Assembly: GCA_017399065.1 (NCBI GenBank)
Contig: JAFQEL010000033.1
Location: forward strand, 1-64,000
Source: Clostridia bacterium
GTDB lineage: Bacteria; Bacillota; Clostridia; Oscillospirales; Acutalibacteraceae
DNA: 64,000 bases
Direction: 5' to 3'
Part shown: piece after piece, positions 1 through 64,000 of the stretch
How positions within the stretch are numbered: position 1 is the first letter of the stretch
How the letters are laid out: every line of letters starts with the position of its first letter
Position numbers and translations under genes: made by a program
Notes under the pieces: model-generated
What the model saw: only the letters and a program-made list of their open reading frames with translations
Databases searched by the model: none
What the model was told of the DNA's origin: nothing

Positions 1-38
1 AAAAACCCTTAACCGTGATAATCCACAGTTAAGGGTTT
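1..38 (-). terminator. Rho-independent terminator downstream of guaA
   Basis: An inverted repeat with arms AACCCTTAAC and GTTAAGGGTT, extended by GTG/CAC round a 6-nt loop, is followed on the minus strand by TTTTT. It lies about 150 bp after the guaA stop and points the right way to end that transcript. Confidence 0.75.
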
Positions 39-192
39 AGTCGTTTATTGCAGAAATTTTATGAGCTTGATAACCTGCAAGCCAACGGGAAATCGGAATA
101 ATAACTCCCGGGTCGTGTTATCAAAGTGTTATCAAAGGGATTTTCCGAACCCTGAAAGCCTTGATTTTACTGGGGTTTGGCTCTTTAGGGAA

Positions 193-1176
193 TTATTCCC
201 ACTCTATGGTGCCGACGGGCTTGGGAGTGAGGTCGTAGAGGACGCGGTTGATGCCTTCAACCTCTGCTGTGATTCTTGCTGTGATTGTGTTGAGGACGGT
301 ATAGGGAATCTCCTCGATTGTTGCAGTCATAGCGTCTGTTGTATTGACAGCGCGGATAATTGCGGGCCAGCCCTCGTAACGCTTACCGTCTCTTACGCCG
401 ACACTCTTCATATCGGGGACAGCGATGAAGTACTGCCATACATGGCTTGAAAGGCCTGACTTATCGAACTCCTCACGGAGGATTGCGTCTGCCTCACGGA
501 GTGCGTGAAGTCTGTCACGTGTGATTGCGCCAAGGCAGCGTACACCGAGGCCGGGGCCGGGGAAGGGCTGACGGTCTACCATCTCTGCAGGGAGACCGAG
601 TGCTCTGCCGACTACGCGGACTTCGTCCTTATAAAGGAGCTTGATGGGCTCAACGAGGCCGAAGTGAAGATCCTCAGGAAGGCCGCCAACGTTGTGGTGA
701 GCCTTGACACCTTTACTCTCGATAATGTCGGGGTAAATTGTGCCCTGTGCAAGGAAATCGACATCGTCTGCGAGCTTGCGAGCTTCCTCAGCGAAGAGGT
801 AAACAAACTCGTTACCGATAATTTTTCTCTTTGTTTCGGGGTCTGCTACATCAACAAGCTTGTCGAGGAAACGGTCGGTAGCATCGACATAGATAAGGTT
901 TGCATCGAGGCCGTTTTTGAAAACCTCGATTACGTTTTCGCTTTCGCCCTTACGCATAAGGCCGTGGTTAACGTGAACACAGACAAGCTGCTTACCGATA
1001 GCCTTGATAAGGAGAGCTGCAACGACAGAGCTGTCAACACCGCCGGAGAGAGCAAGAAGAACCTTCTTGTCGCCTACCTGCTCACGCACGAGAGCAATCT
1101 GCTCATCGATAAAAGCGTTTGCAAGCTCTGCGGTAGTAATACGAGCCATTGATTCGGGTCTTTTGTTTGAATCCAT
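193..1176 (-). CDS. guaA: GMP synthetase ATP-pyrophosphatase subunit without glutaminase domain
   Basis: Converts XMP to GMP using ATP and ammonia in de novo purine synthesis. The 327-residue protein begins almost directly with the N-type ATP-PPase domain: P-loop SGGVDSS at about residues 45-51, then the C-terminal GMP-synthetase dimerisation domain with the PFPGPGLGVR motif and the family-typical end KPVGTIEWE. The class-I glutamine amidotransferase domain of about 190 residues that starts ordinary bacterial GuaA is missing. AGGAGG 9 nt before the ATG at 1176 supports this start, and a MITE-like element occupies the upstream DNA, so no longer frame exists. No separate glutaminase gene is visible nearby. 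It must use free ammonia or a glutaminase subunit encoded elsewhere, as in the archaeal two-subunit enzyme. Confidence 0.88.
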   Translation of the reverse strand: MDSNKRPESMARITTAELANAFIDEQIALVREQVGDKKVLLALSGGVDSSVVAALLIKAIGKQLVCVHVNHGLMRKGESENVIEVFKNGLDANLIYVDATDRFLDKLVDVADPETKRKIIGNEFVYLFAEEARKLADDVDFLAQGTIYPDIIESKGVKAHHNVGGLPEDLHFGLVEPIKLLYKDEVRVVGRALGLPAEMVDRQPFPGPGLGVRCLGAITRDRLHALREADAILREEFDKSGLSSHVWQYFIAVPDMKSVGVRDGKRYEGWPAIIRAVNTTDAMTATIEEIPYTVLNTITARITAEVEGINRVLYDLTPKPVGTIEWE

Positions 1177-1222
1177 TATATGTTTCCTCCTTGAGAGTAG
1201 ATTAACAAAAATAAAAATTTTT

Positions 1223-1418
1223 ATACTTTATTTATCAGCAACACATAAGACTAAAAATTCACGATTGCATTGAGATGTAAAGCCGTTTTGAAAGAGAAGA
1301 TTTTTGTCTCGGCAAGGCAAAAAACCGCAGGAATACGTGGTTATTTCAAGGGTTTTTAACGAAGTCGAGGCGGAAAGATTCCTTTCAAAACCTTGTGGCT
1401 TGCTGTTAAATAAAGTAT
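1223..1418. mobile_element. MITE-like element with 19-bp terminal inverted repeats
   Basis: The sequence at 1223-1241 and the reverse complement of 1400-1418 agree at 18 of 19 positions (ATACTTTATTTAWCAGCAA). They bound 196 bp that has no credible reading frame. The interior is GC-richer than its flanks and has short inverted segments. No clear target-site duplication is visible. It fills most of the 328-bp gap between guaA and the nitroreductase gene. Size and ends suit a non-autonomous miniature transposon, but no transposase is in the window. Confidence 0.5.
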
Positions 1419-1504
1419 CATTTATTATAAAATATATCTAAACAAAAATCAACAGTATTTTTACTGCTATTTTTGCTTTTAGACAAAAAATTTTTGTGCA
1501 ATTA

Positions 1505-2176
1505 TTATTTTTCTGCCCACTTGAAATTGTCTTTGCCTGCGCCGACCTCAAAATGGTACTTAACAATACCGAGGTCAATTTTACTGCAGGGACCTTTGAG
1601 TGCCGAGGCGGTAACGGTATCACCGCTCAATGAAAAAGTGAATTTCTGCTGATTTACAGCGGTAGGTGCGAGCATTGCAGCATCGACACCTGCCTTAAAC
1701 CAATCTGGTGAACTGTCATAGCAGGGACATATTTCGGTAAGCGGTCTGTCCTTATGAGGTTTGCCCTGATATTCGCCGTAGCCGAGCGAAATCACGCAGA
1801 CGAGCTTTTCGCCCTTACCGACCTCAAACCTTGCTTTACGCTTTGAAAAAGTGAGTGCAACCCAGCAGGTATTGAGACCGAGCATCTGGGCAAGCAGTAC
1901 AAGCCGCTCACCGTAATAGCCTGCAGTTTCGTCGAGCATATCGGACTTTCTGCCGATAAGTGCGATATAGTTAGCAACACCGCTGAAGTGGCCGTAGCTT
2001 GCAAGCGCACCCGTAAAAGCTCTCGGCTCATCGGTCACGAGCTGTATATTAAGTCCGCTCTCACGGTTACACTTTTCGACCTCGGCAAAAAGGATATCGA
2101 GCTTCTCTTTTTCAATCGGTCTTTCCTTATATCTGCGCACAGAGTGGCGCTCTTTAATTGCGGTTAAGATATCCAT
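1505..2176 (-). CDS. Nitroreductase family protein
   Basis: Predicted FMN-dependent NAD(P)H oxidoreductase of the putative TM nitroreductase type; the substrate is unknown. The N-terminus AIKERHSVRRYKERPI is the classic nitroreductase opening that contacts the FMN phosphate. A central segment near residues 85-105 (ETAGYYGERLVLLAQMLGL) and a later APTAVNQQ motif, which normally packs on the flavin, complete the pattern. The 223-residue length is normal. The start at 2176 has GGAGAG about 6 nt upstream; a longer frame beginning at 2230 overlaps the neighbouring gene and lacks such a site. It lies 16 bp after the zinc-ribbon gene and is probably its operon partner. Confidence 0.82.
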   Translation of the reverse strand: MDILTAIKERHSVRRYKERPIEKEKLDILFAEVEKCNRESGLNIQLVTDEPRAFTGALASYGHFSGVANYIALIGRKSDMLDETAGYYGERLVLLAQMLGLNTCWVALTFSKRKARFEVGKGEKLVCVISLGYGEYQGKPHKDRPLTEICPCYDSSPDWFKAGVDAAMLAPTAVNQQKFTFSLSGDTVTASALKGPCSKIDLGIVKYHFEVGAGKDNFKWAEK

Positions 2177-2192
2177 TTTCTTCTCTCCGTTT

Positions 2193-3617
2193 TTATTTTT
2201 CTGAGTATTCAAAAGCAACCTTACCTTCATCGGTCACAAGTGCCGTATAATTTTCAAAGCTGACGAGATAACCCGAAGCGAGTGTCTGCGCTGTGGCGTA
2301 CGAATCGGAAATATCTCCGGAAAGCGACGTACTCCAAATTATATTGCCGCTCATATCGGTCTTTGAAACCGTATCCGTATTCTTATCGGAAATCAGAATA
2401 AAGCCGTCCTCGACCTTAAGTATACCGCACCTTGAACCTACATATTTCGGACTGACGGCATTTTCGCCCGTAGAAACATCGAGCACATAGAGGTTTGAAT
2501 CGGCAATTACATAAAAACAATCGGAAGTATAATCAAAAACCGCATCAAGCGAATTCTTAAACTCTCTTGTCCACAAAGTACTGAAACTCTTATCAAGACA
2601 GGCAAGTGTGAATTTTTTGGTTTCGTTATCAAAAGTATAGGTATAAATATTATCTGTATTTACGGCAGGTAATACGTATTTTTCCTTTTCCGCGGTACTT
2701 GTACAGTCCATAATAAAGCTGTTTTCGCCTGCATAGATACAGTAATTACCATGCTCTGTCACGGCTGTATAATACAGACCGCCGTCAACTAAAATATCCG
2801 CTGTAACAGGATCAGAAAAATCCGAGCGCACAGACTTCTTTACGGTAATGCTGTCGCCGAAAATCCGACGAGCCGCGGCAGAAATATCCTCCTCAGAAAA
2901 CACGGGTGAGGGCACGCCGTAATAGACAAAATCCGTACACGAAAACAACTCGAAAGTCGGTAAAGATTCGTTCTTGCCGCCGATAACATAATTCTCGACA
3001 CCGATAAAAACACCGTAAACGGTAAGGCTGTCGCCTGCCGATACACCGCTCATTTTAACTGCGGCATAATCTGACGTCGAGTTATAAATGCCGTCAAAGC
3101 CGCGTGTTGCACCGTACTCAACAAATGCGATATCGCCGTCGGCTTTAAGCACGACACAATCGAATTTTATCTTTGCACCTTTATAAGCCGACTCACTTGC
3201 GACAAGTGAGCTGTGCGAGGCAGTGACAAAGCTGCTTTTATAAAACAGAGAAGCCTCATCATCAGAACCGCCCGACATAAAGCCGAAAGCCGAATCGTGA
3301 AGCTCCGGCACGGCAGGCGGTAAGGCATCGCTACCATTTTCCCGTACAGATGTTGTACCTGTTTGAGAAGCTGACTCCGGCGGAGAGGTTGAATTTGGCT
3401 GTGAAGCCTTATCGGGTGCAAACAGCACGGCAACAGCGACGGCCGCAACAACCGTAACGACTGCCGCCGCAATTATTATTTTAACCGGCTTGCTGCTTTT
3501 CTTCGGTTTATTATCTATCTGAGCTTCGGGGGTGAATTTTGTCATACAGTAAGGACAGAATGAGCTTTCCTTCGGCAGCTTATTACCGCAGGAAGGACAG
3601 AGCATAATATCATCCAT
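2193..3617 (-). CDS. Zinc-ribbon membrane protein with beta-propeller-like extracellular part
   Basis: Unknown function. Residues 4-25 form a double CxxC zinc ribbon (CPSC and CPYC). A polar linker and one membrane segment follow at about 45-65 (rich in A, V and I), then a Ser/Thr/Pro-rich stretch and a roughly 350-residue exported region. Its last 170 residues repeat short strands with aromatic and Gly-Asn turns, like a PQQ-type propeller. The ATG at 3617 is preceded by a textbook GGAGGTGATGTA site, so I reject the longer frame from 3710, which runs into the SDR gene. It sits between SDR (28 bp) and nitroreductase (16 bp), probably as an operon. At least three more zinc-ribbon membrane proteins occur in this window. 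Confidence 0.75.
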   Translation of the reverse strand: MDDIMLCPSCGNKLPKESSFCPYCMTKFTPEAQIDNKPKKSSKPVKIIIAAAVVTVVAAVAVAVLFAPDKASQPNSTSPPESASQTGTTSVRENGSDALPPAVPELHDSAFGFMSGGSDDEASLFYKSSFVTASHSSLVASESAYKGAKIKFDCVVLKADGDIAFVEYGATRGFDGIYNSTSDYAAVKMSGVSAGDSLTVYGVFIGVENYVIGGKNESLPTFELFSCTDFVYYGVPSPVFSEEDISAAARRIFGDSITVKKSVRSDFSDPVTADILVDGGLYYTAVTEHGNYCIYAGENSFIMDCTSTAEKEKYVLPAVNTDNIYTYTFDNETKKFTLACLDKSFSTLWTREFKNSLDAVFDYTSDCFYVIADSNLYVLDVSTGENAVSPKYVGSRCGILKVEDGFILISDKNTDTVSKTDMSGNIIWSTSLSGDISDSYATAQTLASGYLVSFENYTALVTDEGKVAFEYSEK

Positions 3618-3645
3618 TACATCACCTCCGAACAAAAAATCAATC

Positions 3646-4431
3646 TTATTTGCTGTACATTGAGCCAACGAGCTTATTACTGACGCTGACGGGCAAAACC
3701 TTACCTGCAAGGCAGAGAAGCTTATAGCTCAGACCCAGAGTATAAAGCGGCTTCACACGTTTTTTAAGTGCAATTTTCGCAATTATTCTGCCTGCGGTTT
3801 CGGCAGGCATTCCGTTTTCTTCGTCGTGCTCCATTTTTGCAACACTACGGCTGATACGTCCGCCGTAAACATCGTCACCCGAAGCGCTTTTTGCACGTGC
3901 CGCCGTGAAGCCTGTTTTGATATCACCGGGCTGGATTGCGGTAACGCTGATACCGAAAGGCTTTAACTCATTGGCAAGTGCAAGCGACCACGCATTGATC
4001 GCCGCCTTTGACGCAGAATAGTAAGCCTGAAACGGAATCGGGAAAGTTGCGGCGACCGAGCTGATATTGACGACTCTGCCCCCACCCTTTTCACGCATAC
4101 AGGCAGTTGCCGCCTTTGTCATATTGACAGTACCGAAGAGATTGATATCCATCTGCCGCTTTGCTTCATCGGTCGGTGTAAACTCAACCGCTCCGGATAT
4201 ACCTGAGCCCGCACAGTTTACCAAAATATCAAGCCTACCGTCATCAGCAATAATCCGCTCGACTGCAGAGCGTGTCGAGACTTCGTCGGTTACATCAAGA
4301 GGGATATGAATTATACCGTTGATACTGCTCTCACGGCGTGAGCCTTCATAGACCTTACACCCTGCATCACGCAGAGCTTCAGCCGTTGCTTTACCTATAC
4401 CCGAGCTGCCGCCCGTTACCAGAACAACCAT
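3646..4431 (-). CDS. Short-chain dehydrogenase/reductase
   Basis: Classical SDR enzyme of 261 residues; an NAD(P)(H)-dependent oxidoreductase of unknown substrate. The cofactor motif TGGSSGIG is at about residues 6-13, NCAG at about 70-73, the catalytic Ser in NISSVAA and the YxxxK pair in YYSASK at about 150. The C-terminus is the longer hydrophobic tail seen in SDRs that act on lipophilic or steroid-like substrates; that is only suggestive. First gene of the run SDR, zinc-ribbon protein, nitroreductase. Confidence 0.88.
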   Translation of the reverse strand: MVVLVTGGSSGIGKATAEALRDAGCKVYEGSRRESSINGIIHIPLDVTDEVSTRSAVERIIADDGRLDILVNCAGSGISGAVEFTPTDEAKRQMDINLFGTVNMTKAATACMREKGGGRVVNISSVAATFPIPFQAYYSASKAAINAWSLALANELKPFGISVTAIQPGDIKTGFTAARAKSASGDDVYGGRISRSVAKMEHDEENGMPAETAGRIIAKIALKKRVKPLYTLGLSYKLLCLAGKVLPVSVSNKLVGSMYSK

Positions 4432-4538
4432 TTTATTACCTCAATAACATTCTTCTGTAAATTTACATTGTTTTGATCGTTATGTATATTAATTCAACAA
4501 CCACGATCGTCGCAAAGTTGATAATTATTTTTAAAAGC

Positions 4539-4563
4539 GGCAGAGGCAAGCCTCTGCCCTACA
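4539..4563. repeat. Short palindromic repeat followed by CTACA
   Basis: A perfect 9-bp stem (GGCAGAGGC/GCCTCTGCC) with a 2-nt loop followed by CTACA. Related elements occur at 5750, 6736 and 51314. Confidence 0.6.
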
Positions 4564-4571
4564 TTGCAAAA

Positions 4572-5237
4572 TTATTCTTTGCTTTGCTTTTTTTCGGAGA
4601 AAAACATCAGCAGCACAAGCAGTGCATAGGGCAGGTCGAGCACCATTTCCTGCAGCACGCCATTGACAAACCACATAACCTCGATGCTTATTGAAAAGTT
4701 ATAAACTGTTTCCTCTACAAAGACCTTGACCGCCTCAAAAGCTATTGTCGCAGGCAGACACACTGCAAGTGTACCAAGGCAGAGAAACGGGCAGATATGC
4801 TTGAATCTGCTTGTTTCTGGCACGAGCTTGCCCGTAAAAAGTATAGCGAGAAAAAGTGCAAAGAAAAACGCTTCTACAAGATGCTCGATAACTGAAAGCT
4901 CGGTAAGCAGGCCGAGCTTTGCCAGCTCTGTAAGCGAGATTATGCTTGAAATCAGCACGTTGAGCTTAAGGCAGAAAAGCAGCGAATCGGGGATTAAGAT
5001 ATACTTATACTTTACCTTTGCGATAACAAGCAACGTAACAGTTGTATAAACCAGAAGGCTGAGGACATCACTGATGTCTGGCTGATGCGATAAAGTCAGA
5101 CCGCTCATCGTGAGGCCGATGCCCAGGCCAAAAAACGCCTTCTCAGCAGCAAGGAAAGCAAACAGCACGACCGTTGCGATATACAGATTGTTTCTGCGTC
5201 TTCCCTTTGACAAAAACGCTGAAACTCTGTCGTACAT
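4572..5237 (-). CDS. Integral membrane protein of unknown function
   Basis: I do not recognise the family. The 221-residue protein has about six hydrophobic segments, a basic N-terminus (GRRRNN) and a short charged C-terminus (SEKKQSKE), so it is an inner-membrane protein. The ATG at 5237 has GGAGG about 7 nt upstream; an in-frame GTG at 5243 lies too close to that site. A plausible promoter is at 5271-5299. It appears to be transcribed alone. Confidence 0.65.
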   Translation of the reverse strand: MYDRVSAFLSKGRRRNNLYIATVVLFAFLAAEKAFFGLGIGLTMSGLTLSHQPDISDVLSLLVYTTVTLLVIAKVKYKYILIPDSLLFCLKLNVLISSIISLTELAKLGLLTELSVIEHLVEAFFFALFLAILFTGKLVPETSRFKHICPFLCLGTLAVCLPATIAFEAVKVFVEETVYNFSISIEVMWFVNGVLQEMVLDLPYALLVLLMFFSEKKQSKE

Positions 5238-5270
5238 CCTCACGCCTCCTTTTTAACTGCATATATAAAA

Positions 5271-5299
5271 ATTGTAACATAAAGCAAAGATAAAAACAA
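5271..5299 (-). promoter_or_regulatory. Putative sigmaA promoter of membrane-protein gene
   Basis: Minus-strand TTGTTT, 17 bp, TACAAT, about 35 bp before the start at 5237. The -10 box is good and the -35 box is moderate. Confidence 0.5.
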
Positions 5300-5676
5300 T
5301 TAAATTATTTGTAAAAAGAGAAGGAGAATTTCAGCCGAGCAACACACAGACCGCCCCTACTAAGTAAATTTTATATTCTGCGTAAAGATGAAAGATGCTG
5401 TGACTTTGAACGGAGCAGGCTGACGGTAAATAAACTTCACCGCTATATCCGAGCGAGTGTCCGCAGGCGGTAAATCAAACCTGAAAGACTGCTTTGCTTT
5501 AATAGCCGCAGCGGTAATCGGAATGCACATCTGCGTTCCGATTAAACGAGTGGATTAACTTTAGTCAGCCGTAGCGGAGCGCGTGTAATCCCAAGAGTTC
5601 TTTTGGATACTTTTGTAACGACAGACAAAAGTAACTGCGGCTTTATACCGCATATTGATTGATTAATATTTACAAT

Positions 5677-5727
5677 CCCTCCACCGCCGTTCGGCGGTCC
5701 CCCTCCCTTTAAACAAGGGAGGTTTTT
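5677..5727. repeat. Double-hairpin dispersed repeat, copy 1
   Basis: CCCTCC, then stem ACCGCC/GGCGGT, then stem CCTCCCTT/AAGGGAGG and a T-run. Same layout as elements at 13838, 20017, 55198 and 55273. Confidence 0.65.
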
Positions 5728-5749
5728 GCATTGATATAAAATCAACGGC

Positions 5750-5773
5750 GGGCACATATTATGTGCCCCTACA
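5750..5773. repeat. Short palindromic repeat followed by CCTACA
   Basis: Stem GGGCACAT/ATGTGCCC followed by CCTACA. The arms are unrelated to the copy at 4539 but the flank is the same. Confidence 0.55.
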
Positions 5774-5792
5774 GTTCACCGTCAAATGGATA

Positions 5793-5819
5793 TAAAAAGA
5801 GGGAGGCGTTTCACCTCCC
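5793..5819 (-). terminator. Terminator of deoR-family gene
   Basis: Stem GGGAGG/CCTCCC with a 7-nt loop, followed on the minus strand by TCTTTTT, 13 bp after the stop codon. Confidence 0.75.
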
Positions 5820-5831
5820 GTACGATTCTGG

Positions 5832-6602
5832 TTATTCAGCTATTTTTATTTTAATTCCGAGCTCCTCAAAAGCTGTTAAATCATCCTCGGAAGATTCGCT
5901 GTCGGTAATGAGAAAATCAAGCTTATTGGCAGAACAAATGCTGATTACAGAGTCAAAGCCGATTTTTTCTACCGGATACAAACCGTAAACAGTTTTTGAA
6001 TTGTTTATTACCGCATTTGTTAATTCAACACTTCTTGATTTCTGAATAGAAAGACCAAACTTAACTGAAAGACACGCTGATGTAACAAAGCATTTATCAA
6101 AACGAAGTCGGTTAATTAAAGACAGTGCAAAGCTGTCATAAAAACAGCCATTTGCCTGCATTTCGCCGCCTGCAAGAATAACTGTTACGTTTTCCTTTTT
6201 GCGAAGTTCTTCTGCGATTGAGATTGAATTGGTAACAACAGTACAAGCTACTTCTCCGATATTCTGTGCCATAAGAAAACCGATACTGGCGTTGGTGATA
6301 TAAACAACGTCATTTTCTTCAATTGCTTTTACGGCCTCTTTTGCTATTGCGAGGTAGTTTTCTTTGACATTAACAACACGCTCGTCGGGAGAAAGATTTC
6401 TGATTGCATTTCCACCAATCTGTCTTGCGGGAATAGCACCGCCGTGAGTTCTTTTCAAAAGCCCCTGTTCTTCAAGAAGTCTTAAATCTCTTTTTGCAGA
6501 GTCATAGCTGACCTGAAATATTTCCTGAATTTCGGAGTTTGATATTCTGCCTTTTTCAGATAAAATTCTGAGGATTTCCTGATGTCTTTCTTCGATAAAC
6601 AT
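5832..6602 (-). CDS. DeoR-family transcriptional regulator
   Basis: A 256-residue sugar-metabolism-type repressor. The N-terminal winged HTH starts MFIEERHQEILRILSEKG and ends with the family signature LLKRTHGGA at about residues 48-56. The C-terminal DeoRC domain (about 70-250), related to ribose-5-phosphate isomerase, binds a phosphorylated sugar and includes the ILAGGEM motif. The start at 6602 matches the usual DeoR N-terminus and has GGGGC about 8 nt upstream. No transporter or kinase gene is adjacent, so its target is unclear. It has its own promoter; AT-rich repeats round 6621-6634 and 6711-6719 could be autoregulatory operators. Confidence 0.85.
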   Translation of the reverse strand: MFIEERHQEILRILSEKGRISNSEIQEIFQVSYDSAKRDLRLLEEQGLLKRTHGGAIPARQIGGNAIRNLSPDERVVNVKENYLAIAKEAVKAIEENDVVYITNASIGFLMAQNIGEVACTVVTNSISIAEELRKKENVTVILAGGEMQANGCFYDSFALSLINRLRFDKCFVTSACLSVKFGLSIQKSRSVELTNAVINNSKTVYGLYPVEKIGFDSVISICSANKLDFLITDSESSEDDLTAFEELGIKIKIAE

Positions 6603-6657
6603 ATTTTTTGCCCCTTTCATTAACGGTTATTAACAGTGTTTCCGTAGTTGCAAGTAT

Positions 6658-6686
6658 AAAATAGCACAATCGTCAACATTTGTCAA
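6658..6686 (-). promoter_or_regulatory. sigmaA promoter of deoR-family gene with candidate operators
   Basis: Minus-strand TTGACA, 17 bp, TATTTT. TTAATAACCGTTAA near 6621-6634 and ATTAACGAT near 6711-6719 flank the promoter and may be regulator sites; that part is inference. Confidence 0.7.
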
Positions 6687-6735
6687 GTAGAATCGTGAAT
6701 ATTTTTGCATTATCGTTAATTAGCGGGAATAAAGA

Positions 6736-6762
6736 GGACGCCCGATGGGCGCCCCTACAGTG
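6736..6762. repeat. Short palindromic repeat followed by CCCTACA
   Basis: Imperfect stem GGACGCCC/GGGCGCC followed by CCTACA; fourth arm sequence of the family at 4539, 5750 and 51314. Confidence 0.5.
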
Positions 6763-6777
6763 TTGTTTTCACAGCGA

Positions 6778-6805
6778 TAAAAAACTCCCCCGAAATCGGA
6801 GGAGT
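6778..6805 (-). terminator. Terminator of mrp
   Basis: Stem ACTCCTCCGA/TCGGGGGAGT followed by TTTTTT on the minus strand, directly after the mrp stop. Confidence 0.8.
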
Positions 6806-6811
6806 GAAAAA

Positions 6812-7639
6812 TTATGCGAAATATTTTTCGATTGCTTCGACGGCTGACTTTATATCATCCTCGCCTGCAAGCTCGACCGCACCCTTATCGACAAGGTTTG
6901 CGGTTTTTGTATTGATAGGCAGGCGTGCAAGCACGGGAAGGCCAAGCTCGGCAGAGACCTCTTCAATCTTGCTCTCACCGAAAATTGCGTGCTTCTTGCC
7001 GCAATCGGGACACTCGAAGTAGCTCATATTCTCGACAAGGCCGATAATCGGCACGTTCATAAGGTTTGCCATATTATAAGCCTTCTTGACGATCATTGTA
7101 ACAAGGTCCTGCGGAGTTGTTACAACGACGATACCGTCAACGGGAAGATTCTGGAAAACGGTAAGCGGAACATCGCCGGTACCGGGAGGCATATCGACAA
7201 ACATATAGTCAACATCGCCCCAGGCAACCTCGTTCCAGAACTGCTGGATGATACCCGAGATAACGGGACCTCTCCAGACAACGGGAGCATCCTCTTTTTC
7301 GAGAAGAAGGTTGACCGACATAACACGTATGCCTGTTTTGCTCTCGGCAGGGATAAGACCCATTGCGCTCTGCTCAATGCCCTGCTTTACACCGAAAGCC
7401 TTGGGAATTGAGGGACCTGTTACGTCGGCATCGAGAATAGCAGTCTGTTTGCCGCTTGTCTGGAAAGCGGAAGCAAGGAGCGAAGTGACAAGCGACTTAC
7501 CTACGCCGCCCTTACCGCTGACAACACCGATTACTTTTTTTACGTTACTGAATTCATTCTGTGCAAGATGCATATCCTGCTTCTGCTCTTTGCTGTCACA
7601 GTTTGATGAACAGGTTGAGCAGTTACCGTTACATGCCAT
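6812..7639 (-). CDS. mrp: Mrp/NBP35-family Fe-S cluster carrier ATPase
   Basis: A 275-residue P-loop ATPase that carries and transfers [4Fe-4S] clusters to apoproteins. It has the deviant Walker A SGKGGVGKS at about residues 40-48, FVDMPPGTGD (switch region) at about 137, and the conserved CxxC ligand pair in FECPDCGKKH at about 215. The N-terminus carries a Cys-rich leader (CNGNCSTCSSNC), as in clostridial Mrp proteins. It starts 15 bp after the GH43 gene and was probably recruited to that transcript; the functional link is not obvious. Confidence 0.88.
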   Translation of the reverse strand: MACNGNCSTCSSNCDSKEQKQDMHLAQNEFSNVKKVIGVVSGKGGVGKSLVTSLLASAFQTSGKQTAILDADVTGPSIPKAFGVKQGIEQSAMGLIPAESKTGIRVMSVNLLLEKEDAPVVWRGPVISGIIQQFWNEVAWGDVDYMFVDMPPGTGDVPLTVFQNLPVDGIVVVTTPQDLVTMIVKKAYNMANLMNVPIIGLVENMSYFECPDCGKKHAIFGESKIEEVSAELGLPVLARLPINTKTANLVDKGAVELAGEDDIKSAVEAIEKYFA

Positions 7640-7654
7640 TTTGAAATTACCTCT

Positions 7655-8734
7655 TTATATTGAATTAATAATTGCTTTAATAATTTTAATTGAAACGCTC
7701 CATATCGTACTGATTATTTTCGCGAGATTTGTAAACACAGTGTTCAGTACAGTGCGTGCTTTGTCGAGCTTTTCCTGCTCGGTTTTGAGCCTTAACGTAC
7801 CGTCAACCTCGACAACCTCGTGGAAAACCGCTGTTTCATGGTAGCCATCACCCGATGAATTGGGAGAGTGAACGGAGAGCATAAGTCTGCCGTCGTTATC
7901 GGTGAAAAGCATACCGTGTCCGCCGTCGCAGTCCGTGCCGCTGATGTCTCTGTGGAAAAGAAGTCTGGGTTGCTGTTTCCACTCGCCGTCAATACTGTAG
8001 CTCTCTGCCATGCCGACAGCGTAGCCGTTATCGGCAACATTTGACCAGAGCATTATCAGCTTGCCGTCCTCACAAGTGTGGATATACGGGCCGTCGGTAA
8101 CCTGTCTGTCCATACCGCGCCTGCCGTCATCCGCACGGAAAATCTCCTTCGGCTCGGAGATGAGCGAAGATAAATCGTCACTCATTTTTGCAACGCACAT
8201 TCTGCCTATACCGTCGTCTGTGCTTGTCCACTCGTGGACAAAAACCATCCACGGCTGACCGCTGTTATCGACATAGAGTGTGCCGTCAATCGAATCCCAA
8301 TCGTTCGGAGTTGCAAATCCGTCGCTGATTTGCTCAAACGGACCGAGAGGACTTGAAGCCTTGAAAACCGCAGTTCCTCGGTGATTGAGCACACTATCGT
8401 GATAGGTGGCAAAAAGATAGAAATTGCCCTCGTACTCGACACATTCTGGAGCCCAGTAGTCACCGTCTGCCGTATGACCCTCGGGGAAGGTGAAAACGGT
8501 AAACGGACCTGCCCAATTCTCAAGGTCCTCACTGACGTAGCAGCCGTAGCCCTGCCACGCTGCACCTGTGCCGTACATATAGTATTTGCCGTCGCTGACA
8601 AGAATACAAGGGTCGCGGATGCCGATATCCTCACGCTTGCGGGGGTATTCCATTTCGGAAGCGTAGGCTGAAGGAATAAGGCAAGCACCCATAAGAATTA
8701 CACTTAACAAAACCGAGATAAATCTTTTAAGCAT
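7655..8734 (-). CDS. Secreted glycoside hydrolase family 43 protein
   Basis: Predicted five-bladed propeller glycosidase, probably acting on arabinose- or xylose-containing polysaccharide. Residues 1-26 form a signal peptide ending near SAYA. The base Asp is in GIRDPCI at about 38, the pKa-modulating Asp in SIDGTLYVD, and the third catalytic position appears as TDGPYI instead of EGP, a variant of some GH43 subfamilies. After the propeller is a 50-residue tail rich in I, V and K with a hydrophobic end. The ATG at 8734 has AAGGAGGA about 8 nt upstream; longer frames upstream run through a palindrome array and are rejected. It lies downstream of leuS and 15 bp before mrp. Confidence 0.8.
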   Translation of the reverse strand: MLKRFISVLLSVILMGACLIPSAYASEMEYPRKREDIGIRDPCILVSDGKYYMYGTGAAWQGYGCYVSEDLENWAGPFTVFTFPEGHTADGDYWAPECVEYEGNFYLFATYHDSVLNHRGTAVFKASSPLGPFEQISDGFATPNDWDSIDGTLYVDNSGQPWMVFVHEWTSTDDGIGRMCVAKMSDDLSSLISEPKEIFRADDGRRGMDRQVTDGPYIHTCEDGKLIMLWSNVADNGYAVGMAESYSIDGEWKQQPRLLFHRDISGTDCDGGHGMLFTDNDGRLMLSVHSPNSSGDGYHETAVFHEVVEVDGTLRLKTEQEKLDKARTVLNTVFTNLAKIISTIWSVSIKIIKAIINSI

Positions 8735-8748
8735 AAGACTTCCTCCTT

Positions 8749-8959
8749 GCGATATATTTGCCTTGCGGCAAACGCGATATAATTTCAAATATTTGAAATT
8801 GCGATATAGGCTCGATAAATCTCGCCTGCGATATGATATAATCCCCTCGTATGCCGCAGCATATATCGCACGCAAAGCGTATATCGCATTGCGGAGCAAT
8901 ATATCGCAAATCCCTAAGGGATTTATATCGCGACAAAATTATCTTCAGATAATTTTGTC
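8749..8959. repeat. Palindrome array A, separator GCGATAT
   Basis: Left half: GCGATAT at 8749, 8774, 8801 and 8828 with palindromes TTTGCC/GGCAAA (8757-8772) and ATTTCAAAT/ATTTGAAAT (8782-8799) and a weak AGGC/GCCT pair between. Right half: the reverse complement ATATCGC at 8863, 8881, 8901 and 8925 with palindromes ACGC/GCGT (8870-8880), ATTGC/GCAAT (8888-8900), AAATCCC/GGGATTT (8908-8924) and GACAAAATTATC/GATAATTTTGTC (8932-8959). The last palindrome overlaps the leuS stop; the left end touches the GH43 ribosome site. No reading frame. Confidence 0.85.
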
Positions 8960-11363
8960 ATCTGGCAACAATATTAACGAGCTTACCTTTGACATAAAGC
9001 TCCTTGACGATTGTTTTGCCTGCGATTTCTGCGGCAATCTTTTCGTCTGCCTTTGCAAGTGCGATTGCGTCTGCAGCCTCGATATCTGTTGCAATCATCA
9101 TCTTTGCACGGATTTTACCGTTGATCTGTACAACGATTTCAATCTCGTTATCAACGCACTTTGCCTCGTCGTAAGTCGGCCACTCACCGTTTGCGAGCAT
9201 ACCGTAGCCGAGAGCCTCGTTGATTTCCTCTGTAACGTGAGGAGCAAAGGGATTGAGGAGAGTTACGAAAGTTTTGAGCTCCTTACGTGTAACAGCACCT
9301 GCATCGTAAATCTCGTTAAGGAGAGTCATAAGAGCGGCAATAGCTGTATTGTACTTGAGAGATTCAATATCGGAAGAAACCTTCTTGATCGTTCTGTGGA
9401 ATGCAGACTCGAGCTTCTTTGAGTACTCGTCTGAATCCGTGAGGATTGACTGAAGATTCCATACTCTGTCGATGAATCTCTTACAACCCTTAACGCTGTC
9501 CTCTGACCAGGGAGCTGCCTTCTCGTAGTCACCCATAAAGAGGACGTAGGTACGAAGAACGTCGGCACCGAAGGACTCGACAACATCATTCGGGTCGATA
9601 ACGTTACCTCTGGACTTGGACATCTTTACGCCGTCCGGACCGAGGATAAGACCCTGTGCTGTACGCTTTGCATACGGCTCTGCAGTAGGAACTTCGCCGA
9701 GATCGTAGAGGAACTTGTGCCAGAAACGTGAGTAGATAAGATGACGTGTAACGTGCTCCATACCGCCGTTATACCAGTCAACCTGACCCCAGTACTTGAG
9801 CTTTTCCATATCGGCAAAACGCTCTGTATTGTGGGGATCGATATATCTGAGGAAGTACCATGACGAACCGGCCCACTGAGGCATTGTGTCGGTCTCTCTC
9901 TTGGCTGCGCCGCTGCACTTGGGGCAGGTACAGTTTACGTAAGAATCAATCTTTGCAAGGGGGCTTTCGCCGTCCTGACCGGGCTCGAAGTTTTCAACCT
10001 TGGGAAGCTTAAGGGGAAGCTCCTCGTAAGGAACGGCAACCATACCGCACTTGTCACAGTGGACAATCGGAATCGGCTCGCCCCAGTAACGCTGACGGTT
10101 GAACGCCCAATCCTTCATCTTATACTGAACGCCCTTTTCGCCGATGCCCTGCTTCTCAAGCTCTTCGAGCACACGTGCGATAGAGGACTTCTTATCTGTA
10201 TAGCCGTTGAGGTAGTCGGAGTTGACCATTTCGCCGTCGCCTGTGTAAGCTTCAACAGCGATGTCGCCGCCCTTGATAACCTCGATAATATCGATGCCGA
10301 ACTTCTTTGCGAAGTCGTAGTCACGCTGATCGTGTGCAGGCACAGCCATAATAGCACCCGTACCGTAGCCCATCATAACGTAGTCGGAAATAAAGATCGG
10401 GATTTCCTTGCCGTTTACGGGGTTGATGCCGACAAAGCCCTTGAGGCAGACACCTGTTTTATCCTTGACAAGCTGTGTACGCTCAAACTCTGTTTTCTTT
10501 GCACACTCTGCTCTGTAATTCTCGACCTCGTCGAAATTCTCAATCATATCCTTATACTTATCAAGCAAAGGATGCTCGGGAGCCATAACCATAAAGGTTA
10601 CACCGAAGAGAGTATCGGGACGTGTTGTATAGATACGGAGAGTTTCGTCGGTATCTTTAACGGTGAAGTTGACGAAAGCACCTGTTGACTTACCGATCCA
10701 GTTTTCCTGCTGGAGCTTTACGTTGGGAAGGTAATCAACCTCATTAAGACCCTCGAGAAGCTTATCGGCATACTCGGTGATACGAAGGTACCAAACATCC
10801 TTGGACTTCTGAACGATATCGCTGTGGCAGATATCGCACTTACCGCCCTGAGAATCCTCATTGGAAAGAACAACCTTACAAGAGGGACAGTAGTTGACAA
10901 GAGTCTTGTCACGGAATGCGAGACCGTTTTCAAACATCTTGAGGAAAATCCACTGAGTCCACTTATAGTAGCCCTCTTCGGTAGTGTCGATTACTCTGTC
11001 CCAATCAAAAGAGAAGCCGACACGCTTGAGCTGAGAAGTGAACTTTGCGATATTGTTGTCGGTAACCTGCCTGGGGTGGATACCTGTCTTGATTGCGTAG
11101 TTTTCGGTAGGCAGACCGTAAGCGTCGAAGCCTATCGGGAAGAGGACATTGTAGCCCTCCATTCTGCGTTTACGTGAAACAACCTCAAGGCCTGAGTAAG
11201 CCTTGATGTGACCGACGTGCATACCTGCACCGCTCGGATAGGGGAACTCTACAAGAGCGTAGAATTTCTTTTTGTCGGAGCCGTCTTCAGCGTGGAATAC
11301 GCCCGACTCGTCCCATTTGTCCTGCCATTTCTGCTCGGCAGATTTAAAATCGTAGTTAGCCAT
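8958..11363 (-). CDS. leuS: Leucyl-tRNA synthetase
   Basis: Charges tRNA-Leu with leucine. The 801-residue class Ia enzyme has PYPSGAGMHVGH with the HIGH-type motif at residues 49-52, a C4 zinc module (CPSC and CDIC) at about 150-180, the CP1 editing domain including the GTGAIMAVPAHD editing-site motif, a second CPKC-type knuckle, and KMSKS at about 575-580. The anticodon-binding and C-terminal domains finish with VKELYVKGKLVNIV. Length is normal. It starts 24 bp after rsfS and shares its promoter. The stop codon lies inside the last palindrome of array A, which could act as terminator or processing hairpin. Confidence 0.97.
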   Translation of the reverse strand: MANYDFKSAEQKWQDKWDESGVFHAEDGSDKKKFYALVEFPYPSGAGMHVGHIKAYSGLEVVSRKRRMEGYNVLFPIGFDAYGLPTENYAIKTGIHPRQVTDNNIAKFTSQLKRVGFSFDWDRVIDTTEEGYYKWTQWIFLKMFENGLAFRDKTLVNYCPSCKVVLSNEDSQGGKCDICHSDIVQKSKDVWYLRITEYADKLLEGLNEVDYLPNVKLQQENWIGKSTGAFVNFTVKDTDETLRIYTTRPDTLFGVTFMVMAPEHPLLDKYKDMIENFDEVENYRAECAKKTEFERTQLVKDKTGVCLKGFVGINPVNGKEIPIFISDYVMMGYGTGAIMAVPAHDQRDYDFAKKFGIDIIEVIKGGDIAVEAYTGDGEMVNSDYLNGYTDKKSSIARVLEELEKQGIGEKGVQYKMKDWAFNRQRYWGEPIPIVHCDKCGMVAVPYEELPLKLPKVENFEPGQDGESPLAKIDSYVNCTCPKCSGAAKRETDTMPQWAGSSWYFLRYIDPHNTERFADMEKLKYWGQVDWYNGGMEHVTRHLIYSRFWHKFLYDLGEVPTAEPYAKRTAQGLILGPDGVKMSKSRGNVIDPNDVVESFGADVLRTYVLFMGDYEKAAPWSEDSVKGCKRFIDRVWNLQSILTDSDEYSKKLESAFHRTIKKVSSDIESLKYNTAIAALMTLLNEIYDAGAVTRKELKTFVTLLNPFAPHVTEEINEALGYGMLANGEWPTYDEAKCVDNEIEIVVQINGKIRAKMMIATDIEAADAIALAKADEKIAAEIAGKTIVKELYVKGKLVNIVAR

Positions 11364-11387
11364 AGTTTTATCAATCCTTTTGATTTG

Positions 11388-11747
11388 TTAGTCTGTAATT
11401 AAGTGTGAAATATCGACCTGTGCTGCATCTGCCCAGAGTCGCTCGAGATTATAATAATCTCTCATATCGCTGAGGAAAAGGTGGACGATAACATCGTTGA
11501 AGTCCATAAGAATCCAGCCCGTTGCCTTACCCTCGATATGTGTTGCAAAAACACCGAGCTTTGCCATCTCGTCCTCAAGGTCGTCGGCAAGCGCCTTAAC
11601 GTGAGGGTTAGATGTTGCGGATGCGATTACAAAATAGTCTGAAACTATTGTAATGCCTGCTGTTTCAATCGCAACGATATCCTCTGCCTTCTTTTCATCG
11701 AGCACCTTTACGATGCTTTCAAGTATTTCTTTTGAGGTCATATTCAT
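11388..11747 (-). CDS. rsfS: Ribosomal silencing factor RsfS
   Basis: Binds ribosomal protein uL14 and blocks 30S-50S joining in starvation. The 119-residue protein is full length and shows the signature KAEDIVAIE, DYFVIASATSNPHVKALAD and the C-terminal GWILMDFNDVIVHLF. Two in-frame ATGs are possible: 11747, only 3 nt after AGGAGG, or 11741, 9 nt after it; the second is perhaps the real start. It precedes leuS by 24 bp. Confidence 0.93.
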   Translation of the reverse strand: MNMTSKEILESIVKVLDEKKAEDIVAIETAGITIVSDYFVIASATSNPHVKALADDLEDEMAKLGVFATHIEGKATGWILMDFNDVIVHLFLSDMRDYYNLERLWADAAQVDISHLITD

Positions 11748-11789
11748 AAGCCTCCTTTTAATATATTATATATAATTTTACAAATATAT

Positions 11790-11818
11790 ATAATATCACA
11801 ATAAAATCCAAAATGCAA
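11790..11818 (-). promoter_or_regulatory. sigmaA promoter of rsfS-leuS
   Basis: Minus-strand TTGCAT, 17 bp, TATTAT, about 45 bp before the rsfS start. Confidence 0.65.
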
Positions 11819-11877
11819 CCTGAAATCAACCGTCTGCAAACAAAAATTACACTGTAATAAAACACAAAAACTTAATA

Positions 11878-11906
11878 TTGCAAAAGCTCAAACCTTATGA
11901 TAGAAT
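11878..11906 (+). promoter_or_regulatory. sigmaA promoter of zinc-ribbon gene
   Basis: TTGCAA, 17 bp, TAGAAT, 65 bp before the ATG at 11971. Divergent from the rsfS promoter. Confidence 0.65.
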
Positions 11907-11970
11907 AAAAATAATACCGACAGTTTTCAACAAAAAACATTCGGCAAAATAATGAGAAGAGGTTATTAAT

Positions 11971-12492
11971 ATGGCAAAAATCTGTAATGTATGCGGCTGT
12001 GAAATGCAGGACACAGATAAATTCTGCAACTACTGCGGTACACCCAACACACCCGAAGCACCTGCGGCTCCCACGGTTGACAACAGTTACGCCTACGCAC
12101 AGCAGCCGGTTGCTCCTGCAACCACCAACGGATATGCCGCTCCCGTTAACAACGGCTACGCTCAGCAGCCTGCTGCCCCTGCGGGCTACGGTTATACTCA
12201 ACAGCCCACAAGCTATCCTCCTGTTACTCCTCCGCCTGCACAGCCTGAAATTCCCAAGGCAGGACTCAGCGTCGGTGCTTTCTTCGGCTTCGGAATTCTT
12301 TTCAGCATTCCTTTTGTAGGCTTCATACTTATTATGGTTATGTCCTTTGCTCCGAAAAACAAAACCCTTAAGAATTTTGCACGCTCCTATCTCATCTGGT
12401 ACATAATTGCAATTGTACTGGTTGTCATTGCTATCATATTCTCTCTCATTCTCGGTGTTTCTTTATTTGAAGAGCTCGAATACATGTTTTAA
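11971..12492 (+). CDS. Zinc-ribbon protein with two membrane segments
   Basis: Unknown function. Residues 5-24 are a zinc ribbon with CNVC and CNYC pairs. About 75 residues rich in Pro, Ala, Gln and Tyr follow (repeats of AYAQQP and GYTQQP type), then two membrane segments at about 103-125 and 142-168. The 173-residue protein ends with a short acidic tail. Own promoter and own terminator make it a single-gene unit. Its layout (ribbon, low-complexity linker, helices) resembles the clostridial zinc-ribbon membrane proteins seen elsewhere in this window. Confidence 0.75.
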   Translation: MAKICNVCGCEMQDTDKFCNYCGTPNTPEAPAAPTVDNSYAYAQQPVAPATTNGYAAPVNNGYAQQPAAPAGYGYTQQPTSYPPVTPPPAQPEIPKAGLSVGAFFGFGILFSIPFVGFILIMVMSFAPKNKTLKNFARSYLIWYIIAIVLVVIAIIFSLILGVSLFEELEYMF

Positions 12493-12510
12493 CTGAATAC
12501 TTGAAACCTG

Positions 12511-12551
12511 AAGCCCTCAGAACGGTAAACTCCGTCCTGAGGGCTTCTTTT
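12511..12551 (+). terminator. Terminator of zinc-ribbon gene
   Basis: Stem AAGCCCTCAG/CTGAGGGCTT, extended by ACGG/CCGT, followed by CTTTT. Confidence 0.85.
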
Positions 12552-12743
12552 GAGTTGTTGAAGTGAAGCGTTTATAATATCTGCCGATTGACCGCGGGCA
12601 TCCTCAACAAAAGCTATAACATACTTCTTTGCAACCTCACAGATTGCATCAGACGTAAACGGAAGAGTCAAGACCCTTTCCTACACTAGATGGATAAAAT
12701 TACAGGAATATTTATTTTAACGCGAATGGTCTCGATATGGTTT

Positions 12744-13292
12744 TTAAATACTTAAAAACTCAATTAGTTTGTCAATATCTTGCTGTGCTTTTGCATCTTC
12801 TTTTGCAGGAATTATATTTGTATTGAAGCTGCCCGTAAGGCTGAAAATATCGGTGACATTTATTTGCTTCAATATGCCGCTCAAAGTTTCGTGCGCCTTT
12901 TGCGGATTGCCGTCACCACCGCCAACAAGAATTATTGCGCCTTTCTTCGGAGCGACAGACAGTTTTTGGTTGCGAAAATGTTTTGCTGCAAAATATGTTT
13001 GAAATCTGCTGCATACATCAAGAAGTTTACCTGTTGGTTGTGAGAAATAAATTGGTGAAGCAATTATAACATTATCGCAGTCAACGATATAATCATATAT
13101 TTCAGTCATTTCATCGTTAATTGAACAACCGTCATTGTTCCAGCAATAACGGCAATCAACACAAGCAGAAATATCTGAATAATAAGCGTCAACTATTTTA
13201 TAGTCACCATTCAGTTGCTCGGTAAGTTTGCTGATTAAAGCTGTTGTATCTCCTTTTTTGCGTGGAGAACCGTTTATAATTAGTGTTTTCAT
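12744..13292 (-). CDS. NADPH-dependent FMN reductase/flavodoxin-fold oxidoreductase
   Basis: Predicted flavin reductase of 182 residues. The N-terminus MKTLIINGSPRKKGDTTALI forms the FMN phosphate loop. A Cys-rich motif CVDCRYCWNNDGC at about residues 47-59 is typical of clostridial iron-sulfur flavoprotein-like reductases. SPIYFSQPTGKLLD binds the isoalloxazine. I chose the ATG at 13292, with AGGAAG about 6 nt upstream. It lies 10 bp after the nucleotidyltransferase-like gene and is probably co-transcribed with it. The physiological partner is unknown. Confidence 0.82.
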   Translation of the reverse strand: MKTLIINGSPRKKGDTTALISKLTEQLNGDYKIVDAYYSDISACVDCRYCWNNDGCSINDEMTEIYDYIVDCDNVIIASPIYFSQPTGKLLDVCSRFQTYFAAKHFRNQKLSVAPKKGAIILVGGGDGNPQKAHETLSGILKQINVTDIFSLTGSFNTNIIPAKEDAKAQQDIDKLIEFLSI

Positions 13293-13302
13293 AAAATGCT
13301 TC

Positions 13303-13782
13303 CTATTTTTCACAATTCATTTGATGCTTTATAAAATTAATTTTTCGGTTATCCTGTTTTTCTTTAACATTCATTCTGTAACCATCTAATGAAGATTTTT
13401 GATAAACTTTCAGATATTGTTCCAACGATAAAAACATAAACTTAGTTCCAGATATATTGCGAATTTCAATATCGCAGATATCAATATCCGCAAACTCCTT
13501 CAAGCCTTCAATAGAAGCATAGGAATAATCCACACCGTCTTTACGGAATGTGTGCTCGTGCTCATCAATTAATGTATATCCGTAACTTTCCAATAATAGT
13601 TTAAAATCTTTCCACTTATCGCCTGTTACAAACACCTGCGGAATAAGGATATCAATATCATCTGAATTTAAAGATGTATTTGTCAATACTTCTAAACCTA
13701 ACGAGCCGTAAAGCAACGGAATAATATTAAATTTATTATTAAGCATTTCTGCATTTTGTAAAAAGCAATTAAGTTTTATCAT
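13303..13782 (-). CDS. Nucleotidyltransferase-like protein
   Basis: A 159-residue protein with the polymerase-beta-type pattern LLYGSLGLEVL then DDIDILIP at about residues 24-46, that is GS followed by DxD, which in this superfamily binds metal and nucleotide. The rest has an acidic DIDICDIEI strand but no full family signature, so activity and substrate are unknown. The ATG at 13782 is preferred over one at 13794 because GGTGAT lies just upstream. It is followed by the flavin reductase after 10 bp. Confidence 0.6.
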   Translation of the reverse strand: MIKLNCFLQNAEMLNNKFNIIPLLYGSLGLEVLTNTSLNSDDIDILIPQVFVTGDKWKDFKLLLESYGYTLIDEHEHTFRKDGVDYSYASIEGLKEFADIDICDIEIRNISGTKFMFLSLEQYLKVYQKSSLDGYRMNVKEKQDNRKINFIKHQMNCEK

Positions 13783-13837
13783 TAATATCACCATTTTATT
13801 ATCTTACTTTTCTGAACTATATATAAACAATTTTTCA

Positions 13838-13888
13838 ATCCTCCGTCACGGCTAAAGCCGTGTCACCTCCTTTCAAAAGGAGGTTTTG
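13838..13888. repeat. Double-hairpin dispersed repeat, copy 2
   Basis: CCTCC, stem TCACGGC/GCCGTGT, then stem ACCTCCTTT/AAAGGAGGT and TTTT. It lies between the nucleotidyltransferase-like gene and the next upstream gene. Confidence 0.65.
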
Positions 13889-13898
13889 ATAAACAAAT

Positions 13899-14231
13899 TT
13901 ACAGAGATATAACATACTCTTTTTCTTTTAGTTCAACAAGGTTTTTTTGCTTTTTGCCGTAAACAAAAACTTTTATACCGTTATTAAATTTGATGTAAAG
14001 GTCAACGTTAACATAAGGCGGTTCACTACCGTCATTTACGCCGTTAAAACAGGCGGTTTCAACTGTAACATTCGATAAATCAACACCTAAAATATTTCCA
14101 ATAAGTGATGGCAGTAATTGTTCATCACCGGAAACACTGCGAAGATAAGGATAAAAACACTTAATAACCTTTAAATGTTCATTATCTCTGATTTTAATAT
14201 CCTTTTGTTTTATAAACTCATCAAAATTCAT
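13899..14231 (-). CDS. Hypothetical protein overlapping the kinase gene
   Basis: I do not recognise this 110-residue soluble protein. It starts MNFDEFIKQKDI and its second half alternates charged and hydrophobic residues, as in a small alpha/beta fold. Its start overlaps the end of the P-loop kinase gene by 11 bp, the arrangement expected for translational coupling, so the two proteins probably work together. A dispersed double hairpin follows the stop. Confidence 0.55.
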   Translation of the reverse strand: MNFDEFIKQKDIKIRDNEHLKVIKCFYPYLRSVSGDEQLLPSLIGNILGVDLSNVTVETACFNGVNDGSEPPYVNVDLYIKFNNGIKVFVYGKKQKNLVELKEKEYVISL

Positions 14232-14715
14232 CTATGTCCCCTTGATAAATAACATCAATCTCATCTTCGCTTGGCACTTCAAATATTGAAGCGAATTTTG
14301 CGGCAAGATTATCGTCAACATAGTAGGCACTTGTTTCATTTGCAAGCACAGCGTTGTTTCTCTTATTCAAGCGATATTTCCATGTTTCATCGTTTATATC
14401 AATGTAATGAAGCTCGCATTCGATATTACGGGACTTATAAAATCCTTTTGCAGACTCTCGTTCTGCTTTTGTCCAGAAGCCCCAGTCAAGAACTACATTG
14501 ATATCTTTGTTAATAACCTCCACAGATTTGTTTAACAGATATTTCTCTGTTCTTTCCACATATTCATCGTGTTTATCACCGCAATGCTGACCGAAAAGAG
14601 CAAGCGTTATTTCATCAACTGAAAGCAGTACAGCATTCTTTTTTTTACAAAGCTTTTGTGCGTATGTAGTTTTGCCGCAGCATATTTTGCCGCAAATTAA
14701 AAAGACTTTTGCCAT
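14221..14715 (-). CDS. P-loop kinase-like AAA protein
   Basis: A 164-residue ATP-binding protein of the zeta-toxin/chloramphenicol-phosphotransferase-like kinase group. Walker A is GKICCGKTT at about residues 9-17; an acidic SVDE follows at about 33 and VVLDWGFW at about 75 is a likely Walker B-type strand. The substrate is unknown. The ATG at 14715 has AGAAGG about 8 nt upstream. It is 18 bp after the GNAT gene and overlaps the small hypothetical gene after it. Such kinase-GNAT neighbours often modify small molecules such as antibiotics; here that is a guess. Confidence 0.7.
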   Translation of the reverse strand: MAKVFLICGKICCGKTTYAQKLCKKKNAVLLSVDEITLALFGQHCGDKHDEYVERTEKYLLNKSVEVINKDINVVLDWGFWTKAERESAKGFYKSRNIECELHYIDINDETWKYRLNKRNNAVLANETSAYYVDDNLAAKFASIFEVPSEDEIDVIYQGDIDEF

Positions 14716-14733
14716 AAGCAATACCTTCTTACT

Positions 14734-15192
14734 TTAAAGTTTACAATACATCTCTTGAGCTTTTGGTATAAAACCAAGCTTTTCATAAAGTTTGATTGCT
14801 TCCGGATTGTTCACAAGGACATCAAGATTAATAAAACTACAGCCTTGTTCCTTTGCCCAAGCTTTTGCAGCAATCATCAACGCTGTTCCGAAGCCTTTGC
14901 CACGGTGATTCTCTGTAACGATTATATCCATTATGTAGCAATACTTTCCGGGAAGCATAAAGTCAAAATCAGGTCTTACCTTTGCCTGAAGCAGAATAAA
15001 ACCTACTGTCTCACCGCCACAGTCATAAATCAGGATATCCGAGTTTTCGTCGGCTATTGTTTTTTCAATAAACTCTGTACTCTGGTCACCCTCTTTTATA
15101 AAGTCGGGAATAAGCTTTGCCATTTCTCTGAACTGCTCACGGTATAATTCTGATATTACAGGTATGTCGTCGGGTTTTGCTTTTCTTACCAT
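14734..15192 (-). CDS. GNAT-family N-acetyltransferase
   Basis: A 152-residue acetyl-CoA-dependent acetyltransferase with unknown acceptor. The acetyl-CoA pyrophosphate loop is ENHRGKGFGTAL (Q/RxxGxG/A pattern) at about residues 99-110, followed by the motif-B segment NPEAIKLYEKLGF. The start at 15192 is preceded by GAGG at 9 nt. It heads the run GNAT, kinase, hypothetical, nucleotidyltransferase-like, flavin reductase. Confidence 0.85.
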   Translation of the reverse strand: MVRKAKPDDIPVISELYREQFREMAKLIPDFIKEGDQSTEFIEKTIADENSDILIYDCGGETVGFILLQAKVRPDFDFMLPGKYCYIMDIIVTENHRGKGFGTALMIAAKAWAKEQGCSFINLDVLVNNPEAIKLYEKLGFIPKAQEMYCKL

Positions 15193-15222
15193 ATTAAATA
15201 ACCTCGATTGAATAAATAGCAA

Positions 15223-15248
15223 AAGGCATCACCAAAAGGAGATGCCTT
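15223..15248 (-). terminator. Terminator of lipoprotein gene
   Basis: Perfect 8-bp stem AAGGCATC/GATGCCTT just after the lipoprotein stop. The minus-strand T-run is interrupted (TTTTGCTATTTATT), so it may be leaky. Confidence 0.6.
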
Positions 15249-15260
15249 GCTGATTTTTTG

Positions 15261-16007
15261 TTAAATGCTTTTAAAGACCACTTTTGCCGTATTTATCGGT
15301 GCGGTTGCTATAGCCTTTGTAGACGTTGAGCCCGGAGCAAGGGACACCACGCACATAACTGTTTCAGCATTGATTTTTTTCCCTGATGAGTCATAGCAAT
15401 CGTAGCCGATATACATAGCGTTTGCTTTGCTGTCTGCCGATATGATTTCAATATCGAGAAGCAGAATTACCGAATTATTCTGCGAAAGCGATGCAGTATG
15501 AGAGGTTATACGCACGCTGCTGCCGCCCATTGTGAGAGTGCCGCCGTACTCGACCTTTGGTGCTTTGAACGGTGCACTTGTAGTGACAGGCTTAGTGGTA
15601 GCAACGGGCTTGGTCGTTGCTGCTGACCCGGTTGTAACAGGCTTTGTAGTGACAACGGGCCTTGTAGTGCGTGCCGTTGTAGCAGGACGGGTGACAACGG
15701 TTGTAGGTGCGGCTGTCGGACGTGTGGTAAGCCTAGACGGAGAAGGAGCACGAGTGGTATACTGCGTAACCTTCGGCTGAGTTACCGCAACCTTGTGCGT
15801 GTTGCCTTCTTTGTCGGTGACAATAACCGTTTCGTACGTATAATTGTGCGGTCTTGTAGTTATATTCTCTTTGCTCGGGGCCGTTGAATCCTCCTGCACG
15901 GAAGCAGTCTCTTCAGTCCCGGGCTGAGGAGTATCCTTATGTATACAGCCTGCGGCCGCAAATGAAATTGCAGCCGCAAGAAGTAACGCCAAAAACTTCT
16001 TATTCAT
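15261..16007 (-). CDS. Lipoprotein with Thr-rich linker
   Basis: A 248-residue exported lipoprotein of unknown role. The signal peptide ends in the lipobox AAGC at about residues 18-21, so it should be anchored by diacylglycerol on the outer membrane face. A linker at about 80-150 is made of TTRP and TTKPV repeats, a flexible wall spacer. The last 90 residues form a beta-rich domain (GGTLTMGGSSVRITSH onward), resembling the extracellular immunoglobulin-like domains of clostridial lipoproteins. It starts 2 bp after galU, so it is translated from the same message. Confidence 0.78.
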   Translation of the reverse strand: MNKKFLALLLAAAISFAAAGCIHKDTPQPGTEETASVQEDSTAPSKENITTRPHNYTYETVIVTDKEGNTHKVAVTQPKVTQYTTRAPSPSRLTTRPTAAPTTVVTRPATTARTTRPVVTTKPVTTGSAATTKPVATTKPVTTSAPFKAPKVEYGGTLTMGGSSVRITSHTASLSQNNSVILLLDIEIISADSKANAMYIGYDCYDSSGKKINAETVMCVVSLAPGSTSTKAIATAPINTAKVVFKSI

Positions 16008-16009
16008 AA

Positions 16010-16897
16010 TCAGAAGCTCTCAACAAGCTCCTTGAGGTAAGCCTTGAAGTCCTCACCGATCTCCTTATGGTTGAGAGCAACTTCGCAGTTAGCCTTCATA
16101 ATGCCGAGCTTGTTACCCATATCGTAACGGATGCCGTCAAAATCAAGAGCAAGAAGGTTGCCTTCCTTGCCGAGACGTGCAAGAGTATCTGTGAAGTAGA
16201 GCTCTTCGCCCTCGGGTGTGTTTGCAAGGTCCTCTGCAAGGTAATCGAATACCTGGGGAGGAGCAACAACTCTGCCGAGGATTGAGAAGCAGGACATAAT
16301 CTGATCCTCTGTGGGCTTCTCAATGATGTTATGTACATCCATGAGAGCTGCATTGTCTGCATGAGGAGTAACGTCGAGTGAGCAGTACTTGGAAACGTCC
16401 TTTCTCGGAACTTCCTTGACACCGACGATGCCCTTACCTGTCTTCTCATAAGCATCAACAAGCTGCTTTGTTACGGGGTACTCGTCGTTGATAATAACGT
16501 CATCACCGTAAAGGATAGCAAAAGGCTCGTTGCCGATAAAGCTCTTTGCGCACATAATAGCGTGGCCGAGACCCTTTGTCTCCTTCTGACGGAGGAAGTA
16601 AACGTTGGCAATATTTGAGCAAGCAAGAACATCCTCGTAAAGATCCTTCTTTGAGGGGTTATTCTTAAGCTTGTCTTCAAGCTCGTAGCTATGGTCGAAG
16701 TGATCTTCGATTACGCCCTTACCACGGTTTGTGATGATAAGGATATCTTCGATACCTGCAGCTGCAGCCTCTTCAACAATATACTGAATTGCGGGCTTAT
16801 CAACGATATTGAGCATCTCCTTCGGAACTGCCTTGGAAGCGGGGAGAACTCTTGTACCGAGACCTGCTGCGGGGATTATAGCCTTTTTGATTTTCAT
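16010..16897 (-). CDS. galU: UTP-glucose-1-phosphate uridylyltransferase
   Basis: Makes UDP-glucose from UTP and glucose-1-phosphate, the precursor for cell-surface glycans. The 295-residue protein is full length, with the nucleotide loop AAGLGTRVLPASKAVPKEML at residues 10-29, the metal-binding ILYGDDV and the substrate motif GVKEVP. AAAGGA lies upstream of the start. It is followed within 2 bp by the Thr-rich lipoprotein gene. Confidence 0.96.
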   Translation of the reverse strand: MKIKKAIIPAAGLGTRVLPASKAVPKEMLNIVDKPAIQYIVEEAAAAGIEDILIITNRGKGVIEDHFDHSYELEDKLKNNPSKKDLYEDVLACSNIANVYFLRQKETKGLGHAIMCAKSFIGNEPFAILYGDDVIINDEYPVTKQLVDAYEKTGKGIVGVKEVPRKDVSKYCSLDVTPHADNAALMDVHNIIEKPTEDQIMSCFSILGRVVAPPQVFDYLAEDLANTPEGEELYFTDTLARLGKEGNLLALDFDGIRYDMGNKLGIMKANCEVALNHKEIGEDFKAYLKELVESF

Positions 16898-16947
16898 GGT
16901 AGTATCTTTCCTTTCTGTATTGAGAATTGAAAAAAGTTTTTTATTTT

Positions 16948-17994
16948 TTACCGCATCAATAAATATGATGCCGCATAAATCAATATATCACCTATAAGAT
17001 ATGAACCTGAGCCGAAAAGTATGTTTGTACCGCCCTTGCGGAAAAGCTCAACCTGTACCTTTCGTTCATCCGACGAAGAGCCCCGGATCCGTTTTATTTC
17101 GGTGCAGGCTTTTTTATAATACAGCCTGTCTGCCAAAAGTGCTGATACAACCTTGAGCGAACCCAGCAAAAACAAAACAGCAACTATCGGAAGTAACGGC
17201 TTCAGAACCTCGTTTATAATACGGGATTGGTTGCTCTGAATAAATTCTTCCAGAACTTTATAGCCCTCTTCACTGACGGTAACGCTGTTGCCGTAAAGAA
17301 AGCTCATAAATCCTGTCTGTTGATTTTCCTCAACGTACGGCTCTATAAGCTCATACATTTCTGCCATAATCGGTGCTGTAGTATCATTAAAATACTGCTC
17401 AGCCGGAATCATCAGAAGATTGAGAGAGATAAAGACTGCAAAGAGGATTGCACCCGCTTTATGCAGCTTACGGTAAAAAAACCAATACGGTGAGAACAAA
17501 AAAGCCGCCCAGTTCCACGAAAACTTTCTGCGGAACTTTTTGATATAGCTTGCACCTGCAGTGCGGCAGAAGAGAGCTATATCACCCGACTTGAGCCCCC
17601 TTATATTTTCGTTGGGGTTGAAATCAGGCTTAAACTGAGCAATAGGCGGATCTCCCATAGGATTTGCAAAGGGAATCAGCACTGCACCGCATTCGGGGCA
17701 ACGCAGTGTACCGTTGGGGCAGGTTGCACCGCAATCGGGACAGACAATATCAAGATTGGACTCACTGCGTGTATGTGCATTTTTTTCGGTTTTAGATTCT
17801 TCCTGTTCGGGCTGAGGCTCGGCTGATTTCTTCCAGACAAAGCCTTCGGCGTGCTTCTCAGCGGCGGCACATTCGCCGTGAGCAAACCAACAGACACGGT
17901 GATGAGGTGTACCGCAATCGGGGCAGACAACAACATCGTCCTGCTCGGCAAACTCTGTACCGCAGTACGGACAGTTTTCGCCCGTGTATCTCAT
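16948..17994 (-). CDS. RING-like/zinc-ribbon membrane protein with DUF2628-type C-terminus
   Basis: Unknown function. Residues 8-42 form a prokaryotic RING-like Cys/His module (CPYC, CPDC, HHRVCW, C), and a second zinc ribbon (CPDC, CPEC) is at about 84-104. The next region (GLKSGDIALFCRTAGASYIKKF, FSWNWAAFLFSPYWFFYRK) is the DUF2628-type aromatic segment at a membrane entrance, followed by three or four membrane segments. The pair of zinc modules with a membrane domain suggests a small-protein or lipid-related role, but nothing decides it. It has its own promoter at 18037-18065. Confidence 0.72.
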   Translation of the reverse strand: MRYTGENCPYCGTEFAEQDDVVVCPDCGTPHHRVCWFAHGECAAAEKHAEGFVWKKSAEPQPEQEESKTEKNAHTRSESNLDIVCPDCGATCPNGTLRCPECGAVLIPFANPMGDPPIAQFKPDFNPNENIRGLKSGDIALFCRTAGASYIKKFRRKFSWNWAAFLFSPYWFFYRKLHKAGAILFAVFISLNLLMIPAEQYFNDTTAPIMAEMYELIEPYVEENQQTGFMSFLYGNSVTVSEEGYKVLEEFIQSNQSRIINEVLKPLLPIVAVLFLLGSLKVVSALLADRLYYKKACTEIKRIRGSSSDERKVQVELFRKGGTNILFGSGSYLIGDILIYAASYLLMR

Positions 17995-18036
17995 TTTGTT
18001 TCATTCCTTCCGTATACATATAAATATACATTTATT

Positions 18037-18065
18037 ATTTTACACAATTTATCATAAAAGTTCAA
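18037..18065 (-). promoter_or_regulatory. sigmaA promoter of RING-like gene
   Basis: Minus-strand TTGAAC, 17 bp, TAAAAT, about 45 bp before the ATG. Confidence 0.65.
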
Positions 18066-18196
18066 TCTAATTATATAATTATTTTTAAACTTTTATAAAT
18101 TTTCGCCTGCCGCTTTACATAATCATAAAAATGTATTAAAATATATAATGATATTTTATGTGACTAAGGGCTTTGTAACCCGGGAAAGGAAAAACT

Positions 18197-19321
18197 ATGC
18201 TTCAATTTGAAGAGCTTCGTCTCGAACTGCTCGAATGCAGAAAGCCTCTCGATGAGCTTGCAGAGGCACTCGGCCTTGAAGAAATGCGCAAGGAGATTGC
18301 CGCACTTGAAGAGCAGGCTGCTGCACCCGATTTCTGGGACGATATGAAAAATTCACAGAAGATTCTGCAAAAAACCGCAACACTCAAAAACAGGGTTGCC
18401 GCATACGAAAAGCTTAATACAGACTTTGAAGACGCACTTATCATGATAGAGCTGTCTGATGAGGAAGAGGACGAATCAATGTTCCCCGACTGCCGCGAGA
18501 GCGTTGACGCTATCAAGAAAGAGCTTGACAAGCAGACACTCAGCACACTGCTCAGCGGAGAATACGACGGCAAGAACGCAATCCTCACATTCCATGCGGG
18601 TGCGGGCGGCACGGAGGCTCAGGACTGGGCTTCGATGCTTGTACGTATGTACACACAATGGGGCACCAAGAACGGCTACAAGGTTACAATGCCCGACTTT
18701 CTTGACGGCGATGAGGCAGGCTACAAATCCGCTGTTCTTCACATCGAGGGTGAAAACGCATACGGCTATATGAAGAGCGAAAACGGTGTTCACAGACTTG
18801 TACGCTGCTCACCCTTTGACGCATCGGGCAGACGCCACACTTCCTTCGCTTCACTTGAAGTTATGCCCGAAATTGACGACACGATAGAAATCGACCTCAA
18901 TATGGACGACATCAAGATGGACGTTTACCGTGCAAGCGGTGCAGGCGGTCAGAAGGTCAACAAGACATCCTCAGCAGTTCGTCTTACACACATCCCTACA
19001 GGTATCGTAACATCCTGCCAGGTTGAACGCAGCCAGGTGCAGAACCGAGAGGTTGCTCTTCGTATGCTTAAATCCAAGCTGCTCGAAATCAAAGAGCGTG
19101 AGCACCTTGACAAGATTGAGGATATCAAGGGTGTACAGAAGGACATTGCCTGGGGCAGCCAGATCCGCTCTTACGTGTTTATGCCCTACACTCTTGCAAA
19201 GGACCACCGCACAGGCTTTGAAATGGGTAACATCAACGCTGTTATGGACGGTGACATCGACGGCTTTATCAACGCTTACCTCAAGCAGCAGTCACTTGAG
19301 AAGATGAATAACAATGAATAA
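18197..19321 (+). CDS. prfB: Peptide chain release factor 2, without programmed frameshift
   Basis: Reads UGA and UAA stop codons and triggers peptide release. The 374-residue protein has the anticodon-mimic SPF (CSPFDASGRRHTSF) at about residues 212-214 and the catalytic GGQ in GAGGQKVNK at about 253-255. It is one uninterrupted frame: the in-frame UGA and CUUUGA slip site found near codon 26 of most prfB genes are absent, so autoregulation by frameshifting is lost. It ends 8 bp inside the next gene, so the two are coupled. Confidence 0.96.
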   Translation: MLQFEELRLELLECRKPLDELAEALGLEEMRKEIAALEEQAAAPDFWDDMKNSQKILQKTATLKNRVAAYEKLNTDFEDALIMIELSDEEEDESMFPDCRESVDAIKKELDKQTLSTLLSGEYDGKNAILTFHAGAGGTEAQDWASMLVRMYTQWGTKNGYKVTMPDFLDGDEAGYKSAVLHIEGENAYGYMKSENGVHRLVRCSPFDASGRRHTSFASLEVMPEIDDTIEIDLNMDDIKMDVYRASGAGGQKVNKTSSAVRLTHIPTGIVTSCQVERSQVQNREVALRMLKSKLLEIKEREHLDKIEDIKGVQKDIAWGSQIRSYVFMPYTLAKDHRTGFEMGNINAVMDGDIDGFINAYLKQQSLEKMNNNE

Positions 19322-19940
19322 GGCCAAAAGGGTAACAATTGTTGCGATTGCAGTTATTGCGGCGGTACTGATTTTTCTCGGCGTCAGATATTCTGATAAG
19401 TTATTGCCCAACAACGGTACAAGTGAGGACACAGTTAACACAACCGCAAATTTTGATAATTTAACAGTCGGTGATTATACAACGATCAAGCCTTATGTTG
19501 ATTCTCAGACTGAAATACTGACTGCATCAACCACCCACGTGCCCGACTATATCACAACAGAGAGATATGATGAGCACGCAACAAGACTCAGCGAAGAAAA
19601 CGGCTGGAAGGATAATAGCCTGACCGACGGTATTCCGAAAATCAAAACCGGCAAGGTCACCACGATTAATTATGTTTCGGACAAGGGCCGCAGGACGATA
19701 ATCAGAATAGACAGCTTTGACTATGACAGCTATCTGAACTACATAGAAAAGCTTGAAGTTGCCGGCTTTGCAGATAACAACAGCCGCAAGCATATTCCGC
19801 CGACCGCACCGTCAACTGTTGCTATGTTTTACAGCAAATTTGACGGCGAGCGATCATTTGGCGTATATTGGTACGGTGACTCAAGCTCAGCAGGCTTTGA
19901 CTGCGAGATTGTTATATCAGACTATGACCAGGCGAAATAA
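19314..19940 (+). CDS. Membrane-anchored hypothetical protein
   Basis: A 208-residue protein with one N-terminal membrane segment (about residues 6-25, VTIVAIAVIAAVLIFLGV) and an exported domain of about 175 residues. I recognise no family. The domain has regular short strands and a conserved-looking SAGFDCEIVISDYD end. The start overlaps the prfB stop by 8 bp. A strong terminator follows. Confidence 0.65.
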   Translation: MNKAKRVTIVAIAVIAAVLIFLGVRYSDKLLPNNGTSEDTVNTTANFDNLTVGDYTTIKPYVDSQTEILTASTTHVPDYITTERYDEHATRLSEENGWKDNSLTDGIPKIKTGKVTTINYVSDKGRRTIIRIDSFDYDSYLNYIEKLEVAGFADNNSRKHIPPTAPSTVAMFYSKFDGERSFGVYWYGDSSSAGFDCEIVISDYDQAK

Positions 19941-19952
19941 ATTAAAATTTTT

Positions 19953-19987
19953 AACGGAGACGTTCAAGGTGAGCGTCTCCGTTTTTT
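19953..19987 (+). terminator. Terminator of prfB operon
   Basis: Stem AACGGAGACG/CGTCTCCGTT followed by TTTT. Confidence 0.85.
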
Positions 19988-20016
19988 GAGTTTATTGAGG
20001 TTAAGAGCTTTAGCTA

Positions 20017-20070
20017 TCCCTCCACCGCCTGACGGCGGTCCCCCTCCCTTTAGGCAAGGGAGGCTTTTTT
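20017..20070. repeat. Double-hairpin dispersed repeat, copy 3
   Basis: Nearly identical to the copy at 5677: stem ACCGCC/GGCGGT then CCTCCCTT/AAGGGAGG and a T-run. Confidence 0.7.
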
Positions 20071-20158
20071 CTTTTTATCCCTACTGTGTTGTATATTCTT
20101 TTTTGATCTATTCGGTGCTCTGTGATGGCAACGTTTCTCGGTGCTGCTATGTTGCGGC

Positions 20159-20371
20159 GTATATCCGCTTTATTGAGGTATTTGGTGTGTGCTTCACACC
20201 TTTTTTGTGGCTTGAACTTTTTCTCGTGGCCACTCTTTCCTTGCGTATATCCGTTTTATTGAGGTATTTGGTGTGTGCTTCACACCTTTTTTGTGGCTTG
20301 AACTTTTTCTCGTGGCCACTCTTTCCTTGCGTATATCCGTTTTATTGAGGTATTTGGTGTGTGCTTCACAC
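20159..20371 (+). repeat. 86-bp tandem repeat containing terminator-like hairpins
   Basis: Units start at 20159, 20245 and 20331 (GTATATCCG), the third being partial. The units are almost identical. Each full unit holds the hairpin GGTGTG/CACACC with loop TGCTT followed by TTTTTT, a terminator reading on the plus strand. Confidence 0.85.
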
Positions 20372-20401
20372 AAAAAAGCAGGTGCGGAAGACCGCACCTG
20401 C
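20372..20401 (-). terminator. Terminator of the 1238-residue secreted protein gene
   Basis: Stem GCAGGTGCGG/CCGCACCTGC with a 4-nt loop, followed on the minus strand by TTTTTT; also T-rich on the plus side, so possibly bidirectional. Confidence 0.85.
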
Positions 20402-20422
20402 CGTTGTTTTTGTGGTAGCTGA

Positions 20423-23400
20423 TTAATAAACTACTCTGTAGGAAACTGTTGTGCCGTTGCTCATCCAACCAGCTAAGTAGAGAGCCTCTACTGTGCAGGT
20501 ATATGTGTCAGCATGTGAGCAAGCAACTGTGAGAGTCCATGTGAGTGTACCGTCACCGTTGTCAACTGCTGTAGCAACATCCTTAGAGTAAGTCTGAACA
20601 GAACCGTACTGGTCAGTTACTCTTACGCCTGTAGCGAGTTTATCAGTTACAATTGTGAATGTCTGTGTGTTACCTCTGAGGACACGAGCCTTAGCTGTTG
20701 CAGAAACAACGATATCTGCATCATCACCTGTTGAGGGACCTGTGATAACAGGAGCAGCTGTTACTGTGAAGGTAAGGTCTGTGCCTTCGTCTGTGAGGTA
20801 GTTTTCAGAACCTGTTGTGTAGATGTCGAATGCGTAGTTGCCTGCATCGCACTTGCGTGTGATGAGCCATACCCAGTTGCCGTTTTCGTCCTGAGTAGCC
20901 TTTGAGCGGCTGTATGTTGATGTGCAGCCGTTAGACTTATCAACAAGTCTCATTCTGAGAGTGCTGGGACCGCAAACGATCTTGATAACTACTGTATCGT
21001 CAACTGTGAACTCTGTAACTGCTGCGTCGTCGAGGAGAACCTCTGCACTCTTGACGGAGTAGTCTTCGTCGGTCTTGGTTTCGATTGTGAATGCATAACC
21101 GTTGTCTTCCCAAACCTTACCGAGCTTTGCTTTTGCAACAGCATCAGCATTCTCGAAGTAAACCTTGTGAGCGATTGTCCATGTCTCTGTACCGTCGCCG
21201 TTATCCTTTACTGTAACAGCGGAGTGTGCACGGTGGTAAGTTGTTGTAGAACCGTTTTCAAAGACAAACTGAACCTTTGTAACGTTAGTAATGTTGCAAA
21301 CTACATCAAAGTTAACTGTATCGCCAACCTTGTAGTATTCCTGCTTTGCTGTAACGCTTGTAACGATTGTAAGCTCAGGCTCTACGGGAGGCTCTGTGGG
21401 AGCAAGCTCAAGAGCCTTGAATGTGGACTCGAGCTCAGCTGCTGCTGCTGCGATCTGTGCTGCAAGAGCTGTGTCGGAAGCAGGAGCGTTCTCGTTCTTA
21501 TCCTTAAGCATAGCCTGTGCACGCTCAAGAGCTGCTGCATAGGGCTCGTATGTTACTGCTGTATAATTATCAGCTGCTTCGGGAGTTGTGCCGTAGTTCT
21601 TGACTGCCTCTTCAAGAGCGGAGTAGTCGATGAATGCGGGCTCAAGCTTTGCGAATGCACTTCTGATTGCGGAAGCTGCATTTGCTACTGCATTGCGGTT
21701 AACCTCTGTATCAGCACCGGCACCCTTGTATGCCTGAACAAGAGCGTTACCTGCTGCAAGTTCATCCTGGAATGCTGCATAAGCTGCTGCATCGTAGTAC
21801 TCTGCACCGTAAGCAGGAACAGACTCTGCGATAGCTGCTTCAAGGTCAGAAACATCAACAAATCTTGCATCAAGTGCTTCGAAAGCTGCCTTGAGGTCTG
21901 CTGCAAGAGCGTCAACCTCTGCCTGCTTTGTTGCGGGAGCTGTTGCGTATGCTGTTACGCCTGCAACTGCTGCTGCAAGAGCATCTGTGTATGCTTCGTA
22001 CTCTGCTGCATCATAGTACTCTGCTGTGTACTCTGTATTTGCGTAATCCTTTGTAGCCTTATCAAGAGCTGTTACGTCAGCAAATCTTGCATCGAGTGCT
22101 TCGAAAGCTGTCTTGAGGTCTGTTGCGAGAGCGTCAACCTCTGCCTGCTTTGTTGCGGGAGCTGATGCGTAGGATGTTACGCCTGCAACTGCTGCTGCAA
22201 GAGCATCTGTGTATGCTGCGTACTCTGCTGCATCATAGTACTCTGCTGTGTACTCTGTATTTGCGTAATCCTTTGTAGCCTTATCAAGAGCTGTTACGTC
22301 AGCAAACTGAGGAACAAGATCCTCAAATGCGTTTCTTACTTGATCAACATATGTAGCAATTACCTGGCGGTTTGCTTCTGTATCAGCTGCTGCTCTGTAG
22401 GATATAACGATCTGGTTTGCATACATAACTGCCTGCTTGAATGTAGCAAGAGCCGTTGCATTATAATATTCGTCAGCATAAGCAGGTACACTTTCTGCAA
22501 TAACGTTCTCAAGAGGAGTTACGTCAACAAATCTTGCATCAAGTGCCTCAAAAGCTGTCTTGAGGTCTGCTGCGAAGGATTCAACAGCTGCACGGTTGTC
22601 AGCTGTATCGGGAGCCTGTGCAAGAGAGCTGAGAGCTGTATTAGCTGCTGCGAGAGCATCTGTGTATGCTGCATACTCTGTTGCATCATAGTACTCTGCA
22701 GTGTAATCTGTTGTGCCGTAAGCTGCGATAGCTTCGGAAAGAGCTGTTGTATCAACATAGTTAGCTGTGAGAGCCTCGTATGCTGCCTTGAGGTCTGCTG
22801 CGAGACCTGCAACTGCTGCACGGTTAGCCTCTGTATCAGCTGCGCCGTCGTAATCGATTACGCCGTCCTGAGCTGCTGCGAGAGCTGCCTGCCATGCTGC
22901 GTACTTAGCGGAATCATAATACTCGGGAGCCTGTGCGGGAGTCTTGTAAGCTGCGATAGCTTCTGAGAGATCTGATGTGTCAACGTATCTCTCGTAAAGC
23001 TCATCGTAAGCGTTTGTAAGAACCTCGGCTGCATTATCAATGATAGCCTGGTTCTCGTCACTCTTTTCGAGCTTATCTGCTGCAAGGAGGTCCTGTGCAG
23101 CCTTGAGAGCTGCCTTCCATGTAGCAAGGTCTGTGGGATCATAGTACTCTTCTGCTGAGTCAAGCTCTGAGCAGTTATTAACTGCCTGCTGAAGAGCAGC
23201 GTAATCGCAGTACTCGATGAGATCAAGAGCTGCCTTAGCATCTGTAAGAGCCTTTTCAGCTGCGTCGATCTTGCCCTGGTTTACGCCATCTGCATCCTGA
23301 ATCATGTTGGGAGTAACTGCCTTAGCTGCTGTGTAAGCTGCCTCGTAATCTGCCCAAGATGTAGCTGTGTAGAGAGCCTTGTCTGCAAGGTCTGTCTCGT

Positions 23401-24139
23401 ACTGAGCGATAGCTGCGTTAAGATCTGTGTAGTCGCAAGGAACTTCAGCAGCAGCTGACTTAACAACAAAGTTAATAACAGCACCGCTGACGTTGATTGT
23501 TTCGGGATACTGGGAAGCATCTGCTACAGTACCGTAAACGTCTGCGTTAGAAGCGACAGAAGCATAAATCTGTCTGAAACGAGCATTAGCTGTGGAAAGA
23601 CCAAGCATCTGCTCGGGCATAAGGAACTTACCTGTTGTGCCGTCTTCAAGACCTGCCTCAACTGTAAGGTCAAAGCTGTAGCTGAGAACAGGTGTAGAAG
23701 CATCTGTGGGAGTTGTGAAGTTTGTGTTGTATGCACGGCCGTAAAGGAAGCCTTCATAGCCTGATGCATAGTTTGAACCGAGCTGGTTTCCTGTTACAGG
23801 ATACTTCTGGTTAGGTGTGTAGTTATTGATGTGGTTGTGGAGATGCCAATCTTCTGTTGTAATTGATCCGAAGAAAGAATCAGTCCAAGCAAAGAGCTCA
23901 CTACCAACCGAACCGATATAGTAGTTTGTCTGTGTATAAACTTCAACCGTAATTTTTTCACCGGGTTCAACTTCAATAGCACCGTTTTCGTTTGCAGTCT
24001 TACCCTTGACAGTAGCTGTATAGGTAAGGACTGTGCCTGCCTTTTCTGTAAGCATTTCTGCACTTGCGGCAACTGCAACAGTACCAAGGACAAGCATAAC
24101 TGCAAGAAGAACACTGATTATTTTTTTAGTCATCTTCAT
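20423..24139 (-). CDS. Giant secreted protein: cohesin-like domain, nine FIVAR-type repeats, three beta domains
   Basis: Probably an extracellular scaffold or adhesin of 1238 residues. A signal peptide (1-28) precedes a beta domain at about 35-225, opening with VEPGEKITVEVYTQ and ending with a TINVSGAVINFVV strand, which resembles the cohesin fold. Nine helical repeats of about 75 residues follow (235-905), of the form D-x-TALxxAI, YYDxxEYAAYxxALAAA, DLKxAFEALDARF, as in FIVAR domains. A TEPP spacer leads to three beta domains (about 920-1238) sharing TYSR-type and NGDGTxTWT motifs. There is no LPXTG anchor and no dockerin. Repeats 6 and 7 are almost identical. It follows the phosphoesterase gene by 98 bp and may share its promoter. 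Confidence 0.65.
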   Translation of the reverse strand: MKMTKKIISVLLAVMLVLGTVAVAASAEMLTEKAGTVLTYTATVKGKTANENGAIEVEPGEKITVEVYTQTNYYIGSVGSELFAWTDSFFGSITTEDWHLHNHINNYTPNQKYPVTGNQLGSNYASGYEGFLYGRAYNTNFTTPTDASTPVLSYSFDLTVEAGLEDGTTGKFLMPEQMLGLSTANARFRQIYASVASNADVYGTVADASQYPETINVSGAVINFVVKSAAAEVPCDYTDLNAAIAQYETDLADKALYTATSWADYEAAYTAAKAVTPNMIQDADGVNQGKIDAAEKALTDAKAALDLIEYCDYAALQQAVNNCSELDSAEEYYDPTDLATWKAALKAAQDLLAADKLEKSDENQAIIDNAAEVLTNAYDELYERYVDTSDLSEAIAAYKTPAQAPEYYDSAKYAAWQAALAAAQDGVIDYDGAADTEANRAAVAGLAADLKAAYEALTANYVDTTALSEAIAAYGTTDYTAEYYDATEYAAYTDALAAANTALSSLAQAPDTADNRAAVESFAADLKTAFEALDARFVDVTPLENVIAESVPAYADEYYNATALATFKQAVMYANQIVISYRAAADTEANRQVIATYVDQVRNAFEDLVPQFADVTALDKATKDYANTEYTAEYYDAAEYAAYTDALAAAVAGVTSYASAPATKQAEVDALATDLKTAFEALDARFADVTALDKATKDYANTEYTAEYYDAAEYEAYTDALAAAVAGVTAYATAPATKQAEVDALAADLKAAFEALDARFVDVSDLEAAIAESVPAYGAEYYDAAAYAAFQDELAAGNALVQAYKGAGADTEVNRNAVANAASAIRSAFAKLEPAFIDYSALEEAVKNYGTTPEAADNYTAVTYEPYAAALERAQAMLKDKNENAPASDTALAAQIAAAAAELESTFKALELAPTEPPVEPELTIVTSVTAKQEYYKVGDTVNFDVVCNITNVTKVQFVFENGSTTTYHRAHSAVTVKDNGDGTETWTIAHKVYFENADAVAKAKLGKVWEDNGYAFTIETKTDEDYSVKSAEVLLDDAAVTEFTVDDTVVIKIVCGPSTLRMRLVDKSNGCTSTYSRSKATQDENGNWVWLITRKCDAGNYAFDIYTTGSENYLTDEGTDLTFTVTAAPVITGPSTGDDADIVVSATAKARVLRGNTQTFTIVTDKLATGVRVTDQYGSVQTYSKDVATAVDNGDGTLTWTLTVACSHADTYTCTVEALYLAGWMSNGTTVSYRVVY
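21858..22301 (-). repeat. Recent tandem duplication of one 222-bp FIVAR repeat unit
   Basis: Two adjacent 222-bp units encoding repeats 6 and 7 of the 1238-residue protein differ at only a few bases, while the other repeats are much more divergent. This points to a recent duplication in the gene. Confidence 0.7.
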
Positions 24140-24174
24140 TGAGTTGAGTTTCCTCCTTCAAAGTTTTATATCAG

Positions 24175-24201
24175 CCTGCCCGGCGGCAGAAGCCGGGCAG
24201 G
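24175..24201 (-). terminator. Intergenic hairpin, weak terminator
   Basis: Strong stem CCTGCCCGGC/GCCGGGCAGG but no T-run on the minus strand. It lies between the phosphoesterase gene and the 1238-residue protein gene, so read-through is likely. Confidence 0.45.
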
Positions 24202-24237
24202 TCAATACTTTGGGTTACATAATAAATCTGGCTTTAA

Positions 24238-27200
24238 TTATCTGACCTGGTTAACAGCATCTGTATTCCATGCAAGGAAGTTGTAGAGCTCGTTAAAGTC
24301 AGCGTATGTGATAGCGCCGTCACCGTCAAGATCCATTGCAATAGCGTTAGCCTCTGTCATAAAGTCATAATCAAAGGTGTAATCGTTCCATGCAATGTAG
24401 TTGAACGGGTCAGTAAGGTCACCGTAAGTGATAGCGCCGTCACCGTCGTTATCGCCGTAGATGACTACAATGTAGGTTGCAACGACTTCATTTGTCTTGT
24501 TGTTGATGAAGTCAACTCTTGTACCTGTACCGATGGTTGTGTTGTTGCCGAAGTATGTGTACTCAAGTCTGCCGTCACCTTCGATCTCAAGGAAGCCCTG
24601 AGAAACAAGGTCTGTAAGCTCCATATGGTCTGACCAAGCGTTTACGCCTGCACAGTCAAGACCTGAGATATAACCTGTTACACCTGCAGGTGCATTAGCT
24701 GTATCGATAACTGTTGTTGAGCCTGCCTTGATGTTGAGTACAAGCGGAACCTCTGCGGACTCGAGCTTTTCAACTGCGTCTGCAACTGCACCTGTAAGTG
24801 AATCGATTGCAGCCTGCTCATCTTCTGAGAGTGTTCTGTCAACATTCTTTGCTGCCTCGACAGCATCCTGAAGTGCTTCCCAAGTTTCGGGTGTGTAATC
24901 ATCCTTATTGAGTTTTTCTGCATCTTCAATTGCCTTGTCAAGTGCTGTGTAATCAGCGTACTTCTTAAGAGCTGCGACAGCTGCATTAAGAGCTGCTGCT
25001 GCGTTGTCAACAGTTGCCTGCTGGTCAACTGTGAGGTTCTTGTCTACTGCGTTAGCTGCTGCAAGAGCGGACTCAAGGTTTGCCCATGTAGTTGCTGTGT
25101 AATCATTCTTTTCAAGGCCGTTAGCCTCTTCGATTGCTGCGTTGAGTGCGGAGTAGTTTGCACCCTTCTTAGCGAGCTTAGCTGTTGCATCTACAAGGTC
25201 AGCTGCTGCTGTGTTGACAGTAGCCTGCTCGGAGTACTTGAGAGCGGGATCAGCGTCGCGAAGGTCAACTGCTGCGTTGTAAGCTGCTTCGAATGCTGCC
25301 CAGGAATCGTCTGTGTAGACGGATGTGTCAACACCTGCGATCTTAGCATCTGCTGCTGTGATAGCGTCCTTAAGTGCTGTGAGGTCAGCATCTGCTTCCT
25401 CAAGGCCAAGAACTGCATCGTAGATAGCCATAGCCATCTCTTCGACCTTCTCCTGGTCGCCTATCTTGAGTGTACGGTCAACTGCTGCGAGGGCATCGTC
25501 AAGAGCCTTCTTTGAAGCAGGTGTGTACATTTCGGGAGTTGTGTAGTACTCTGCAGGAATCTGCTCGATTTCCCAATCAACGTTGCCGTAGAGAGCGGGA
25601 AGGTTTGCAAGAGCTGCGTTAAGAGTATCGGCTGCTGCCTGAATCTCTGCGTTGTTGCGGATATCGAGCTCGCCGTTGTCGTACTTTGTAAGGAGAACCA
25701 ATGCTGCCTGATAAGCTGCATCAACGTCTTCGTATACGTCAACGATACCGTCTTCGTCTGTATCTGTGGGATACTCTGCCTCGTATGCAAAGTAGTCTAC
25801 TGAGTAGTAGTTGAGCTCAGCGTCTTCGAGAGGCTCGATATTAGCATCGACATACTCGAGAGCTGCGATAGCTGCTGCAAGAGCTGTCTCCTGCTCGTCT
25901 ACGAGTGCCTGCTGCTGGATATTTACCTTCGGCTCTGCATTGTAGAATGCAAGAGCTGTGTTGTAAACAGCGAGGAAGTTAGTGTAGCTGCCGGGTGTGT
26001 AGAGGTTCTGGTTTGCAATAACCTCTGTACCTGTTGTGATCTGAGCGTTGAGCTTTGTATAGTCAGCGTCTTTAAGAACGAGGCCTGTGAATGCTGCCTC
26101 AAGAGCTGCTGCCATTGCGTCAACTTCAGCCTGCTTTGTGATGTCGAGACCCGGTTCAACAGAATCTACAACAGCCTGAAGGTCTGCCCAGTTCTTATAA
26201 TCGTCCTTTGTGGACTCAATAGCTGCGATTTCTGCAAGCCACTTGTTAACAAGAGTGTAATCAGCATCGTTGTAAACAAGGCCTGTACGTGCATCGTAAA
26301 CTTCCTGTGCAACAGCGTTAACTGTTACCTGCTCACCTGCCATGTAGCCGTAGTCATAAGCTTCGTCTACTGCTGCACGAGCATCAAGAAGTCTCTGCCA
26401 TGATTCAGGTGTGTAGTACTTTGCGTACTCATCTTCGTACTGTGCCTTGATAGCCTGCTGCTCGAATGCAAACTTGAAGTCTGCAGCGTTGAGGTAGTTA
26501 CCAAGGGTTACGTAGATAGCATCGATCTCTGCGTTAAGAACGTCAACCTCTTCCTGCTGAAGGATGTAGAGGCCTTCCTTCTTCTCAGCAATCTTTGCAC
26601 GGAGCTGAGCAATACGCTCCTCCTGGTAGTAAGTGATTGTGTAGTTGTTTTCAGCATTTGACGGGTCAATAACGTCAACTACTGTATCGATATTCTGTGT
26701 AGAATCAGCGATAGTCTGATTGAGCTGTGTATAGTCAGCTGACTTGAGCTCAAGGTTGTTGTATGCTGTCTGAAGAGCATCTCTGTAGCCGTCAACTGTG
26801 GGCTGGTCGGGCATCTTAAGGCTACGGTTTGTCATAGCGGGTGCACAAGCGTTTGCCCAGTTGTTGTAGGACTCAGTTGTAAAGTACTCCCAATCTACAT
26901 CTCTGTCGTCGGCACCGACAAATTCATACTTCTCAAGGTCGGGAAGTATGATTGTAAGACCGCCGTAAGAGCCGTTGGGGTTAGTACCTGTCTTGTTTTC
27001 AAGAAGTGCGTCTACCTCAGTGTAGTCTGCATCACGAAGCTGAGCAGATTCCCAACCGATACATACAAGTTCATAGTATGTTTCAACTACATCCTGATAG
27101 CGTATATCAAGATTCCAGTTAATGTTATTAATCGGGATGTCAGTTTCGTTTGTTGAACGGAAGTAGTACCACGGATAGTACTGCTCGCGTGAATAGTAAA

Positions 27201-30200
27201 GCGGGTCAACATCGGGGTGAGGTCTGTACTCGTACAGATTTGCACCTGTTTCGGGGTCAACACCAAGGAAGCCACGAATTTCGTCAACCTTTGCCTGAAG
27301 CTTCTTGTAATCAGCAGGTCTGTACTCAAGATTGTCAATAGCTGTCTGGAGAGCTGTTGCTGCTGCTTCGTTCTCAGCACCTGTGAGTGATGCATCGTTT
27401 ACAGCGCCCTTTGCCTTAGCGAGAGCGTTTACATATGCAGTCCACTTGCCGTTAGTGTCTGAGTAACCGTCCTCATACTGACGGAACATCTCATTTTCCT
27501 GAGCGACAAGGTTACGAAGATCTGTCTTATCAACTGTTGTAAGGTTGATGTGCCAAGAATAGTGACAGGTAAGAGCACGTTCCTTCGAGCTTTCACACCA
27601 GAAGTATGTGTAATATGTGTAACCGCCGTTTGCAAGACCGGGAACCTGCAGATACTTGAAGAAAGCATCACCCGCTGTTGTGCTGATTGTATTGTTGCCG
27701 CGTTCTGTACCGTCAAGGTTCATTGCTGCGGAGTTGAGGTTGCCGAGTTCACCGCCGTATGCGCCGTGATTACCCTGACCCTCATAATAGGTTTCATGAT
27801 TCTGCTGATAGTTTTTAGCTTCGTTTTCGCCTGCCAGACCAAGGCTGTTTGCAACAAACATGATCTTTGCATCTGTGATGTCTGAAACAACCGATGAGTC
27901 AAAGTAGACGCTGAACTTTGCTCTTGCACCTACGTCCTCAGTATCGTTTTCACCATCAGAACCTGCGTACCAGCCGCCGTTATTGTTTCTTGACGGACCG
28001 GTCCAGGAGTTGATACCGAAACCGCTTACTTTCTGGCTGCCGTCGCCTGAGAAGTTTGTGAGGTTAACACCGTAGTAAGTGTTATCGTAGCCTGCGTTAC
28101 CCTGAAGTGCTTCGTACTGGATACCGTCTGCCGGTACACCTTCGGGAGCGAAGAACAATGAAGTAAGCTGAGATACGTGAGGATCCCAAACAAGTGAGCC
28201 TCTGTTACGTCTGATGAATGTAAGCCAACCTGAAGCCTGAGGAGCATCAGTAACTGTTGATGCCTCAATCTGAGTGTAGGACTTACCTGCAAGCTCGTAA
28301 GTGAACTTGTAAGTAACTGTATCACCTACGTTAGCTGTACCGCCTGTAACCTTACCTGTAGCCGTACCGGGATCCCAAGTGAAGGTCATAGCTGTACCTG
28401 TATTCTGGTTAATAACCTCAACAGTTGCATTTGTTGCACCGTTGGGAAGTGTAACCTGGAAGTTGGAGTAATCAATCAGCGCTCTTGTGCGATAGTTGAT
28501 GATCTGGGGAACGACTGTTGTACCCTTGGGCTGTGCGGAGAGGCCGTAGCCTGAGCCTGCAACATAAAGCTTTGAGGGAACAGTTGCGTTCATATAGTAC
28601 TCGCCGTTACCGGAGATCTCTGCACCTGTGAAGCTGAGACCCTCAATAGCCTTCTCAAGTCTTGACTTAGCTGCGTTGATCTCAACCTGAGTTGTGTCGG
28701 GCTTCTGAATCTGCTTGAAAGCCTCTCTGAAAGCTGTACGGTAAGTCTGAGCCTTTACGTCTGTCTCGTCAAGCTGACGGTTTGCAGTTCTTTCTGCGTT
28801 AAGAAGGGTACGAAGCTCTGCCTTATCGTATGTAATGAACTGGAGCAGGACAGGCATGAATGTATAAACATTTGTAGCATACAAACCGCCGTCATAGTAA
28901 GTGGGAGCGTAAGAAATAAGTGTGTAAATTGTGCCGCTCTCGGGGAGTACATTACCTGTGATGTTGTTGGAAACGTTAGAACCTCTTCCGTATGCAAGAG
29001 TAACGCTTGCATTCTGAACAGAAATAGTAGAAGAGCCTACTGTATTTGTGTTCCATGTATCATATGTATAGCTTGCATCACCGGCTTTGAAAGCAAACTG
29101 GAAGGGTGTATTGATATTATGCTGGGGAGTATAGTGTCTCCAGTAGTTGACAGAAACACCGAGGCTTGTAATTGTACTGTGCTCTGCCTTATCAGCATAA
29201 ATTGTAGCTACGGGTGACTTGCCTGCCTCCTGGAAACGGGGGAACTCAGCGTGAGTTCTGATACGTGAGGGAGAACAGAAGTTCATACCGTAGGAAATAT
29301 CCTTCTGTACGAAGCCCGCATCCGCAGTCTCTGTGTAGTTGTAGTAACCTGCGGGAGCGTTAGTCCATGAGCCGAGGTCAGCGTAAGCACTATCGGTTGT
29401 TGTACGTGCTCTACCGTAAACGTTAGGACCTGTAACGGTCATAACATAGGTCTGGGTATTCCAGTAAGCATCGTTACTATCCATAAGGCCGCCGTAGTTA
29501 CGTACATATACGTAGTGACCTGCGGGGGACTTGATATTGTCTACATAGCTGTATGCATACTGAACATAGTGAGTACCACCGAAGTCATACTCTACCTTGA
29601 ACTCAGCTGCTGTACCTGCATTTGCAGTACCGCCTGTGATCTGCCATGTATATGTATTGGTAAGCTCGCCCGCTGTAACTGTAACACCGCTGAGATTGAT
29701 ACCTGACTGAGGTGTGATTGTTACATTAGTAGCGTTCTTATCAAGGTCAATAGTGACAGCAAGGTCGTTGGGGTACATAGCCTGTGTCTTGTGGTTGAGA
29801 GACTGGAGCTGGATTGTTGAACCATACTCCTGCTTTGCAATGCTGTTGTCTTCAGCACCGACATAGAGAACCTCGGGGACTGTGGGAGTACCGGAGATAA
29901 CGTCGTGCTCATAGTCTTCGCCCTCTTCAACCTGCATCTGTGTGTAAGAAACAGACTGAGTTGTGTATGTACCGTCTTCCTTGATTGTGAAAACGCGGAG
30001 TGCGGGGTCTTCGTCAGCTGCGTGGTAAGCTTCAAGAGTAGCAGCCTTACAGTAACCCATTGTGATACCGTTAGCATCAGTACCGACAAATGTATTTGTA
30101 TGGTCGTGACCGAAGAAAGCACCTACGTGGTTACCGACATCAAGCCAACCCTGATACTGGAAGTTGTTGATAGCAGCAGGGCAAGGACCCTCCTGCATAA

Positions 30201-31014
30201 CACCTGTGATGGTGGGGTTGTTGGGGTCAAGAATGTAGTATCTGCTGCTCCAGTTACCTGTACCCTGGATAGCACCTGCTGTGCCGTTGGGAACCTCAAC
30301 AAGGAGGTTATCATAAATCTCGGGAACAGGAATGTGCTGGAATGTAAGGGTGGGGACGGGATTGCCGTTGTTAAGAGTAGCGAGTCTTGCAGACTCGGAT
30401 GCGTACCAAGCAATCTGGTCGTCCTTAACGTGGTCGTAGTCGTCGTTCGAGTCGTATGTACCCGAGTCAATCGGGAATACGCAGAATGCGACACGGGAAC
30501 CGTCGTTGCTGTAGATCGGGATAGCACCTGTACCGACACCGGAGAGGCTGGGCTCATCGAAGTCGATAGCAAGGTTTGACATACCTACATAGTAGTTGTA
30601 CTGGCTCTGCTTATCCCAAGCAGTGTTAACAATACTTCTGTCTTCATCGTCATGGTTACCGAATGTAACTGCATAACGAACACCTGCATTGATAATGGGA
30701 GCCATGAACTGGCTGACACAAGTCTTAAATTCACTTTCGTCCATACCGGACTCGACGTTATCGCCTGTGAAAACGACCATGTCAGGATGGTACTTGGTCA
30801 TTGCCTTAGCAATAAGAGCAAGTGTCGTTTCGTGTACTTCCGTATTTTCCTGGATGTCTGTGATCTGGATGAGTGTAAACTCACCCTTCTCATCAAACTT
30901 AATTGATGTGTCATTGAATGCTGCACTTGACGAAATCGTCATCATCGGAACAAGACCGACAAGCATCATGACTGCCAGGATAGCGGAGAGTATGCGGGTA
31001 GATGTTTTTCTCAC
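24238..31014 (-). CDS. Giant secreted metallophosphoesterase with FIVAR repeats and C-terminal dockerin-like module
   Basis: A 2258-residue exported protein. After a signal peptide (1-32) comes a calcineurin-type phosphoesterase (about 38-370) with all metal motifs: ITDIQE, FTGDNV, FGNHDDE, QHIPVPE and FGHDHTN. It resembles the small purple-acid-phosphatase-like bacterial enzymes; the substrate is unknown. Two related beta-rich regions (about 375-740 and 830-1170) are each followed by FIVAR-type helical repeats, about a dozen in all (ADYTxLN or SALNAAIEEAN pattern). A pre-dockerin beta module (about 2085-2185, with SGLDCAG and TGTRVDF) leads to two DGDGAITYxDL loops with FNYIAW/YNFLAW, a type I-like dockerin. 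It starts with GTG at 31014, 7 nt after AAGGAGGAA, and has a strong promoter. Confidence 0.75.
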   Translation of the reverse strand: MRKTSTRILSAILAVMMLVGLVPMMTISSSAAFNDTSIKFDEKGEFTLIQITDIQENTEVHETTLALIAKAMTKYHPDMVVFTGDNVESGMDESEFKTCVSQFMAPIINAGVRYAVTFGNHDDEDRSIVNTAWDKQSQYNYYVGMSNLAIDFDEPSLSGVGTGAIPIYSNDGSRVAFCVFPIDSGTYDSNDDYDHVKDDQIAWYASESARLATLNNGNPVPTLTFQHIPVPEIYDNLLVEVPNGTAGAIQGTGNWSSRYYILDPNNPTITGVMQEGPCPAAINNFQYQGWLDVGNHVGAFFGHDHTNTFVGTDANGITMGYCKAATLEAYHAADEDPALRVFTIKEDGTYTTQSVSYTQMQVEEGEDYEHDVISGTPTVPEVLYVGAEDNSIAKQEYGSTIQLQSLNHKTQAMYPNDLAVTIDLDKNATNVTITPQSGINLSGVTVTAGELTNTYTWQITGGTANAGTAAEFKVEYDFGGTHYVQYAYSYVDNIKSPAGHYVYVRNYGGLMDSNDAYWNTQTYVMTVTGPNVYGRARTTTDSAYADLGSWTNAPAGYYNYTETADAGFVQKDISYGMNFCSPSRIRTHAEFPRFQEAGKSPVATIYADKAEHSTITSLGVSVNYWRHYTPQHNINTPFQFAFKAGDASYTYDTWNTNTVGSSTISVQNASVTLAYGRGSNVSNNITGNVLPESGTIYTLISYAPTYYDGGLYATNVYTFMPVLLQFITYDKAELRTLLNAERTANRQLDETDVKAQTYRTAFREAFKQIQKPDTTQVEINAAKSRLEKAIEGLSFTGAEISGNGEYYMNATVPSKLYVAGSGYGLSAQPKGTTVVPQIINYRTRALIDYSNFQVTLPNGATNATVEVINQNTGTAMTFTWDPGTATGKVTGGTANVGDTVTYKFTYELAGKSYTQIEASTVTDAPQASGWLTFIRRNRGSLVWDPHVSQLTSLFFAPEGVPADGIQYEALQGNAGYDNTYYGVNLTNFSGDGSQKVSGFGINSWTGPSRNNNGGWYAGSDGENDTEDVGARAKFSVYFDSSVVSDITDAKIMFVANSLGLAGENEAKNYQQNHETYYEGQGNHGAYGGELGNLNSAAMNLDGTERGNNTISTTAGDAFFKYLQVPGLANGGYTYYTYFWCESSKERALTCHYSWHINLTTVDKTDLRNLVAQENEMFRQYEDGYSDTNGKWTAYVNALAKAKGAVNDASLTGAENEAAATALQTAIDNLEYRPADYKKLQAKVDEIRGFLGVDPETGANLYEYRPHPDVDPLYYSREQYYPWYYFRSTNETDIPINNINWNLDIRYQDVVETYYELVCIGWESAQLRDADYTEVDALLENKTGTNPNGSYGGLTIILPDLEKYEFVGADDRDVDWEYFTTESYNNWANACAPAMTNRSLKMPDQPTVDGYRDALQTAYNNLELKSADYTQLNQTIADSTQNIDTVVDVIDPSNAENNYTITYYQEERIAQLRAKIAEKKEGLYILQQEEVDVLNAEIDAIYVTLGNYLNAADFKFAFEQQAIKAQYEDEYAKYYTPESWQRLLDARAAVDEAYDYGYMAGEQVTVNAVAQEVYDARTGLVYNDADYTLVNKWLAEIAAIESTKDDYKNWADLQAVVDSVEPGLDITKQAEVDAMAAALEAAFTGLVLKDADYTKLNAQITTGTEVIANQNLYTPGSYTNFLAVYNTALAFYNAEPKVNIQQQALVDEQETALAAAIAALEYVDANIEPLEDAELNYYSVDYFAYEAEYPTDTDEDGIVDVYEDVDAAYQAALVLLTKYDNGELDIRNNAEIQAAADTLNAALANLPALYGNVDWEIEQIPAEYYTTPEMYTPASKKALDDALAAVDRTLKIGDQEKVEEMAMAIYDAVLGLEEADADLTALKDAITAADAKIAGVDTSVYTDDSWAAFEAAYNAAVDLRDADPALKYSEQATVNTAAADLVDATAKLAKKGANYSALNAAIEEANGLEKNDYTATTWANLESALAAANAVDKNLTVDQQATVDNAAAALNAAVAALKKYADYTALDKAIEDAEKLNKDDYTPETWEALQDAVEAAKNVDRTLSEDEQAAIDSLTGAVADAVEKLESAEVPLVLNIKAGSTTVIDTANAPAGVTGYISGLDCAGVNAWSDHMELTDLVSQGFLEIEGDGRLEYTYFGNNTTIGTGTRVDFINNKTNEVVATYIVVIYGDNDGDGAITYGDLTDPFNYIAWNDYTFDYDFMTEANAIAMDLDGDGAITYADFNELYNFLAWNTDAVNQVR

Positions 31015-31137
31015 ACTATATTCCTCCTTGCAAATAGAAATACAAATTCCGCAACAGCACAGTGCAGTAAAACCATGCCTTATAAGACATGTCCTAAAAT
31101 TAGAGATACTGCCACGTATGCTATTATAGGTATAATT

Positions 31138-31166
31138 ATTCTATCACGGTGTGCAACACTTGTCAA
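31138..31166 (-). promoter_or_regulatory. sigmaA promoter of metallophosphoesterase gene
   Basis: Minus-strand TTGACA, 17 bp, TAGAAT: consensus -35 and a near-consensus -10. Confidence 0.8.
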
Positions 31167-31484
31167 TTGGTTATTTATTGTTTTTTATATTAAATATATA
31201 TAAAAGTTTTCGACATTTGTACATCTTCCACAAATATTTTGAGTTACTATTGAGCAAAGTGTCAATTAAGAAAATTTTGCCGCGAAACAAACCAAAAAGC
31301 ACCCCGAAATCGAGTTAAACTAATAAATACATAGTGTTTTTATTCTGATAGTGAAAAATAGCAAACGGTAAAAGATAAAATATATCGCAACTTTAAGAAT
31401 GTAAGACGCAGATACATTATCGTCGCAGCAGCCTACCTCTAATGAACAAAAAAATTTTACCGGCATATTAAATATCATTCAGAG

Positions 31485-31523
31485 CAAAAAGGGAAGCGCC
31501 CCGAAGCCGAAGCCTCGGGGCGC
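31485..31523 (-). terminator. Terminator of the 1518-residue protein gene
   Basis: Stem GCGCCCCGA/TCGGGGCGC followed on the minus strand by TTCCCTTTTT. Confidence 0.75.
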
Positions 31524-31553
31524 GGGGTTTTAGTTTGGAGAAACTACAGTTGA

Positions 31554-34500
31554 TTATGCCATAGTAACTACGACATTACCTGAGTACTCTGTTGCCCAAC
31601 CTGTGGGAGCCTTGACTCTGAGGTTGATGTCAACATTCTGCTTGAATACTCTTGTGATGGTCCATGTGAGTGTACCGTCACCGTTGTCAACTGCCTTAGT
31701 TCTTGTGTATGTGGATGTACCGCCATCAGCGAATACGAACTGTACCTTGATTGCGTTAGAATCTGTAACTGCCTTGAATGTGATAACCTCACCCTTAGCT
31801 GCTACAACCTCTGTTGCATCAACGTACTCACCAACAGTAGCTGTGAATGACTCAGCTGTTGTGTTGTAGGGAGCGTACTCAACTGTGAATGCATAGTACT
31901 CTGTATCCCATGTGTAGTCGTACTTTGCACGTACCTGGTACTCAGTAGCTACAAGACCAAGGTTGATTGACCATACTTCGTATGCGGGATCTTCTTCAGC
32001 GTAGTCAACTACTTCGCCAGCCTCGTTGTAGGAAACGATTGTGACTCTGGAGCTACGTCTGTCGAATGTCATTGTGCCGCCGTCGGGAGCAAGAATCTGG
32101 ATCTTAGAAGCTGCGCCGTTTACATAGAAGTCATACTTAAGTGTGCCTGTTGTGTAAACGCCTGTGTTGTCGTACTTAACATCTGTGATGTTAGCCTTAT
32201 TCTCAGTGAGTGCCTTGTATGCTGCATCAAGAGCTGCTGCTGCATCGTCAACTGTCTTCTGGTTTGCGCCTGCCTTATCGTCGATAAGGTCACGTGCGAT
32301 AGCTTCTGCAGCTGCCTTAGCATCTGCATATGCCTTCCAGGACTTAGCTGTGTACTCGTCCTGACCAAGTGCGGGAACAAGTGCAAGAGCTGCATCAAGA
32401 GCTGTGTAATCTACAAGACCGCGAGTTGCAAGAGCTGCGTTTGCTGCTGCAAGCTCAGCTGCTGCTGCGTCAACTTCGTTCTGTGTTGCTGCATCGTCAG
32501 CATAAACATCCTGTGCATTTGCAAGAGCGTCTGCATAGTCTGCCCATGTTTCGTCTGTTGCAAGGTTCTCTTCAACGGAGGGAGCCTTATCGATTTCAGC
32601 CTTAAGAGCTGTCTTATCAACTGCCTTCTCAAGAGCTGCGATTGCTGCGTTGAGAGCATCTGTTGCTTCGTCAACAAGACCTGCGTTTTCGCCCTGCTCA
32701 TCGTCGTAGAGGTCAGCCTCTACAAGCTCTGCTGCTGCGTCGTAAGCCTTCTGAGCTGCTGCGTAGGAATCATCTGTCCACTCAGTTGCATCGAGTGCCT
32801 CGAACTTAGCCATTGCATCCTCAAGGTCGGAGTAGTCAACCTTCGGAAGCTTCTCGAGCTGCTGAGCTGCTACGAGAGCCTCAGTTGCTGCGTCAACAGC
32901 CTGCTGTGTTGCGTTAGCGTCTGCATAAACTGCATTAGCGTCTGCAAGAGCTGCGTTGTACTTAGCGATAGAAGCGGATGTGCAGTTAGCTGTATCAACT
33001 ACTGTATCGATAGCTGCCTTAAGAGCTGTCTTATCTGCTACCTTGACAAGGTCAAGAGCGATAGAGTTGTTGAGCTCGTCAGCTGCGAAGTCGATTTCAT
33101 CCTGTGCTTCAACTGTGTATTCCATATCACGAGTTACAGCCTTAGCTGCATCGTAGTATGCCTTAACTGTTGCGTAGGAAGCGGGTGTGTACTCTGCTTC
33201 TACAAGAGCCTCGAATGCTGCGATAGCTTCGTCGAGAGCTGAGTAGTCACAGTAAACAACATCCTTCTCCTTAACAGCGGAGATAGCTGCGAGGAGGTCT
33301 GCCTCTGCCTTGTCAACTTCTGCCTGAGTTGCGTTGGGATCAGCGAATACGAGCTCTGCTGCTGCAAGAGCTGCCTCGTATGCTGCCCATGACTCGGGAT
33401 CAGCATCGTCTTCAGCGATTGCGGGAAGAGTATCGATAGCTTCTTCAAGAGCCTCTGTGTCTGCCTTCTCTTCGAGGAGGAGAGCTGCATCACGGAGAGA
33501 CTGGATAGCTGCTGTTACGTCAGCATCGGATGCGTTACCGTCTGCGTTAACTGCCTCTGCTGCTGCGATAACTGCTTCGAGGTTAGCTGCTGCCCATGAA
33601 TCGGGTGTGTAATCGTTAGCATCAAGTGTCTTAGCTGCTGCAATAGCCTCAGCAAGAGCTGCCTTGTCTGCCTTGAGAGCAAGCTTAGCAACTGCTGCTG
33701 CGATAGCTGCGACCTGTGCATCAACGTCAGCCTGAGTTGCGTTAGCGTCTGCATTTACTGCGTTAGCTGCTGCAAGAACATTAGCAAGGTCTGCTGCTGC
33801 CCATGAATCGGGTGTGTAAGCATCTGCATCTGTGGGAGCTGCTGCGATAGCTGCTGCAAGAGCTGCCTTATCAGCAACCTTAACAAGTGCCTTGATAGCT
33901 GCATCAAGAGCATCTGCTGCTGCATTGATTGTTGCCTGGTTTGCGCCTGCCTCGTCAGCGATGAGGTCGCGAGCTACAGCCTTAGCTGCTGCTGCAAGAG
34001 CATCAACATCGGAAGCTGTCCAGGAGTTGGGTGTGTATGCATTCTTATCAAGTGCATCGTAAGCTGTGATAGCTGCATCGAGAGCTGTGTAGTCGCATCC
34101 ACCAAGCTTTGTAAGGCCTGTGATAGCTGCGTTAAGTCTTGCTGCTGCTGCATCGACCTCAGCCTGTCTGCTTTCGCCAATGGAGCTTTCGGAATCTGCA
34201 AGCTCCTGAGCTGCTGCGAGAGCTGCATCGAACTCTGCTACAGAAGCTGCTGTGCAGTTAGCTGTGTCAGCTGTTGCTGCTGTTGCGATAGCTGCCTTAA
34301 GAGCTGTGAAGTCAGCTCTGAGCTCAAGCATAGCAATAGCTGCAAGAAGAGCATCCTTTGCGTTATCAATGATAGCCTGGTTTTCACCTGCTTCGTCTGC
34401 TACCATATCACGAGCAACTGCCTCTGCAGCATCAAGATATGACGTGAGATAAGCCTGTGAGTACCATGAAGTTGATGTGTAATCGTTTTCGTCCAGAGCC

Positions 34501-36110
34501 TTAGCCTGAGCGATAGCTGCATCAAGAGCTGTGTAATCACATGCGCCGAGCTTTGTAAGGCCTGTGATAGCTGCGTTAAGTCTTGCTGCTGCTGCGTCGA
34601 TGATAGCCTGGTTTTCACCAGCTTCATCTGCGATCATGTCACGAGTAACTGCCTGTGCTGCTGCAAGAGCTGCGTTGAACTCTGCTACAGAAGCGGATGT
34701 GCAGTTTGTTGTGTCAGCTGTTGCTGCTGCTGCGATAGCTGCATCAAGAGCTGTATAGTTACATGTGCCAAGCTTTGTAAGGCCTGTGATAGCTGCGTTA
34801 AGTCTTGCTGCTGCAGCGTTGATAGCATCCTGCTCTGTTGCAAGTGTGCCTTCAACGTTGAGAGCCTGTGCTGCTGCGAGAGCTGCGTTGAACTCTGCTA
34901 CAGAAGCGGATGTGCAGTTAGCTGTGTCAGCTGTTGCTGCTGCAGCGATAGCTGCCTGGAGAGCTGCAAGGTCTGCATACTCTACGGGAGGCTCTGTGGT
35001 GGGAGGCTCTGTGGTTGTATCGTCCTCGCCGCCTGCTGCGTCGCCAACTGTGATTGTTGCGTTTGTAACAATCCAGTTCTTGTCAGCAACTGTGCCATCA
35101 CCGTATGTTACCTTATTTGCATAAGTTGTAAGACCGGAAGCACAAACCTGAGGCATAGACTCATCCCAGTTACCGTTAACATTGGGGCTGTCCTGAACTG
35201 CCTCATATGACATTGCTGTGAACTGTGTGTAAGCGTTTGTTGTGTTGTAATAGCTGGAAAGGGGGTAGAAGAGCTTAGCTGTGCCTTTTGCATCCTCAGC
35301 AACTGTGAGGTTGAAAACTGCGATAGGCTGGTAAACGTTAAGAACTACACCAAAACCTGTCCATGCTTCGGAACCGGAAGCGTTGTTACCCATACCCATC
35401 TGGTAAACGTTGTAGATAAGGTGGCCGTTTTCGTCAACAATGCTGTTGCCCCACTGGTCAACTGCTGCTGTGTTGATCCAAGTGCCTTCAGCTGTACCCT
35501 TACCCTGCCAGTCCTTGGGAAGAACGCCACGAAGGCCTGACCATGAGTTGTGGTTGATCTGACCCTTAGCCTGTGTAAGAGCCTCTGTTACGAAAACAGG
35601 GTTCTCAAAGGTACCGTCGCCTGTGCCGTAATCGGCGCAGAAGTCAACCATCTTCGGATAGTCATCCATTGCTGTCTTACCTGCTACGTTAGCAGCCTTA
35701 AGGGGGTAAGATGCTGTAGATGTAACAACGGAGTAATCCATTTTTGTGGGAAGAAGCCACTCGTTATTATAAGCGGGTGTAAGCTGAATGCCGATTGTGT
35801 GGAAGTTGGTCTGTGCCCAAGTTTCAACACGAAGAACATCGCCTGCTTCTACGTTGACATCGAGTGTGTCATTTGCAGCGTTTGTGTCTGCAAGAAGTGT
35901 GTACTCGCCGGTTGATGTGTTGACCTTATAAATCTTGAAGCCCATCTTTACAGTGTAAGGATTGGTTTCAGGATTAATGTCTGCACAATCATCCCAAGTA
36001 AGATTATCAACAGATTCATCAAGCTGAATAGCGCTTGTGCTGATGACAACCATACCCACGAGCATTGCTGCTGCAAGAACAATTGCAAGCAGTCTCTTTG
36101 TGAGTTTCAT
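31554..36110 (-). CDS. Giant secreted protein: cohesin-like domain, 13 FIVAR-type repeats, beta domains
   Basis: A 1518-residue export product, Ala-rich and acidic, probably a surface stalk or scaffold. Signal peptide about 1-27. The N-terminal beta domain (about 45-365) opens with VEAGDVLRVETWAQTNF, has AVFNLTVAEDAKGTAKLFYP late and closes with NATITVGD, like the opening, penultimate and last strands of a cohesin. A TTTEPPTTEPP spacer precedes 13 helical repeats of 65-75 residues (377-1300) of the type YTALDAAIAxA, SxAEFNAALAAAQ, AAAARLNAAITGL. The C-terminus has two beta domains (about 1305-1518) with the TYTRTK and NGDGTLTWTI motifs shared with the 1238-residue protein. No dockerin or LPXTG. 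The start is at ACCAAGGAGGACTACAGCAA plus ATG. Confidence 0.65.
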   Translation of the reverse strand: MKLTKRLLAIVLAAAMLVGMVVISTSAIQLDESVDNLTWDDCADINPETNPYTVKMGFKIYKVNTSTGEYTLLADTNAANDTLDVNVEAGDVLRVETWAQTNFHTIGIQLTPAYNNEWLLPTKMDYSVVTSTASYPLKAANVAGKTAMDDYPKMVDFCADYGTGDGTFENPVFVTEALTQAKGQINHNSWSGLRGVLPKDWQGKGTAEGTWINTAAVDQWGNSIVDENGHLIYNVYQMGMGNNASGSEAWTGFGVVLNVYQPIAVFNLTVAEDAKGTAKLFYPLSSYYNTTNAYTQFTAMSYEAVQDSPNVNGNWDESMPQVCASGLTTYANKVTYGDGTVADKNWIVTNATITVGDAAGGEDDTTTEPPTTEPPVEYADLAALQAAIAAAATADTANCTSASVAEFNAALAAAQALNVEGTLATEQDAINAAAARLNAAITGLTKLGTCNYTALDAAIAAAATADTTNCTSASVAEFNAALAAAQAVTRDMIADEAGENQAIIDAAAARLNAAITGLTKLGACDYTALDAAIAQAKALDENDYTSTSWYSQAYLTSYLDAAEAVARDMVADEAGENQAIIDNAKDALLAAIAMLELRADFTALKAAIATAATADTANCTAASVAEFDAALAAAQELADSESSIGESRQAEVDAAAARLNAAITGLTKLGGCDYTALDAAITAYDALDKNAYTPNSWTASDVDALAAAAKAVARDLIADEAGANQATINAAADALDAAIKALVKVADKAALAAAIAAAPTDADAYTPDSWAAADLANVLAAANAVNADANATQADVDAQVAAIAAAVAKLALKADKAALAEAIAAAKTLDANDYTPDSWAAANLEAVIAAAEAVNADGNASDADVTAAIQSLRDAALLLEEKADTEALEEAIDTLPAIAEDDADPESWAAYEAALAAAELVFADPNATQAEVDKAEADLLAAISAVKEKDVVYCDYSALDEAIAAFEALVEAEYTPASYATVKAYYDAAKAVTRDMEYTVEAQDEIDFAADELNNSIALDLVKVADKTALKAAIDTVVDTANCTSASIAKYNAALADANAVYADANATQQAVDAATEALVAAQQLEKLPKVDYSDLEDAMAKFEALDATEWTDDSYAAAQKAYDAAAELVEADLYDDEQGENAGLVDEATDALNAAIAALEKAVDKTALKAEIDKAPSVEENLATDETWADYADALANAQDVYADDAATQNEVDAAAAELAAANAALATRGLVDYTALDAALALVPALGQDEYTAKSWKAYADAKAAAEAIARDLIDDKAGANQKTVDDAAAALDAAYKALTENKANITDVKYDNTGVYTTGTLKYDFYVNGAASKIQILAPDGGTMTFDRRSSRVTIVSYNEAGEVVDYAEEDPAYEVWSINLGLVATEYQVRAKYDYTWDTEYYAFTVEYAPYNTTAESFTATVGEYVDATEVVAAKGEVITFKAVTDSNAIKVQFVFADGGTSTYTRTKAVDNGDGTLTWTITRVFKQNVDINLRVKAPTGWATEYSGNVVVTMA

Positions 36111-36179
36111 TTGCTGTAGTCCTCCTTGGTATTTTTTAATTTAGCCGCGTTAGCGGTTAGATTACCGAAACTGTTTTTG

Positions 36180-37301
36180 TTATCCCGGCATATGCAGCTG
36201 CATATTAAGGGTATAACTAATGTTGTAGTTGTACAGGTCAGATGCTGTACTGATATCATTGATATCGACTGTAATTGTCGAGGGATCGTCAGCTGTGACA
36301 TCACCTGCATAGCAACGTGCACCTTCAAACTCACGTGTGAAGTTGTACATATCAGACATATCAGAGATATCGTTAATTGTAGTTTCACCGTCGCCATCTG
36401 TGTCACCGAAGAAGATGATCTCATAGCTGGCGTATTCTTCGCCCTTTAAGTCGTACACTGTTACGACTGTACCTGTGGCGAACATATCCTGTGAAACTGT
36501 GTATGTTCCGTTATTTACGACGAACTGATCCTGGAAGTTGCCACCTTCTTCAATAATAGCAACAGGATCGAAGCCGCAAAGATACTGATTCTCATCACCA
36601 TCAAAGGTCATAAGAGTAACACTGAAGCCGTCAGCTGCAACAAGCTCGGGCTCAACATATGCGCTACCGAGGCTGTAGCTGACAGGGTCAGCAAAAGTAA
36701 AGTTGAAGGGTGTTGCTGAGTTGTAATAAGTCATAGCATCGGACGGATCATTAACACCGGAGTAGTAATAACCGTCGTAGTCAGCGGGGATAAGCACGGT
36801 ACCTGTGCCTGTTGCGGAATCCTTAACCTTGAGCTGAACGGTGAAGCAATCAGCTGCAACACCTGAGCTGAAGGAGCCGATGCCGTTGTCAGCAGTAGCA
36901 CCTGCGATCCACTGGATACCAATGACACTGTGAGTAGCTGAGTAAGCTGAAGGAACAAAGCTTGAATCAGTTGTAGTAGTTGTTGTGCCGGGTACAGCTG
37001 TTACACTGTCGATGGGTGATGTAACGCTGCCGTCAACAAGCTCAAAGAAGTCTGTTGAGTAAAGAACGGGCCAGAACATTGTTACCGCATTGTAATTGTT
37101 CGAAAGACGAACAGTAAAGGTTACAACATCGCCGGGCTGTACTTCGTCAGCTGAAGCTGTAAGACCGATGCTCATAGCCTCGTTGCCCGTAGGTGTGCCG
37201 CCGAACGAAGAATCGATAGCAACACCGTTAAAGCAAAGGCAGGAAATGAGCATAGAAGCAACAACAATAACCGCTGCAAGCTTATTCAGTTTCTTAGTCA
37301 T
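36180..37301 (-). CDS. Secreted cohesin-like plus dockerin-like protein
   Basis: A 373-residue exported protein that looks like an adaptor scaffoldin. Signal peptide about 1-29. One cohesin-like domain (about 40-215): VQPGDVVTFTVRLSNNYNAV, then YSTDFFELVDGS, and ADCFTVQLKVKDSATGTGT near the end. A beta module (about 220-290, with YLCGFDPVAI and TGTVVTVYDLKG) precedes a dockerin-like pair: GDTDGDGETTINDISDMSDM, then GDVTADDPSTITVDINDIS. The second loop has an insertion in the calcium site. In Ruminococcus flavefaciens ScaC has one cohesin and one dockerin and links enzymes to the scaffold; that is the analogy. It lies 69 bp before the 1518-residue gene and 104 bp after the 1571-residue gene. 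Confidence 0.7.
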   Translation of the reverse strand: MTKKLNKLAAVIVVASMLISCLCFNGVAIDSSFGGTPTGNEAMSIGLTASADEVQPGDVVTFTVRLSNNYNAVTMFWPVLYSTDFFELVDGSVTSPIDSVTAVPGTTTTTTDSSFVPSAYSATHSVIGIQWIAGATADNGIGSFSSGVAADCFTVQLKVKDSATGTGTVLIPADYDGYYYSGVNDPSDAMTYYNSATPFNFTFADPVSYSLGSAYVEPELVAADGFSVTLMTFDGDENQYLCGFDPVAIIEEGGNFQDQFVVNNGTYTVSQDMFATGTVVTVYDLKGEEYASYEIIFFGDTDGDGETTINDISDMSDMYNFTREFEGARCYAGDVTADDPSTITVDINDISTASDLYNYNISYTLNMQLHMPG

Positions 37302-37325
37302 TGTGTAGCCCCCTTTGGGAGTTAA

Positions 37326-37369
37326 AGTAAAACTCTCCGAAGAAGCCGGAGAGGAATCTCCGGAGAGTT
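37326..37369 (-). terminator. Hairpin after the 1571-residue protein gene
   Basis: Stem AACTCTCCG/CGGAGAGTT, with an internal CTCCGG repeat, followed on the minus strand by TTACTTT. Probably a partial terminator before the adaptor gene. Confidence 0.6.
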
Positions 37370-37405
37370 GATATTGGGTTTATGCTGATAGTTGTGAGCT
37401 AAATA

Positions 37406-40400
37406 TTAGCCCATGAATGTACCGTCCTGAGGAACTGAGTACGGATCAAGAGTGTAGTTGTACATATCGGACATACTACCGATATCGTTAATATCGATCA
37501 TATCATCACGAACAACGTCAGCACCGTAGAAATATGCATTGTTTGCAGATGCATTGTCGTTTGCCCAGTTATACATATCGGATGCCTCGGAGATATCGTT
37601 AGTATCAACCATAGCATCACCTGTTGCATCACCGAAGAGAACGAGATAGTAAACTGTACCGTCATCAAGAGTGATCTTATCGCCTGTTGCGAGAGCACCA
37701 CCGGAGTTTGCGTTTGCCTCAAACTCGTAGGAAGCGCCACCCTGTGTACCAACGATTGACTCAATACCATCGTAGTAGTCGAATACAAGACCGCAGATGT
37801 AGCTGTAAGTAATGTCTGTCTCGTAATCAGGCTCCATCATTTCATTGATAACTGTTGTCCAGGAGTAGCCATATGTGCCTTCAAGGTCTGCGTAACCGCC
37901 AAGCTCTGTTGTGTCAAGGAGCTTGAGGCCTGCCTCGAGCTGCTCGAGAGCTTCAAGAGCTGCGTTAAGGAGAGCTGCGATTTCGTCTACTATTGCCTGG
38001 CCGTCTTCAGCGAGGAGGTCTCTTGCAAGAGCAATAGCCTCATCGTATGCTGCCTGGAGGTCTTCAAGACCTGCGTACTTCTCTTCGTAGTTTTCTTCTG
38101 CGAAGATAGCTTCTGCTGCGAGGATAGCTTCATCGAGCTGTGCATAGTCAGCAAGAGCTGCGCCCTTGAGTGTAAGACCCTTGTAAGCCTGGATGAGCTC
38201 ACGACGAGCTACGTTGATCTTGGACTGCTTGAGATTTGCATAATCAGTATCTGCACGGACTGTTCTTGCAAATGCAAGAGCTGTCTCAAGTGCTTCCCAA
38301 GAAGCTGTTGTGTAATCGTCGGGATTAAGCTCGGAGTTATACTTGCTGTTGATAAGGTTGTATGCGTTGTTGAGGTAGTTCTTGGAATCTGCTGTAACAG
38401 TCTTGGGAAGAAGACGCTCAGCATTCATTGTGTACATATGACCCTTATATGTGATCTCGAAGAGTGTAAGAGTCGGGATGTTAGCGAGTGCTTCCTCGTA
38501 AGCCTTAAACTCTTCCTCAGTTGCATCCTCACCGGGCTCCTCAACCTTCTGAGAATTGATAAGGGACTTGATGTCGCTTCTGTGATCTGCATAACGGTTG
38601 TATGTGTAGAGCACATAGTCTGCGTCTGCGAAGAAGAAGTAATCATCATCTGTGTAGACCTTACCTTCGTTGTCGCCTTCCATAGCGAGGAGAGCCTGCT
38701 CAAGAGACTCAACGCCTGCGCCCTCAGCACATGCATCAAGGTCTGCGATAGCTCTGGAGAGATTCTGAGCTGCTGCCTCATAAACGGAAGCATCGAATGT
38801 TTCCATTCTCTGGGGCTTAAGAACGATTGCCTGTGCAGCTGTAAGAGCATTGAGGTAGTTATCCCATGCGTTTGCAGCGTTTACAGTGTAAGTTGTTTCG
38901 TTACCGTCCTTATCCTTCTCAACGTATGTGAATGTGCCGCTGGAAGCGAAGTTATTCTCCTGACGGTTTGAGCCGAGAGCGGAGGAAACGATATTGGGAA
39001 GATTGTAGTCGTTGAAGACATAGAGCTTACGGCCAACTGTGAACTGAACTGGATCCATGCCGTCCCATGTCTCTGTAACGTTGAATGTTGTAGCGAAGTC
39101 GTATACGCCTGCGCAATCTGCAAGAGGCATATCCTCCTGATACTCGTTACCCTGAGAATCAGTAAGTGTTACCTGAGGAACAACTACGTCGAAGAAATCG
39201 ATAGAACCGAAGTAACCACCGTACTGAGTTGTGATGGGCTGGAAGCCTGCGTCAGCAACGAGAACACCCTCTGCAGTTGTCTCGAACTTAACGAATGTTG
39301 TTGTAGCGTCCTTGTTCTGAGCAGCGTTTTCGTCAACTGTTGTACGACCGTAGTCGAAGCTGAGATCGCCGATTGCACCCCAACCCTCGGATGAACCGAT
39401 GAATGCTGCGGGAGCATTTGCGATGTAGTGGTTGTTAACGCCACCTTCATCGCCGTAACCGTCAACCCAAACAATGGGGAATGCTTCGAGACCGTTTGCT
39501 GTCTGCTGCATCTCATAGGAGATAGCGTCTGCATCTTCGTCAGAAACCTGAGAAGCAACATATGTGAACTGATATGTTGTGATAGGCTCTGCTGTAAGTG
39601 ACTTACCGGACTCGTCAAGGATTTCGTATGTAACTGCGAAACGAACGAGACCGTCTGCGCTAAGGCTACCTGTTACGGGGAATGTCTTGGACTCACCACC
39701 GTTAAGGAGTGTGTTAGCTGTGTAAGTAACGTTAACTGCTGAGTTGTTTGTTGTGATGCTCTTGATCTTAATCTGGTAGAGAGCATCCTGATGGAAATCG
39801 CCGTTCTTGTCAGTGTAACCTGTGTTAACACCTGTGGAGTTGTTACGAACAACAAACTCTGTACCGGCGAGTGTGCGTGTTGCACTGATGATAACGTCAT
39901 CATACTCGATTGAGGGATCTTCAAGCTCCTGATCGCCTGTAAGACCAAGGATCATAGATACGAGCGGAAGAGCACCGGGGATAAGATTCTGACGAACACT
40001 GTAGAGACCTGTAAGAAGGCCCTTGATGATATCGCCGAGAGTCTGGTTAGTTGCGATTGAATCGAAGTTAGCAAGACCCTGAGGAATTGCACCGGGAATG
40101 ATAGCGTTGAGAATGTTTGTAACAAGACCAATGAGAACATTGGACATTGTGTTGTTAAGAGTACCGGATGCGTTTCTGTCGAAAATATCGAAGATATGCT
40201 CGATCTTGAGGTCGAGGATATTACCGATAATGAAGTCGATAAGAATGAACTGTGAACCTGTTACCTTTGCATCTTCGACAACGCCGTCGTCGTTAACGAC
40301 ACGGAGATTCTCGGGAAGCCAGTTAAGCGGGATGAGTGTAAAGAGAACATCATCAAGCTTCTGCCATGCTGTGAGGTTAGGATCGATCTGGCTTGTGTAG

Positions 40401-42121
40401 TAAAGGATACCGCCGTAGTTCTGAAGTGCCCAGTCTACTGCATGAGAGATTGTAGCATCAAAGCCGAGACCTGCGGGAATATCCATATTTGTGTAAGCGT
40501 TAGCATAGTATCTTGCAACGATAGCAAGAACTGCCTGCCAACCTTCGTCAGTTTCGGGGTTGAGCTCACCGGACTGAAGCTTTGCATAAACGTTCTCTTC
40601 GGGAACGAGGTCAGCAATAAGCTCGCAGAGTGCGTAAGCAAGAATTGAGCGAACTGAGTTAGCTGTATCGGGAAGGATGATATTGTCTGCATATCTTGCG
40701 ATAGCATCTTTACCGAAGAAGATAACTGCATCTTCAAGTGTTGCGAAGGAGTCAATTACTTCGTCCTCGGGGATTGTGATGTATTCGCCAAGGAATCTTT
40801 CACCGTAAACCTTGAGAAGCTTCTTAGCATTGTTAAAGAGGTTTGTGATGATCATATCGTTAGAGCCTGCTTCCCAAACAAGTTCGGGAGACTTAGCTGT
40901 AACCATGACATCAAGCCACTCTTTAAGAATGTTGTTGAAGTTTGTGAAGAACTGCTCGCCGGGCTGGAAGTTATGAGTCGGGATGACGTAGTTAAGGTTG
41001 ATAACATCAGCAAGCTCGTTAAATGTACCGTTCTCCATATTTGCTTCGTAAACGCTCTTTGCAGATGCGTCGTAGATGTAGGGAGCCTTACGGAGAGAAG
41101 TGAAAGCTGCTGAATCGTCCATGTAGTAACCGACCTTTACAAGTACGGGTGTACCGTCCTCGTTGAAGACCTGGTTGCCGTCGCCATCATACTCGTATCT
41201 GTAAATCTTCTGAGACTCATCGTACTCAGCCTGAGCAAGGTCATAGATCCACTCCTTGATCTTGGTGTTACCCCACGGAACAAGGAAGTTGTTGTATGCG
41301 TACTGAAGTACTGACTCAAACTGATCATAGAAGGAACCTTCGTCGATATCGATGAGGTTGGAGAAGTCGTATGTAATGCCATACTCAAAAGACTCTTCAA
41401 GCTCATCCTCGAGGTCGATGAGAAGGTCGTCGATGATGATCTGGAGCATCTGGTCGATTGTGGGCTTAACAGCGAGATCCTCGTACTCGACATAGTCGGG
41501 AGCATCATCGTCGTAAGCGAGATCGTAGAGGAGACCTCTGATAAGGTTGGGAGCATCAAGGTACTCTGCAACAGAGTCACCGAGAAGACCTGTGAGTGTG
41601 GGGCCAAGGTCAAGTGTGCCGTAGCCGTACTTAGCAAGGAGATTTGCGTTGTCGTTCAGGAAACCGAGAACGGAATAAAGAACGTCAAGGTCTGACTTGC
41701 CGGGTGTGGTTCTTCTGCAGCCGTTTGCTGCAAAGTTACCGTCGGGGTTGGTATTAAGAGATGCAAAAGAAAGCTCTTTACCAACGTCACCTGCGATAGC
41801 AACAGCTGTGTTCCAAACACCGCCATTGTAGATATCTTCAAGTGAATCAAGTGCAACGTCGATGCTGCTGAAGTTAAGAGTAACGTTGAGGACAGGAATC
41901 TTGAAGGAGTTAGTTTCAAGATCTGCAAGAAGTCCGTCAATAGCATCGAGAGCGATTGAAGCAAGCTGCTCTGTTGTGAAAACAGGCTTGTCAATACTGT
42001 CGTACTTTGTGATAGCATCGTCCTTATAATCTGCGTATGCTGCCGATGCACCAACTGCAAAGGTCGAGAATACCATGATCATAGCAAGGAGCATGCTAAG
42101 GAGTTTTTTGGATTTACTCAA
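37406..42121 (-). CDS. Giant secreted protein with large unknown N-terminal region and C-terminal dockerin-like module
   Basis: A 1571-residue export product. Signal peptide about 1-28. About 30-720 is a mostly helical, acidic region I do not recognise; 740-1050 is beta-rich. Three or so FIVAR-type helical repeats follow (about 1080-1390, ending ALNAALEALEQLEAG). A pre-dockerin module (about 1395-1490, YICGLVFDYYDG) leads to a dockerin-like pair: GDATGDAMVDTNDISEASDM and GADVVRDDMIDINDIGSMSD. The first codon is probably TTG at 42121, 8 nt after CGGAGG; an in-frame GTG at 42130 overlaps the ribosome site itself. It has a consensus promoter and a structured leader of about 300 nt. Confidence 0.68.
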   Translation of the reverse strand: MSKSKKLLSMLLAMIMVFSTFAVGASAAYADYKDDAITKYDSIDKPVFTTEQLASIALDAIDGLLADLETNSFKIPVLNVTLNFSSIDVALDSLEDIYNGGVWNTAVAIAGDVGKELSFASLNTNPDGNFAANGCRRTTPGKSDLDVLYSVLGFLNDNANLLAKYGYGTLDLGPTLTGLLGDSVAEYLDAPNLIRGLLYDLAYDDDAPDYVEYEDLAVKPTIDQMLQIIIDDLLIDLEDELEESFEYGITYDFSNLIDIDEGSFYDQFESVLQYAYNNFLVPWGNTKIKEWIYDLAQAEYDESQKIYRYEYDGDGNQVFNEDGTPVLVKVGYYMDDSAAFTSLRKAPYIYDASAKSVYEANMENGTFNELADVINLNYVIPTHNFQPGEQFFTNFNNILKEWLDVMVTAKSPELVWEAGSNDMIITNLFNNAKKLLKVYGERFLGEYITIPEDEVIDSFATLEDAVIFFGKDAIARYADNIILPDTANSVRSILAYALCELIADLVPEENVYAKLQSGELNPETDEGWQAVLAIVARYYANAYTNMDIPAGLGFDATISHAVDWALQNYGGILYYTSQIDPNLTAWQKLDDVLFTLIPLNWLPENLRVVNDDGVVEDAKVTGSQFILIDFIIGNILDLKIEHIFDIFDRNASGTLNNTMSNVLIGLVTNILNAIIPGAIPQGLANFDSIATNQTLGDIIKGLLTGLYSVRQNLIPGALPLVSMILGLTGDQELEDPSIEYDDVIISATRTLAGTEFVVRNNSTGVNTGYTDKNGDFHQDALYQIKIKSITTNNSAVNVTYTANTLLNGGESKTFPVTGSLSADGLVRFAVTYEILDESGKSLTAEPITTYQFTYVASQVSDEDADAISYEMQQTANGLEAFPIVWVDGYGDEGGVNNHYIANAPAAFIGSSEGWGAIGDLSFDYGRTTVDENAAQNKDATTTFVKFETTAEGVLVADAGFQPITTQYGGYFGSIDFFDVVVPQVTLTDSQGNEYQEDMPLADCAGVYDFATTFNVTETWDGMDPVQFTVGRKLYVFNDYNLPNIVSSALGSNRQENNFASSGTFTYVEKDKDGNETTYTVNAANAWDNYLNALTAAQAIVLKPQRMETFDASVYEAAAQNLSRAIADLDACAEGAGVESLEQALLAMEGDNEGKVYTDDDYFFFADADYVLYTYNRYADHRSDIKSLINSQKVEEPGEDATEEEFKAYEEALANIPTLTLFEITYKGHMYTMNAERLLPKTVTADSKNYLNNAYNLINSKYNSELNPDDYTTASWEALETALAFARTVRADTDYANLKQSKINVARRELIQAYKGLTLKGAALADYAQLDEAILAAEAIFAEENYEEKYAGLEDLQAAYDEAIALARDLLAEDGQAIVDEIAALLNAALEALEQLEAGLKLLDTTELGGYADLEGTYGYSWTTVINEMMEPDYETDITYSYICGLVFDYYDGIESIVGTQGGASYEFEANANSGGALATGDKITLDDGTVYYLVLFGDATGDAMVDTNDISEASDMYNWANDNASANNAYFYGADVVRDDMIDINDIGSMSDMYNYTLDPYSVPQDGTFMG

Positions 42122-42380
42122 GTTGTACACCTCCGTAAAATTTTTTGCGGGTTGCCCCGTCTATGCTCGGCACCCTTACGGGCGGCCAAATTGCCGATAG
42201 GGAATTTAATTTGCTTGCCGCATTCCTCCTTCTCATTCTTGCCGCAAAAACCAATCTGCCGTTTAGGGTAGGCCGAAGGCACTGCACATCAACTGGCTGC
42301 CGTCGGCATACTGTTTGCTTTTCAGCATGACCGGTTTTCGACGGCGGGTTTAATTGGCAGAAGCAATTTAACTAATTCTG

Positions 42381-42416
42381 AAATGACAATTGGGGGCACT
42401 ACCCCCTTTGTCATTC
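42381..42416 (-). promoter_or_regulatory. 5'-end hairpin in leader of dockerin-like protein gene
   Basis: Arms AATGACAA.GGGGG and CCCCC.TTGTCATT round a 5-nt loop. It begins within about 10 nt of the predicted transcript start, where it could stabilise the message. Confidence 0.6.
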
Positions 42417-42430
42417 TGGTAGTCATTATT

Positions 42431-42460
42431 ATATTAGTACTTTTCAAGGGCATTTGTCAA
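42431..42460 (-). promoter_or_regulatory. sigmaA promoter of 1571-residue protein gene
   Basis: Minus-strand TTGACA, 18 bp, TAATAT; a TATAAT lies 3 bp further downstream. Confidence 0.65.
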
Positions 42461-42698
42461 CTAAAATTAAGAAATAACTTCGGATTGTCCTATTTGCACA
42501 AGTAGAAAAAAAGATTTTTGTGCACATATACAAGGCTCTATTGTGTAGTAAATTTTGGTTACACTGTATATTGTGGTACAAGCTTGAAATTAAACAAAAG
42601 TATATATTTTATATTGCAGTTTTTCTGACAGATTACAACATTTTTATCAATGCGTCTCTTCTATATAATGTAAATAATATTATAATATAGTAATGAAA

Positions 42699-42732
42699 GC
42701 TCCCTGCGAATCGGGTAAGGATTGCAGGGAGC
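42699..42732 (-). terminator. Terminator of tyrosine kinase gene
   Basis: Stem GCTCCCTGC/GCAGGGAGC followed by TTTCATT on the minus strand. Confidence 0.7.
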
Positions 42733-42739
42733 AAAATTA

Positions 42740-44527
42740 TTATTCATTATTGCCGGTTGATACATCAGTATCGGTTGATGAATCTGCGGGAGAATTAGCA
42801 GGGGCAGGAGAATGTACAGATTTCTTTTGCTTTCTTCTGAAAAGACCGTAGCCGTAACCATAGCCATAACCACCGTTGCCGCGTGATCCGTAACCGTAGC
42901 CATAACTGCCGCTGCCGCCATAGCCGTAACTGCCGCCATAGCCGTAACTGCCGCCGTAGCCGTAACTGCCGCCATAGCCGTAACTGCCGCCATAGCCGTA
43001 ACTGCCGCCGTAGCTGCCGTAACCGCCGCCATAGCCGCCGCCGTATTTGCCGTAACCGTAACGTCTGGAACGAAGTCCGTTACCCTTGTTGAGGATTCTG
43101 CCTCTTGACTCCTGTTCATTCATGGTAAATACCGCACCGGCAAGCTCAATGTTTGTAGCCGCAATTTCGTCAAGAGTTTCGTTGATTTCAGACAGCTTTG
43201 CATGCTCTTTTCTGATTGCAAATATCATTGCATCAGCAAGAGTTGAGATAACCAAACTATCTGAAACAACTCGTGTAGGCGGTGTATCGATAATTATAAA
43301 ATCAAACTCTTTTCTTGCAGTTTCAAGAACCTCGCGAACCTTGTCCGCATCAAGAACTTCGGAAGACTTCTGAGTAATACCGCCGCTGGGGAGAATAAAG
43401 AGACCGAGACTCTTTACATACTTGATAGACTCTTTATAGGTTGACTCGCCCTTGATAATCGGGATAAGACCTGACTTATCGTCATATTTGACACCAATCG
43501 TACGCAGAACAGCGGGTTTACGCAGGTCAGCGTCGATAAGAAGAACCGATTTGCCCTTCTGTGCAAGTGAACAGGCGATATTGATGGCAACCGTTGTTTT
43601 ACCTTCATTTTCATAAGTGGAAGAAACAAGGAAAGTCTTAAAGCCCTTATTGTTTGCAAGGCCTTCAATACGTGTTCGGATAGACTTGAAACACTCAACA
43701 AAGGCAAAGCTTACCTTTTCTTCATCCGTAATCAGCAATCCGCCCGTAAACATCGGCTTCTTATTTATAAGACCGGTGCTCTTACCGACATAGGGAATGG
43801 AACCGATAACAGGAGCGCTTGTTTTGTTTCTGATATCGTCGATATCCTTGACTGTATCACTGAATAGCTCGATAAGAACAACGATTGCGGTAATAAGCAA
43901 AGCACCTGCAAGGAAAGCAAGAAAAGCAATCTTTACGGCATTGTCGCTGTTGTTTATCGCGGGCTCGTCGGGATAGTTTACAAGGCTGATACCGAGTGTG
44001 CTTGACTTACTGCGCAGATAGTCGGGGAAGACGTCGATTATCGCATCCATAAGCTCGGAGCAGAAATCGCGATCGGTACCTACAACCTGAAGCTCGAAGA
44101 AATCTTTAACGTCTGTTTCTTTTACGGCAATTGCACCTCTGATCTGCTCTGTACCGTATTTCTTGCCTGTTGCCTCATAAAGGCGGTTGACCATAATGTC
44201 GGTCTTGAGCTGGTACTTAAAGCTTTCATTGTCATTGTTTTCATATGCAACAACAACGGTAACAAGCTCCTCCTTACCGTTTTCATCAGCAACCTTAATA
44301 TATTTGGTTGTTGTAAACTGAAGAGTAGCGTTGACAACATAGCTTTCAACGTAAGTTGCCTTGGCAAAAAAGTAACCTGCGGAAGCGAAAATAACACCCA
44401 CCATTACTATTGCCCATACTCTGCGCAAAACCGCACGCAACAGTCTGAATATATCAAAACCGGAGCCTTCTGAAAAAAGCCCGCTACCCATAAGAGCATT
44501 TGCGGTTTCACTTCTTCTTTCCTGCAT
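42740..44527 (-). CDS. Wzz-CpsD type bacterial tyrosine kinase with Tyr-rich tail
   Basis: A BY-kinase of 595 residues for surface-polysaccharide control. A chain-length (Wzz) domain with two membrane segments (about 33-55 and 200-222) is fused to a P-loop kinase: Walker A in YENEGKTT (about 305-312), Walker A' LLIDADLRKP and Walker B FIIIDTPP. The tail at about 486-564 contains 23 tyrosines in repeats of GGSYGYG, far longer than the usual cluster of three to seven, followed by RRKQKK and a Ser/Pro-rich end. The DNA carries an 18-bp tandem repeat there. The ATG at 44527 has AAAGGA about 9 nt upstream. The matching CpsB phosphatase is 84 bp upstream; no glycosyltransferase genes are nearby. 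Confidence 0.88.
   Translation of the reverse strand: MQERRSETANALMGSGLFSEGSGFDIFRLLRAVLRRVWAIVMVGVIFASAGYFFAKATYVESYVVNATLQFTTTKYIKVADENGKEELVTVVVAYENNDNESFKYQLKTDIMVNRLYEATGKKYGTEQIRGAIAVKETDVKDFFELQVVGTDRDFCSELMDAIIDVFPDYLRSKSSTLGISLVNYPDEPAINNSDNAVKIAFLAFLAGALLITAIVVLIELFSDTVKDIDDIRNKTSAPVIGSIPYVGKSTGLINKKPMFTGGLLITDEEKVSFAFVECFKSIRTRIEGLANNKGFKTFLVSSTYENEGKTTVAINIACSLAQKGKSVLLIDADLRKPAVLRTIGVKYDDKSGLIPIIKGESTYKESIKYVKSLGLFILPSGGITQKSSEVLDADKVREVLETARKEFDFIIIDTPPTRVVSDSLVISTLADAMIFAIRKEHAKLSEINETLDEIAATNIELAGAVFTMNEQESRGRILNKGNGLRSRRYGYGKYGGGYGGGYGSYGGSYGYGGSYGYGGSYGYGGSYGYGGSYGYGGSGSYGYGYGSRGNGGYGYGYGYGLFRRKQKKSVHSPAPANSPADSSTDTDVSTGNNE
42912..43016 (-). repeat. 18-bp tandem repeat encoding SYGYGG
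   Basis: Five to six near-identical units (GCCGCCATAGCCGTAACT read on plus) in the kinase tail. Likely prone to length change by slippage, altering the number of tyrosines. Confidence 0.8.
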
Positions 44528-44611
44528 CACATTACATCCTTTCAAGTATTGAAAAAAGATTATACACTACTTTACGACAAAAGTAAATACAAGACGGAAA
44601 TTAAACCCGTA

Positions 44612-45373
44612 TCAGAAAAATCTTTTTCTGCGGATAGGATAAACCCTGCCTCTTTCGAGCACACCGTCAGCTAAAATAACACGTGCGTTTTTGCCAAGAA
44701 GCCTGTCATAAGTATCGAAATCAACCGAAACGGGGAAAAGGTCTCTTTGCTCAAGAAGATTATTCGGTCTGTGAGCAACAGAATGAGCATCTGTACCTAT
44801 AAACGAAGCTATGCCCGAAGAAACCATTGCAAAAGCGAGCTCTCTTGTTTCCATTCCGCCGAAGCCTGCAAGGCTGGAGGAGTTGACCTGAAACAGCACG
44901 CCCATATCTGCAAGGTGGTTTACTATATCATAATTCTGCTGCATAAAACGGTATCTTTCCGGGTGAGCTATAATCGGTGCATAACCTCGTGAAATAAACT
45001 CGTTAATATACTTGATAATTCTGTTGATATTAAGTCCGTTAAAATCAAACTCTATGAGCATATATCTGCTGCCGCCAAGCGTAACGGCATCAAGTGAAGG
45101 AGCATAGAAAATATCGTCATTTACAAAAACTTCCGCACCGGGCACGATTTCAAGAGGAATCTTCTGCTCATCAAGTACGCGTCGCAGCTCTTCAATTCTC
45201 TTGTCTCGTATGCGCACAAAATCATCCGCATTCTCAGCGTGCACAAGGTGAGGAGTTACAACCGCCGTCTGTATTGAGTTTTGTACTGCGATCCTGCAAA
45301 GGTGCACCGACTCGTCAAGACTGCGGGCACCGTCATCTATCCCGTGGAGTATGTGACAATGCAAATCTACCAT
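44612..45373 (-). CDS. CpsB/YwqE-type tyrosine phosphatase (PHP family)
   Basis: A manganese-dependent phosphatase of 253 residues that removes phosphate from the tyrosine tail of the BY-kinase encoded next to it. It has the PHP metal motifs HCHILHGIDDGARSLDES (residues 4-21), TPHLV, PGAEVF, AHPERY and GTDAHSV. It lies directly upstream of the kinase gene; the usual polysaccharide gene cluster is absent. AGGGGGAGAAAAA precedes the ATG. Confidence 0.92.
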   Translation of the reverse strand: MVDLHCHILHGIDDGARSLDESVHLCRIAVQNSIQTAVVTPHLVHAENADDFVRIRDKRIEELRRVLDEQKIPLEIVPGAEVFVNDDIFYAPSLDAVTLGGSRYMLIEFDFNGLNINRIIKYINEFISRGYAPIIAHPERYRFMQQNYDIVNHLADMGVLFQVNSSSLAGFGGMETRELAFAMVSSGIASFIGTDAHSVAHRPNNLLEQRDLFPVSVDFDTYDRLLGKNARVILADGVLERGRVYPIRRKRFF

Positions 45374-45410
45374 TTTTTCTCCCCCTTTTAGGGTAATAAG
45401 AACAAAAGCG

Positions 45411-45441
45411 TTAAAGGGACAACCACAAGGCTGTCCCCCTT
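45411..45441 (-). terminator. Terminator of metK
   Basis: Stem GGGACA/TGTCCC, extended by AAG/CTT, with TTT following. It separates metK from the phosphatase gene. Confidence 0.65.
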
Positions 45442-45451
45442 GATTTTTCTA

Positions 45452-46591
45452 TTATAACACTAAAGCTTTGAGTTCGTCAACCTTATCCGTCTTTTCCCAG
45501 GGAAGAGAGATATCTGTTCTGCCGATATGACCGTAAGCAGCAACCTGCTTGTAAATAGGCTTACGAAGGTCAAGTGTACGGATGATCGCGGCAGGAGTAA
45601 GCTCAAATACCTTGGATACAGCCTCCTCAAGCTTGTCCTCGGCAACAACGCCTGTGCCGAATGTATCTACACGGACAGAAACAGGCTCAGCAACACCGAT
45701 TGCGTACGCAAGCTGAACCTCACACTTCTTTGCAAGGCCTGCGGCAACAACATTCTTTGCAACATAGCGTGCAGCATAGGCTGCAGAGCGGTCAACCTTT
45801 GTCGGATCCTTTCCGGAGAATGCACCGCCGCCGTGACGTGAGTAACCGCCGTATGTATCAACAATAATTTTTCTGCCTGTAAGACCGCTGTCACCCTGAG
45901 GTCCGCCTGTTACAAAACGGCCTGTGGGGTTAACATAAATCTTTGTGTTTTCATCAAACATATCTGCCGGAATGATGGGCTTAATAACGTGCTCAATAAC
46001 ATCTGCTTCGATCTGCTCACGTTCAACATCCGCACTGTGCTGAGACGAAACAACAACAGCGTCAATTCTGACAGGCTTGTCACCGTCATATTCAACCGTA
46101 ACCTGAGTCTTACCGTCGGCACGGAGATATGCGAGAGTACCGTTCTTACGTACTTCTGTAAGTCTGAGAGCAAGCTTATGAGCCAGAGCAATAGGCATAG
46201 GCATAAGCTCGGGGGTTTCGTCACAGGCAAAACCGAACATCATACCCTGGTCGCCTGCACCCTCACGGTCAACACCCATCGCGATATCGGGACTCTGCTT
46301 ATCAACTGCAAGGAGAACTGCACAAGTGTTGCCGTCGAAGCCCTTTGCGGCATCGTCATAGCCGATCTCACATACAGTCTGACGAGCAATTGCGGGAATA
46401 TCTATATTAGCTTTTGTTGAAATCTCACCCATAATGAGAATCTGACCCGTTGTGCAGGTTGTTTCGCAGGCAACTCTGCTGTCAGGGTCAGCAGCAAGGA
46501 GTGCATCAAGCACTGCGTCGGAAATCTGGTCGCAGATTTTGTCGGGATGTCCCTCTGTAACTGATTCGGATGTAAATAATCTTTTGCTCAT
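45452..46591 (-). CDS. metK: S-adenosylmethionine synthetase
   Basis: Makes SAM from methionine and ATP. The 379-residue enzyme shows [20 protein letters not shown] at residues 7-26, the ATP-binding [13 protein letters not shown] and [14 protein letters not shown]. Full length, with AAAGGGAAAG before the ATG. A SAM-I riboswitch and its terminator precede it, so high SAM should stop transcription of this gene. Confidence 0.97.
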
Positions 46592-46608
46592 TTTTCTTTC
46601 CCTTTCTC

Positions 46609-46644
46609 ACAAAATAAAAAATACGCCGCATTTCACCGGCGTAT
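46609..46644 (-). terminator. Riboswitch-controlled terminator of metK
   Basis: Stem ATACGCCG/CGGCGTAT followed by TTTTTTATTTT on the minus strand: the expression platform of the S-box leader. Confidence 0.9.
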
Positions 46645-46652
46645 AAGTTTTA

Positions 46653-46750
46653 CCTTATCTTCCGGTTTTCACCGCAGGATTTAACACCTTGCATTAAACG
46701 CAGGTTGTCGGGCTTCATCGGGCCTGTTCCCTCAGCCGCTCTTAATAAGG
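46653..46750 (-). ncRNA. SAM-I (S-box) riboswitch
   Basis: The minus strand shows the S-box core: P1 arms CCTTAT/ATAAGG, AAGAGCGGCTGAGGGAACAG, GGCCCGATGAAGCCCG, GCAACC-type GACAACC, the AAGGTGTTAAATCC segment and GAAAACCGGAAGATAAG at the 3' end. It lies 60 bp before metK, with the terminator between. Confidence 0.95.
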
Positions 46751-46771
46751 GGTTATTCAGTTTGCTTGTGT

Positions 46772-46800
46772 ATTATATATTAATATAAAGAGGTTGTCAA
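46772..46800 (-). promoter_or_regulatory. sigmaA promoter of metK leader
   Basis: Minus-strand TTGACA, 17 bp, TATAAT: full consensus. Confidence 0.85.
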
Positions 46801-46868
46801 GGTTAAAACTTTACAAATAAGAACGGTATTGCACGCGGGGAATTGGTAATTACAGTGTAAACAGAGCA

Positions 46869-46896
46869 AAACGGGCGCAGATATTCGCCCGCGCCC
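46869..46896 (-). terminator. Terminator of zinc-ribbon gene
   Basis: Stem ACGGGCGC/GCGCCCGT then TTTTG on the minus strand. Confidence 0.65.
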
Positions 46897-46914
46897 GTAA
46901 TTTATATGTAAAAA

Positions 46915-47643
46915 TTATTTCAAAAAGAAGCTGCCTGCAGCAAAAACAGCCGCAACTCTCGTTTGTGCGTTTATTTGATTTGTTGTTGCCTGAAGATTAT
47001 GCAAATACTGACCTACCCTTGCACTGTTGGCATCGTTAACTATTACGTTAATGCTCTCCTTAACCGTATCTGCTCTGCCTGAACGAAGAACCGTAATTAT
47101 TTTATATAGTGCTTTAGGATTGATGTATTCGGGACCTACCGGACAGTTCGGACAGTTGAGATAGTGATTATAAAGCTCTACTGAAAGCTGAGCGTACCTC
47201 TGCTCAAGTGCGGCAATCTTTTTTCTTACACATAACAGCTTTGTTATGCCACCTGCAAGCAGAGCCGCACCGGGAATCATCAAAATTATAGCTAAATACA
47301 AAAAACCTATTTCTTCGAAACCCAATATCAAACCTAAAATAAGCACGGGAGCAAGCAGAATGCAACCCCAGACTATCATTGGGATCGCGTTTTTTCGTCT
47401 GTAATGGGAAATTGTTCTTATTACCTGATCGTATTCGTCAAAAGCAGCCTGCTTTTGAGAAAAGTGGTTATATGCATTTACCACAACTTCTGTTTCACTT
47501 TGTCTTATTGCATTTTTCTCTGCCTGATAGTTGTAAACCGCCTGCTGATTTGCCGCGACAAAATTGCCTGCTACCGGGGTTGCACACTGCGGGCAGAATT
47601 TTGAGTTATCATCCATTTGAAAGCCGCATTTCTGACAGAACAT
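46915..47643 (-). CDS. Zinc-ribbon protein with two membrane segments
   Basis: Unknown function; 242 residues. The zinc ribbon (CQKC, CPQC) is at residues 3-20. A coiled, Gln-rich linker follows, then two membrane segments at about 88-108 and 113-133, and a helical cytoplasmic C-terminus. A later CPNC pair at about 162 could form a second metal site. It is transcribed alone. Compare the zinc-ribbon membrane proteins at 2193, 11971 and 16948. Confidence 0.72.
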   Translation of the reverse strand: MFCQKCGFQMDDNSKFCPQCATPVAGNFVAANQQAVYNYQAEKNAIRQSETEVVVNAYNHFSQKQAAFDEYDQVIRTISHYRRKNAIPMIVWGCILLAPVLILGLILGFEEIGFLYLAIILMIPGAALLAGGITKLLCVRKKIAALEQRYAQLSVELYNHYLNCPNCPVGPEYINPKALYKIITVLRSGRADTVKESINVIVNDANSARVGQYLHNLQATTNQINAQTRVAAVFAAGSFFLK

Positions 47644-47769
47644 TTTTCATCTTCCTCCGTCGATTTTTATTTATTTTACCACATCGACAGTTCCGTGTCT
47701 ACCGTAAATGCTTCTATATGGATATTTTGCGAAAAAATTTTTATTAAGCTCAGTCAAACCAATTCTGTT

Positions 47770-47877
47770 TCTTTTCGCCTGGAAACTCTTTGCAAAATTG
47801 CGGATATTTACGGCACGAGCGTTGATTATCTGTTAGAGAGAACTGATGAAATCTCTCCTTACCCTAAATCAAAATAA
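47770..47877 (+). pseudogene. Remnant of an XRE-family regulator
   Basis: The plus-strand frame here encodes FRLETLCKIADIYGTSVDYLLERTD, which is the last two helices of a phage-repressor-type HTH domain. The DNA-reading helices that should come before it are absent; upstream codons are unrelated and AT-rich. A terminator follows. This is probably the 3' end of a deleted regulator gene. Confidence 0.55.
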
Positions 47878-47882
47878 AGCAC

Positions 47883-47921
47883 AAAAAGCTATCACCCATT
47901 GAAAGGATGATAGCTTTTTTA
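47883..47921. terminator. Bidirectional terminator
   Basis: Stem AAAAAGCTATCA/TGATAGCTTTTT with T-runs on both strands. It ends the 3D-domain gene on minus and the regulator remnant on plus. Confidence 0.85.
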
Positions 47922-47936
47922 AATTCGTGTGTAATT

Positions 47937-49166
47937 TTAGCCGATAACGTAGATATTTACGTTACGTCTGCCCCACTGGACACACTCATCGTATGTGTCG
48001 AGGTATACGTCAACAACAGTATTTGTGCCGTTGTGTACAAATCCGCCTGTATCTGCGGCAATTGCATAGCCATAGACAGTACCGTCTGTTGCAACGATAT
48101 AGAGCTTTGTGCCGTAGGGAATTACATTCGGGTCAACGGCAACGTGACCGACCTTTGCAGGTCTGCCCGAAGCGGTTGTGCCGCCGCCATAGTATGCTGT
48201 CGAACTGCCCGAAATTACCTTTGTGTAGCTTACGGGTACGCCGTTTGCATCAAGATCAACCGTGCCCATTGTTGAAATAGGCTCACCCTTTGCCTTTACA
48301 GGCTGAATCTTCTTAGTGCCGACAGATGTTACCTGAGTTATAGGCTCCTTTGTAACCTTCTCGCTGAGCACAACTGTATCAATAAGCACGCCGTTAACGT
48401 ACTTTTCTTTATAAGTTATCTCTTTTTCACCGGGTACACCCTTGGTTGTTACCTTTGTTGTACCGATTGCATAGCTGCTGCTTTTTTTGGTTGTTTTATC
48501 GAAGGGAATTTCCTTGGTCTCTGTTTTTTCAACATAGGTAACCTCGTCAACGAAAATTACCATACCGCTGCTGACGACCTCGGAAAGATCGTGAGAAACA
48601 ACATCGTTTTCGCCGATAGTTACCCCTGCTTTTTCAAGTGCATCGGCAACAGTGCCGACAGCCATTTCAAGAGGAATACGCTTGCCGTATGCTCTTACGT
48701 CAACGGGGAAAGCACGTGCAATGGAAATAATCATACCATCGCTTACTTTTGCTGACGTGCTGTAGTTGATAAGGTCATTTTCGCCAACTGTTGTGTCTGC
48801 CATATCGATAGCCTGAGCAACAGTACCTTCAAATGTGAAGTAAACCGTGCCTCTTGCATCGTTGACACCTACAAGGGTTGAACGCTCAATACGGATCTTA
48901 CTGTCCTCACCGGGAGTGAATTCATCAAGGTCAAGCACATCAAGAGCAGAAAGCTCATAGCCTGCCTCTTTGATAATCTCCGATGCGGAAGTACTTGTGG
49001 TATATAAAGTGGTTTTTGTCTCTCCGTCATCAAGCTCTACATAGTAGCCTGCGTTTTCAGCAGCGAAAGCGGTAATCGAGCTGAGTATTGCAAGCACCAG
49101 GACAACAGCAATGAACTTTTTAAAGCCGCTCATTGACTTTGCCTTTGTCTTGATTTTAGTTATCAT
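47937..49166 (-). CDS. DUF348/G5/3D-domain cell-wall protein, YabE-like
   Basis: Exported protein of 409 residues predicted to cleave or remodel peptidoglycan. N-terminal membrane/signal segment at about 17-35. Three ubiquitin-like DUF348 repeats (about 40-205), each with VSDGM or VSSGM turns, are followed by a G5 domain (about 215-295, with PGEKEITYKEKYVNGV) that binds wall polymer, and a C-terminal 3D domain (about 320-409) with AADTGGFVHNG and VDVY, the double-psi barrel lytic core. This layout matches YabE-type resuscitation factors of Firmicutes. It has its own consensus promoter. Confidence 0.9.
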   Translation of the reverse strand: MITKIKTKAKSMSGFKKFIAVVLVLAILSSITAFAAENAGYYVELDDGETKTTLYTTSTSASEIIKEAGYELSALDVLDLDEFTPGEDSKIRIERSTLVGVNDARGTVYFTFEGTVAQAIDMADTTVGENDLINYSTSAKVSDGMIISIARAFPVDVRAYGKRIPLEMAVGTVADALEKAGVTIGENDVVSHDLSEVVSSGMVIFVDEVTYVEKTETKEIPFDKTTKKSSSYAIGTTKVTTKGVPGEKEITYKEKYVNGVLIDTVVLSEKVTKEPITQVTSVGTKKIQPVKAKGEPISTMGTVDLDANGVPVSYTKVISGSSTAYYGGGTTASGRPAKVGHVAVDPNVIPYGTKLYIVATDGTVYGYAIAADTGGFVHNGTNTVVDVYLDTYDECVQWGRRNVNIYVIG

Positions 49167-49619
49167 CTAATCGCTCCTTAACTTTTTCGTATGAAACATA
49201 CGTTCATTGGGAAATTCGGGTGAATTTTCCTTTGATGGTTATATTATCGACCGTGACAACTGCAATTATAGTGATGATTTGACTGTCTGTCAAATTTGCA
49301 AAAGCTCTCAAATTAGTCAATTTGACTAAAGAATAGTTCAAATTTTTTACTAATAACACTAAATATGCGGTTTTGTTCTCGTTCCTACCACATTTAAACC
49401 ACTGATTTTTGTGAAAATTCCAAAAAAGTTACAAATGGTTACAAAACGGTGACAAAACGGCTTTTTAGTGCTTTTGAAGAAGTATAAATGACATAATATG
49501 TCATTTTGAATTTTTACCTCTTACGTTGTATTTCAAAAACTACGCAAAATCAACGATTTTTCAGTAAAATAAAAAGGGTAACCGTACAAGCCGATTACCC
49601 TGATGAAATCAGTATAAAA
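49167..49619. other. 453-bp gene-free region upstream of the 3D-domain gene
   Basis: Holds the leader with hairpin CGTATG/CATACG near 49183-49198, the consensus promoter (49265-49293) and AT-rich DNA with several TTTGACT-type repeats round 49275-49345. Nothing else is recognisable before the transporter gene end. Confidence 0.55.
49265..49293 (-). promoter_or_regulatory. sigmaA promoter of 3D-domain gene
   Basis: Minus-strand TTGACA, 17 bp, TATAAT: full consensus. The spacer contains GACAGTCAAA, making an inverted repeat with the -35 box (TTTGACAGACAGTCAAA). Confidence 0.8.
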
Positions 49620-51059
49620 TCAATACTTTCTGCTGAGACTTTTTTCTGCCTCTTCTTTTGTTATCTTGCCTGCGTTGCAGTCAGCCATAATCTGAACGTC
49701 CTTGTCGTTGAGCTTGTAGAAATTCCAGATTATATATGCAACCAAACAACCGATTGCCGGCACCATAGCGTAGCTGAACCAAAGCACATCCAGTGCATGA
49801 GCAGACTGGGTCACACCAAGCTTTTCGAGTGCTTCAAAGCTCTCTGCCTCAACCTCAACCCAACCAGTACTTTTAAGGCCGAGAATAAACAGCACAAGTG
49901 CGCTTGAAATAGCAGCTGTAAGCTTGACCATAAAGGTCTGGATTGCAAACGTGATACCTTTTGCCTCGATACCGGTCTTATATTTGCCGTATTCGGCACA
50001 GTCGGGAGTAAAAATAAACATAATAACACCGATAATTGCAAGCGGTACAGAACGGATAACATAAAGCACAATATGCAGAATAATATTGTTATAACCGACA
50101 AGCCACATTACAAGGCTCAGCACTACCATAAGCACAGCACAAAGCTTGTAAAGCTTCATTTTATCCATTTTCTTAAGCATAGAGGGCACAAGAAGCGAGA
50201 AGATAAGCGAAGGCACCGTACCGCATGCACTTACAACAAGTGAAAACAGCGTGTCATTAAACAGATAATATGAAACAAGAAGATTTAGCGCACCGCTTAT
50301 ATTTGCGGCAGAGTAGAAGAAATAGCCTATATAGTATATAAGCAAATACTTGTTTCTGAAAAGATAGCTGAACATCCTTCGGATAGTAAAATTTTCATCC
50401 TCGGGAGACGGCGCATGACGTTCTTTAAGAGTTTTGTTAATGGGAATCATCGTAACAAAGGCAAAAACAGCAGTTGCAACGGCAACCCAGCTCCAGCTCA
50501 GACCTACGTGCTCACTCGGCAGTACGCTGCCTGCAACAGTTATGAAAGCAATACCTACGCCTGCCCAGATACTCTTATAGCTGAGCATAGAGCTGCGCTC
50601 TTCAATATTGCGTGTCATAGCAGTAATTGCACCGTAAATCGGCACGTCGCACAGCGTGTAAGCGGTATCCCAGAGAATATAGGCTACTGCAAACCAACCA
50701 AGCTTGACCATTTCACTTGAGCCTTTGGGGATACAGAAGAGCAGAATAGTTGCTGCAGGTATAAAAAGTGAGGATATTTTAAGCCACGGCAGGTATTTTT
50801 TGCCGCTTTTAAACTTTACCGAGTCGAAAATAACACCGAAAATGGCATCATTAATCGCATCCCAGATTTTTACGGCAAGCATAACACCGCCTGCTTTTAC
50901 AAGGTTTACACCGCAGAATGCAAGGTATGTCGTAAGATAGTTTGCAAGCAGAAAATAAATGGCATTCTGACCTGCGAAATAAAGATAGTAGCTTTTTCTC
51001 TCAAGCGGAGTGGTCTCCCACCCTGCCGGAGTTGATTTTAGTTTTTGTATGAGCGTCAT
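49620..51059 (-). CDS. GPH-family sugar transporter (MelB-like MFS)
   Basis: A 479-residue symporter with about 12 membrane segments that should bring in a glycoside, pentoside or hexuronide with a cation. The family features seen are YYLYFAGQNAIYFLL in helix 1, AVKIWDAINDAIFGVIFD (the MelB-type cation-site helix with Asp residues) at about 62-79, KYLPWLKISS in the first loop and a glycine-rich central loop. No glycosidase gene is adjacent, so the substrate cannot be inferred. Transcribed alone from a consensus promoter. Confidence 0.85.
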   Translation of the reverse strand: MTLIQKLKSTPAGWETTPLERKSYYLYFAGQNAIYFLLANYLTTYLAFCGVNLVKAGGVMLAVKIWDAINDAIFGVIFDSVKFKSGKKYLPWLKISSLFIPAATILLFCIPKGSSEMVKLGWFAVAYILWDTAYTLCDVPIYGAITAMTRNIEERSSMLSYKSIWAGVGIAFITVAGSVLPSEHVGLSWSWVAVATAVFAFVTMIPINKTLKERHAPSPEDENFTIRRMFSYLFRNKYLLIYYIGYFFYSAANISGALNLLVSYYLFNDTLFSLVVSACGTVPSLIFSLLVPSMLKKMDKMKLYKLCAVLMVVLSLVMWLVGYNNIILHIVLYVIRSVPLAIIGVIMFIFTPDCAEYGKYKTGIEAKGITFAIQTFMVKLTAAISSALVLFILGLKSTGWVEVEAESFEALEKLGVTQSAHALDVLWFSYAMVPAIGCLVAYIIWNFYKLNDKDVQIMADCNAGKITKEEAEKSLSRKY

Positions 51060-51088
51060 AGCGTCAAAACCTGCCTTTCCTTGCGTTT

Positions 51089-51117
51089 ATTATACAGCCC
51101 GTGAGTTTTTATGTCAA
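51089..51117 (-). promoter_or_regulatory. sigmaA promoter of GPH transporter
   Basis: Minus-strand TTGACA, 17 bp, TATAAT: full consensus, 30 bp before the start codon. Confidence 0.85.
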
Positions 51118-51231
51118 CTGCCGTAAAGCCTTAATTTTACAGCAAATATTGAGTTATTTAATGAAAATAATTTATATCGATTATATATATTTCGAAATTG
51201 TGATTGTAAAAGAAAATTGCAAGTTTCACAC

Positions 51232-51247
51232 TGTTTCACGTGAAACA
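51232..51247. other. parS centromere site 1
   Basis: Exact 16-bp palindrome TGTTTCACGTGAAACA, the binding site of chromosomal ParB/Spo0J. Intergenic, about 350 bp beyond the 3' end of noc. Confidence 0.95.
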
Positions 51248-51313
51248 AAACACAATGTGCAATTTCGTATTGTTGTAAATTCGGTTATTCCGTTACTGTC
51301 ATATTTTTTACGG

Positions 51314-51339
51314 CGGCAGAGGCAAGCCTATGTCCTACA
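51314..51339. repeat. Short palindromic repeat followed by CCTACA
   Basis: GGCAGAGGC AA GCCTATGTC, with two changes from the copy at 4539, so the right arm no longer pairs fully; then CTACA. Confidence 0.6.
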
Positions 51340-51491
51340 TTGCGTGTTTGTTTTGTTGTGGCGCTATTATGAAAATACAATGGATTTTGATTACCGCAGA
51401 ATACTCTATTGTAGGCTTGCGTAAAGATAGTGGCACCTTATTCCCTCGGTGCTACACACTTTCCTCTGTGCATCAATTTTATTGAGGTATT

Positions 51492-51527
51492 AAAAAGACA
51501 AGGGAGCAGACGTATAACGCCTGCTCC
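51492..51527 (-). terminator. Terminator of noc
   Basis: Stem GGAGCAG/CTGCTCC, inner GCG..CGT pairing, then CTTGTCTTTTT on minus. Confidence 0.7.
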
Positions 51528-51588
51528 TTTGCCGGATGTGGGGTGTGAAAGAGAAAGATATGGGTCGGCTTCACTTGCGCAAAGCCTT

Positions 51589-52428
51589 TTATATGGAAAC
51601 CGCCTGCACCTTGGGTTTGAGTACAGGGGTAGTTCCCGGTTGTTTTGGTATACGTACAACATACTCTATGTATTCTTCTGTCTCGCTTTTTACGGAATCG
51701 GCATCAATGCCTGCCCTGCGTATGGTGTCAACCGCGTGGTTAAGAGTGTTTACAAACAGCCTGACATCACGGATATTATTCAGAGGAATGCGTCTGCTGT
51801 TCTTTTTTCTGCCAAGCATTTGTGTTATCATTCGCTCACTTTCGGCTACAGTGAGGTGCTTGTCTGCAATTATGCTCAGAGCGCGGGCACGCATCTTGCC
51901 ATCCTCAAGCCTGAGCAAGGCCCTTGCGTGGCGTTCTGTCAAACCCTCTTTTGCTATTTTCAGCCTCTCCTCTTCGGTAAGACCGAGTAAACGGAGCTTA
52001 TTTGCAATAGTTGACTGTGCCTTGCCGAGCTTTTTAGATACATCATCACGGCTCATACCGAAATCACGGATCAGCTTGTCTATTGCTATTGCTTCTTCAA
52101 AGAAACCTAAGTTCTGGCGCTGAATGTTTTCTATCAGCGAAAACACAGCAGATTTTTCATCATCAACATTCATAAGAATACACGGTATCTTTGATAAACC
52201 TACCATACGCGCAGCGATAAGCCTTCTCTCGCCTGCAATCAGCTCAAACTTACTGTCTTCGCTTGGTCTTACGGTCAGCGGCTGAAGCAAGCCGTTGTTG
52301 CGTATACTTTCTGCAAGACCGTTAAGCTCATCAAAATCAAACCTGAGTCGCGGCTGATTAGGATTCGGAACTATACTTTCCTGCTCAATAAGCAGTATCT
52401 GTCCCGCTATCTGTCGTTTTTGTTTCAT
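51589..52428 (-). CDS. noc: ParB-family nucleoid occlusion protein
   Basis: CTP-binding DNA clamp of 279 residues. The N-terminal ParB/Srx domain has the NPNQPR (about 23-28), GLLQPLTVRP and GERRLIAA motifs (the last is the CTP-binding box). The HTH reads KLGKAQSTIANKLRLL and then LTERHARALLRL, closer to Noc than to Spo0J. Its place beside rsmG-mnmG-mnmE is the usual noc position. The B. subtilis-type membrane-targeting leader is shortened to MKQKRQIAGQILL. The ATG at 52428 has GGAG 9 nt upstream; a TTG at 52449 is unlikely. ParA (soj) and ParB (spo0J) are not next to it. Two exact parS sites lie nearby, so this protein might instead serve as ParB. Confidence 0.85.
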   Translation of the reverse strand: MKQKRQIAGQILLIEQESIVPNPNQPRLRFDFDELNGLAESIRNNGLLQPLTVRPSEDSKFELIAGERRLIAARMVGLSKIPCILMNVDDEKSAVFSLIENIQRQNLGFFEEAIAIDKLIRDFGMSRDDVSKKLGKAQSTIANKLRLLGLTEEERLKIAKEGLTERHARALLRLEDGKMRARALSIIADKHLTVAESERMITQMLGRKKNSRRIPLNNIRDVRLFVNTLNHAVDTIRRAGIDADSVKSETEEYIEYVVRIPKQPGTTPVLKPKVQAVSI

Positions 52429-52458
52429 TTGCTGTAACTCCTTCGTCAAAAATGAAGT

Positions 52459-52503
52459 AAGCTCCTGCCTTCTGCTATGATGTTAGCAGAAATGCAGGAG
52501 CTT
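52459..52503 (-). terminator. Hairpin between rsmG and noc
   Basis: Long stem AAGCTCCTGC/GCAGGAGCTT with an inner TTCTGCTA/TAGCAGAA, then ACTTCATTTTT. Strong enough to terminate part of the transcription from mnmE-mnmG-rsmG. Confidence 0.7.
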
Positions 52504-52542
52504 GTCCAGCAAAAGCGTACGACATAAAATCACGCTATATTA

Positions 52543-53280
52543 TCATTTTTTTGGCATTCCGAGCGGTTCCTTTGCAATTTTTGCCGAAGCACGAGGATAT
52601 TTGGGCGGTGTTGGCGAAACTTTCTTGATTACAACTATGTTTCTTTCGCCCATATCGCTGAGGAATATCTGCTTTACGTCGGCAATCTCACCACCAAGGA
52701 TTTTAATAGCTTCTTTAGCTTCGTCAATCTCTTCCTGAGCTTTTGCACCCTTGAGAGCTACAAACGTGCCCCCTACCTTGGTCAGCGGCAGGCAATACTC
52801 GGAAAGGTCGCGCAGATTTGCAACAGCACGCGAGAAAGAGAAATCAAAGCGGTTACGGAGCTGCACCTTGATACCTGCCTCCTCAGCACGCATATGCAGA
52901 GTTCTGCCATGGTCAATAAGACCGAGCTTATTTATAGCGTAGTCAACAAACATAAGTTTTTTCTTTGTACTGTCGAGCATAACACCGTGAAGGTCGGGTC
53001 TGGCAATAAGCAGAGGGATTCCGGGGAAGCCGCCGCCTGTACCGACATCGATAAATCCTGCACCCTGCGGCACATCAACTGCGGCAAAAGCAGTTAATGA
53101 GTCGGCAAAATGCTTGTAAACAATACCCATAGGGTCTGTAATAGCGGTAAGATTAATTCTGCTGTTCCAGTCAACAAGCATTTCAGCAAAGGCATCAAAA
53201 TTATTCAGAGCAGTTTCATCAAGCTCTACGCCGAGCCTTTCAGCCTCTTCTTTAAGTAATTTTAAATCTATCATAGCCAT
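52543..53280 (-). CDS. rsmG: 16S rRNA (guanine527-N7) methyltransferase
   Basis: SAM-dependent methyltransferase of 245 residues that modifies G527 of 16S rRNA. It has the family N-terminus LNLTAITDP and the SAM motif DVGTGGGFPGIPL at about 78-90, with FSRAVANL at about 140. Ends with an unusual basic tail KYPRASAKIAKEPLGMPKK, which carries the conserved KYPRxxxxxxKxPL motif. It begins 9 bp after mnmG stops and is co-transcribed with it. Confidence 0.95.
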   Translation of the reverse strand: MAMIDLKLLKEEAERLGVELDETALNNFDAFAEMLVDWNSRINLTAITDPMGIVYKHFADSLTAFAAVDVPQGAGFIDVGTGGGFPGIPLLIARPDLHGVMLDSTKKKLMFVDYAINKLGLIDHGRTLHMRAEEAGIKVQLRNRFDFSFSRAVANLRDLSEYCLPLTKVGGTFVALKGAKAQEEIDEAKEAIKILGGEIADVKQIFLSDMGERNIVVIKKVSPTPPKYPRASAKIAKEPLGMPKK

Positions 53281-53289
53281 AATAACAAA

Positions 53290-55155
53290 TTATTCTCCTT
53301 GTAATCTGATAAGAAGCACGGAAATATCCGCAGGGCTGACACCGCTTATACGTGAAGCCTGACCGATATTCTCGGGTCGAACCTTGTTGAGCTTCTCTAT
53401 AGCCTCAAGCCTTAAGCCGACAACCTTTGAATAATCAATATCTTCGGGAAGCTTTTTGACCTCAAGGCGGCGCATTTCGGCAACTTGAGCCTCCTGACGC
53501 TTGAGATAACCCTCATATTTAATAGATATTTCAACCTGTTCGAAAATTTCATAGGGTAAATCGGGACGTTCAATATCAAACTCGGCAAGGTCTGCATAAC
53601 TTATCTGCGGACGTTTGAGAAGCTCAACCATACGCACACCGATGTTAAGCGGAGATGTTTCACGTGAAACAAGCATCTTGTTTAACGCATCGCTTGCATG
53701 AATAACAACATTTTTAACTCTCTCAGTCTCTTTTTCTATAAGCTCGAGCTTGCGATTAAATTTATTCCAGCGTTCTTCACTTATAAGACCGATTTCGTAG
53801 CCTATAGGGGTTAGTCTGCGGTCTGCATTATCCTGACGGAGAAGCAATCTGTACTCCGAGCGAGAGGTCATCATTCTGTACGGGTCGGTGCAGCCCTTTG
53901 TAACAAGGTCATCAATAAGCGTACCTATATAGCTGCCTGCACGGTCAAGGATTACAGGCTCTTTACCCAATATCTTGCGTGCAGCATTAATACCTGCAAC
54001 AAGACCTTGTGCTGCAGCCTCTTCGTAGCCACTTGAGCCGTTGAACTGACCTGCGCCGTAAAGTCCGTCAAATTCGCGGAATTCAAGACTTGAACGCAAG
54101 GATAACGGGTCAACGCAATCATACTCTATTGCATAAGCCGTACGCATTACCTGAGCTTTTTCAAGACCGGGAATGGTATGCAGGAATTCAAGCTGTACAT
54201 CCTCAGGCAAGGACGATGACAAGCCTTGAAGATACATCTCCTGCGTATCTCCCCCACAAGGCTCTACAAAGAGCTGATGACGCTCTTTTTCAGCAAAGCG
54301 GACTATTTTATCTTCAATACTCGGGCAGTATCTCGGGCCTACACCGTCAATCTTGCCGCCGTAAAGCGGAGAGCGGTGAAGATTGTCGAGAATTATCTGT
54401 TTTGTTTTTTCATTTGTATATGTAACATAACAAGCCTCTGTGTTTTCAATTTCACCTTCAAAGTCAAACGAAAACGGCACCTTGTGCTCGTCACCGTACT
54501 GAGGCTCCATTACGCTGAAATCAATACTGTTGCGGTTGAGTCTGGGCGGTGTGCCCGTTTTGAAACGGCGCAGCTGAACACCGAGGTCTTTGAGTGACTG
54601 TGCAAGCTCGGTTGCAGGAAACATACCGTCAGGTCCGCTATCGTAAGAAACATCGCCTACAAAAATTCTGCCGCCGAGGAACGTGCCTGTTGCGAGAATA
54701 ACGCACTTTGCGGTATATTCAGCCTCAAGGCGTGTAAAAAGGTGCCACAGACCGTCTTCATCACGGGTAAGTGAAACAATCTCTGCCTGCTTGAGAATTA
54801 AGTTCTGCTGATTTTCTACCACGTTTTTCATATATGCGCAGTACTTACGTCTGTCAATCTGAGCACGCAGGCTATGCACGGCAGGTCCTTTGCCGGTATT
54901 TAGCATACGGGTCTGAAGAGTGTTTTTATCTGCCGCTATACCCATTTCACCGCCGAGTGCATCAATTTCACGCACAAGGTGACCCTTTGAAGTACCGCCG
55001 ATTGACGGATTACACGGCATATTACCGACAGAGTCGAGGTTGATTGCAAACATAACTGTTTTGCAACCAAGGCGTGCCGCCGCCAACGCAGCCTCAATGC
55101 CTGCGTGACCTGCACCGATTACGGCTATATCTAATTCTTCTGCAAAATACTTCAT
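53290..55155 (-). CDS. mnmG: tRNA uridine-5-carboxymethylaminomethyl modification enzyme MnmG
   Basis: FAD enzyme of 621 residues that works with MnmE to build the cmnm5U34 modification in certain tRNAs. The dinucleotide fold AVIGAGHAGIEAALAAARLG is at residues 11-30, followed by the family motifs NPSIGGTSKGHLVREIDALG and CPSIEDKIVRF. The C-terminal helical domain ends with GVSPADISVLLIRLQ. Full length. An exact parS site lies within this gene. Confidence 0.97.
   Translation of the reverse strand: MKYFAEELDIAVIGAGHAGIEAALAAARLGCKTVMFAINLDSVGNMPCNPSIGGTSKGHLVREIDALGGEMGIAADKNTLQTRMLNTGKGPAVHSLRAQIDRRKYCAYMKNVVENQQNLILKQAEIVSLTRDEDGLWHLFTRLEAEYTAKCVILATGTFLGGRIFVGDVSYDSGPDGMFPATELAQSLKDLGVQLRRFKTGTPPRLNRNSIDFSVMEPQYGDEHKVPFSFDFEGEIENTEACYVTYTNEKTKQIILDNLHRSPLYGGKIDGVGPRYCPSIEDKIVRFAEKERHQLFVEPCGGDTQEMYLQGLSSSLPEDVQLEFLHTIPGLEKAQVMRTAYAIEYDCVDPLSLRSSLEFREFDGLYGAGQFNGSSGYEEAAAQGLVAGINAARKILGKEPVILDRAGSYIGTLIDDLVTKGCTDPYRMMTSRSEYRLLLRQDNADRRLTPIGYEIGLISEERWNKFNRKLELIEKETERVKNVVIHASDALNKMLVSRETSPLNIGVRMVELLKRPQISYADLAEFDIERPDLPYEIFEQVEISIKYEGYLKRQEAQVAEMRRLEVKKLPEDIDYSKVVGLRLEAIEKLNKVRPENIGQASRISGVSPADISVLLIRLQGE
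53656..53671. other. parS centromere site 2, inside mnmG
   Basis: Exact TGTTTCACGTGAAACA within the mnmG coding sequence, encoding LVSRET in the helical domain. Confidence 0.95.
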
Positions 55156-55197
55156 AACTTCACTTCTTTTTATTGCAATTCACTTTAAAAATGCTAT

Positions 55198-55246
55198 TAC
55201 CTCCTTTAAAAAGGAGGTGGCACGGCATCAGCCGTGACAGAGGATT
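55198..55246. repeat. Double-hairpin dispersed repeat, copy 4 (inverted)
   Basis: Opposite orientation to copy 5: stem ACCTCCTTT/AAAGGAGGT, then GCACGGC/GCCGTGAC, then GAGGAT. It lies between mnmG and mnmE. Confidence 0.65.
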
Positions 55247-55272
55247 AAAAAATTAAAAGTTGGTTTATTCAA

Positions 55273-55328
55273 CAATCCTCAGTCAAAATCGCAAGCGATT
55301 TCGACAGCTCCTTTCAAAAGGAGCTTTT
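55273..55328. repeat. Double-hairpin dispersed repeat, copy 5
   Basis: CCTCAGTC, stem AAATCGC/GCGATTT, then stem AGCTCCTTT/AAAGGAGCT and TTTT. Divergent arms, same layout. Together with copy 4 it forms an inverted pair. Confidence 0.6.
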
Positions 55329-55354
55329 AATAATCAATATTACGCTTTTTATTA

Positions 55355-56722
55355 TTATTTACCTACGCAAAAGCGTGAGAATACTTCGTTGATTACCGCA
55401 TCCGTTGCTTTTTCGCCCGTAAGCGTGAGAAGCTCGTTGATTGCGGAGTCTGTGCTGACGGTTACGGCATCGAGTGTCATATTCATCTCGAGTGCTGAAA
55501 TTGCCTCACGTATGCAGTCTGCCGCCTTTTCACAGCAGAGACGTTGCCTTTCATTAGCAAGCAGTGCCGCAGATGTATCAACACTGTTTGTGCCGAGTGC
55601 CGATTCAACAGCTTCTGCCAATTTTTCGGCACCCTTACCGTCTTTTGCACTGATGTAAACAATATGCTTGAAATTATCAAGCACGGACAAATCAAACTTT
55701 GGCTCAAGGTCATCTTTATTTATGACAGCAACTGCGCATTTATTTTTACAAAGCTCAAGCACAGCTTTGTCTTCGTTATCAAATTCACGGGATAAATCAA
55801 ACACAGCAAGCACAAGTGCCGCCCTCTCTACTCTGCCTACAGCAAAGTCAACACCGATTTTTTCTACCTCGTTGCCTGTTTCTCTTATTCCTGCGGTATC
55901 GGCAAGGTGAAGCACTACGTTGCCTAAGCGTACCGTATCCTCAACAACGTCACGTGTTGTGCCTGCAATATCGGTAACAATAGAGCGTCTGAAGCCTGCA
56001 AGGAAATTCATAAGTGTTGATTTGCCGACATTCGGCTTACCTGCAATTACCGTATCCACACCTTCGGTTATCGCTCTGCCTGCATCGTAATTATTCAGCA
56101 GACTTTCTATTTCGGAAAGGACATTTTTATAATCAGCAAGTAATTTATCTGTTGAAATTTCCTCAATTTCATCATCAGGATAGTCAACCCACGCCGCAAG
56201 ATAGGCAGAATCCGTGATAAGAGTCTGTGCGGCGGCAATAATCTTTTTGCTCAGAGCACCCTCAAGCGCTGTCATAGCGGCACCTGCACTCTGTTCACCT
56301 TGTGCGGAAATAAGGCTCATAACCGCCTCCGCCTTGGTAAGGTCGAGCTTACCATTTAAGAAAGCACGCTTTGTGAATTCGCCCGGTGCGGCAGGCAAGG
56401 CACCTGCGGCAAGTACTGCACGCAAAACACGGCTTACAACATAGACACCGCCGTGGCACGAAATCTCGGCAACATCCTCGCCCGTATAGCTGTGAGGTGC
56501 GCGAAAAACAAGCAAAACAGCCTCATCTATTGCTTTGTCGCCGTCGTAAACAATACCGTGTGCGGCAGTGTAGCCTTTCATATCGGCAACAATTTTCTTT
56601 CCCGACGGTACAAAAATTTTTGAAACAATATCAACTGCTTCGTCGCCGGATATACGGATTACACCGATACCGCCTGCTGCTACGGGAGTTGAGATTGCGG
56701 CAACCGTAGTTGAGTTTTTCAT
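55355..56722 (-). CDS. mnmE: tRNA modification GTPase MnmE
   Basis: Partner of MnmG in tRNA wobble-uridine modification; potassium-dependent GTPase of 455 residues. The N-terminal tetrahydrofolate domain has AISTPVAAGGIGVIRISG, the GTPase has GKPNVGKST (about 220-228), DIAGTTRD and NKDD, and the protein ends with the catalytic CVGK. The ATG at 56722 has AGAGGTG upstream, so two in-frame ATG/AAG codons before it are excluded. The leader of about 300 nt is palindrome array B. Confidence 0.97.
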   Translation of the reverse strand: MKNSTTVAAISTPVAAGGIGVIRISGDEAVDIVSKIFVPSGKKIVADMKGYTAAHGIVYDGDKAIDEAVLLVFRAPHSYTGEDVAEISCHGGVYVVSRVLRAVLAAGALPAAPGEFTKRAFLNGKLDLTKAEAVMSLISAQGEQSAGAAMTALEGALSKKIIAAAQTLITDSAYLAAWVDYPDDEIEEISTDKLLADYKNVLSEIESLLNNYDAGRAITEGVDTVIAGKPNVGKSTLMNFLAGFRRSIVTDIAGTTRDVVEDTVRLGNVVLHLADTAGIRETGNEVEKIGVDFAVGRVERAALVLAVFDLSREFDNEDKAVLELCKNKCAVAVINKDDLEPKFDLSVLDNFKHIVYISAKDGKGAEKLAEAVESALGTNSVDTSAALLANERQRLCCEKAADCIREAISALEMNMTLDAVTVSTDSAINELLTLTGEKATDAVINEVFSRFCVGK

Positions 56723-56740
56723 GCTTTTCACCTCTTAAAA

Positions 56741-57009
56741 TGAAATGATTTATCATTTCAAATCATGTTGCAACGCAACAAATCATGGCTTCAAGCCAAA
56801 TCATGCGACAGCAAATCATTTTTAATACCTCAATTAAGCCGCTATTCTATCAAGTGTTAAAACACATCGAGGAAGCATTAACCTCTTTCTTTGTGTTTTC
56901 ATTTTATGAGTTGCCTTACGGCATGATTTGATTTCTTTGAAATCATGATTTGCAAAATTTCATTTTGCGTGATTTGCGTTTTTACAAAACGCATTTGTTA
57001 CTTCGTAAC
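56741..57009. repeat. Palindrome array B, separator AAATCAT
   Basis: Left half: AAATCAT or AATCAT at 56761, 56780, 56798 and 56813, separating TGAAATGAT/ATCATTTCA (56741-56760), GTTGC/GCAAC (56767-56779), GGCT/AGCC (56787-56797) and a short GC/GC pair. A centre of about 92 bp has no array motif. Right half: ATGATTT at 56923 and 56945 and GTGATTT at 56969, separating TGCC/GGCA (56912-56923), GATTTC/GAAATC (56930-56944), GCAAAAT/ATTTTGC (56952-56968), GCGTTTT/AAAACGC (56976-56992) and GTTAC/GTAAC (56997-57009). It is the mnmE leader. Confidence 0.85.
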
Positions 57010-57027
57010 ATAATTATACAAATATAT

Positions 57028-57056
57028 ATTATATAAAAAAATTTGAATAATTGCAA
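57028..57056 (-). promoter_or_regulatory. sigmaA promoter of mnmE-mnmG-rsmG
   Basis: Minus-strand TTGCAA, 17 bp, TATAAT. The predicted transcript would begin just before array B and include it. Confidence 0.6.
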
Positions 57057-57067
57057 TAGAAACCAAT

Positions 57068-57096
57068 TTGAATATAAGAAAATATATATTTATATA
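57068..57096 (+). promoter_or_regulatory. Putative promoter of radical SAM gene
   Basis: TTGAAT, 17 bp, TATATA in very AT-rich DNA about 90 bp before the gene. Confidence 0.4.
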
Positions 57097-57184
57097 GACA
57101 TTTAAATATTTTTGTGTTAAAATTACAGAATATTGGTGAAAATATATCTGTATATCCATTTTTAAATAAGGAGCAGCCTTTTTT

Positions 57185-58615
57185 ATGACATTAAAAGAAA
57201 AAACGCAGCGTGCCGCTGCGTTGGCAGTACTTGAGCCGCTGATTAAATACATCAAAAAAAATCCGCAGGATAATTTAGTAAAGCTGGTTGACGCAGTACA
57301 GCGTTTTGCCGGTCCTTCTTTCCCTGCAAAGAATTTTGACAAAATCCGTGAGGGTGCGGCTGACCCTGATAACGTATATTCAAAGCTCCTTATCCGTGCA
57401 ATCAATGACCTTCACCCCGACGTATTAAACGGTATGGCTATGGCTCTCGGTCTCGGCGTTGCCGCAGGCACAAAGAAAGTAAGAGAAAACCGTGAGAAAT
57501 ATCACTGCAATATTCCCTTTATTACTCTCATTGACCCGACAAGCGCCTGCAACCTCAAGTGTAAGGGCTGCTGGTCTGCTGAGTACGGTCACAAGCTCCG
57601 CCTCACTTATGAGGAGATGGAGTCAATTGTTGAGCAGGGCAGAGAGCTCGGCACTCACCTTTATATGTTTACAGGCGGTGAGCCCCTTATCTGTAAAAAA
57701 GAAATTCTTAAGCTCTGCGAAAAATTCCCGCAGTGTGCTTTCCTTGCATACACAAACGCAACTCTTGTTGATCAGGAGTTCTGTGATGACCTTAGGCGTG
57801 TAGGCAACCTTGCACTTGCAATCAGTATCGAGGGCGATGAAGAGAGCAATGACTTCCGCCGTGGTGACGGTGCATACAAGACCTCTATCGAGGCTATGGA
57901 GCTTCTCAAGAAGAACGGCTGTATGTTCGGTATTTCCGTTTGTTATACAAGCAAAAATATTTACTCCGTTACAAGTGACGAATTCCTTGACGATATGATT
58001 GATAAAGGCGTTATGTTCGGCCTTTATTTCAACTATATGCCCCTTGGTAAGGGTGCTCTGCCCGAGCTTATTCCCGACCCTGAGCAGAGAAAATATATGT
58101 ACAAGCGTATACGCGACCTGCGTAACTCAAAAACCGGTAAATCGATGTTTATCATGGATTTTCAGGGTGACGGCGAATATGTCGGTGGCTGTATCGCAGG
58201 CGGCAGAAATTACTTCCATATCAACTCTGCAGGCGATATTGAGCCCTGTGTTTTCATTCACTTCTCCGACTCAAATATCCGCACTCACACTCTGCTTGAG
58301 GCATTGCAGAATCCGCTCTTTATGTCGTTCTACAAAAATCAGCCGTTTAACGACAACCATATGAGACCTTGTCCGATGCTCGAAAATCCCGATTATCTTT
58401 GTAAGATGGTCAAAGAAACCGGTGCTAAGTCAACCGACCTTATCGACCAGGAGTCTGCAGAGGATTTATGCGCAAAGTGCAGAAAGTTTGCTGCAGAGTG
58501 GGCACCCGTTGCAGAAGAGGTCTGGAATTCCACACCGCACAAGCCCAGTAAAACCTACTACTACCGTGATACTCCCGAAGGTAAGGCGGAAGCAGCAAAA
58601 AAGAATAACGAATAA
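57185..58615 (+). CDS. Radical SAM protein with SPASM-like C-terminus
   Basis: A 476-residue enzyme that cleaves SAM with a [4Fe-4S] cluster to start radical chemistry. The cluster motif CNLKCKGC at about residues 120-127 is followed by YMFTGGEPL (GGEP motif) at about 160. The C-terminal part holds GGCIAGGRNYFHINSAGDIEPC and further cysteines (CPML, LCK, LCAKC), matching auxiliary cluster ligands of SPASM-type proteins. About 110 residues precede the radical core as a helical N-terminal domain. No precursor peptide or maturation gene is visible, so the substrate is unknown. AAGGAG precedes the ATG and a terminator follows the gene. Confidence 0.88.
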   Translation: MTLKEKTQRAAALAVLEPLIKYIKKNPQDNLVKLVDAVQRFAGPSFPAKNFDKIREGAADPDNVYSKLLIRAINDLHPDVLNGMAMALGLGVAAGTKKVRENREKYHCNIPFITLIDPTSACNLKCKGCWSAEYGHKLRLTYEEMESIVEQGRELGTHLYMFTGGEPLICKKEILKLCEKFPQCAFLAYTNATLVDQEFCDDLRRVGNLALAISIEGDEESNDFRRGDGAYKTSIEAMELLKKNGCMFGISVCYTSKNIYSVTSDEFLDDMIDKGVMFGLYFNYMPLGKGALPELIPDPEQRKYMYKRIRDLRNSKTGKSMFIMDFQGDGEYVGGCIAGGRNYFHINSAGDIEPCVFIHFSDSNIRTHTLLEALQNPLFMSFYKNQPFNDNHMRPCPMLENPDYLCKMVKETGAKSTDLIDQESAEDLCAKCRKFAAEWAPVAEEVWNSTPHKPSKTYYYRDTPEGKAEAAKKNNE

Positions 58616-58677
58616 GCGAAAAACCTGTGTACCAAATGATCGGGGTTACAAAGGACAGAAATAAGTAGTCATACGTT

Positions 58678-58714
58678 GTGAGACACTTTTTACAAGGTGT
58701 CTCACGATTTTTTT
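58678..58714 (+). terminator. Terminator of radical SAM gene
   Basis: Stem GTGAGACAC/GTGTCTCAC followed by GATTTTTTT. Confidence 0.85.
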
Positions 58715-58725
58715 GATAAAAAAAC

Positions 58726-58750
58726 TGACACTTTCAGACTGAAAGTGTCA
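58726..58750. repeat. Perfect 12-bp palindrome
   Basis: TGACACTTTCAG/CTGAAAGTGTCA with a single central base. It lies between the terminator and array C. Could be a second terminator (AT-rich surroundings) or a protein site. Confidence 0.55.
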
Positions 58751-58813
58751 TAGTGGGTTATATACTTTGAAAAGCAATCAAGCCAATCTGAAAACATTTT
58801 TTCGGTATGTGTA

Positions 58814-58967
58814 AGTGATATTGCAAATTAAAATTTGCAGTGATATTTTTGATAAATCAAAAGTGATATTGAAGCCTCGCGGCTTCAGTGTTATTTTATT
58901 CGCTTAAAACTGTCCGAAGGACAATATAACTATGCACGGCATAATATCACTGCGAAGCAATATCACT
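58814..58967. repeat. Palindrome array C, separator AGTGATATT
   Basis: Left half: AGTGATATT at 58814, 58839 and 58862 and AGTGTTATT at 58887, separating GCAAAT/ATTTGC (58823-58838), TTTGAT/ATCAAA (58848-58861) and GAAGCC/GGCTTC (58871-58886). Right half: a decayed ATATAACT at 58924, then AATATCACT at 58943 and 58959, separating TGTCC/GGACA (58911-58923), ATGC/GCAT (58932-58942) and GC/GC (58952-58958). Same architecture as arrays A and B, with a longer separator. Confidence 0.8.
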
Positions 58968-58988
58968 CGCCGCAAGACGAATAAAACT

Positions 58989-59014
58989 GCCGAGTGTCCT
59001 TACGAACACTCGGC
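58989..59014 (-). terminator. Terminator of XRE-family gene
   Basis: Stem GCCGAGTGT/ACACTCGGC followed by AGTTTTATT on minus. Confidence 0.7.
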
Positions 59015-59044
59015 TAAAGTACTCAGGTTTTTTTATTTAATATT

Positions 59045-59446
59045 TCATCTGTTCAATTTACAAATACCGTGTATTTTATAAACATCTCCATAATCAAAAT
59101 GAATATTTATTTCGTTTACTCCGTGTTGAAGTTCATATGTTGACTGTTGCATAAGCTTTTTTCCGTGATAAACCGCAACTCTTATTTTTCTGTCATCATC
59201 CCAGGGAACATTATTAACAAGATTATACACAGTTTCTCTGTTAACTTTAATTCCGAACAATTCATCTATACTTATATCAAATATTTTTGCAAGTTCAGGT
59301 AAAAGCATAATATCGGGTGAGGTAATATTTTGTTCCCATTTTGAAACAGCCTGAGTAGAAACACTCAGCTTTGAAGCAAGTTCCGCTTGTGTTATTGAAT
59401 TCAATTTTCTGTAGTAGGCAATTCTTTCACCTATACAAATCTTCAT
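59045..59446 (-). CDS. XRE-family transcriptional regulator
   Basis: A 133-residue DNA-binding protein. The HTH at about residues 5-60 is typical: IGERIAYYRKLNSITQAELASKLSVSTQAVSKWE, then LPELAKIFDISIDELFG. The C-terminal 70 residues (VNRETVYNLVNNVPWDDDRKIRVAVYHGK onward) contain beta strands, probably for sensing or dimerisation. The ATG at 59446 was chosen over an upstream start because the codons before it form an AT-rich hydrophobic run unlike an HTH protein. Targets unknown. Confidence 0.8.
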   Translation of the reverse strand: MKICIGERIAYYRKLNSITQAELASKLSVSTQAVSKWEQNITSPDIMLLPELAKIFDISIDELFGIKVNRETVYNLVNNVPWDDDRKIRVAVYHGKKLMQQSTYELQHGVNEINIHFDYGDVYKIHGICKLNR

Positions 59447-59670
59447 ATTCTTATTCCATCCTTTCTGAACGATTAAAATAATTTTTTTGATGATTAAATT
59501 ATATATAATCAATTGCAGAAATTAAAGGTATAAATTGGATTATTACTATCATTATAGGTTGATATTGCGTAAAGCTTTCAAATTTTAATTTCTCATTCAA
59601 AATTCCTAATAAAAAGAAAAAACCTGCATCCCGTAAGAGATGCAGGTAAAAATTCGTGTTGAGTTTTTTA

Positions 59671-59916
59671 TCAGTCGCTTGTGTAGGGAAGAAGAGCGAC
59701 GTAGCGTGCACGCTTGATAGCTGTTGTAAGCTCTCTCTGGTGCTTTGCGCATGTGCCGGTTACACGGCGGGGAAGGATCTTAGATCTCTCCGATGTGAAC
59801 TTGCGAAGCTTGTTAACGTCCTTGTAATCGATGTAATCTACCTTATCGACACAGAATGTGCAGACTTTTCTGCGGCCTTTTCTGTTGGGACGTCCGTTAT
59901 TTCTCTCATATGCCAT
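59671..59916 (-). CDS. rpsR: 30S ribosomal protein bS18
   Basis: Small-subunit protein of 81 residues that pairs with S6 on the platform. It has the signature [48 protein letters not shown]. Cysteines in CTFC (about residues 19-22) and CAKH suggest the zinc-binding (C+) form. Last gene of rpsF-ssb-rpsR; AAGGAGGA precedes the start. Confidence 0.97.
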
Positions 59917-59943
59917 GATGTAATTTCCTCCTTATAGATTTTT

Positions 59944-60399
59944 TCAGAACGGGAGTGAATCGTCATCGTCCTCAATGGACTCAAAATCACCCACTGTGCC
60001 CGATGCAAATGAAGCAGCGGGAGCTGCTGCAGGGGCTGCGTTCTCGTAGGGGCGGCTGCCGCCCGTCGTGCCGCTTTCTGCCTTAGAGCCGCAGAAACTT
60101 ACGTTGTCTGCAACAACCTCGACAGCTGTGCGCTTGTTACCCTGCTTATCTTCGTAGCTGCGTGTCTGGATTGAACCCTGAACAGCGATCATCGAGCCCT
60201 TGCGGAAATAACGGCAGACAAAGTCTGCAGTTTGTCTCCATGCAACGATGTCGATGAAATCTGCCTGACGCTCTTCGCCCTGACGGACAAAGCTGCGATC
60301 AACAGCGATACGGAAAGAGGTAACAGAAATTCCTGAAGTAGTTGTACGGAGCTCAGGATCGGCAACAAGGCGACCCATTAAAACTGCGCAGTTGAGCAT
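59944..60399 (-). CDS. ssb: Single-stranded DNA-binding protein
   Basis: Coats single-stranded DNA at replication forks; 151 residues. It has an OB fold with LMGRLVADPELR and VEVVADNV, a Gly/Ser/Ala-rich linker, and the acidic tip DDDDSLPF that recruits replication and repair proteins. It sits between rpsF (19 bp upstream) and rpsR (27 bp downstream) as is standard. Confidence 0.97.
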   Translation of the reverse strand: MLNCAVLMGRLVADPELRTTTSGISVTSFRIAVDRSFVRQGEERQADFIDIVAWRQTADFVCRYFRKGSMIAVQGSIQTRSYEDKQGNKRTAVEVVADNVSFCGSKAESGTTGGSRPYENAAPAAAPAASFASGTVGDFESIEDDDDSLPF

Positions 60400-60418
60400 T
60401 GCAATTTCCTCCTTAAAA

Positions 60419-60706
60419 TTACTTGCGGATGATCATTGTACGAAGAACACCTTCGGTGATCTTAAGTACACGGTCAAGCTCTGCCTGGAACTCGGGAGCA
60501 CTCTGGTAGTTGATAACTACATAGAAGCCCTCTGCTTCGTCGTTGATAAGGTACTCAAGCTTGCGCTTACCCCATACATCAACGTTGTCGACAGTGCCGT
60601 TAGCCTCGATCATACCCTTGAATTTCTCGAGGAGAGCATTTGCACCCTCTTCGCCGTTAGCGACTGAGAAAACCATCATGATCTCGTAATTGTAGCTTGC
60701 TGACAT
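60419..60706 (-). CDS. rpsF: 30S ribosomal protein bS6
   Basis: 95-residue protein that binds bS18 and the 16S platform. It shows YEIMMVFS at the N-terminus and YLINDEAEGFYVVINYQ. Start at 60706 with GGAGGTGCAAAACA upstream; a longer frame from 60793 runs into the leader and is rejected. First gene of rpsF-ssb-rpsR. Confidence 0.96.
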   Translation of the reverse strand: MSASYNYEIMMVFSVANGEEGANALLEKFKGMIEANGTVDNVDVWGKRKLEYLINDEAEGFYVVINYQSAPEFQAELDRVLKITEGVLRTMIIRK

Positions 60707-60796
60707 TGTTTTGCACCTCCTTATGGTCTTTGGCCTCAGGCTCATATTTTTATCCTGAAGCAAGGATTTACCGCTTACATAGTGCGGCAACATCGG

Positions 60797-60825
60797 ATTA
60801 TAGCAGAATTGACCAAAACTGTCAA
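60797..60825 (-). promoter_or_regulatory. sigmaA promoter of rpsF-ssb-rpsR
   Basis: Minus-strand TTGACA, 17 bp, TATAAT: full consensus, with a 90-nt leader. Confidence 0.85.
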
Positions 60826-61040
60826 GTGTTTTTTGTTCATTTTTTTAGACAATTAAAAAATCAATAATTTTTACCGATTAAAATTTTGTCAAGTGGAAAA
60901 TTGTTAAAATTAGTTTAAAAACGAAAATTCGTTAAAAGCGACAAATTTCAGCTCAAAATCTCTCCAATAATTTTTTATGAAATTTTTTTCAAATTATCAC
61001 GTATTTACGTTGAAAAAACAGCCTTTTTGCACTACTTATA

Positions 61041-61110
61041 GAAGGAGTTTTTCACATTTTAACAAGATATTGTTCAAATCTTTACTCCTTCAAAAAAGTT
61101 GAAAAGGAGG
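61041..61110 (+). promoter_or_regulatory. Possible RNA switch in the dnaA leader
   Basis: ACTCCTTC at 61084-61091 can pair either with GAAGGAGT at 61041-61048 (8 bp) or, through CTCCTT, with AAGGAG of the ribosome site at 61104-61109 (6 bp). The two pairings exclude each other, so the second would hide the first dnaA start while the first exposes it. Confidence 0.4.
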
Positions 61111-61117
61111 CTGAAAT

Positions 61118-62545
61118 ATGGTATACTTACATGGTCTGTACGGTAAAAATAACAGACCTTATAATGACTACTATCTCAACTGCGGATACCGCAGTGTTTT
61201 TAGTAAAGAAAAAAATTTTGAAAGAAAGGATGTGGACAGTATGGATCTCGTTTACCAGTTGTGGGAAAATGTAAAAGCAGAGCTGAAAAAAAATACTTCC
61301 GAAACAATTTATTCCGTATGGTTTCATGAGCTTGCACTTGAAAGCTTTGACGGCGAATCCGTTGTGCTGACGGATGACCCCTTCCGCTGTAAGATTATAA
61401 ACGAAAAATTTATTCCTCTGCTTGAAGAATGTTTTGAAAAAGTAATGGGCTTTAAAGTAAACGTATCTGTTATGCCCAAACAAGAAAAAATCAAAAAAGC
61501 CGAAACACCTAAAGAAAATAAAACCTTTGACACAAACGAGCTTACATTCGATAAATTTATAGTAGGTGACTCAAACAAATTTGCACACGCAGCCTCAGTT
61601 GCTGTTGCATCCGACCCCGGTAATACCTACAATCCTCTGTTTATTCACGGCAACTCAGGTCTCGGCAAAACTCACCTGCTCAATGCAATATGTAATGAAA
61701 TAATAAAAAATAATCCTGATGCATATATTATATATGTTCGCAGTGAAGATTTTATGAATGAACTCATAGATTATCTTCAGAATAAAAAAGATACATCTGT
61801 ATTCCATAACAAATACCGCAACGCTGACGTACTTCTTGTTGACGACGTACAGTTTATTGCAGGTAAAACCTCAACAGAGCTTGAATTTTTCCATACTTTT
61901 GATACACTCGTAAAGGCAAAGAGTCAGATCGTTCTTACCTCTGACCGTCCGCCGAAAGAAATGGCGACACTCGAAGAAAGACTGCGTAACAGATTTGAAA
62001 GCGGTCTTATTGCAGATATTCAGCCGCCTGATCTTGAAACAAGAGTGGCAATCATAAAAAGCAAGGCAGAATCACTCGGAATTGAAATTCCTTCTTCAAT
62101 TATTCTTTTTATTGCTGAAAAAATAAAGAGTAATATACGTCAGCTTGAAGGTGCTGTCAAAAAGATGAAGGCATATATTGAGCTTGGAGAAGATGCAAAC
62201 CTTGCAACGGCACAGAAAGCAATCCGCGATATTTTCAGCGAAGGTGACCCTACTCCCGTACTTATTGATAAAATCATCGATGAAGTTGCCCGTACATACG
62301 GCGTAACGGTTGCAGATATAAAGAGCAAAAAGCACGATGCAAAGTACGTATTTCCCCGTCATGTTGCTATGTATATTATACGTGAAATGACTCCGCTTAC
62401 CAATAAAAAAGTTGCAGAGCTCTTCGGTCTGAGTGACCATTCATCGGTAATGTATGCATATAAAAAGATATCAACCGACAGAGAAAATAATTATTCCTTA
62501 AAAACAATTATTGCAGACGTAATGAAGAACGTGCAGGCAAACTGA
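61118..62545 (+). CDS. dnaA: Chromosomal replication initiator DnaA, start uncertain
   Basis: Binds DnaA boxes and melts the origin. Domain I begins MDLVYQLWENVKAELKK, the ATPase domain III has NSGLGKTHLL (Walker A, about 135-144 counted from the second start) and LLVDDVQF, and domain IV ends with the DNA-reading HVAMYIIREMT and GLSDHSSVMYAYKKI. Two starts are possible. ATG at 61118 follows AAGGAGG 7 nt upstream and adds 41 residues (MVYLHGLYGKNNRPY onward) that resemble no DnaA I know. ATG at 61241 with AAAGGA gives the ordinary N-terminus, 434 residues. I list the longer frame but consider the second start more typical. Confidence 0.95.
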   Translation: MVYLHGLYGKNNRPYNDYYLNCGYRSVFSKEKNFERKDVDSMDLVYQLWENVKAELKKNTSETIYSVWFHELALESFDGESVVLTDDPFRCKIINEKFIPLLEECFEKVMGFKVNVSVMPKQEKIKKAETPKENKTFDTNELTFDKFIVGDSNKFAHAASVAVASDPGNTYNPLFIHGNSGLGKTHLLNAICNEIIKNNPDAYIIYVRSEDFMNELIDYLQNKKDTSVFHNKYRNADVLLVDDVQFIAGKTSTELEFFHTFDTLVKAKSQIVLTSDRPPKEMATLEERLRNRFESGLIADIQPPDLETRVAIIKSKAESLGIEIPSSIILFIAEKIKSNIRQLEGAVKKMKAYIELGEDANLATAQKAIRDIFSEGDPTPVLIDKIIDEVARTYGVTVADIKSKKHDAKYVFPRHVAMYIIREMTPLTNKKVAELFGLSDHSSVMYAYKKISTDRENNYSLKTIIADVMKNVQAN

Positions 62546-62777
62546 CAAAAAAATTTTTCCACACTTTTCTTCACATTTCACATTGTTTTTTTCACATAAT
62601 CCACATTTTACTTTTTCCCGTGAATAACGTGAAAATCTTTTCATATCAGTTTCACAAATAAAAAATCCGTTTTATCATACGGTATCAACGGATACAGCGA
62701 TTTTCCACTTTTTCCACTTCCTCTACTACTACTACTAAATATTCATTTATATCATTTATTTCCGGAGGCTGACAAAA
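62546..62777. other. Replication origin oriC with DnaA boxes and DnaA-trio
   Basis: AT-rich dnaA-dnaN intergenic DNA. Candidate DnaA boxes (TTATCCACA with one mismatch) are TTTTCCACA at 62555-62563 and TAATCCACA at 62597-62605; weaker ones are near 62569-62600 and 62701-62718 (TTTTCCACTTTTTCCAC). Next is CTACTACTACTACTA at 62723-62737, which reads TAG repeats on the other strand, then AT-rich DNA with TTTATATCATTTATT. Boxes, trio and AT-rich tract in this order match the basal unwinding system of Bacillus subtilis. Confidence 0.8.
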
Positions 62778-63884
62778 ATGAAAATTTATTGCGATACCGC
62801 TGTGCTCAGCGAAGCCTGCTTAAATGTTCAGAGAGCAGTTTCAAACAAAACAACAATTCCTGCCATCGAAGGTATCCTTATCAAAGCAATCGGTAACGAG
62901 CTGCTTCTTACAGGCTACGATCTTGAGGTAGGTATTACAACTTCTATCCCCTGCCGTGTTATCGAGCAGGGTGCAATTATCCTCAACGCAAGAATTCTCT
63001 GCGACATAGTCCGTAAAATTCCCGGCGAGCAGGTTTATATTGAAACAGACGAAAGACTTCTCGCAACTATCAGAGGCGGCGAAGCAGAGTATTCACTTAT
63101 CGGTATCGACGGTAACGAGTTCCCCGAGCTTCCTACAGTCAGCGGCGGCTATCCCGTTGTTGTTGGGCAGAAGCTTTTAAAGGATATGGTCCGTCAGACT
63201 ATATTTGCAGTCGCAGTAAATGACAGCAAGGTTGTTCATACAGGTGTAAAGTTTGAAGTTTCACAGAATATCATCAGACTTGTCGCTGTTGACGGCTCAC
63301 GTCTTGCAATGAGAACTGAGTCAATCAACTATATGGGCGATGAGCTGAGCTTCGTTGTACCTGCAAAAACTCTTAACGAAGTTACAAAGCTTATAGGAGA
63401 TGATGAAGAGACAGTTTCTCTCGGTGTCGGTAAGAGACATATTATATTTGAAATTGGCAATTACAGCATTGTTTCCCGTCTGCTTGACGGTGAATTCCTA
63501 AACTATAAGAATGCAATTCCGCCTACCTGCTCTGCAACAGCAATTGTCAACACACGTGAGATGATTGATAGTATTGACAGAACAAGCCTTATTATTACAG
63601 ATAAGTTCAAGAGTCCTGTAAGATTTATTTTTGACAGTGATATAGTCAGAATTTCATCCGTAACAGCTCTCGGTACTGCTAATGACAGCTTTGCCTGCAA
63701 ATATGAGGGCAATAAAATTGAAATCGGTTTCAATAATAAGCTTCTTCTTGATGCACTTAAGGTCTGCGATGCAGACGAAGTAAAAATTGAGCTCAACAGC
63801 GGCGCTGCACCTATTCTTATTCTGCCGACTCAGGGCGACAATTTCCTCTTCCTTATTCTTCCGATGAGATTTAAGAAGGACTGA
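62778..63884 (+). CDS. dnaN: DNA polymerase III beta subunit (sliding clamp)
   Basis: Ring-shaped processivity clamp of 368 residues that holds the replicative polymerase on DNA. Three clamp folds are present; family-typical parts are SRLLDGEFLNYKNAIP and the C-terminal LILPMRF. CGGAGG lies 10 nt before the ATG. It is read with dnaA away from the origin. Confidence 0.97.
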   Translation: MKIYCDTAVLSEACLNVQRAVSNKTTIPAIEGILIKAIGNELLLTGYDLEVGITTSIPCRVIEQGAIILNARILCDIVRKIPGEQVYIETDERLLATIRGGEAEYSLIGIDGNEFPELPTVSGGYPVVVGQKLLKDMVRQTIFAVAVNDSKVVHTGVKFEVSQNIIRLVAVDGSRLAMRTESINYMGDELSFVVPAKTLNEVTKLIGDDEETVSLGVGKRHIIFEIGNYSIVSRLLDGEFLNYKNAIPPTCSATAIVNTREMIDSIDRTSLIITDKFKSPVRFIFDSDIVRISSVTALGTANDSFACKYEGNKIEIGFNNKLLLDALKVCDADEVKIELNSGAAPILILPTQGDNFLFLILPMRFKKD

Positions 63885-63890
63885 TAACCT

Positions 63891-64000
63891 ATGGCAATTA
63901 AAATTAAAGCAAAAATAAAAGAAAAACCGGTAAAAGAAATTTTTATCGATACAGATTTTATACGTCTTGATTCTGCTCTGAAGCTTGCTGATGCAGTACA
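63891..64000 (+). CDS. S4-domain protein, 5' end only (RlbA/YaaA-like)
   Basis: Starts 7 bp after dnaN and continues beyond the window. The first 36 residues, MAIKIKAKIKEKPVKEIFID then FIRLDSALKLADAV, match the start of the small S4 RNA-binding protein found between dnaN and recF in Firmicutes (YaaA/RlbA). AAGGACTG within the dnaN end supplies the ribosome site. Confidence 0.7.
   Translation, partial: MAIKIKAKIKEKPVKEIFIDTDFIRLDSALKLADAV

Follow-up and report, generated by a model that had tools for sequence, protein, structure and literature searches.

Does a block of five large genes in a clostridial genome encode a surface complex that is built from the parts of a cellulosome and serves a purpose other than the degradation of polysaccharides? 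Most of what is known of cohesin–dockerin assembly comes from machines that degrade glycans, and cohesins and dockerins are said, in work from 2009 (cited in PMC2930009), to occur outside cellulosomes as well. The window analysed here is a stretch of 64,000 nucleotides from a Clostridia bacterium, taken from a 2.64 Mb draft genome whose nearest named relatives are uncultured Clostridia and Oscillospiraceae genomes, of which several stem from the hindgut of ruminants (goat, sheep and water deer). Cohesin-type folds were computed for the 373- and 1238-residue proteins of the block, dockerins were found on the 373-, 1571- and 2258-residue proteins, and the set is conserved. We consider it fairly probable that the locus encodes an exported cohesin–dockerin assembly devoid of glycosidase, with 1518 and 1238 as receptors and 373 contributing a second cohesin (proteins are named by their length in residues).

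Organization of the locus

Five large open reading frames (1238, 2258, 1518, 373 and 1571 residues) lie on the minus strand at 20423-42121, each with an N-terminus resembling a signal peptide and a good ribosome-binding site, in agreement with an earlier note on this DNA, which had read five exported proteins in the block (Table 1). The start of the 1571 gene is readable both as GTG at 42130 and as the codon at 42121, and the latter was preferred for its better fit to the ribosome-binding site. The genes seem to fall into two transcription units, 1571-373-1518 and 2258-1238, with a strong hairpin and promoter-like site in between; these terminator- and promoter-like calls are consensus matches, and the total number of such sites is at chance level. 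Note that dnaA and dnaN are located at 61118-63884, which places the five-gene locus ~20-40 kb from the likely replication origin.

Table 1. Coordinates of the locus, its domains and its upstream neighbours in the window
Feature	Position	Strand	Characteristics
1571-residue secreted protein	37409..42121	-	signal peptide, ~850-residue N-region, 2 FIVAR-type repeats, X-module, dockerin
373-residue protein	36183..37301	-	predicted cohesin, X-module and dockerin
1518-residue putative receptor	31557..36110	-	cohesin-like N-domain, 13 FIVAR-type repeats, 2 Ig-like C-terminal modules
2258-residue secreted calcineurin-like phosphoesterase	24238..31014	-	FIVAR-type repeats, X-module, dockerin
1238-residue putative receptor	20423..24139	-	cohesin-like N-domain, 9 FIVAR-type repeats, 3 Ig-like C-terminal modules
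Cohesin domain of 373, slowly evolving	36657..37196	-	AlphaFold2 model; weak PF00963 matches in orthologues
Cohesin-like domain of 1238, fastest evolving	23435..24058	-	AlphaFold2 model; structural matches
Cohesin-like domain of 1518, fast evolving	35016..36029	-	profile only
Dockerin of 1571	37451..37630	-	loops DATGDAMVDTND and DVVRDDMIDIND
Dockerin of 373	36207..36404	-	loop 1 canonical (DTDGDGETTIND), loop 2 with 4-residue insertion
Dockerin of 2258	24274..24459	-	two canonical calcium loops, near-symmetric repeats
Ig-like C-terminal modules of 1238 (three)	20426..21373	-	candidate surface-attachment module
Ig-like module pair of 1518	31557-32189	-	C-terminal; related to the 1238 modules
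Terminator-like hairpin, 12 pairs	31496..31523	-	after the 1518 gene; consensus match
Promoter-like site TTGACA-17-TAGAAT, TG	31138..31166	-	before the 2258 gene; consensus match only
Promoter-like site	42431..42460	-	before the 1571 gene; consensus match only
CpsD/Wzz-type tyrosine kinase	42740-44545	-	upstream neighbour of 1571
CpsB/CapC phosphatase	44612-45373	-	upstream neighbour of 1571

Cohesin-type domains and dockerins

None of the five window proteins passed the cut-off of the Pfam Cohesin model and a phmmer search of 373 against solved chains gave no match; 373 orthologues in several genomes matched PF00963 weakly but repeatedly below the cut-off (0.0016-0.009). The AlphaFold2 models of 373 (12-sequence alignment, pLDDT 88) and of the 1238 N-domain (14 sequences, pLDDT 83.6, pTM 0.85) both display a cohesin-type beta-sandwich. 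For 373, the top solved match in Foldseek was the cohesin-X-dockerin chain of Clostridium thermocellum CipA (4fl4_C, 1.3e-8), followed by cohesins; re-alignment gave 6kgf_C as best match (Z 14.7, rmsd 2.3 over 142 residues), and the structural match list is made of cohesins at Z 10-14.7 with the adhesin domain CLIPPER as sole exception. For the 1238 domain, Foldseek placed the Ruminococcus flavefaciens ScaC cohesin first and ScaE second, and 6kgf_C was again the best match after re-alignment (Z 12.6, rmsd 2.4 over 140 residues); here cohesins extend down to Z ~9.5 and unrelated pilins appear at ~9.4, so the margin is modest. The earlier reading of these two N-termini as cohesin-like thus held at the level of the predicted fold, the best matches of both models being cohesins and not a different fold that would have spoken against it. 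In addition, a profile of the 1238 domain (A4) matches the 373-family cohesins at 4.4e-6 and a homologue (L089) at 5.1e-5, the latter passing Pfam Cohesin itself at 2.6e-6.

The same claim made for 1518 holds in part, as its N-domain would be joined to the cohesin group by profile only and over a portion of its length: hhalign of the 1518 and 1238 domains, with signal peptides removed, matched over part of the domain. Profile A7 matches 1518 orthologues at 3.4e-5 to 0.016 and, compared with solved cohesins by sequence alone, yielded nothing significant (best 0.1). A tandem cohesin pair was observed in two relatives (G004 and G005).

The C-terminal ends of 373, 1571 and 2258 are real dockerins with calcium loops. 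Above the cut-off, Pfam Dockerin_1 was found in the window on 2258 only (6.8e-5), and orthologues of both 373 and 1571 pass this model. The 373-family profile matches solved dockerins at 3.3e-15, and that of the 1571 family (A9) does so with a best value of 3.6e-8, the 1571 profile also matching Clostridium perfringens 2jnk at 0.0022; phmmer of the 2258 C-terminus returned mostly calmodulins. Two repeats of calcium loop and helix were recognised in each of the three dockerins, for which missing loops would have been a counter-argument; the helices of 373 are present in its AlphaFold2 model, and in loop 2 of 1571, as read from its letters, the third position is not acidic. Co-variation between the two repeats was observed in each dockerin (1/5040, 1/5040 and 1/120 permutations, hand-cut segments), as expected for dual binding. 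An X-module directly precedes the dockerin in 373, 1571, 2258 and other dockerin proteins of the genome, so that the pair of beta module and dockerin described in the earlier note was recovered in all three.

Dockerin-bearing proteins and the absence of glycosidases

Pfam revealed neither a glycosidase nor a carbohydrate-binding module in the five window proteins, each cohesin-bearing one having a single cohesin. One Metallophos domain was found, in 2258 (6e-10), consistent with the claims that the set holds no glycosidase domain and that one client is a phosphoesterase. This domain displays the metal motifs of calcineurin-like phosphoesterases (GDN, GNHD, QHI and GHDH), its first motif reading DIQ and not DxH, and phmmer found no solved relative. 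At the genome scale, a glycosidase was detected by Pfam in 0 of the 13 Dockerin_1 proteins, a count that could miss divergent dockerins scoring below the model. These 13 proteins include 2258 and proteins with BspA-type leucine-rich repeat, subtilase, M23 peptidase, Big_2 or InlB-type repeat domains, and most of their dockerins belong to a distinct NDAFL class. Large NDAFL-dockerin proteins, most with a hydrophobic C-terminal tail, are encoded at L055, L057, L058, L059, L060, L063, L064 and L065. On another contig of the genome (C3, L062:6883-9036), a canonical 317-residue cohesin-dockerin protein adjoins a 387-residue phosphoesterase with 32% identity to that of 2258, forming a second cohesin/phosphoesterase pairing; the dockerin of this 317-residue protein falls into the NDAFL class and differs from those of the locus.

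A similar picture was obtained in the relative G134 (L243-L256), in which 15 or more dockerin proteins are encoded, almost all of them having a single dockerin motif in common, SxDAG..VD.EN. Among the 15 examined, 4 carry Metallophos, others LRR_5, BspA-type repeats or DUF6273, and none a glycosidase. Note that the window itself encodes a GH43-family protein without dockerin (7655-8899).

Conservation of the set among genera

Within the genus, the order MetK–CpsB–CpsD kinase–1571–373–1518–2258–1238 is kept wherever contigs reach, indicating that the arrangement is not due to chance; the kinase is listed in G003, G004 and G005, and the ORF filter may have hidden it in other genus members. The search of other genomes proposed in the earlier note also showed that 1571, 373 and a receptor follow one another, as a trio in this order, in six further genera of the family. 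There, the gene for a 1571-like protein with a dockerin precedes one for a 373-like protein with cohesin and dockerin in seven genomes (G208 and G095 from one genus, G225, G154, G176, G130 and G134). The third gene is receptor-like with a divergent cohesin-like N-domain in G208, G095, G225, G176 and G134 (truncated), this N-domain being judged by eye in G208 and G134; the G154 contig ends before the third gene, and the third protein of G130 gave no match to the cohesin profile. Only the unit 1571-373-1518 recurs in other genera, and 2258-1238 does not. More broadly, 1571 has some match in 20 of the 135 family genera sampled, a few of these being dockerin-only, and full-length relatives of 373 were found in the order-wide sample only in this family.

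As side observations, large ORFs that resemble, to the eye, cyclic glucan synthase/GH94-type proteins lie directly upstream of 1571-like genes in other genera (L161, L165 and L167), and G004 encodes an extra 556-residue protein (L052:12392-14062) that combines a cohesin-like domain of the 1518 type with one FIVAR repeat and with an X-dockerin almost the same as in the adjoining 373 orthologue.

Dockerin co-variation, divergence rates and pairing

The dockerins of 373 and 1571 are far more alike within a genome than between genomes. A first co-variation test used hand-cut helix segments and was repeated with automatic segments and an X-module control. In the genus, the within-genome match was the best of 720 permutations (X-module control, 195/720); over 14 genomes, it was reached in 0 of 20,000 permutations (X-module, 8,537/20,000), and for the seven genomes outside the genus, in 20 of 20,000 (X-module, 3,282/20,000). 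Two genomes are exceptions, G004 and G130, in which the two dockerins mismatch (ranks 11 and 8 of 14). In G134, the dockerin motif of the trio is common to many unlinked dockerins, and the 373/1571 match is consequently not private there. The 2258 dockerin showed no co-variation with those of 373 and 1571 (hand-cut segments) and is a separate class. These patterns suggest a single specificity common to the dockerins of 373 and 1571 and particular to each lineage.

When compared to the nearest relatives (G010 and G001), the 1571 N-region is 85-87% identical and the 373 cohesin 85-88% (85% with G010), against 45-46% for the 373 dockerin (46% with G010), 59-62% for the 1571 dockerin and 52-61% for the 1518 cohesin (52% with G010). 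With G010, the phosphoesterase is 93% identical, the 2258 dockerin 30% and the 1238 cohesin 34%, the last being the fastest evolving, with 33-34% even against a close relative; the 1518 cohesin-like domain ranges from 29 to 61% between orthologues. Among distant genus members, the 373 cohesin retains 51-57%, like the 1571 N-region, versus 24-33% for the 373 and 1571 dockerins. Receptor cohesins thus change at about the pace of the dockerins, and the 373 cohesin at the background rate.

On the simplest reading, 373 and 1571 would be cognate to 1518, and 2258 to 1238, a pairing based on divergence rates (mainly from one or two close genomes) and the adjacency of the genes; these two groups coincide with the two transcription-unit-like halves. 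Since the 373 and 1571 dockerins appear to share a specificity, 373 is probably no link between 1571 and the receptor; both would rather occupy the same receptor cohesin, and the background-rate cohesin of 373 would serve another partner. The earlier proposal of receptors, an adaptor and clients therefore stands as to its parts and not as a linear chain, because the shared dockerin specificity suggests other wiring.

Proposed assembly and alternative explanations

We propose that 1518 and 1238 act as stalked receptors, held at the cell surface via their Ig-like C-terminal modules. The 1518 cohesin would bind the matching dockerins of 1571 and 373, and the 1238 cohesin that of the phosphoesterase 2258. 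373 would then present a second, slowly evolving cohesin able to recruit another, more conserved dockerin, possibly on other dockerin proteins (BspA-type leucine-rich repeat, subtilase, M23 peptidase or Big_2). Together, these proteins would form a modular array at the cell surface, made of a phosphoesterase and of proteins resembling adhesins, built as a cellulosome is and not intended for degrading polysaccharides, each lineage having its own dockerin/receptor specificity. The cellulosome-like assembly with a different job suggested in the earlier note is thus retained for its cohesin and dockerin parts and its lack of glycosidase, and abandoned for its linear wiring.

The shared specificity of the 373 and 1571 dockerins would also fit a head-to-tail fibre, in which the 373 dockerin binds the 373 cohesin and 1571, through its like dockerin, caps the filament; in its favour, too, the trio of the other genera has just two cohesins and two like dockerins. 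However, the 373 cohesin is far better conserved among distant genus members than these dockerins, and the cohesins that keep about the dockerins' pace are those of the receptors, so that a fibre seems quite unlikely. The same similarity could result, with no shared partner, from gene conversion or a recent duplication of the module, for which the adjacency of the 373 and 1571 genes and the near-identical dockerins of 373 and its 556-residue neighbour in G004 would speak. Yet it ends at the X-module boundary, and identical residues share codons at about chance level in nine genomes, which argues against recent gene conversion and renders this origin highly improbable.

Other explanations concern the role of the domains themselves. 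The N-domains may be adhesin or ligand-binding domains with a cohesin fold, the dockerins binding cohesins located elsewhere, such as the 317-residue protein of contig C3: function does not follow from a common fold, the structural matches include the adhesin domain CLIPPER (9ifr), and one canonical cohesin is indeed encoded elsewhere in the genome. We regard this as unlikely, given that cohesin-like and dockerin domains co-occur in one locus across genera, that receptor cohesins and linked dockerins diverge fast in parallel, and that the C3 protein's own dockerin differs in class from those of the locus. Finally, the set could belong to a polysaccharide-degrading complex, i.e., a reduced cellulosome or mucinolysome whose enzymes are encoded elsewhere and dock through the 373 cohesin, as the closest architectures are cellulosomal and a cellulosome-like mucin-degrading system has been described in another gut clostridial genus (PMC12997984). 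The lack of glycosidases on the 13 Dockerin_1 proteins here and on the 15 of G134, counts from which divergent dockerins could have escaped, makes this very unlikely.

Coming back to the glycosidase-free receptor assembly, a more daring extension, which we hold to be tentative and unlikely, is that it represents a system of surface assembly found throughout the family and distinct from glycan degradation, with receptor-cohesin/dockerin interfaces that are hypervariable in step and private to each lineage. Indeed, the interfaces are 30-52% identical between genomes whose other proteins are 85-93% identical. If true, private specificity could insulate parallel assemblies, mark kin or evade an antagonist.

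Relation to known cohesin–dockerin systems

CipA of C. thermocellum is a multi-cohesin scaffoldin with a carbohydrate-binding module. Its cohesin-X-dockerin portion (4fl4 and 3kcp) is the best Foldseek match for the whole-chain architecture of 373, which has one cohesin, unlike CipA. In C. perfringens, FIVAR-dockerin and cohesin modules are used outside cellulosomes (2ozn, 2jnk, 2jh2 and 2w1n); our locus shares with these complexes the non-cellulosomal use and the FIVAR repeat beside the dockerin, but the C. perfringens parts are found on glycosidases, whereas here they are found on a phosphoesterase and uncharacterised proteins, together with stalked receptors.

In R. flavefaciens, cohesin-dockerin adaptors, X-dockerins and dockerins on leucine-rich-repeat proteins were described, and the authors suggested that some dockerins may structure the cell surface (PMC4081043, PMC2930009). 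As in its ScaC, an adaptor here has a single cohesin and a dockerin, with an X-module before the dockerin, and the ScaC and ScaE cohesins are the top structural matches of the 1238 domain. In contrast, R. flavefaciens docks many glycosidases and its ScaE is covalently anchored to the wall, whereas here none of the detected dockerin proteins has a glycosidase, and the five proteins showed no sorting signal. The mucinolysome of Limousia, a cellulosome-like assembly of a gut clostridial genus with dockerins on mucin-degrading glycosidases and peptidases (PMC12997984), is comparable as a cellulosome-like assembly with another job, but differs in that our set has no glycosidases. These three (ScaC/X-dockerin, C. 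perfringens and mucinolysome) are the nearest systems.

Of two hallmarks of cellulosomes, dockerins on plant cell wall glycosidases were absent from all 13 Dockerin_1 proteins, and a scaffoldin with several cohesins and a carbohydrate-binding module was absent from the window. The set probably works like a cellulosome scaffold and is not a cellulosome; what distinguishes it from known systems is that the locus, and apparently the whole genome, keeps the scaffold without glycosidases. The new elements are the recurrence of the trio in six genera, the co-variation of the 373 and 1571 dockerins and the fast divergence of dockerins and receptor cohesins. A literature search of partial coverage, with few subscription papers, for dockerins with metallophosphoesterase, phosphoesterase or BspA gave nothing relevant. 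A glycosidase-free scaffold in several gut clostridial genera would show a general way to build bacterial surfaces, and dockerins and receptor cohesins that change rapidly and in a matched way would offer a natural series of possibly orthogonal pairs, useful for designed assemblies.

Stalks, possible surface attachment and neighbouring genes

FIVAR-type repeats, counted with a profile built on the 1518 repeats, number 13 in 1518, 9 in 1238, several in 2258 and 2 in 1571; Pfam FIVAR was found in 2258 and 1518, the 1238 repeats falling below the model. The FIVAR stalks attributed to 1238 and 1518 were recovered by this profile. The N-region of 1571 (~850 residues) had no match in Pfam, NCBIfam or solved structures.

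Several other secreted proteins of the genome also end in Ig-like modules of the 1238/1518 type, which makes these modules candidates for surface attachment. The genome has two sortases; no C-terminal sorting signal was seen in the five proteins and no SLH domain in the genome, and anchoring of 1518 and 1238 through the Ig-like modules is hence a guess. Near-identical C-terminal pairs of such modules were also observed at several contig ends of the genome (L195, L198, L199 and L200), which suggests a repeated gene family that broke the assembly.

Directly upstream of the locus, the CpsB/CpsD phosphatase-kinase pair (42740-45373) is kept in the genus, and no exopolysaccharide synthesis genes were recognised near it. 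The CpsD-type kinase ends in a long, Tyr/Gly-rich tail.

Follow-up and report, generated by a model that had tools for sequence, protein, structure and literature searches.

A dispersed array of mini-hairpins upstream of mnmE in a Clostridia genome: a candidate REPIN-like DNA element related in design to Gut-1

Excerpts of the literature on bacterial palindromic repeats describe REPINs as extragenic palindromes in inverted arrangement, which fold as single strands and whose movement is attributed to RAYT transposases (PMC3116915, PMC3733652, PMC8266576), with the constituent REP sequences carrying a GTAG or CGTC tag (PMC3733652). A different status has been accorded to Gut-1 (RF01706), whose Rfam alignment shows three hairpins joined by GUGAAAU and which Rfam classes as an sRNA; in the available part of the original description its authors rate it as certainly RNA, confined to the human gut and most likely an unattached non-coding RNA (PMC2864571), the only paper that we found in the open-access literature on Gut-1/RF01706 and on palindromic intergenic repeats in Ruminococcaceae. 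Here we analyze a string of hairpins upstream of the mnmE gene, array B, which is a relative of Gut-1 in design without being a member of it, and we consider it probable that this array is a dispersed, non-coding REPIN-like DNA element that acts via single-strand hairpins and a putative enzyme.

The window, i.e. the whole 64-kb stretch of DNA analyzed here, is part of contig C30 in a genome of 2.64 Mb, labelled G000. Within it array B (56740..57009) lies between mnmE (55355..56722, minus strand; NCBIfam TIGR00450), which starts at 56722, and a divergent radical-SAM gene at 57185. Based on sequence and folding, it is an inverted two-armed hairpin array, whose canonical orientation runs from H1 to H9. 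The left arm, on the plus strand, starts with ATG at 56740 and comprises the terminal hairpin H1 (GAAATGA-TTTA-TCATTTC, 56742..56759), for which 41 copies were compared, followed by H2 (GTTGC-AAC-GCAAC, 56767..56779), H3 (GGCT-TCA-AGCC, 56787..56797) and the mini-hairpin H4 (GC-GACA-GC, 56805..56812). The right arm, on the minus strand, comprises four hairpins, all delimited by sequence and the alignment of right arms: H5 (GCC-TTAC-GGC, 56913..56922, minus-strand loop GTAA), H6 (GATTTC-TTT-GAAATC, 56930..56944), H7 (GCAAAAT-TTC-ATTTTGC, 56952..56968, minus-strand loop GAA) and H8 (GCGTTTT-TAC-AAAACGC, 56976..56992, minus-strand loop GTA); the arm ends with CATT (56992-56995). A ninth hairpin at the outer end, H9 (GTTAC-TTC-GTAAC, 56997..57009, minus strand), is present at the mnmE locus in both G000 and the related genome G010 and is probably part of the element. 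Between the separators every segment is a hairpin. The sequence-only reading had assigned the separators AAATCAT to the left arm and ATGATTT to the right: this is exact for all four left separators (56760..56766, 56780..56786, 56798..56804 and 56813..56819) and for two on the right (56923..56929 and 56945..56951), but the other two right separators deviate, one being the degenerate ATGAGTT (56906..56912) and the other GTGATTT (56969..56975). Left and right separators are mutually complementary (AAATCAT/ATGATTT), and a single strand can thus adopt a ladder-like fold of four-way junctions, the kind of minimum-energy shape that is predicted for array B; the 277-nt element folded as DNA reaches z-scores of -5.65 and -6.36 on its two strands.

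The middle segment, earlier taken for 92 bp of unrelated DNA, is in fact 86 bp long (56820..56905) and is related to an independent repeat of 80-90 bp, which occurs in tandem elsewhere in the genome (e.g. G000:C43:15940-16187) and, after mnmE, at loci L020, L022 and L064. The same type of repeat is found inside other arrays in either orientation and is missing from some copies. A further 86-bp tandem repeat at 20157-20371 of the window (2.5 copies, 99 percent alike) has a TTTTATTGAGGTATT stretch in common with the middle repeat, a weak match.

Set against the known repeat systems, array B resembles the REP/REPIN/BIME sequences most closely: like them, as far as excerpts of the literature describe them, it is multicopy, extragenic and inverted, is predicted to fold as a single strand and varies between relatives (PMC3116915). 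Unlike them, it lacks the GTAG or CGTC tag, its constant element being AAATCAT (57 matches), carries 7-nt separators with many different hairpins per element, and shows no association with RAYT/Y1 genes over 147 genomes. By analogy, array B would work like a REPIN but should not be filed as one. It shares with MITEs its short size (here roughly 170-290 bp), the absence of coding capacity, inverted ends, many copies and a variable middle, but its ends are strings of hairpins rather than one long inverted repeat, and no autonomous partner was found for it. As in CRISPR loci, palindromic units are regularly spaced; however, in array B the separators are constant while the palindromes vary, the order of units is conserved and the arms are inverted; identical direct repeats with unique spacers, as in CRISPR, are not seen.

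Two other arrays in the window share this design. The claim that array B has the architecture of array A with a different separator was borne out, and a third array of that design, array C, was detected at 8749..8931, with the separators GCGATAT/ATATCGC. Array A (58815..58990) has the separators AGTGATATT/AATATCACT, and its right arm corresponds to a Gut-1 match at 58919-58989 on the minus strand, which at 51.1 bits reaches the gathering level; array C scores 38.4 bits, under the threshold of 50, and array B gives no match to the Gut-1 covariance model up to an E-value of 10. Gut-1, like array B, is a hairpin array with a conserved 7-nt separator, and in G000 (array A) and other genomes it makes up a single arm of an array with two; array B differs from it in its separator, its opposite arm polarity and its lack of a Gut-1 score. 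The succession of hairpins around a conserved separator is common to both, with AAATCAT in array B replacing ATTTCAC, the complement of GUGAAAU. The complementary-strand separators AAATCAT, ATATCAC, ATATCGC and ATTTCAC all fit the consensus AWWTCR, and arrays A, B and C together with Gut-1 constitute one superfamily, spread through a bacterial order. We observed 40 Gut-1 matches in G000, and the family is present in 77 of 147 relatives, with at least two copies in 67 of these. Most of the 29 Gut-1 loci that were scanned for separators have them in the two orientations no more than a few hundred bases apart, and two of the four inspected in full show both arms complete. Of the 147 genomes, 17 contain the C-type pattern, ATATCGCN{7,26}ATATCGC, at least ten times, with controls giving at most two matches per genome. 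In all 30 two-armed B arrays the arm bearing AWWTCR is the left one, as against three of 18 C arrays. Whereas the available part of the description presents Gut-1 as a non-coding RNA of the human gut (PMC2864571), in our data it is a repeat with multiple copies throughout an order, and its annotation as an sRNA would in our opinion deserve review.

A BLAST search with array B recovered copies at many sites in the genome. A search pattern whose gap was set to exactly 9 nt was too narrow. Over the 2.64 Mb of the genome, AAATCATGN{4,18}CAAATCA matches 57 times and its reversed-pattern control not once; grouped by position, these constitute about 20 arrays, and hence about 19 sites besides mnmE. 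Seventeen of the 20 are concentrated on six contigs (C33, C18, C34, C5, C1 and C2), which amount to 319 of 2642 kb, or 12 percent of the total; one B array is in the window. The window also encodes what are presumably a dnaA-like protein (61118-62545) and a sliding-clamp-like protein (62778-63884). Across 147 related genomes the B pattern is abundant only in G001 (38 matches), G010 (104) and G097 (91), with minor counts in G115 (seven) and G066 (four) and a control total of four over all 147. A strict scan for units yielded 274 of them in 892 kb of three genomes, making up 58 arrays, and none in one dinucleotide shuffle of that DNA. Array B is therefore real and lies far beyond chance. G097 belongs to another family of the same order (f4); in its 91 AAATCAT-separated matches the hairpins are different, many of them with GCGAAGC, and its genus-mate G073 has no match. 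This distribution suggests either an independent origin or a transfer of the B-type arrays of G097. Compared with crude ORF calls, 18 of 26 arrays in G000 lie between ORFs, six overlap mostly short ORFs and two have no called neighbor on one side; 14 of the 18 intergenic ones lie between co-directional genes. Searched against phage and plasmid records, the array B element gave no match; the A-type pattern has no match in IMG/VR, and the nine IMG/VR contigs that match the B pattern each do so at one isolated site with no array in the stretch inspected around it, for which reason we attribute them to chance. Viral or plasmid carriage was accordingly rejected.

We then compared orthologous sites between G000 and the genomes G001 and G010. 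Among 12 B arrays of G010 whose flanks map to G000, five correspond to a B array, three to a C-type array and four to no array, and among 11 that map to G001 there are one B, two C and eight without an array; conversely, eight B arrays of G000 map to G010 (five B, three none) and six to G001 (two B, four none), all these figures pertaining to contigs picked for carrying arrays, with unmapped arrays left out. One further, mixed B/C array of G000 maps to a mixed array. Some of the sites without an array keep remnants, either a lone H1 hairpin or the outer hairpins joined via AAATCATGATTT; at others there are internal deletions with their ends in or near separators; and at two sites (one between G000 and G010, the other between G001 and G010) the orientation is flipped between species, once with the same outer junction. 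Arrays hence appear, vanish, shrink, invert and exchange type at orthologous sites, with the C type standing in one species at places that in another are taken by the B type. Some elements hold their place across species, which is compatible with a host function. The ends of the element read ATG...CAT; no target-site duplication is readable in nine comparisons of filled and empty sites or in further side-by-side ones, in which the flanks are too diverged or the empty sites contain remnants.

The units themselves carry a strand-specific signature. We assembled 280 distinct units (89 of type A, 101 of type B and 90 of type C) from three genomes, 30 Gut-1 loci of the genome itself and 29 Gut-1 loci of relatives, taking them between exact separators, as one-mismatch separators let in chance segments for type C. 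On the AWWTCR strand G..A loops prevail over T..C loops by 163 to five, and G.A mismatches over T.C mismatches by 84 to six (32 to one for tandem mismatches), while G.T and A.C wobbles are balanced (27 versus 28), under folding rules that score G.T like A.C and G.A like T.C and could still bias the classes; as the units are related by descent, binomial p-values for these counts overstate their independence and are not to be taken literally. The commonest G..A loops are GAA, GCA, GTA, GCAA and GTAA, and the smallest unit of the set is GCGAAGC, known as the sequence of an extraordinarily stable DNA mini-hairpin. In the stems 1444 of 1602 counted cells are Watson-Crick pairs. In the aligned right arms of 27 copies 97.5 percent of cells remain paired, and we counted 15 double-sided covarying cells versus 4.6 in shuffled alignments, none of 500 shuffles being as high. 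AWWTCR lies on the plus strand of one arm but on the minus strand of its partner, and 34 of the 50 arrays with two arms have G..A loops in each of them. Such loops thus occupy opposite strands within the same element, and a given transcript can display the favored form of one arm at most. Because of these opposite-strand loops and the absent preference for G.U, the sequences favor structured single-stranded DNA over RNA.

These observations bear on the possibility of an RNA-level element, be it a Gut-1-type non-coding RNA or an intercistronic structure that stabilizes or ends transcripts, which has been copied genome-wide for that use. GNRA loops are common in the arrays, and they are good RNA loops too. 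The placement of most intergenic arrays between co-directional genes would also suit such a role, and when the H1 stems are taken by themselves, all wobble cells are G.T (five versus no A.C), which RNA would give as well. The Rfam listing as an sRNA and, in the accessible part of their paper, the authors' own rating of Gut-1 as certainly RNA speak for it (PMC2864571). However, one transcript would carry the favored loops and mismatches of only one arm, the wobbles overall show no preference for G.U over A.C, the strand modelled in Rfam bears the complement of the favored loops, and turnover between species is high, in light of which we regard an RNA-level function as unlikely. Still less probable is a passive or structural DNA, with palindromes kept perfect by template switching and with or without a role in binding nucleoid or topology proteins. 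The predominance of Watson-Crick pairs in the stems is what palindrome correction would yield, and the crowding of arrays on a small part of the genome suggests local spread, but template correction predicts neither strand-specific G.A mismatches and G..A loops nor a fixed order of units and separators across species.

With respect to the mnmE copy itself, the predicted promoter is indeed present (TTGCAA-17-TATAAT, 57028..57056, minus strand), and this sigma-70-type sequence is conserved in all eight leaders compared, its position being kept and its spacing being 16-17 bp. Array B lies between it and the ribosome site of mnmE (GAGGTG, 56729..56734, minus strand), seven bases from H1, so that the whole array would be in the 5' leader if this promoter is used. 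The proposal that it evolved there as a control of translation or decay gained no support. As to its presence in close relatives, a check that the sequence-only reading had advised, the array is found at mnmE in only two of 11 congeneric genomes, in full in G000 and in a shortened, degenerate form in G010, and is missing from the upstream stretch in the other nine, six of which, compared in detail, retain the promoter. The predicted leaders measure about 299 nt in G000, 151 nt in G010 and roughly 30-55 nt in the six without the array, with the lengths and openness being approximate for G003, G004, G005 and G008, whose gene starts derive from protein matches, and with no ribosome site picked in G006. 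Folding, likewise advised, gave a divided answer: a 333-nt leader stretch folds better than its shuffles (z -3.88), but the ribosome site is predicted to be no less open, its unpaired fraction being 0.51 in G000 with the full array versus 0.44 in G010 and 0.32 in G001. Sequestration of the ribosome site by the array is accordingly not predicted by folding. MnmE of G010 is 96 percent identical to that of G000, G001 has 86 percent and the other congeneric genomes at most 80 percent; the nearest named relative, the sheep-rectum MAG RGIG6285, likewise has 96 percent, with a leader identical to that of G010, and the two are probably one and the same genome. The host of array B is therefore probably an uncultured Clostridia bacterium from the gut of a ruminant. 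By parsimony on these identities, the array most likely arrived at mnmE after the split from G001. Given that the ribosome site is predicted to stay open, the array is most likely tolerated there, with any effect on mnmE expression being a side effect. A cis-regulatory RNA of the mnmE-mnmG-rsmG message, for which the position of the array between promoter and ribosome site and the folding of the leader may be adduced, is thus very improbable, the same element being found at about 19 unrelated places and being absent from mnmE in most congeners. The spacer between mnmE and mnmG (window 55160-55350) has another repeat, CCTCCTTT...AAAGGAGG, with internal hairpins; in G010 this spacer contains a B array and tandem middle repeats, and in G001 it is only short. 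Elsewhere in the window a SAM riboswitch (RF00162, 77.6 bits) is found at 46652-46751 on the minus strand.

Returning to the reading of array B as a REPIN-like DNA element, its copies consist of two arms in inverted orientation, in which mini-hairpins are strung together by a fixed separator, usually around an 86-bp middle. The hairpins would come into play once the AWWTCR strand of an arm is present as single-stranded DNA, in a manner similar to REPs and REPINs, and a putative enzyme of the host or of the element might recognize the separator together with the hairpin and move, copy or re-pair the arrays. The sequences themselves show the dispersal, the turnover and the strand bias, while the enzyme and the passage through single-stranded DNA are what we infer; our analysis recovered neither an enzyme nor any intermediate of excision or insertion. 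Judged by gene content, an IS200-type Y1 transposase is an improbable candidate for the mobilizing enzyme: the Y1 transposase family and Gut-1 occur together in 38 of 147 genomes, with 35.6 expected (Fisher p 0.51), and G097, with its 91 B matches, has no Y1 match. Three IS200-type (Y1) genes are present in G000, and the two RAYT-like ones among them are associated with a different, GTAGGGG-type repeat; with this association and the lack of co-occurrence with Gut-1, we rejected the Y1 transposase as the current motor, though an ancestral Y1 partner is conceivable. REP sequences of the GTAGGGGCG type lie within or next to the RAYT-like Y1 genes (L145 1381-1956 and L146 1462-1947), and they apparently extend even into the reading frame.

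A broader proposal, which we advance tentatively, is that Gut-1 and its relatives, including array B, may represent a hitherto unrecognized class of mobile DNA that a non-Y1 enzyme has spread through the order and that is built of single-strand mini-hairpins in strings, the two arms having their sheared G.A closures on opposite strands; the RNA in Rfam would then be one arm on its less favored strand. If this is true, a family curated as a certain non-coding RNA would be a DNA repeat, and its annotation would have to be corrected in about half of the relatives examined. The strand-specific motifs, together with species pairs that have filled, empty and inverted sites, make the DNA reading testable. 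If correct, that reading would further point to an undiscovered enzyme by which common gut bacteria process structured single-stranded DNA.
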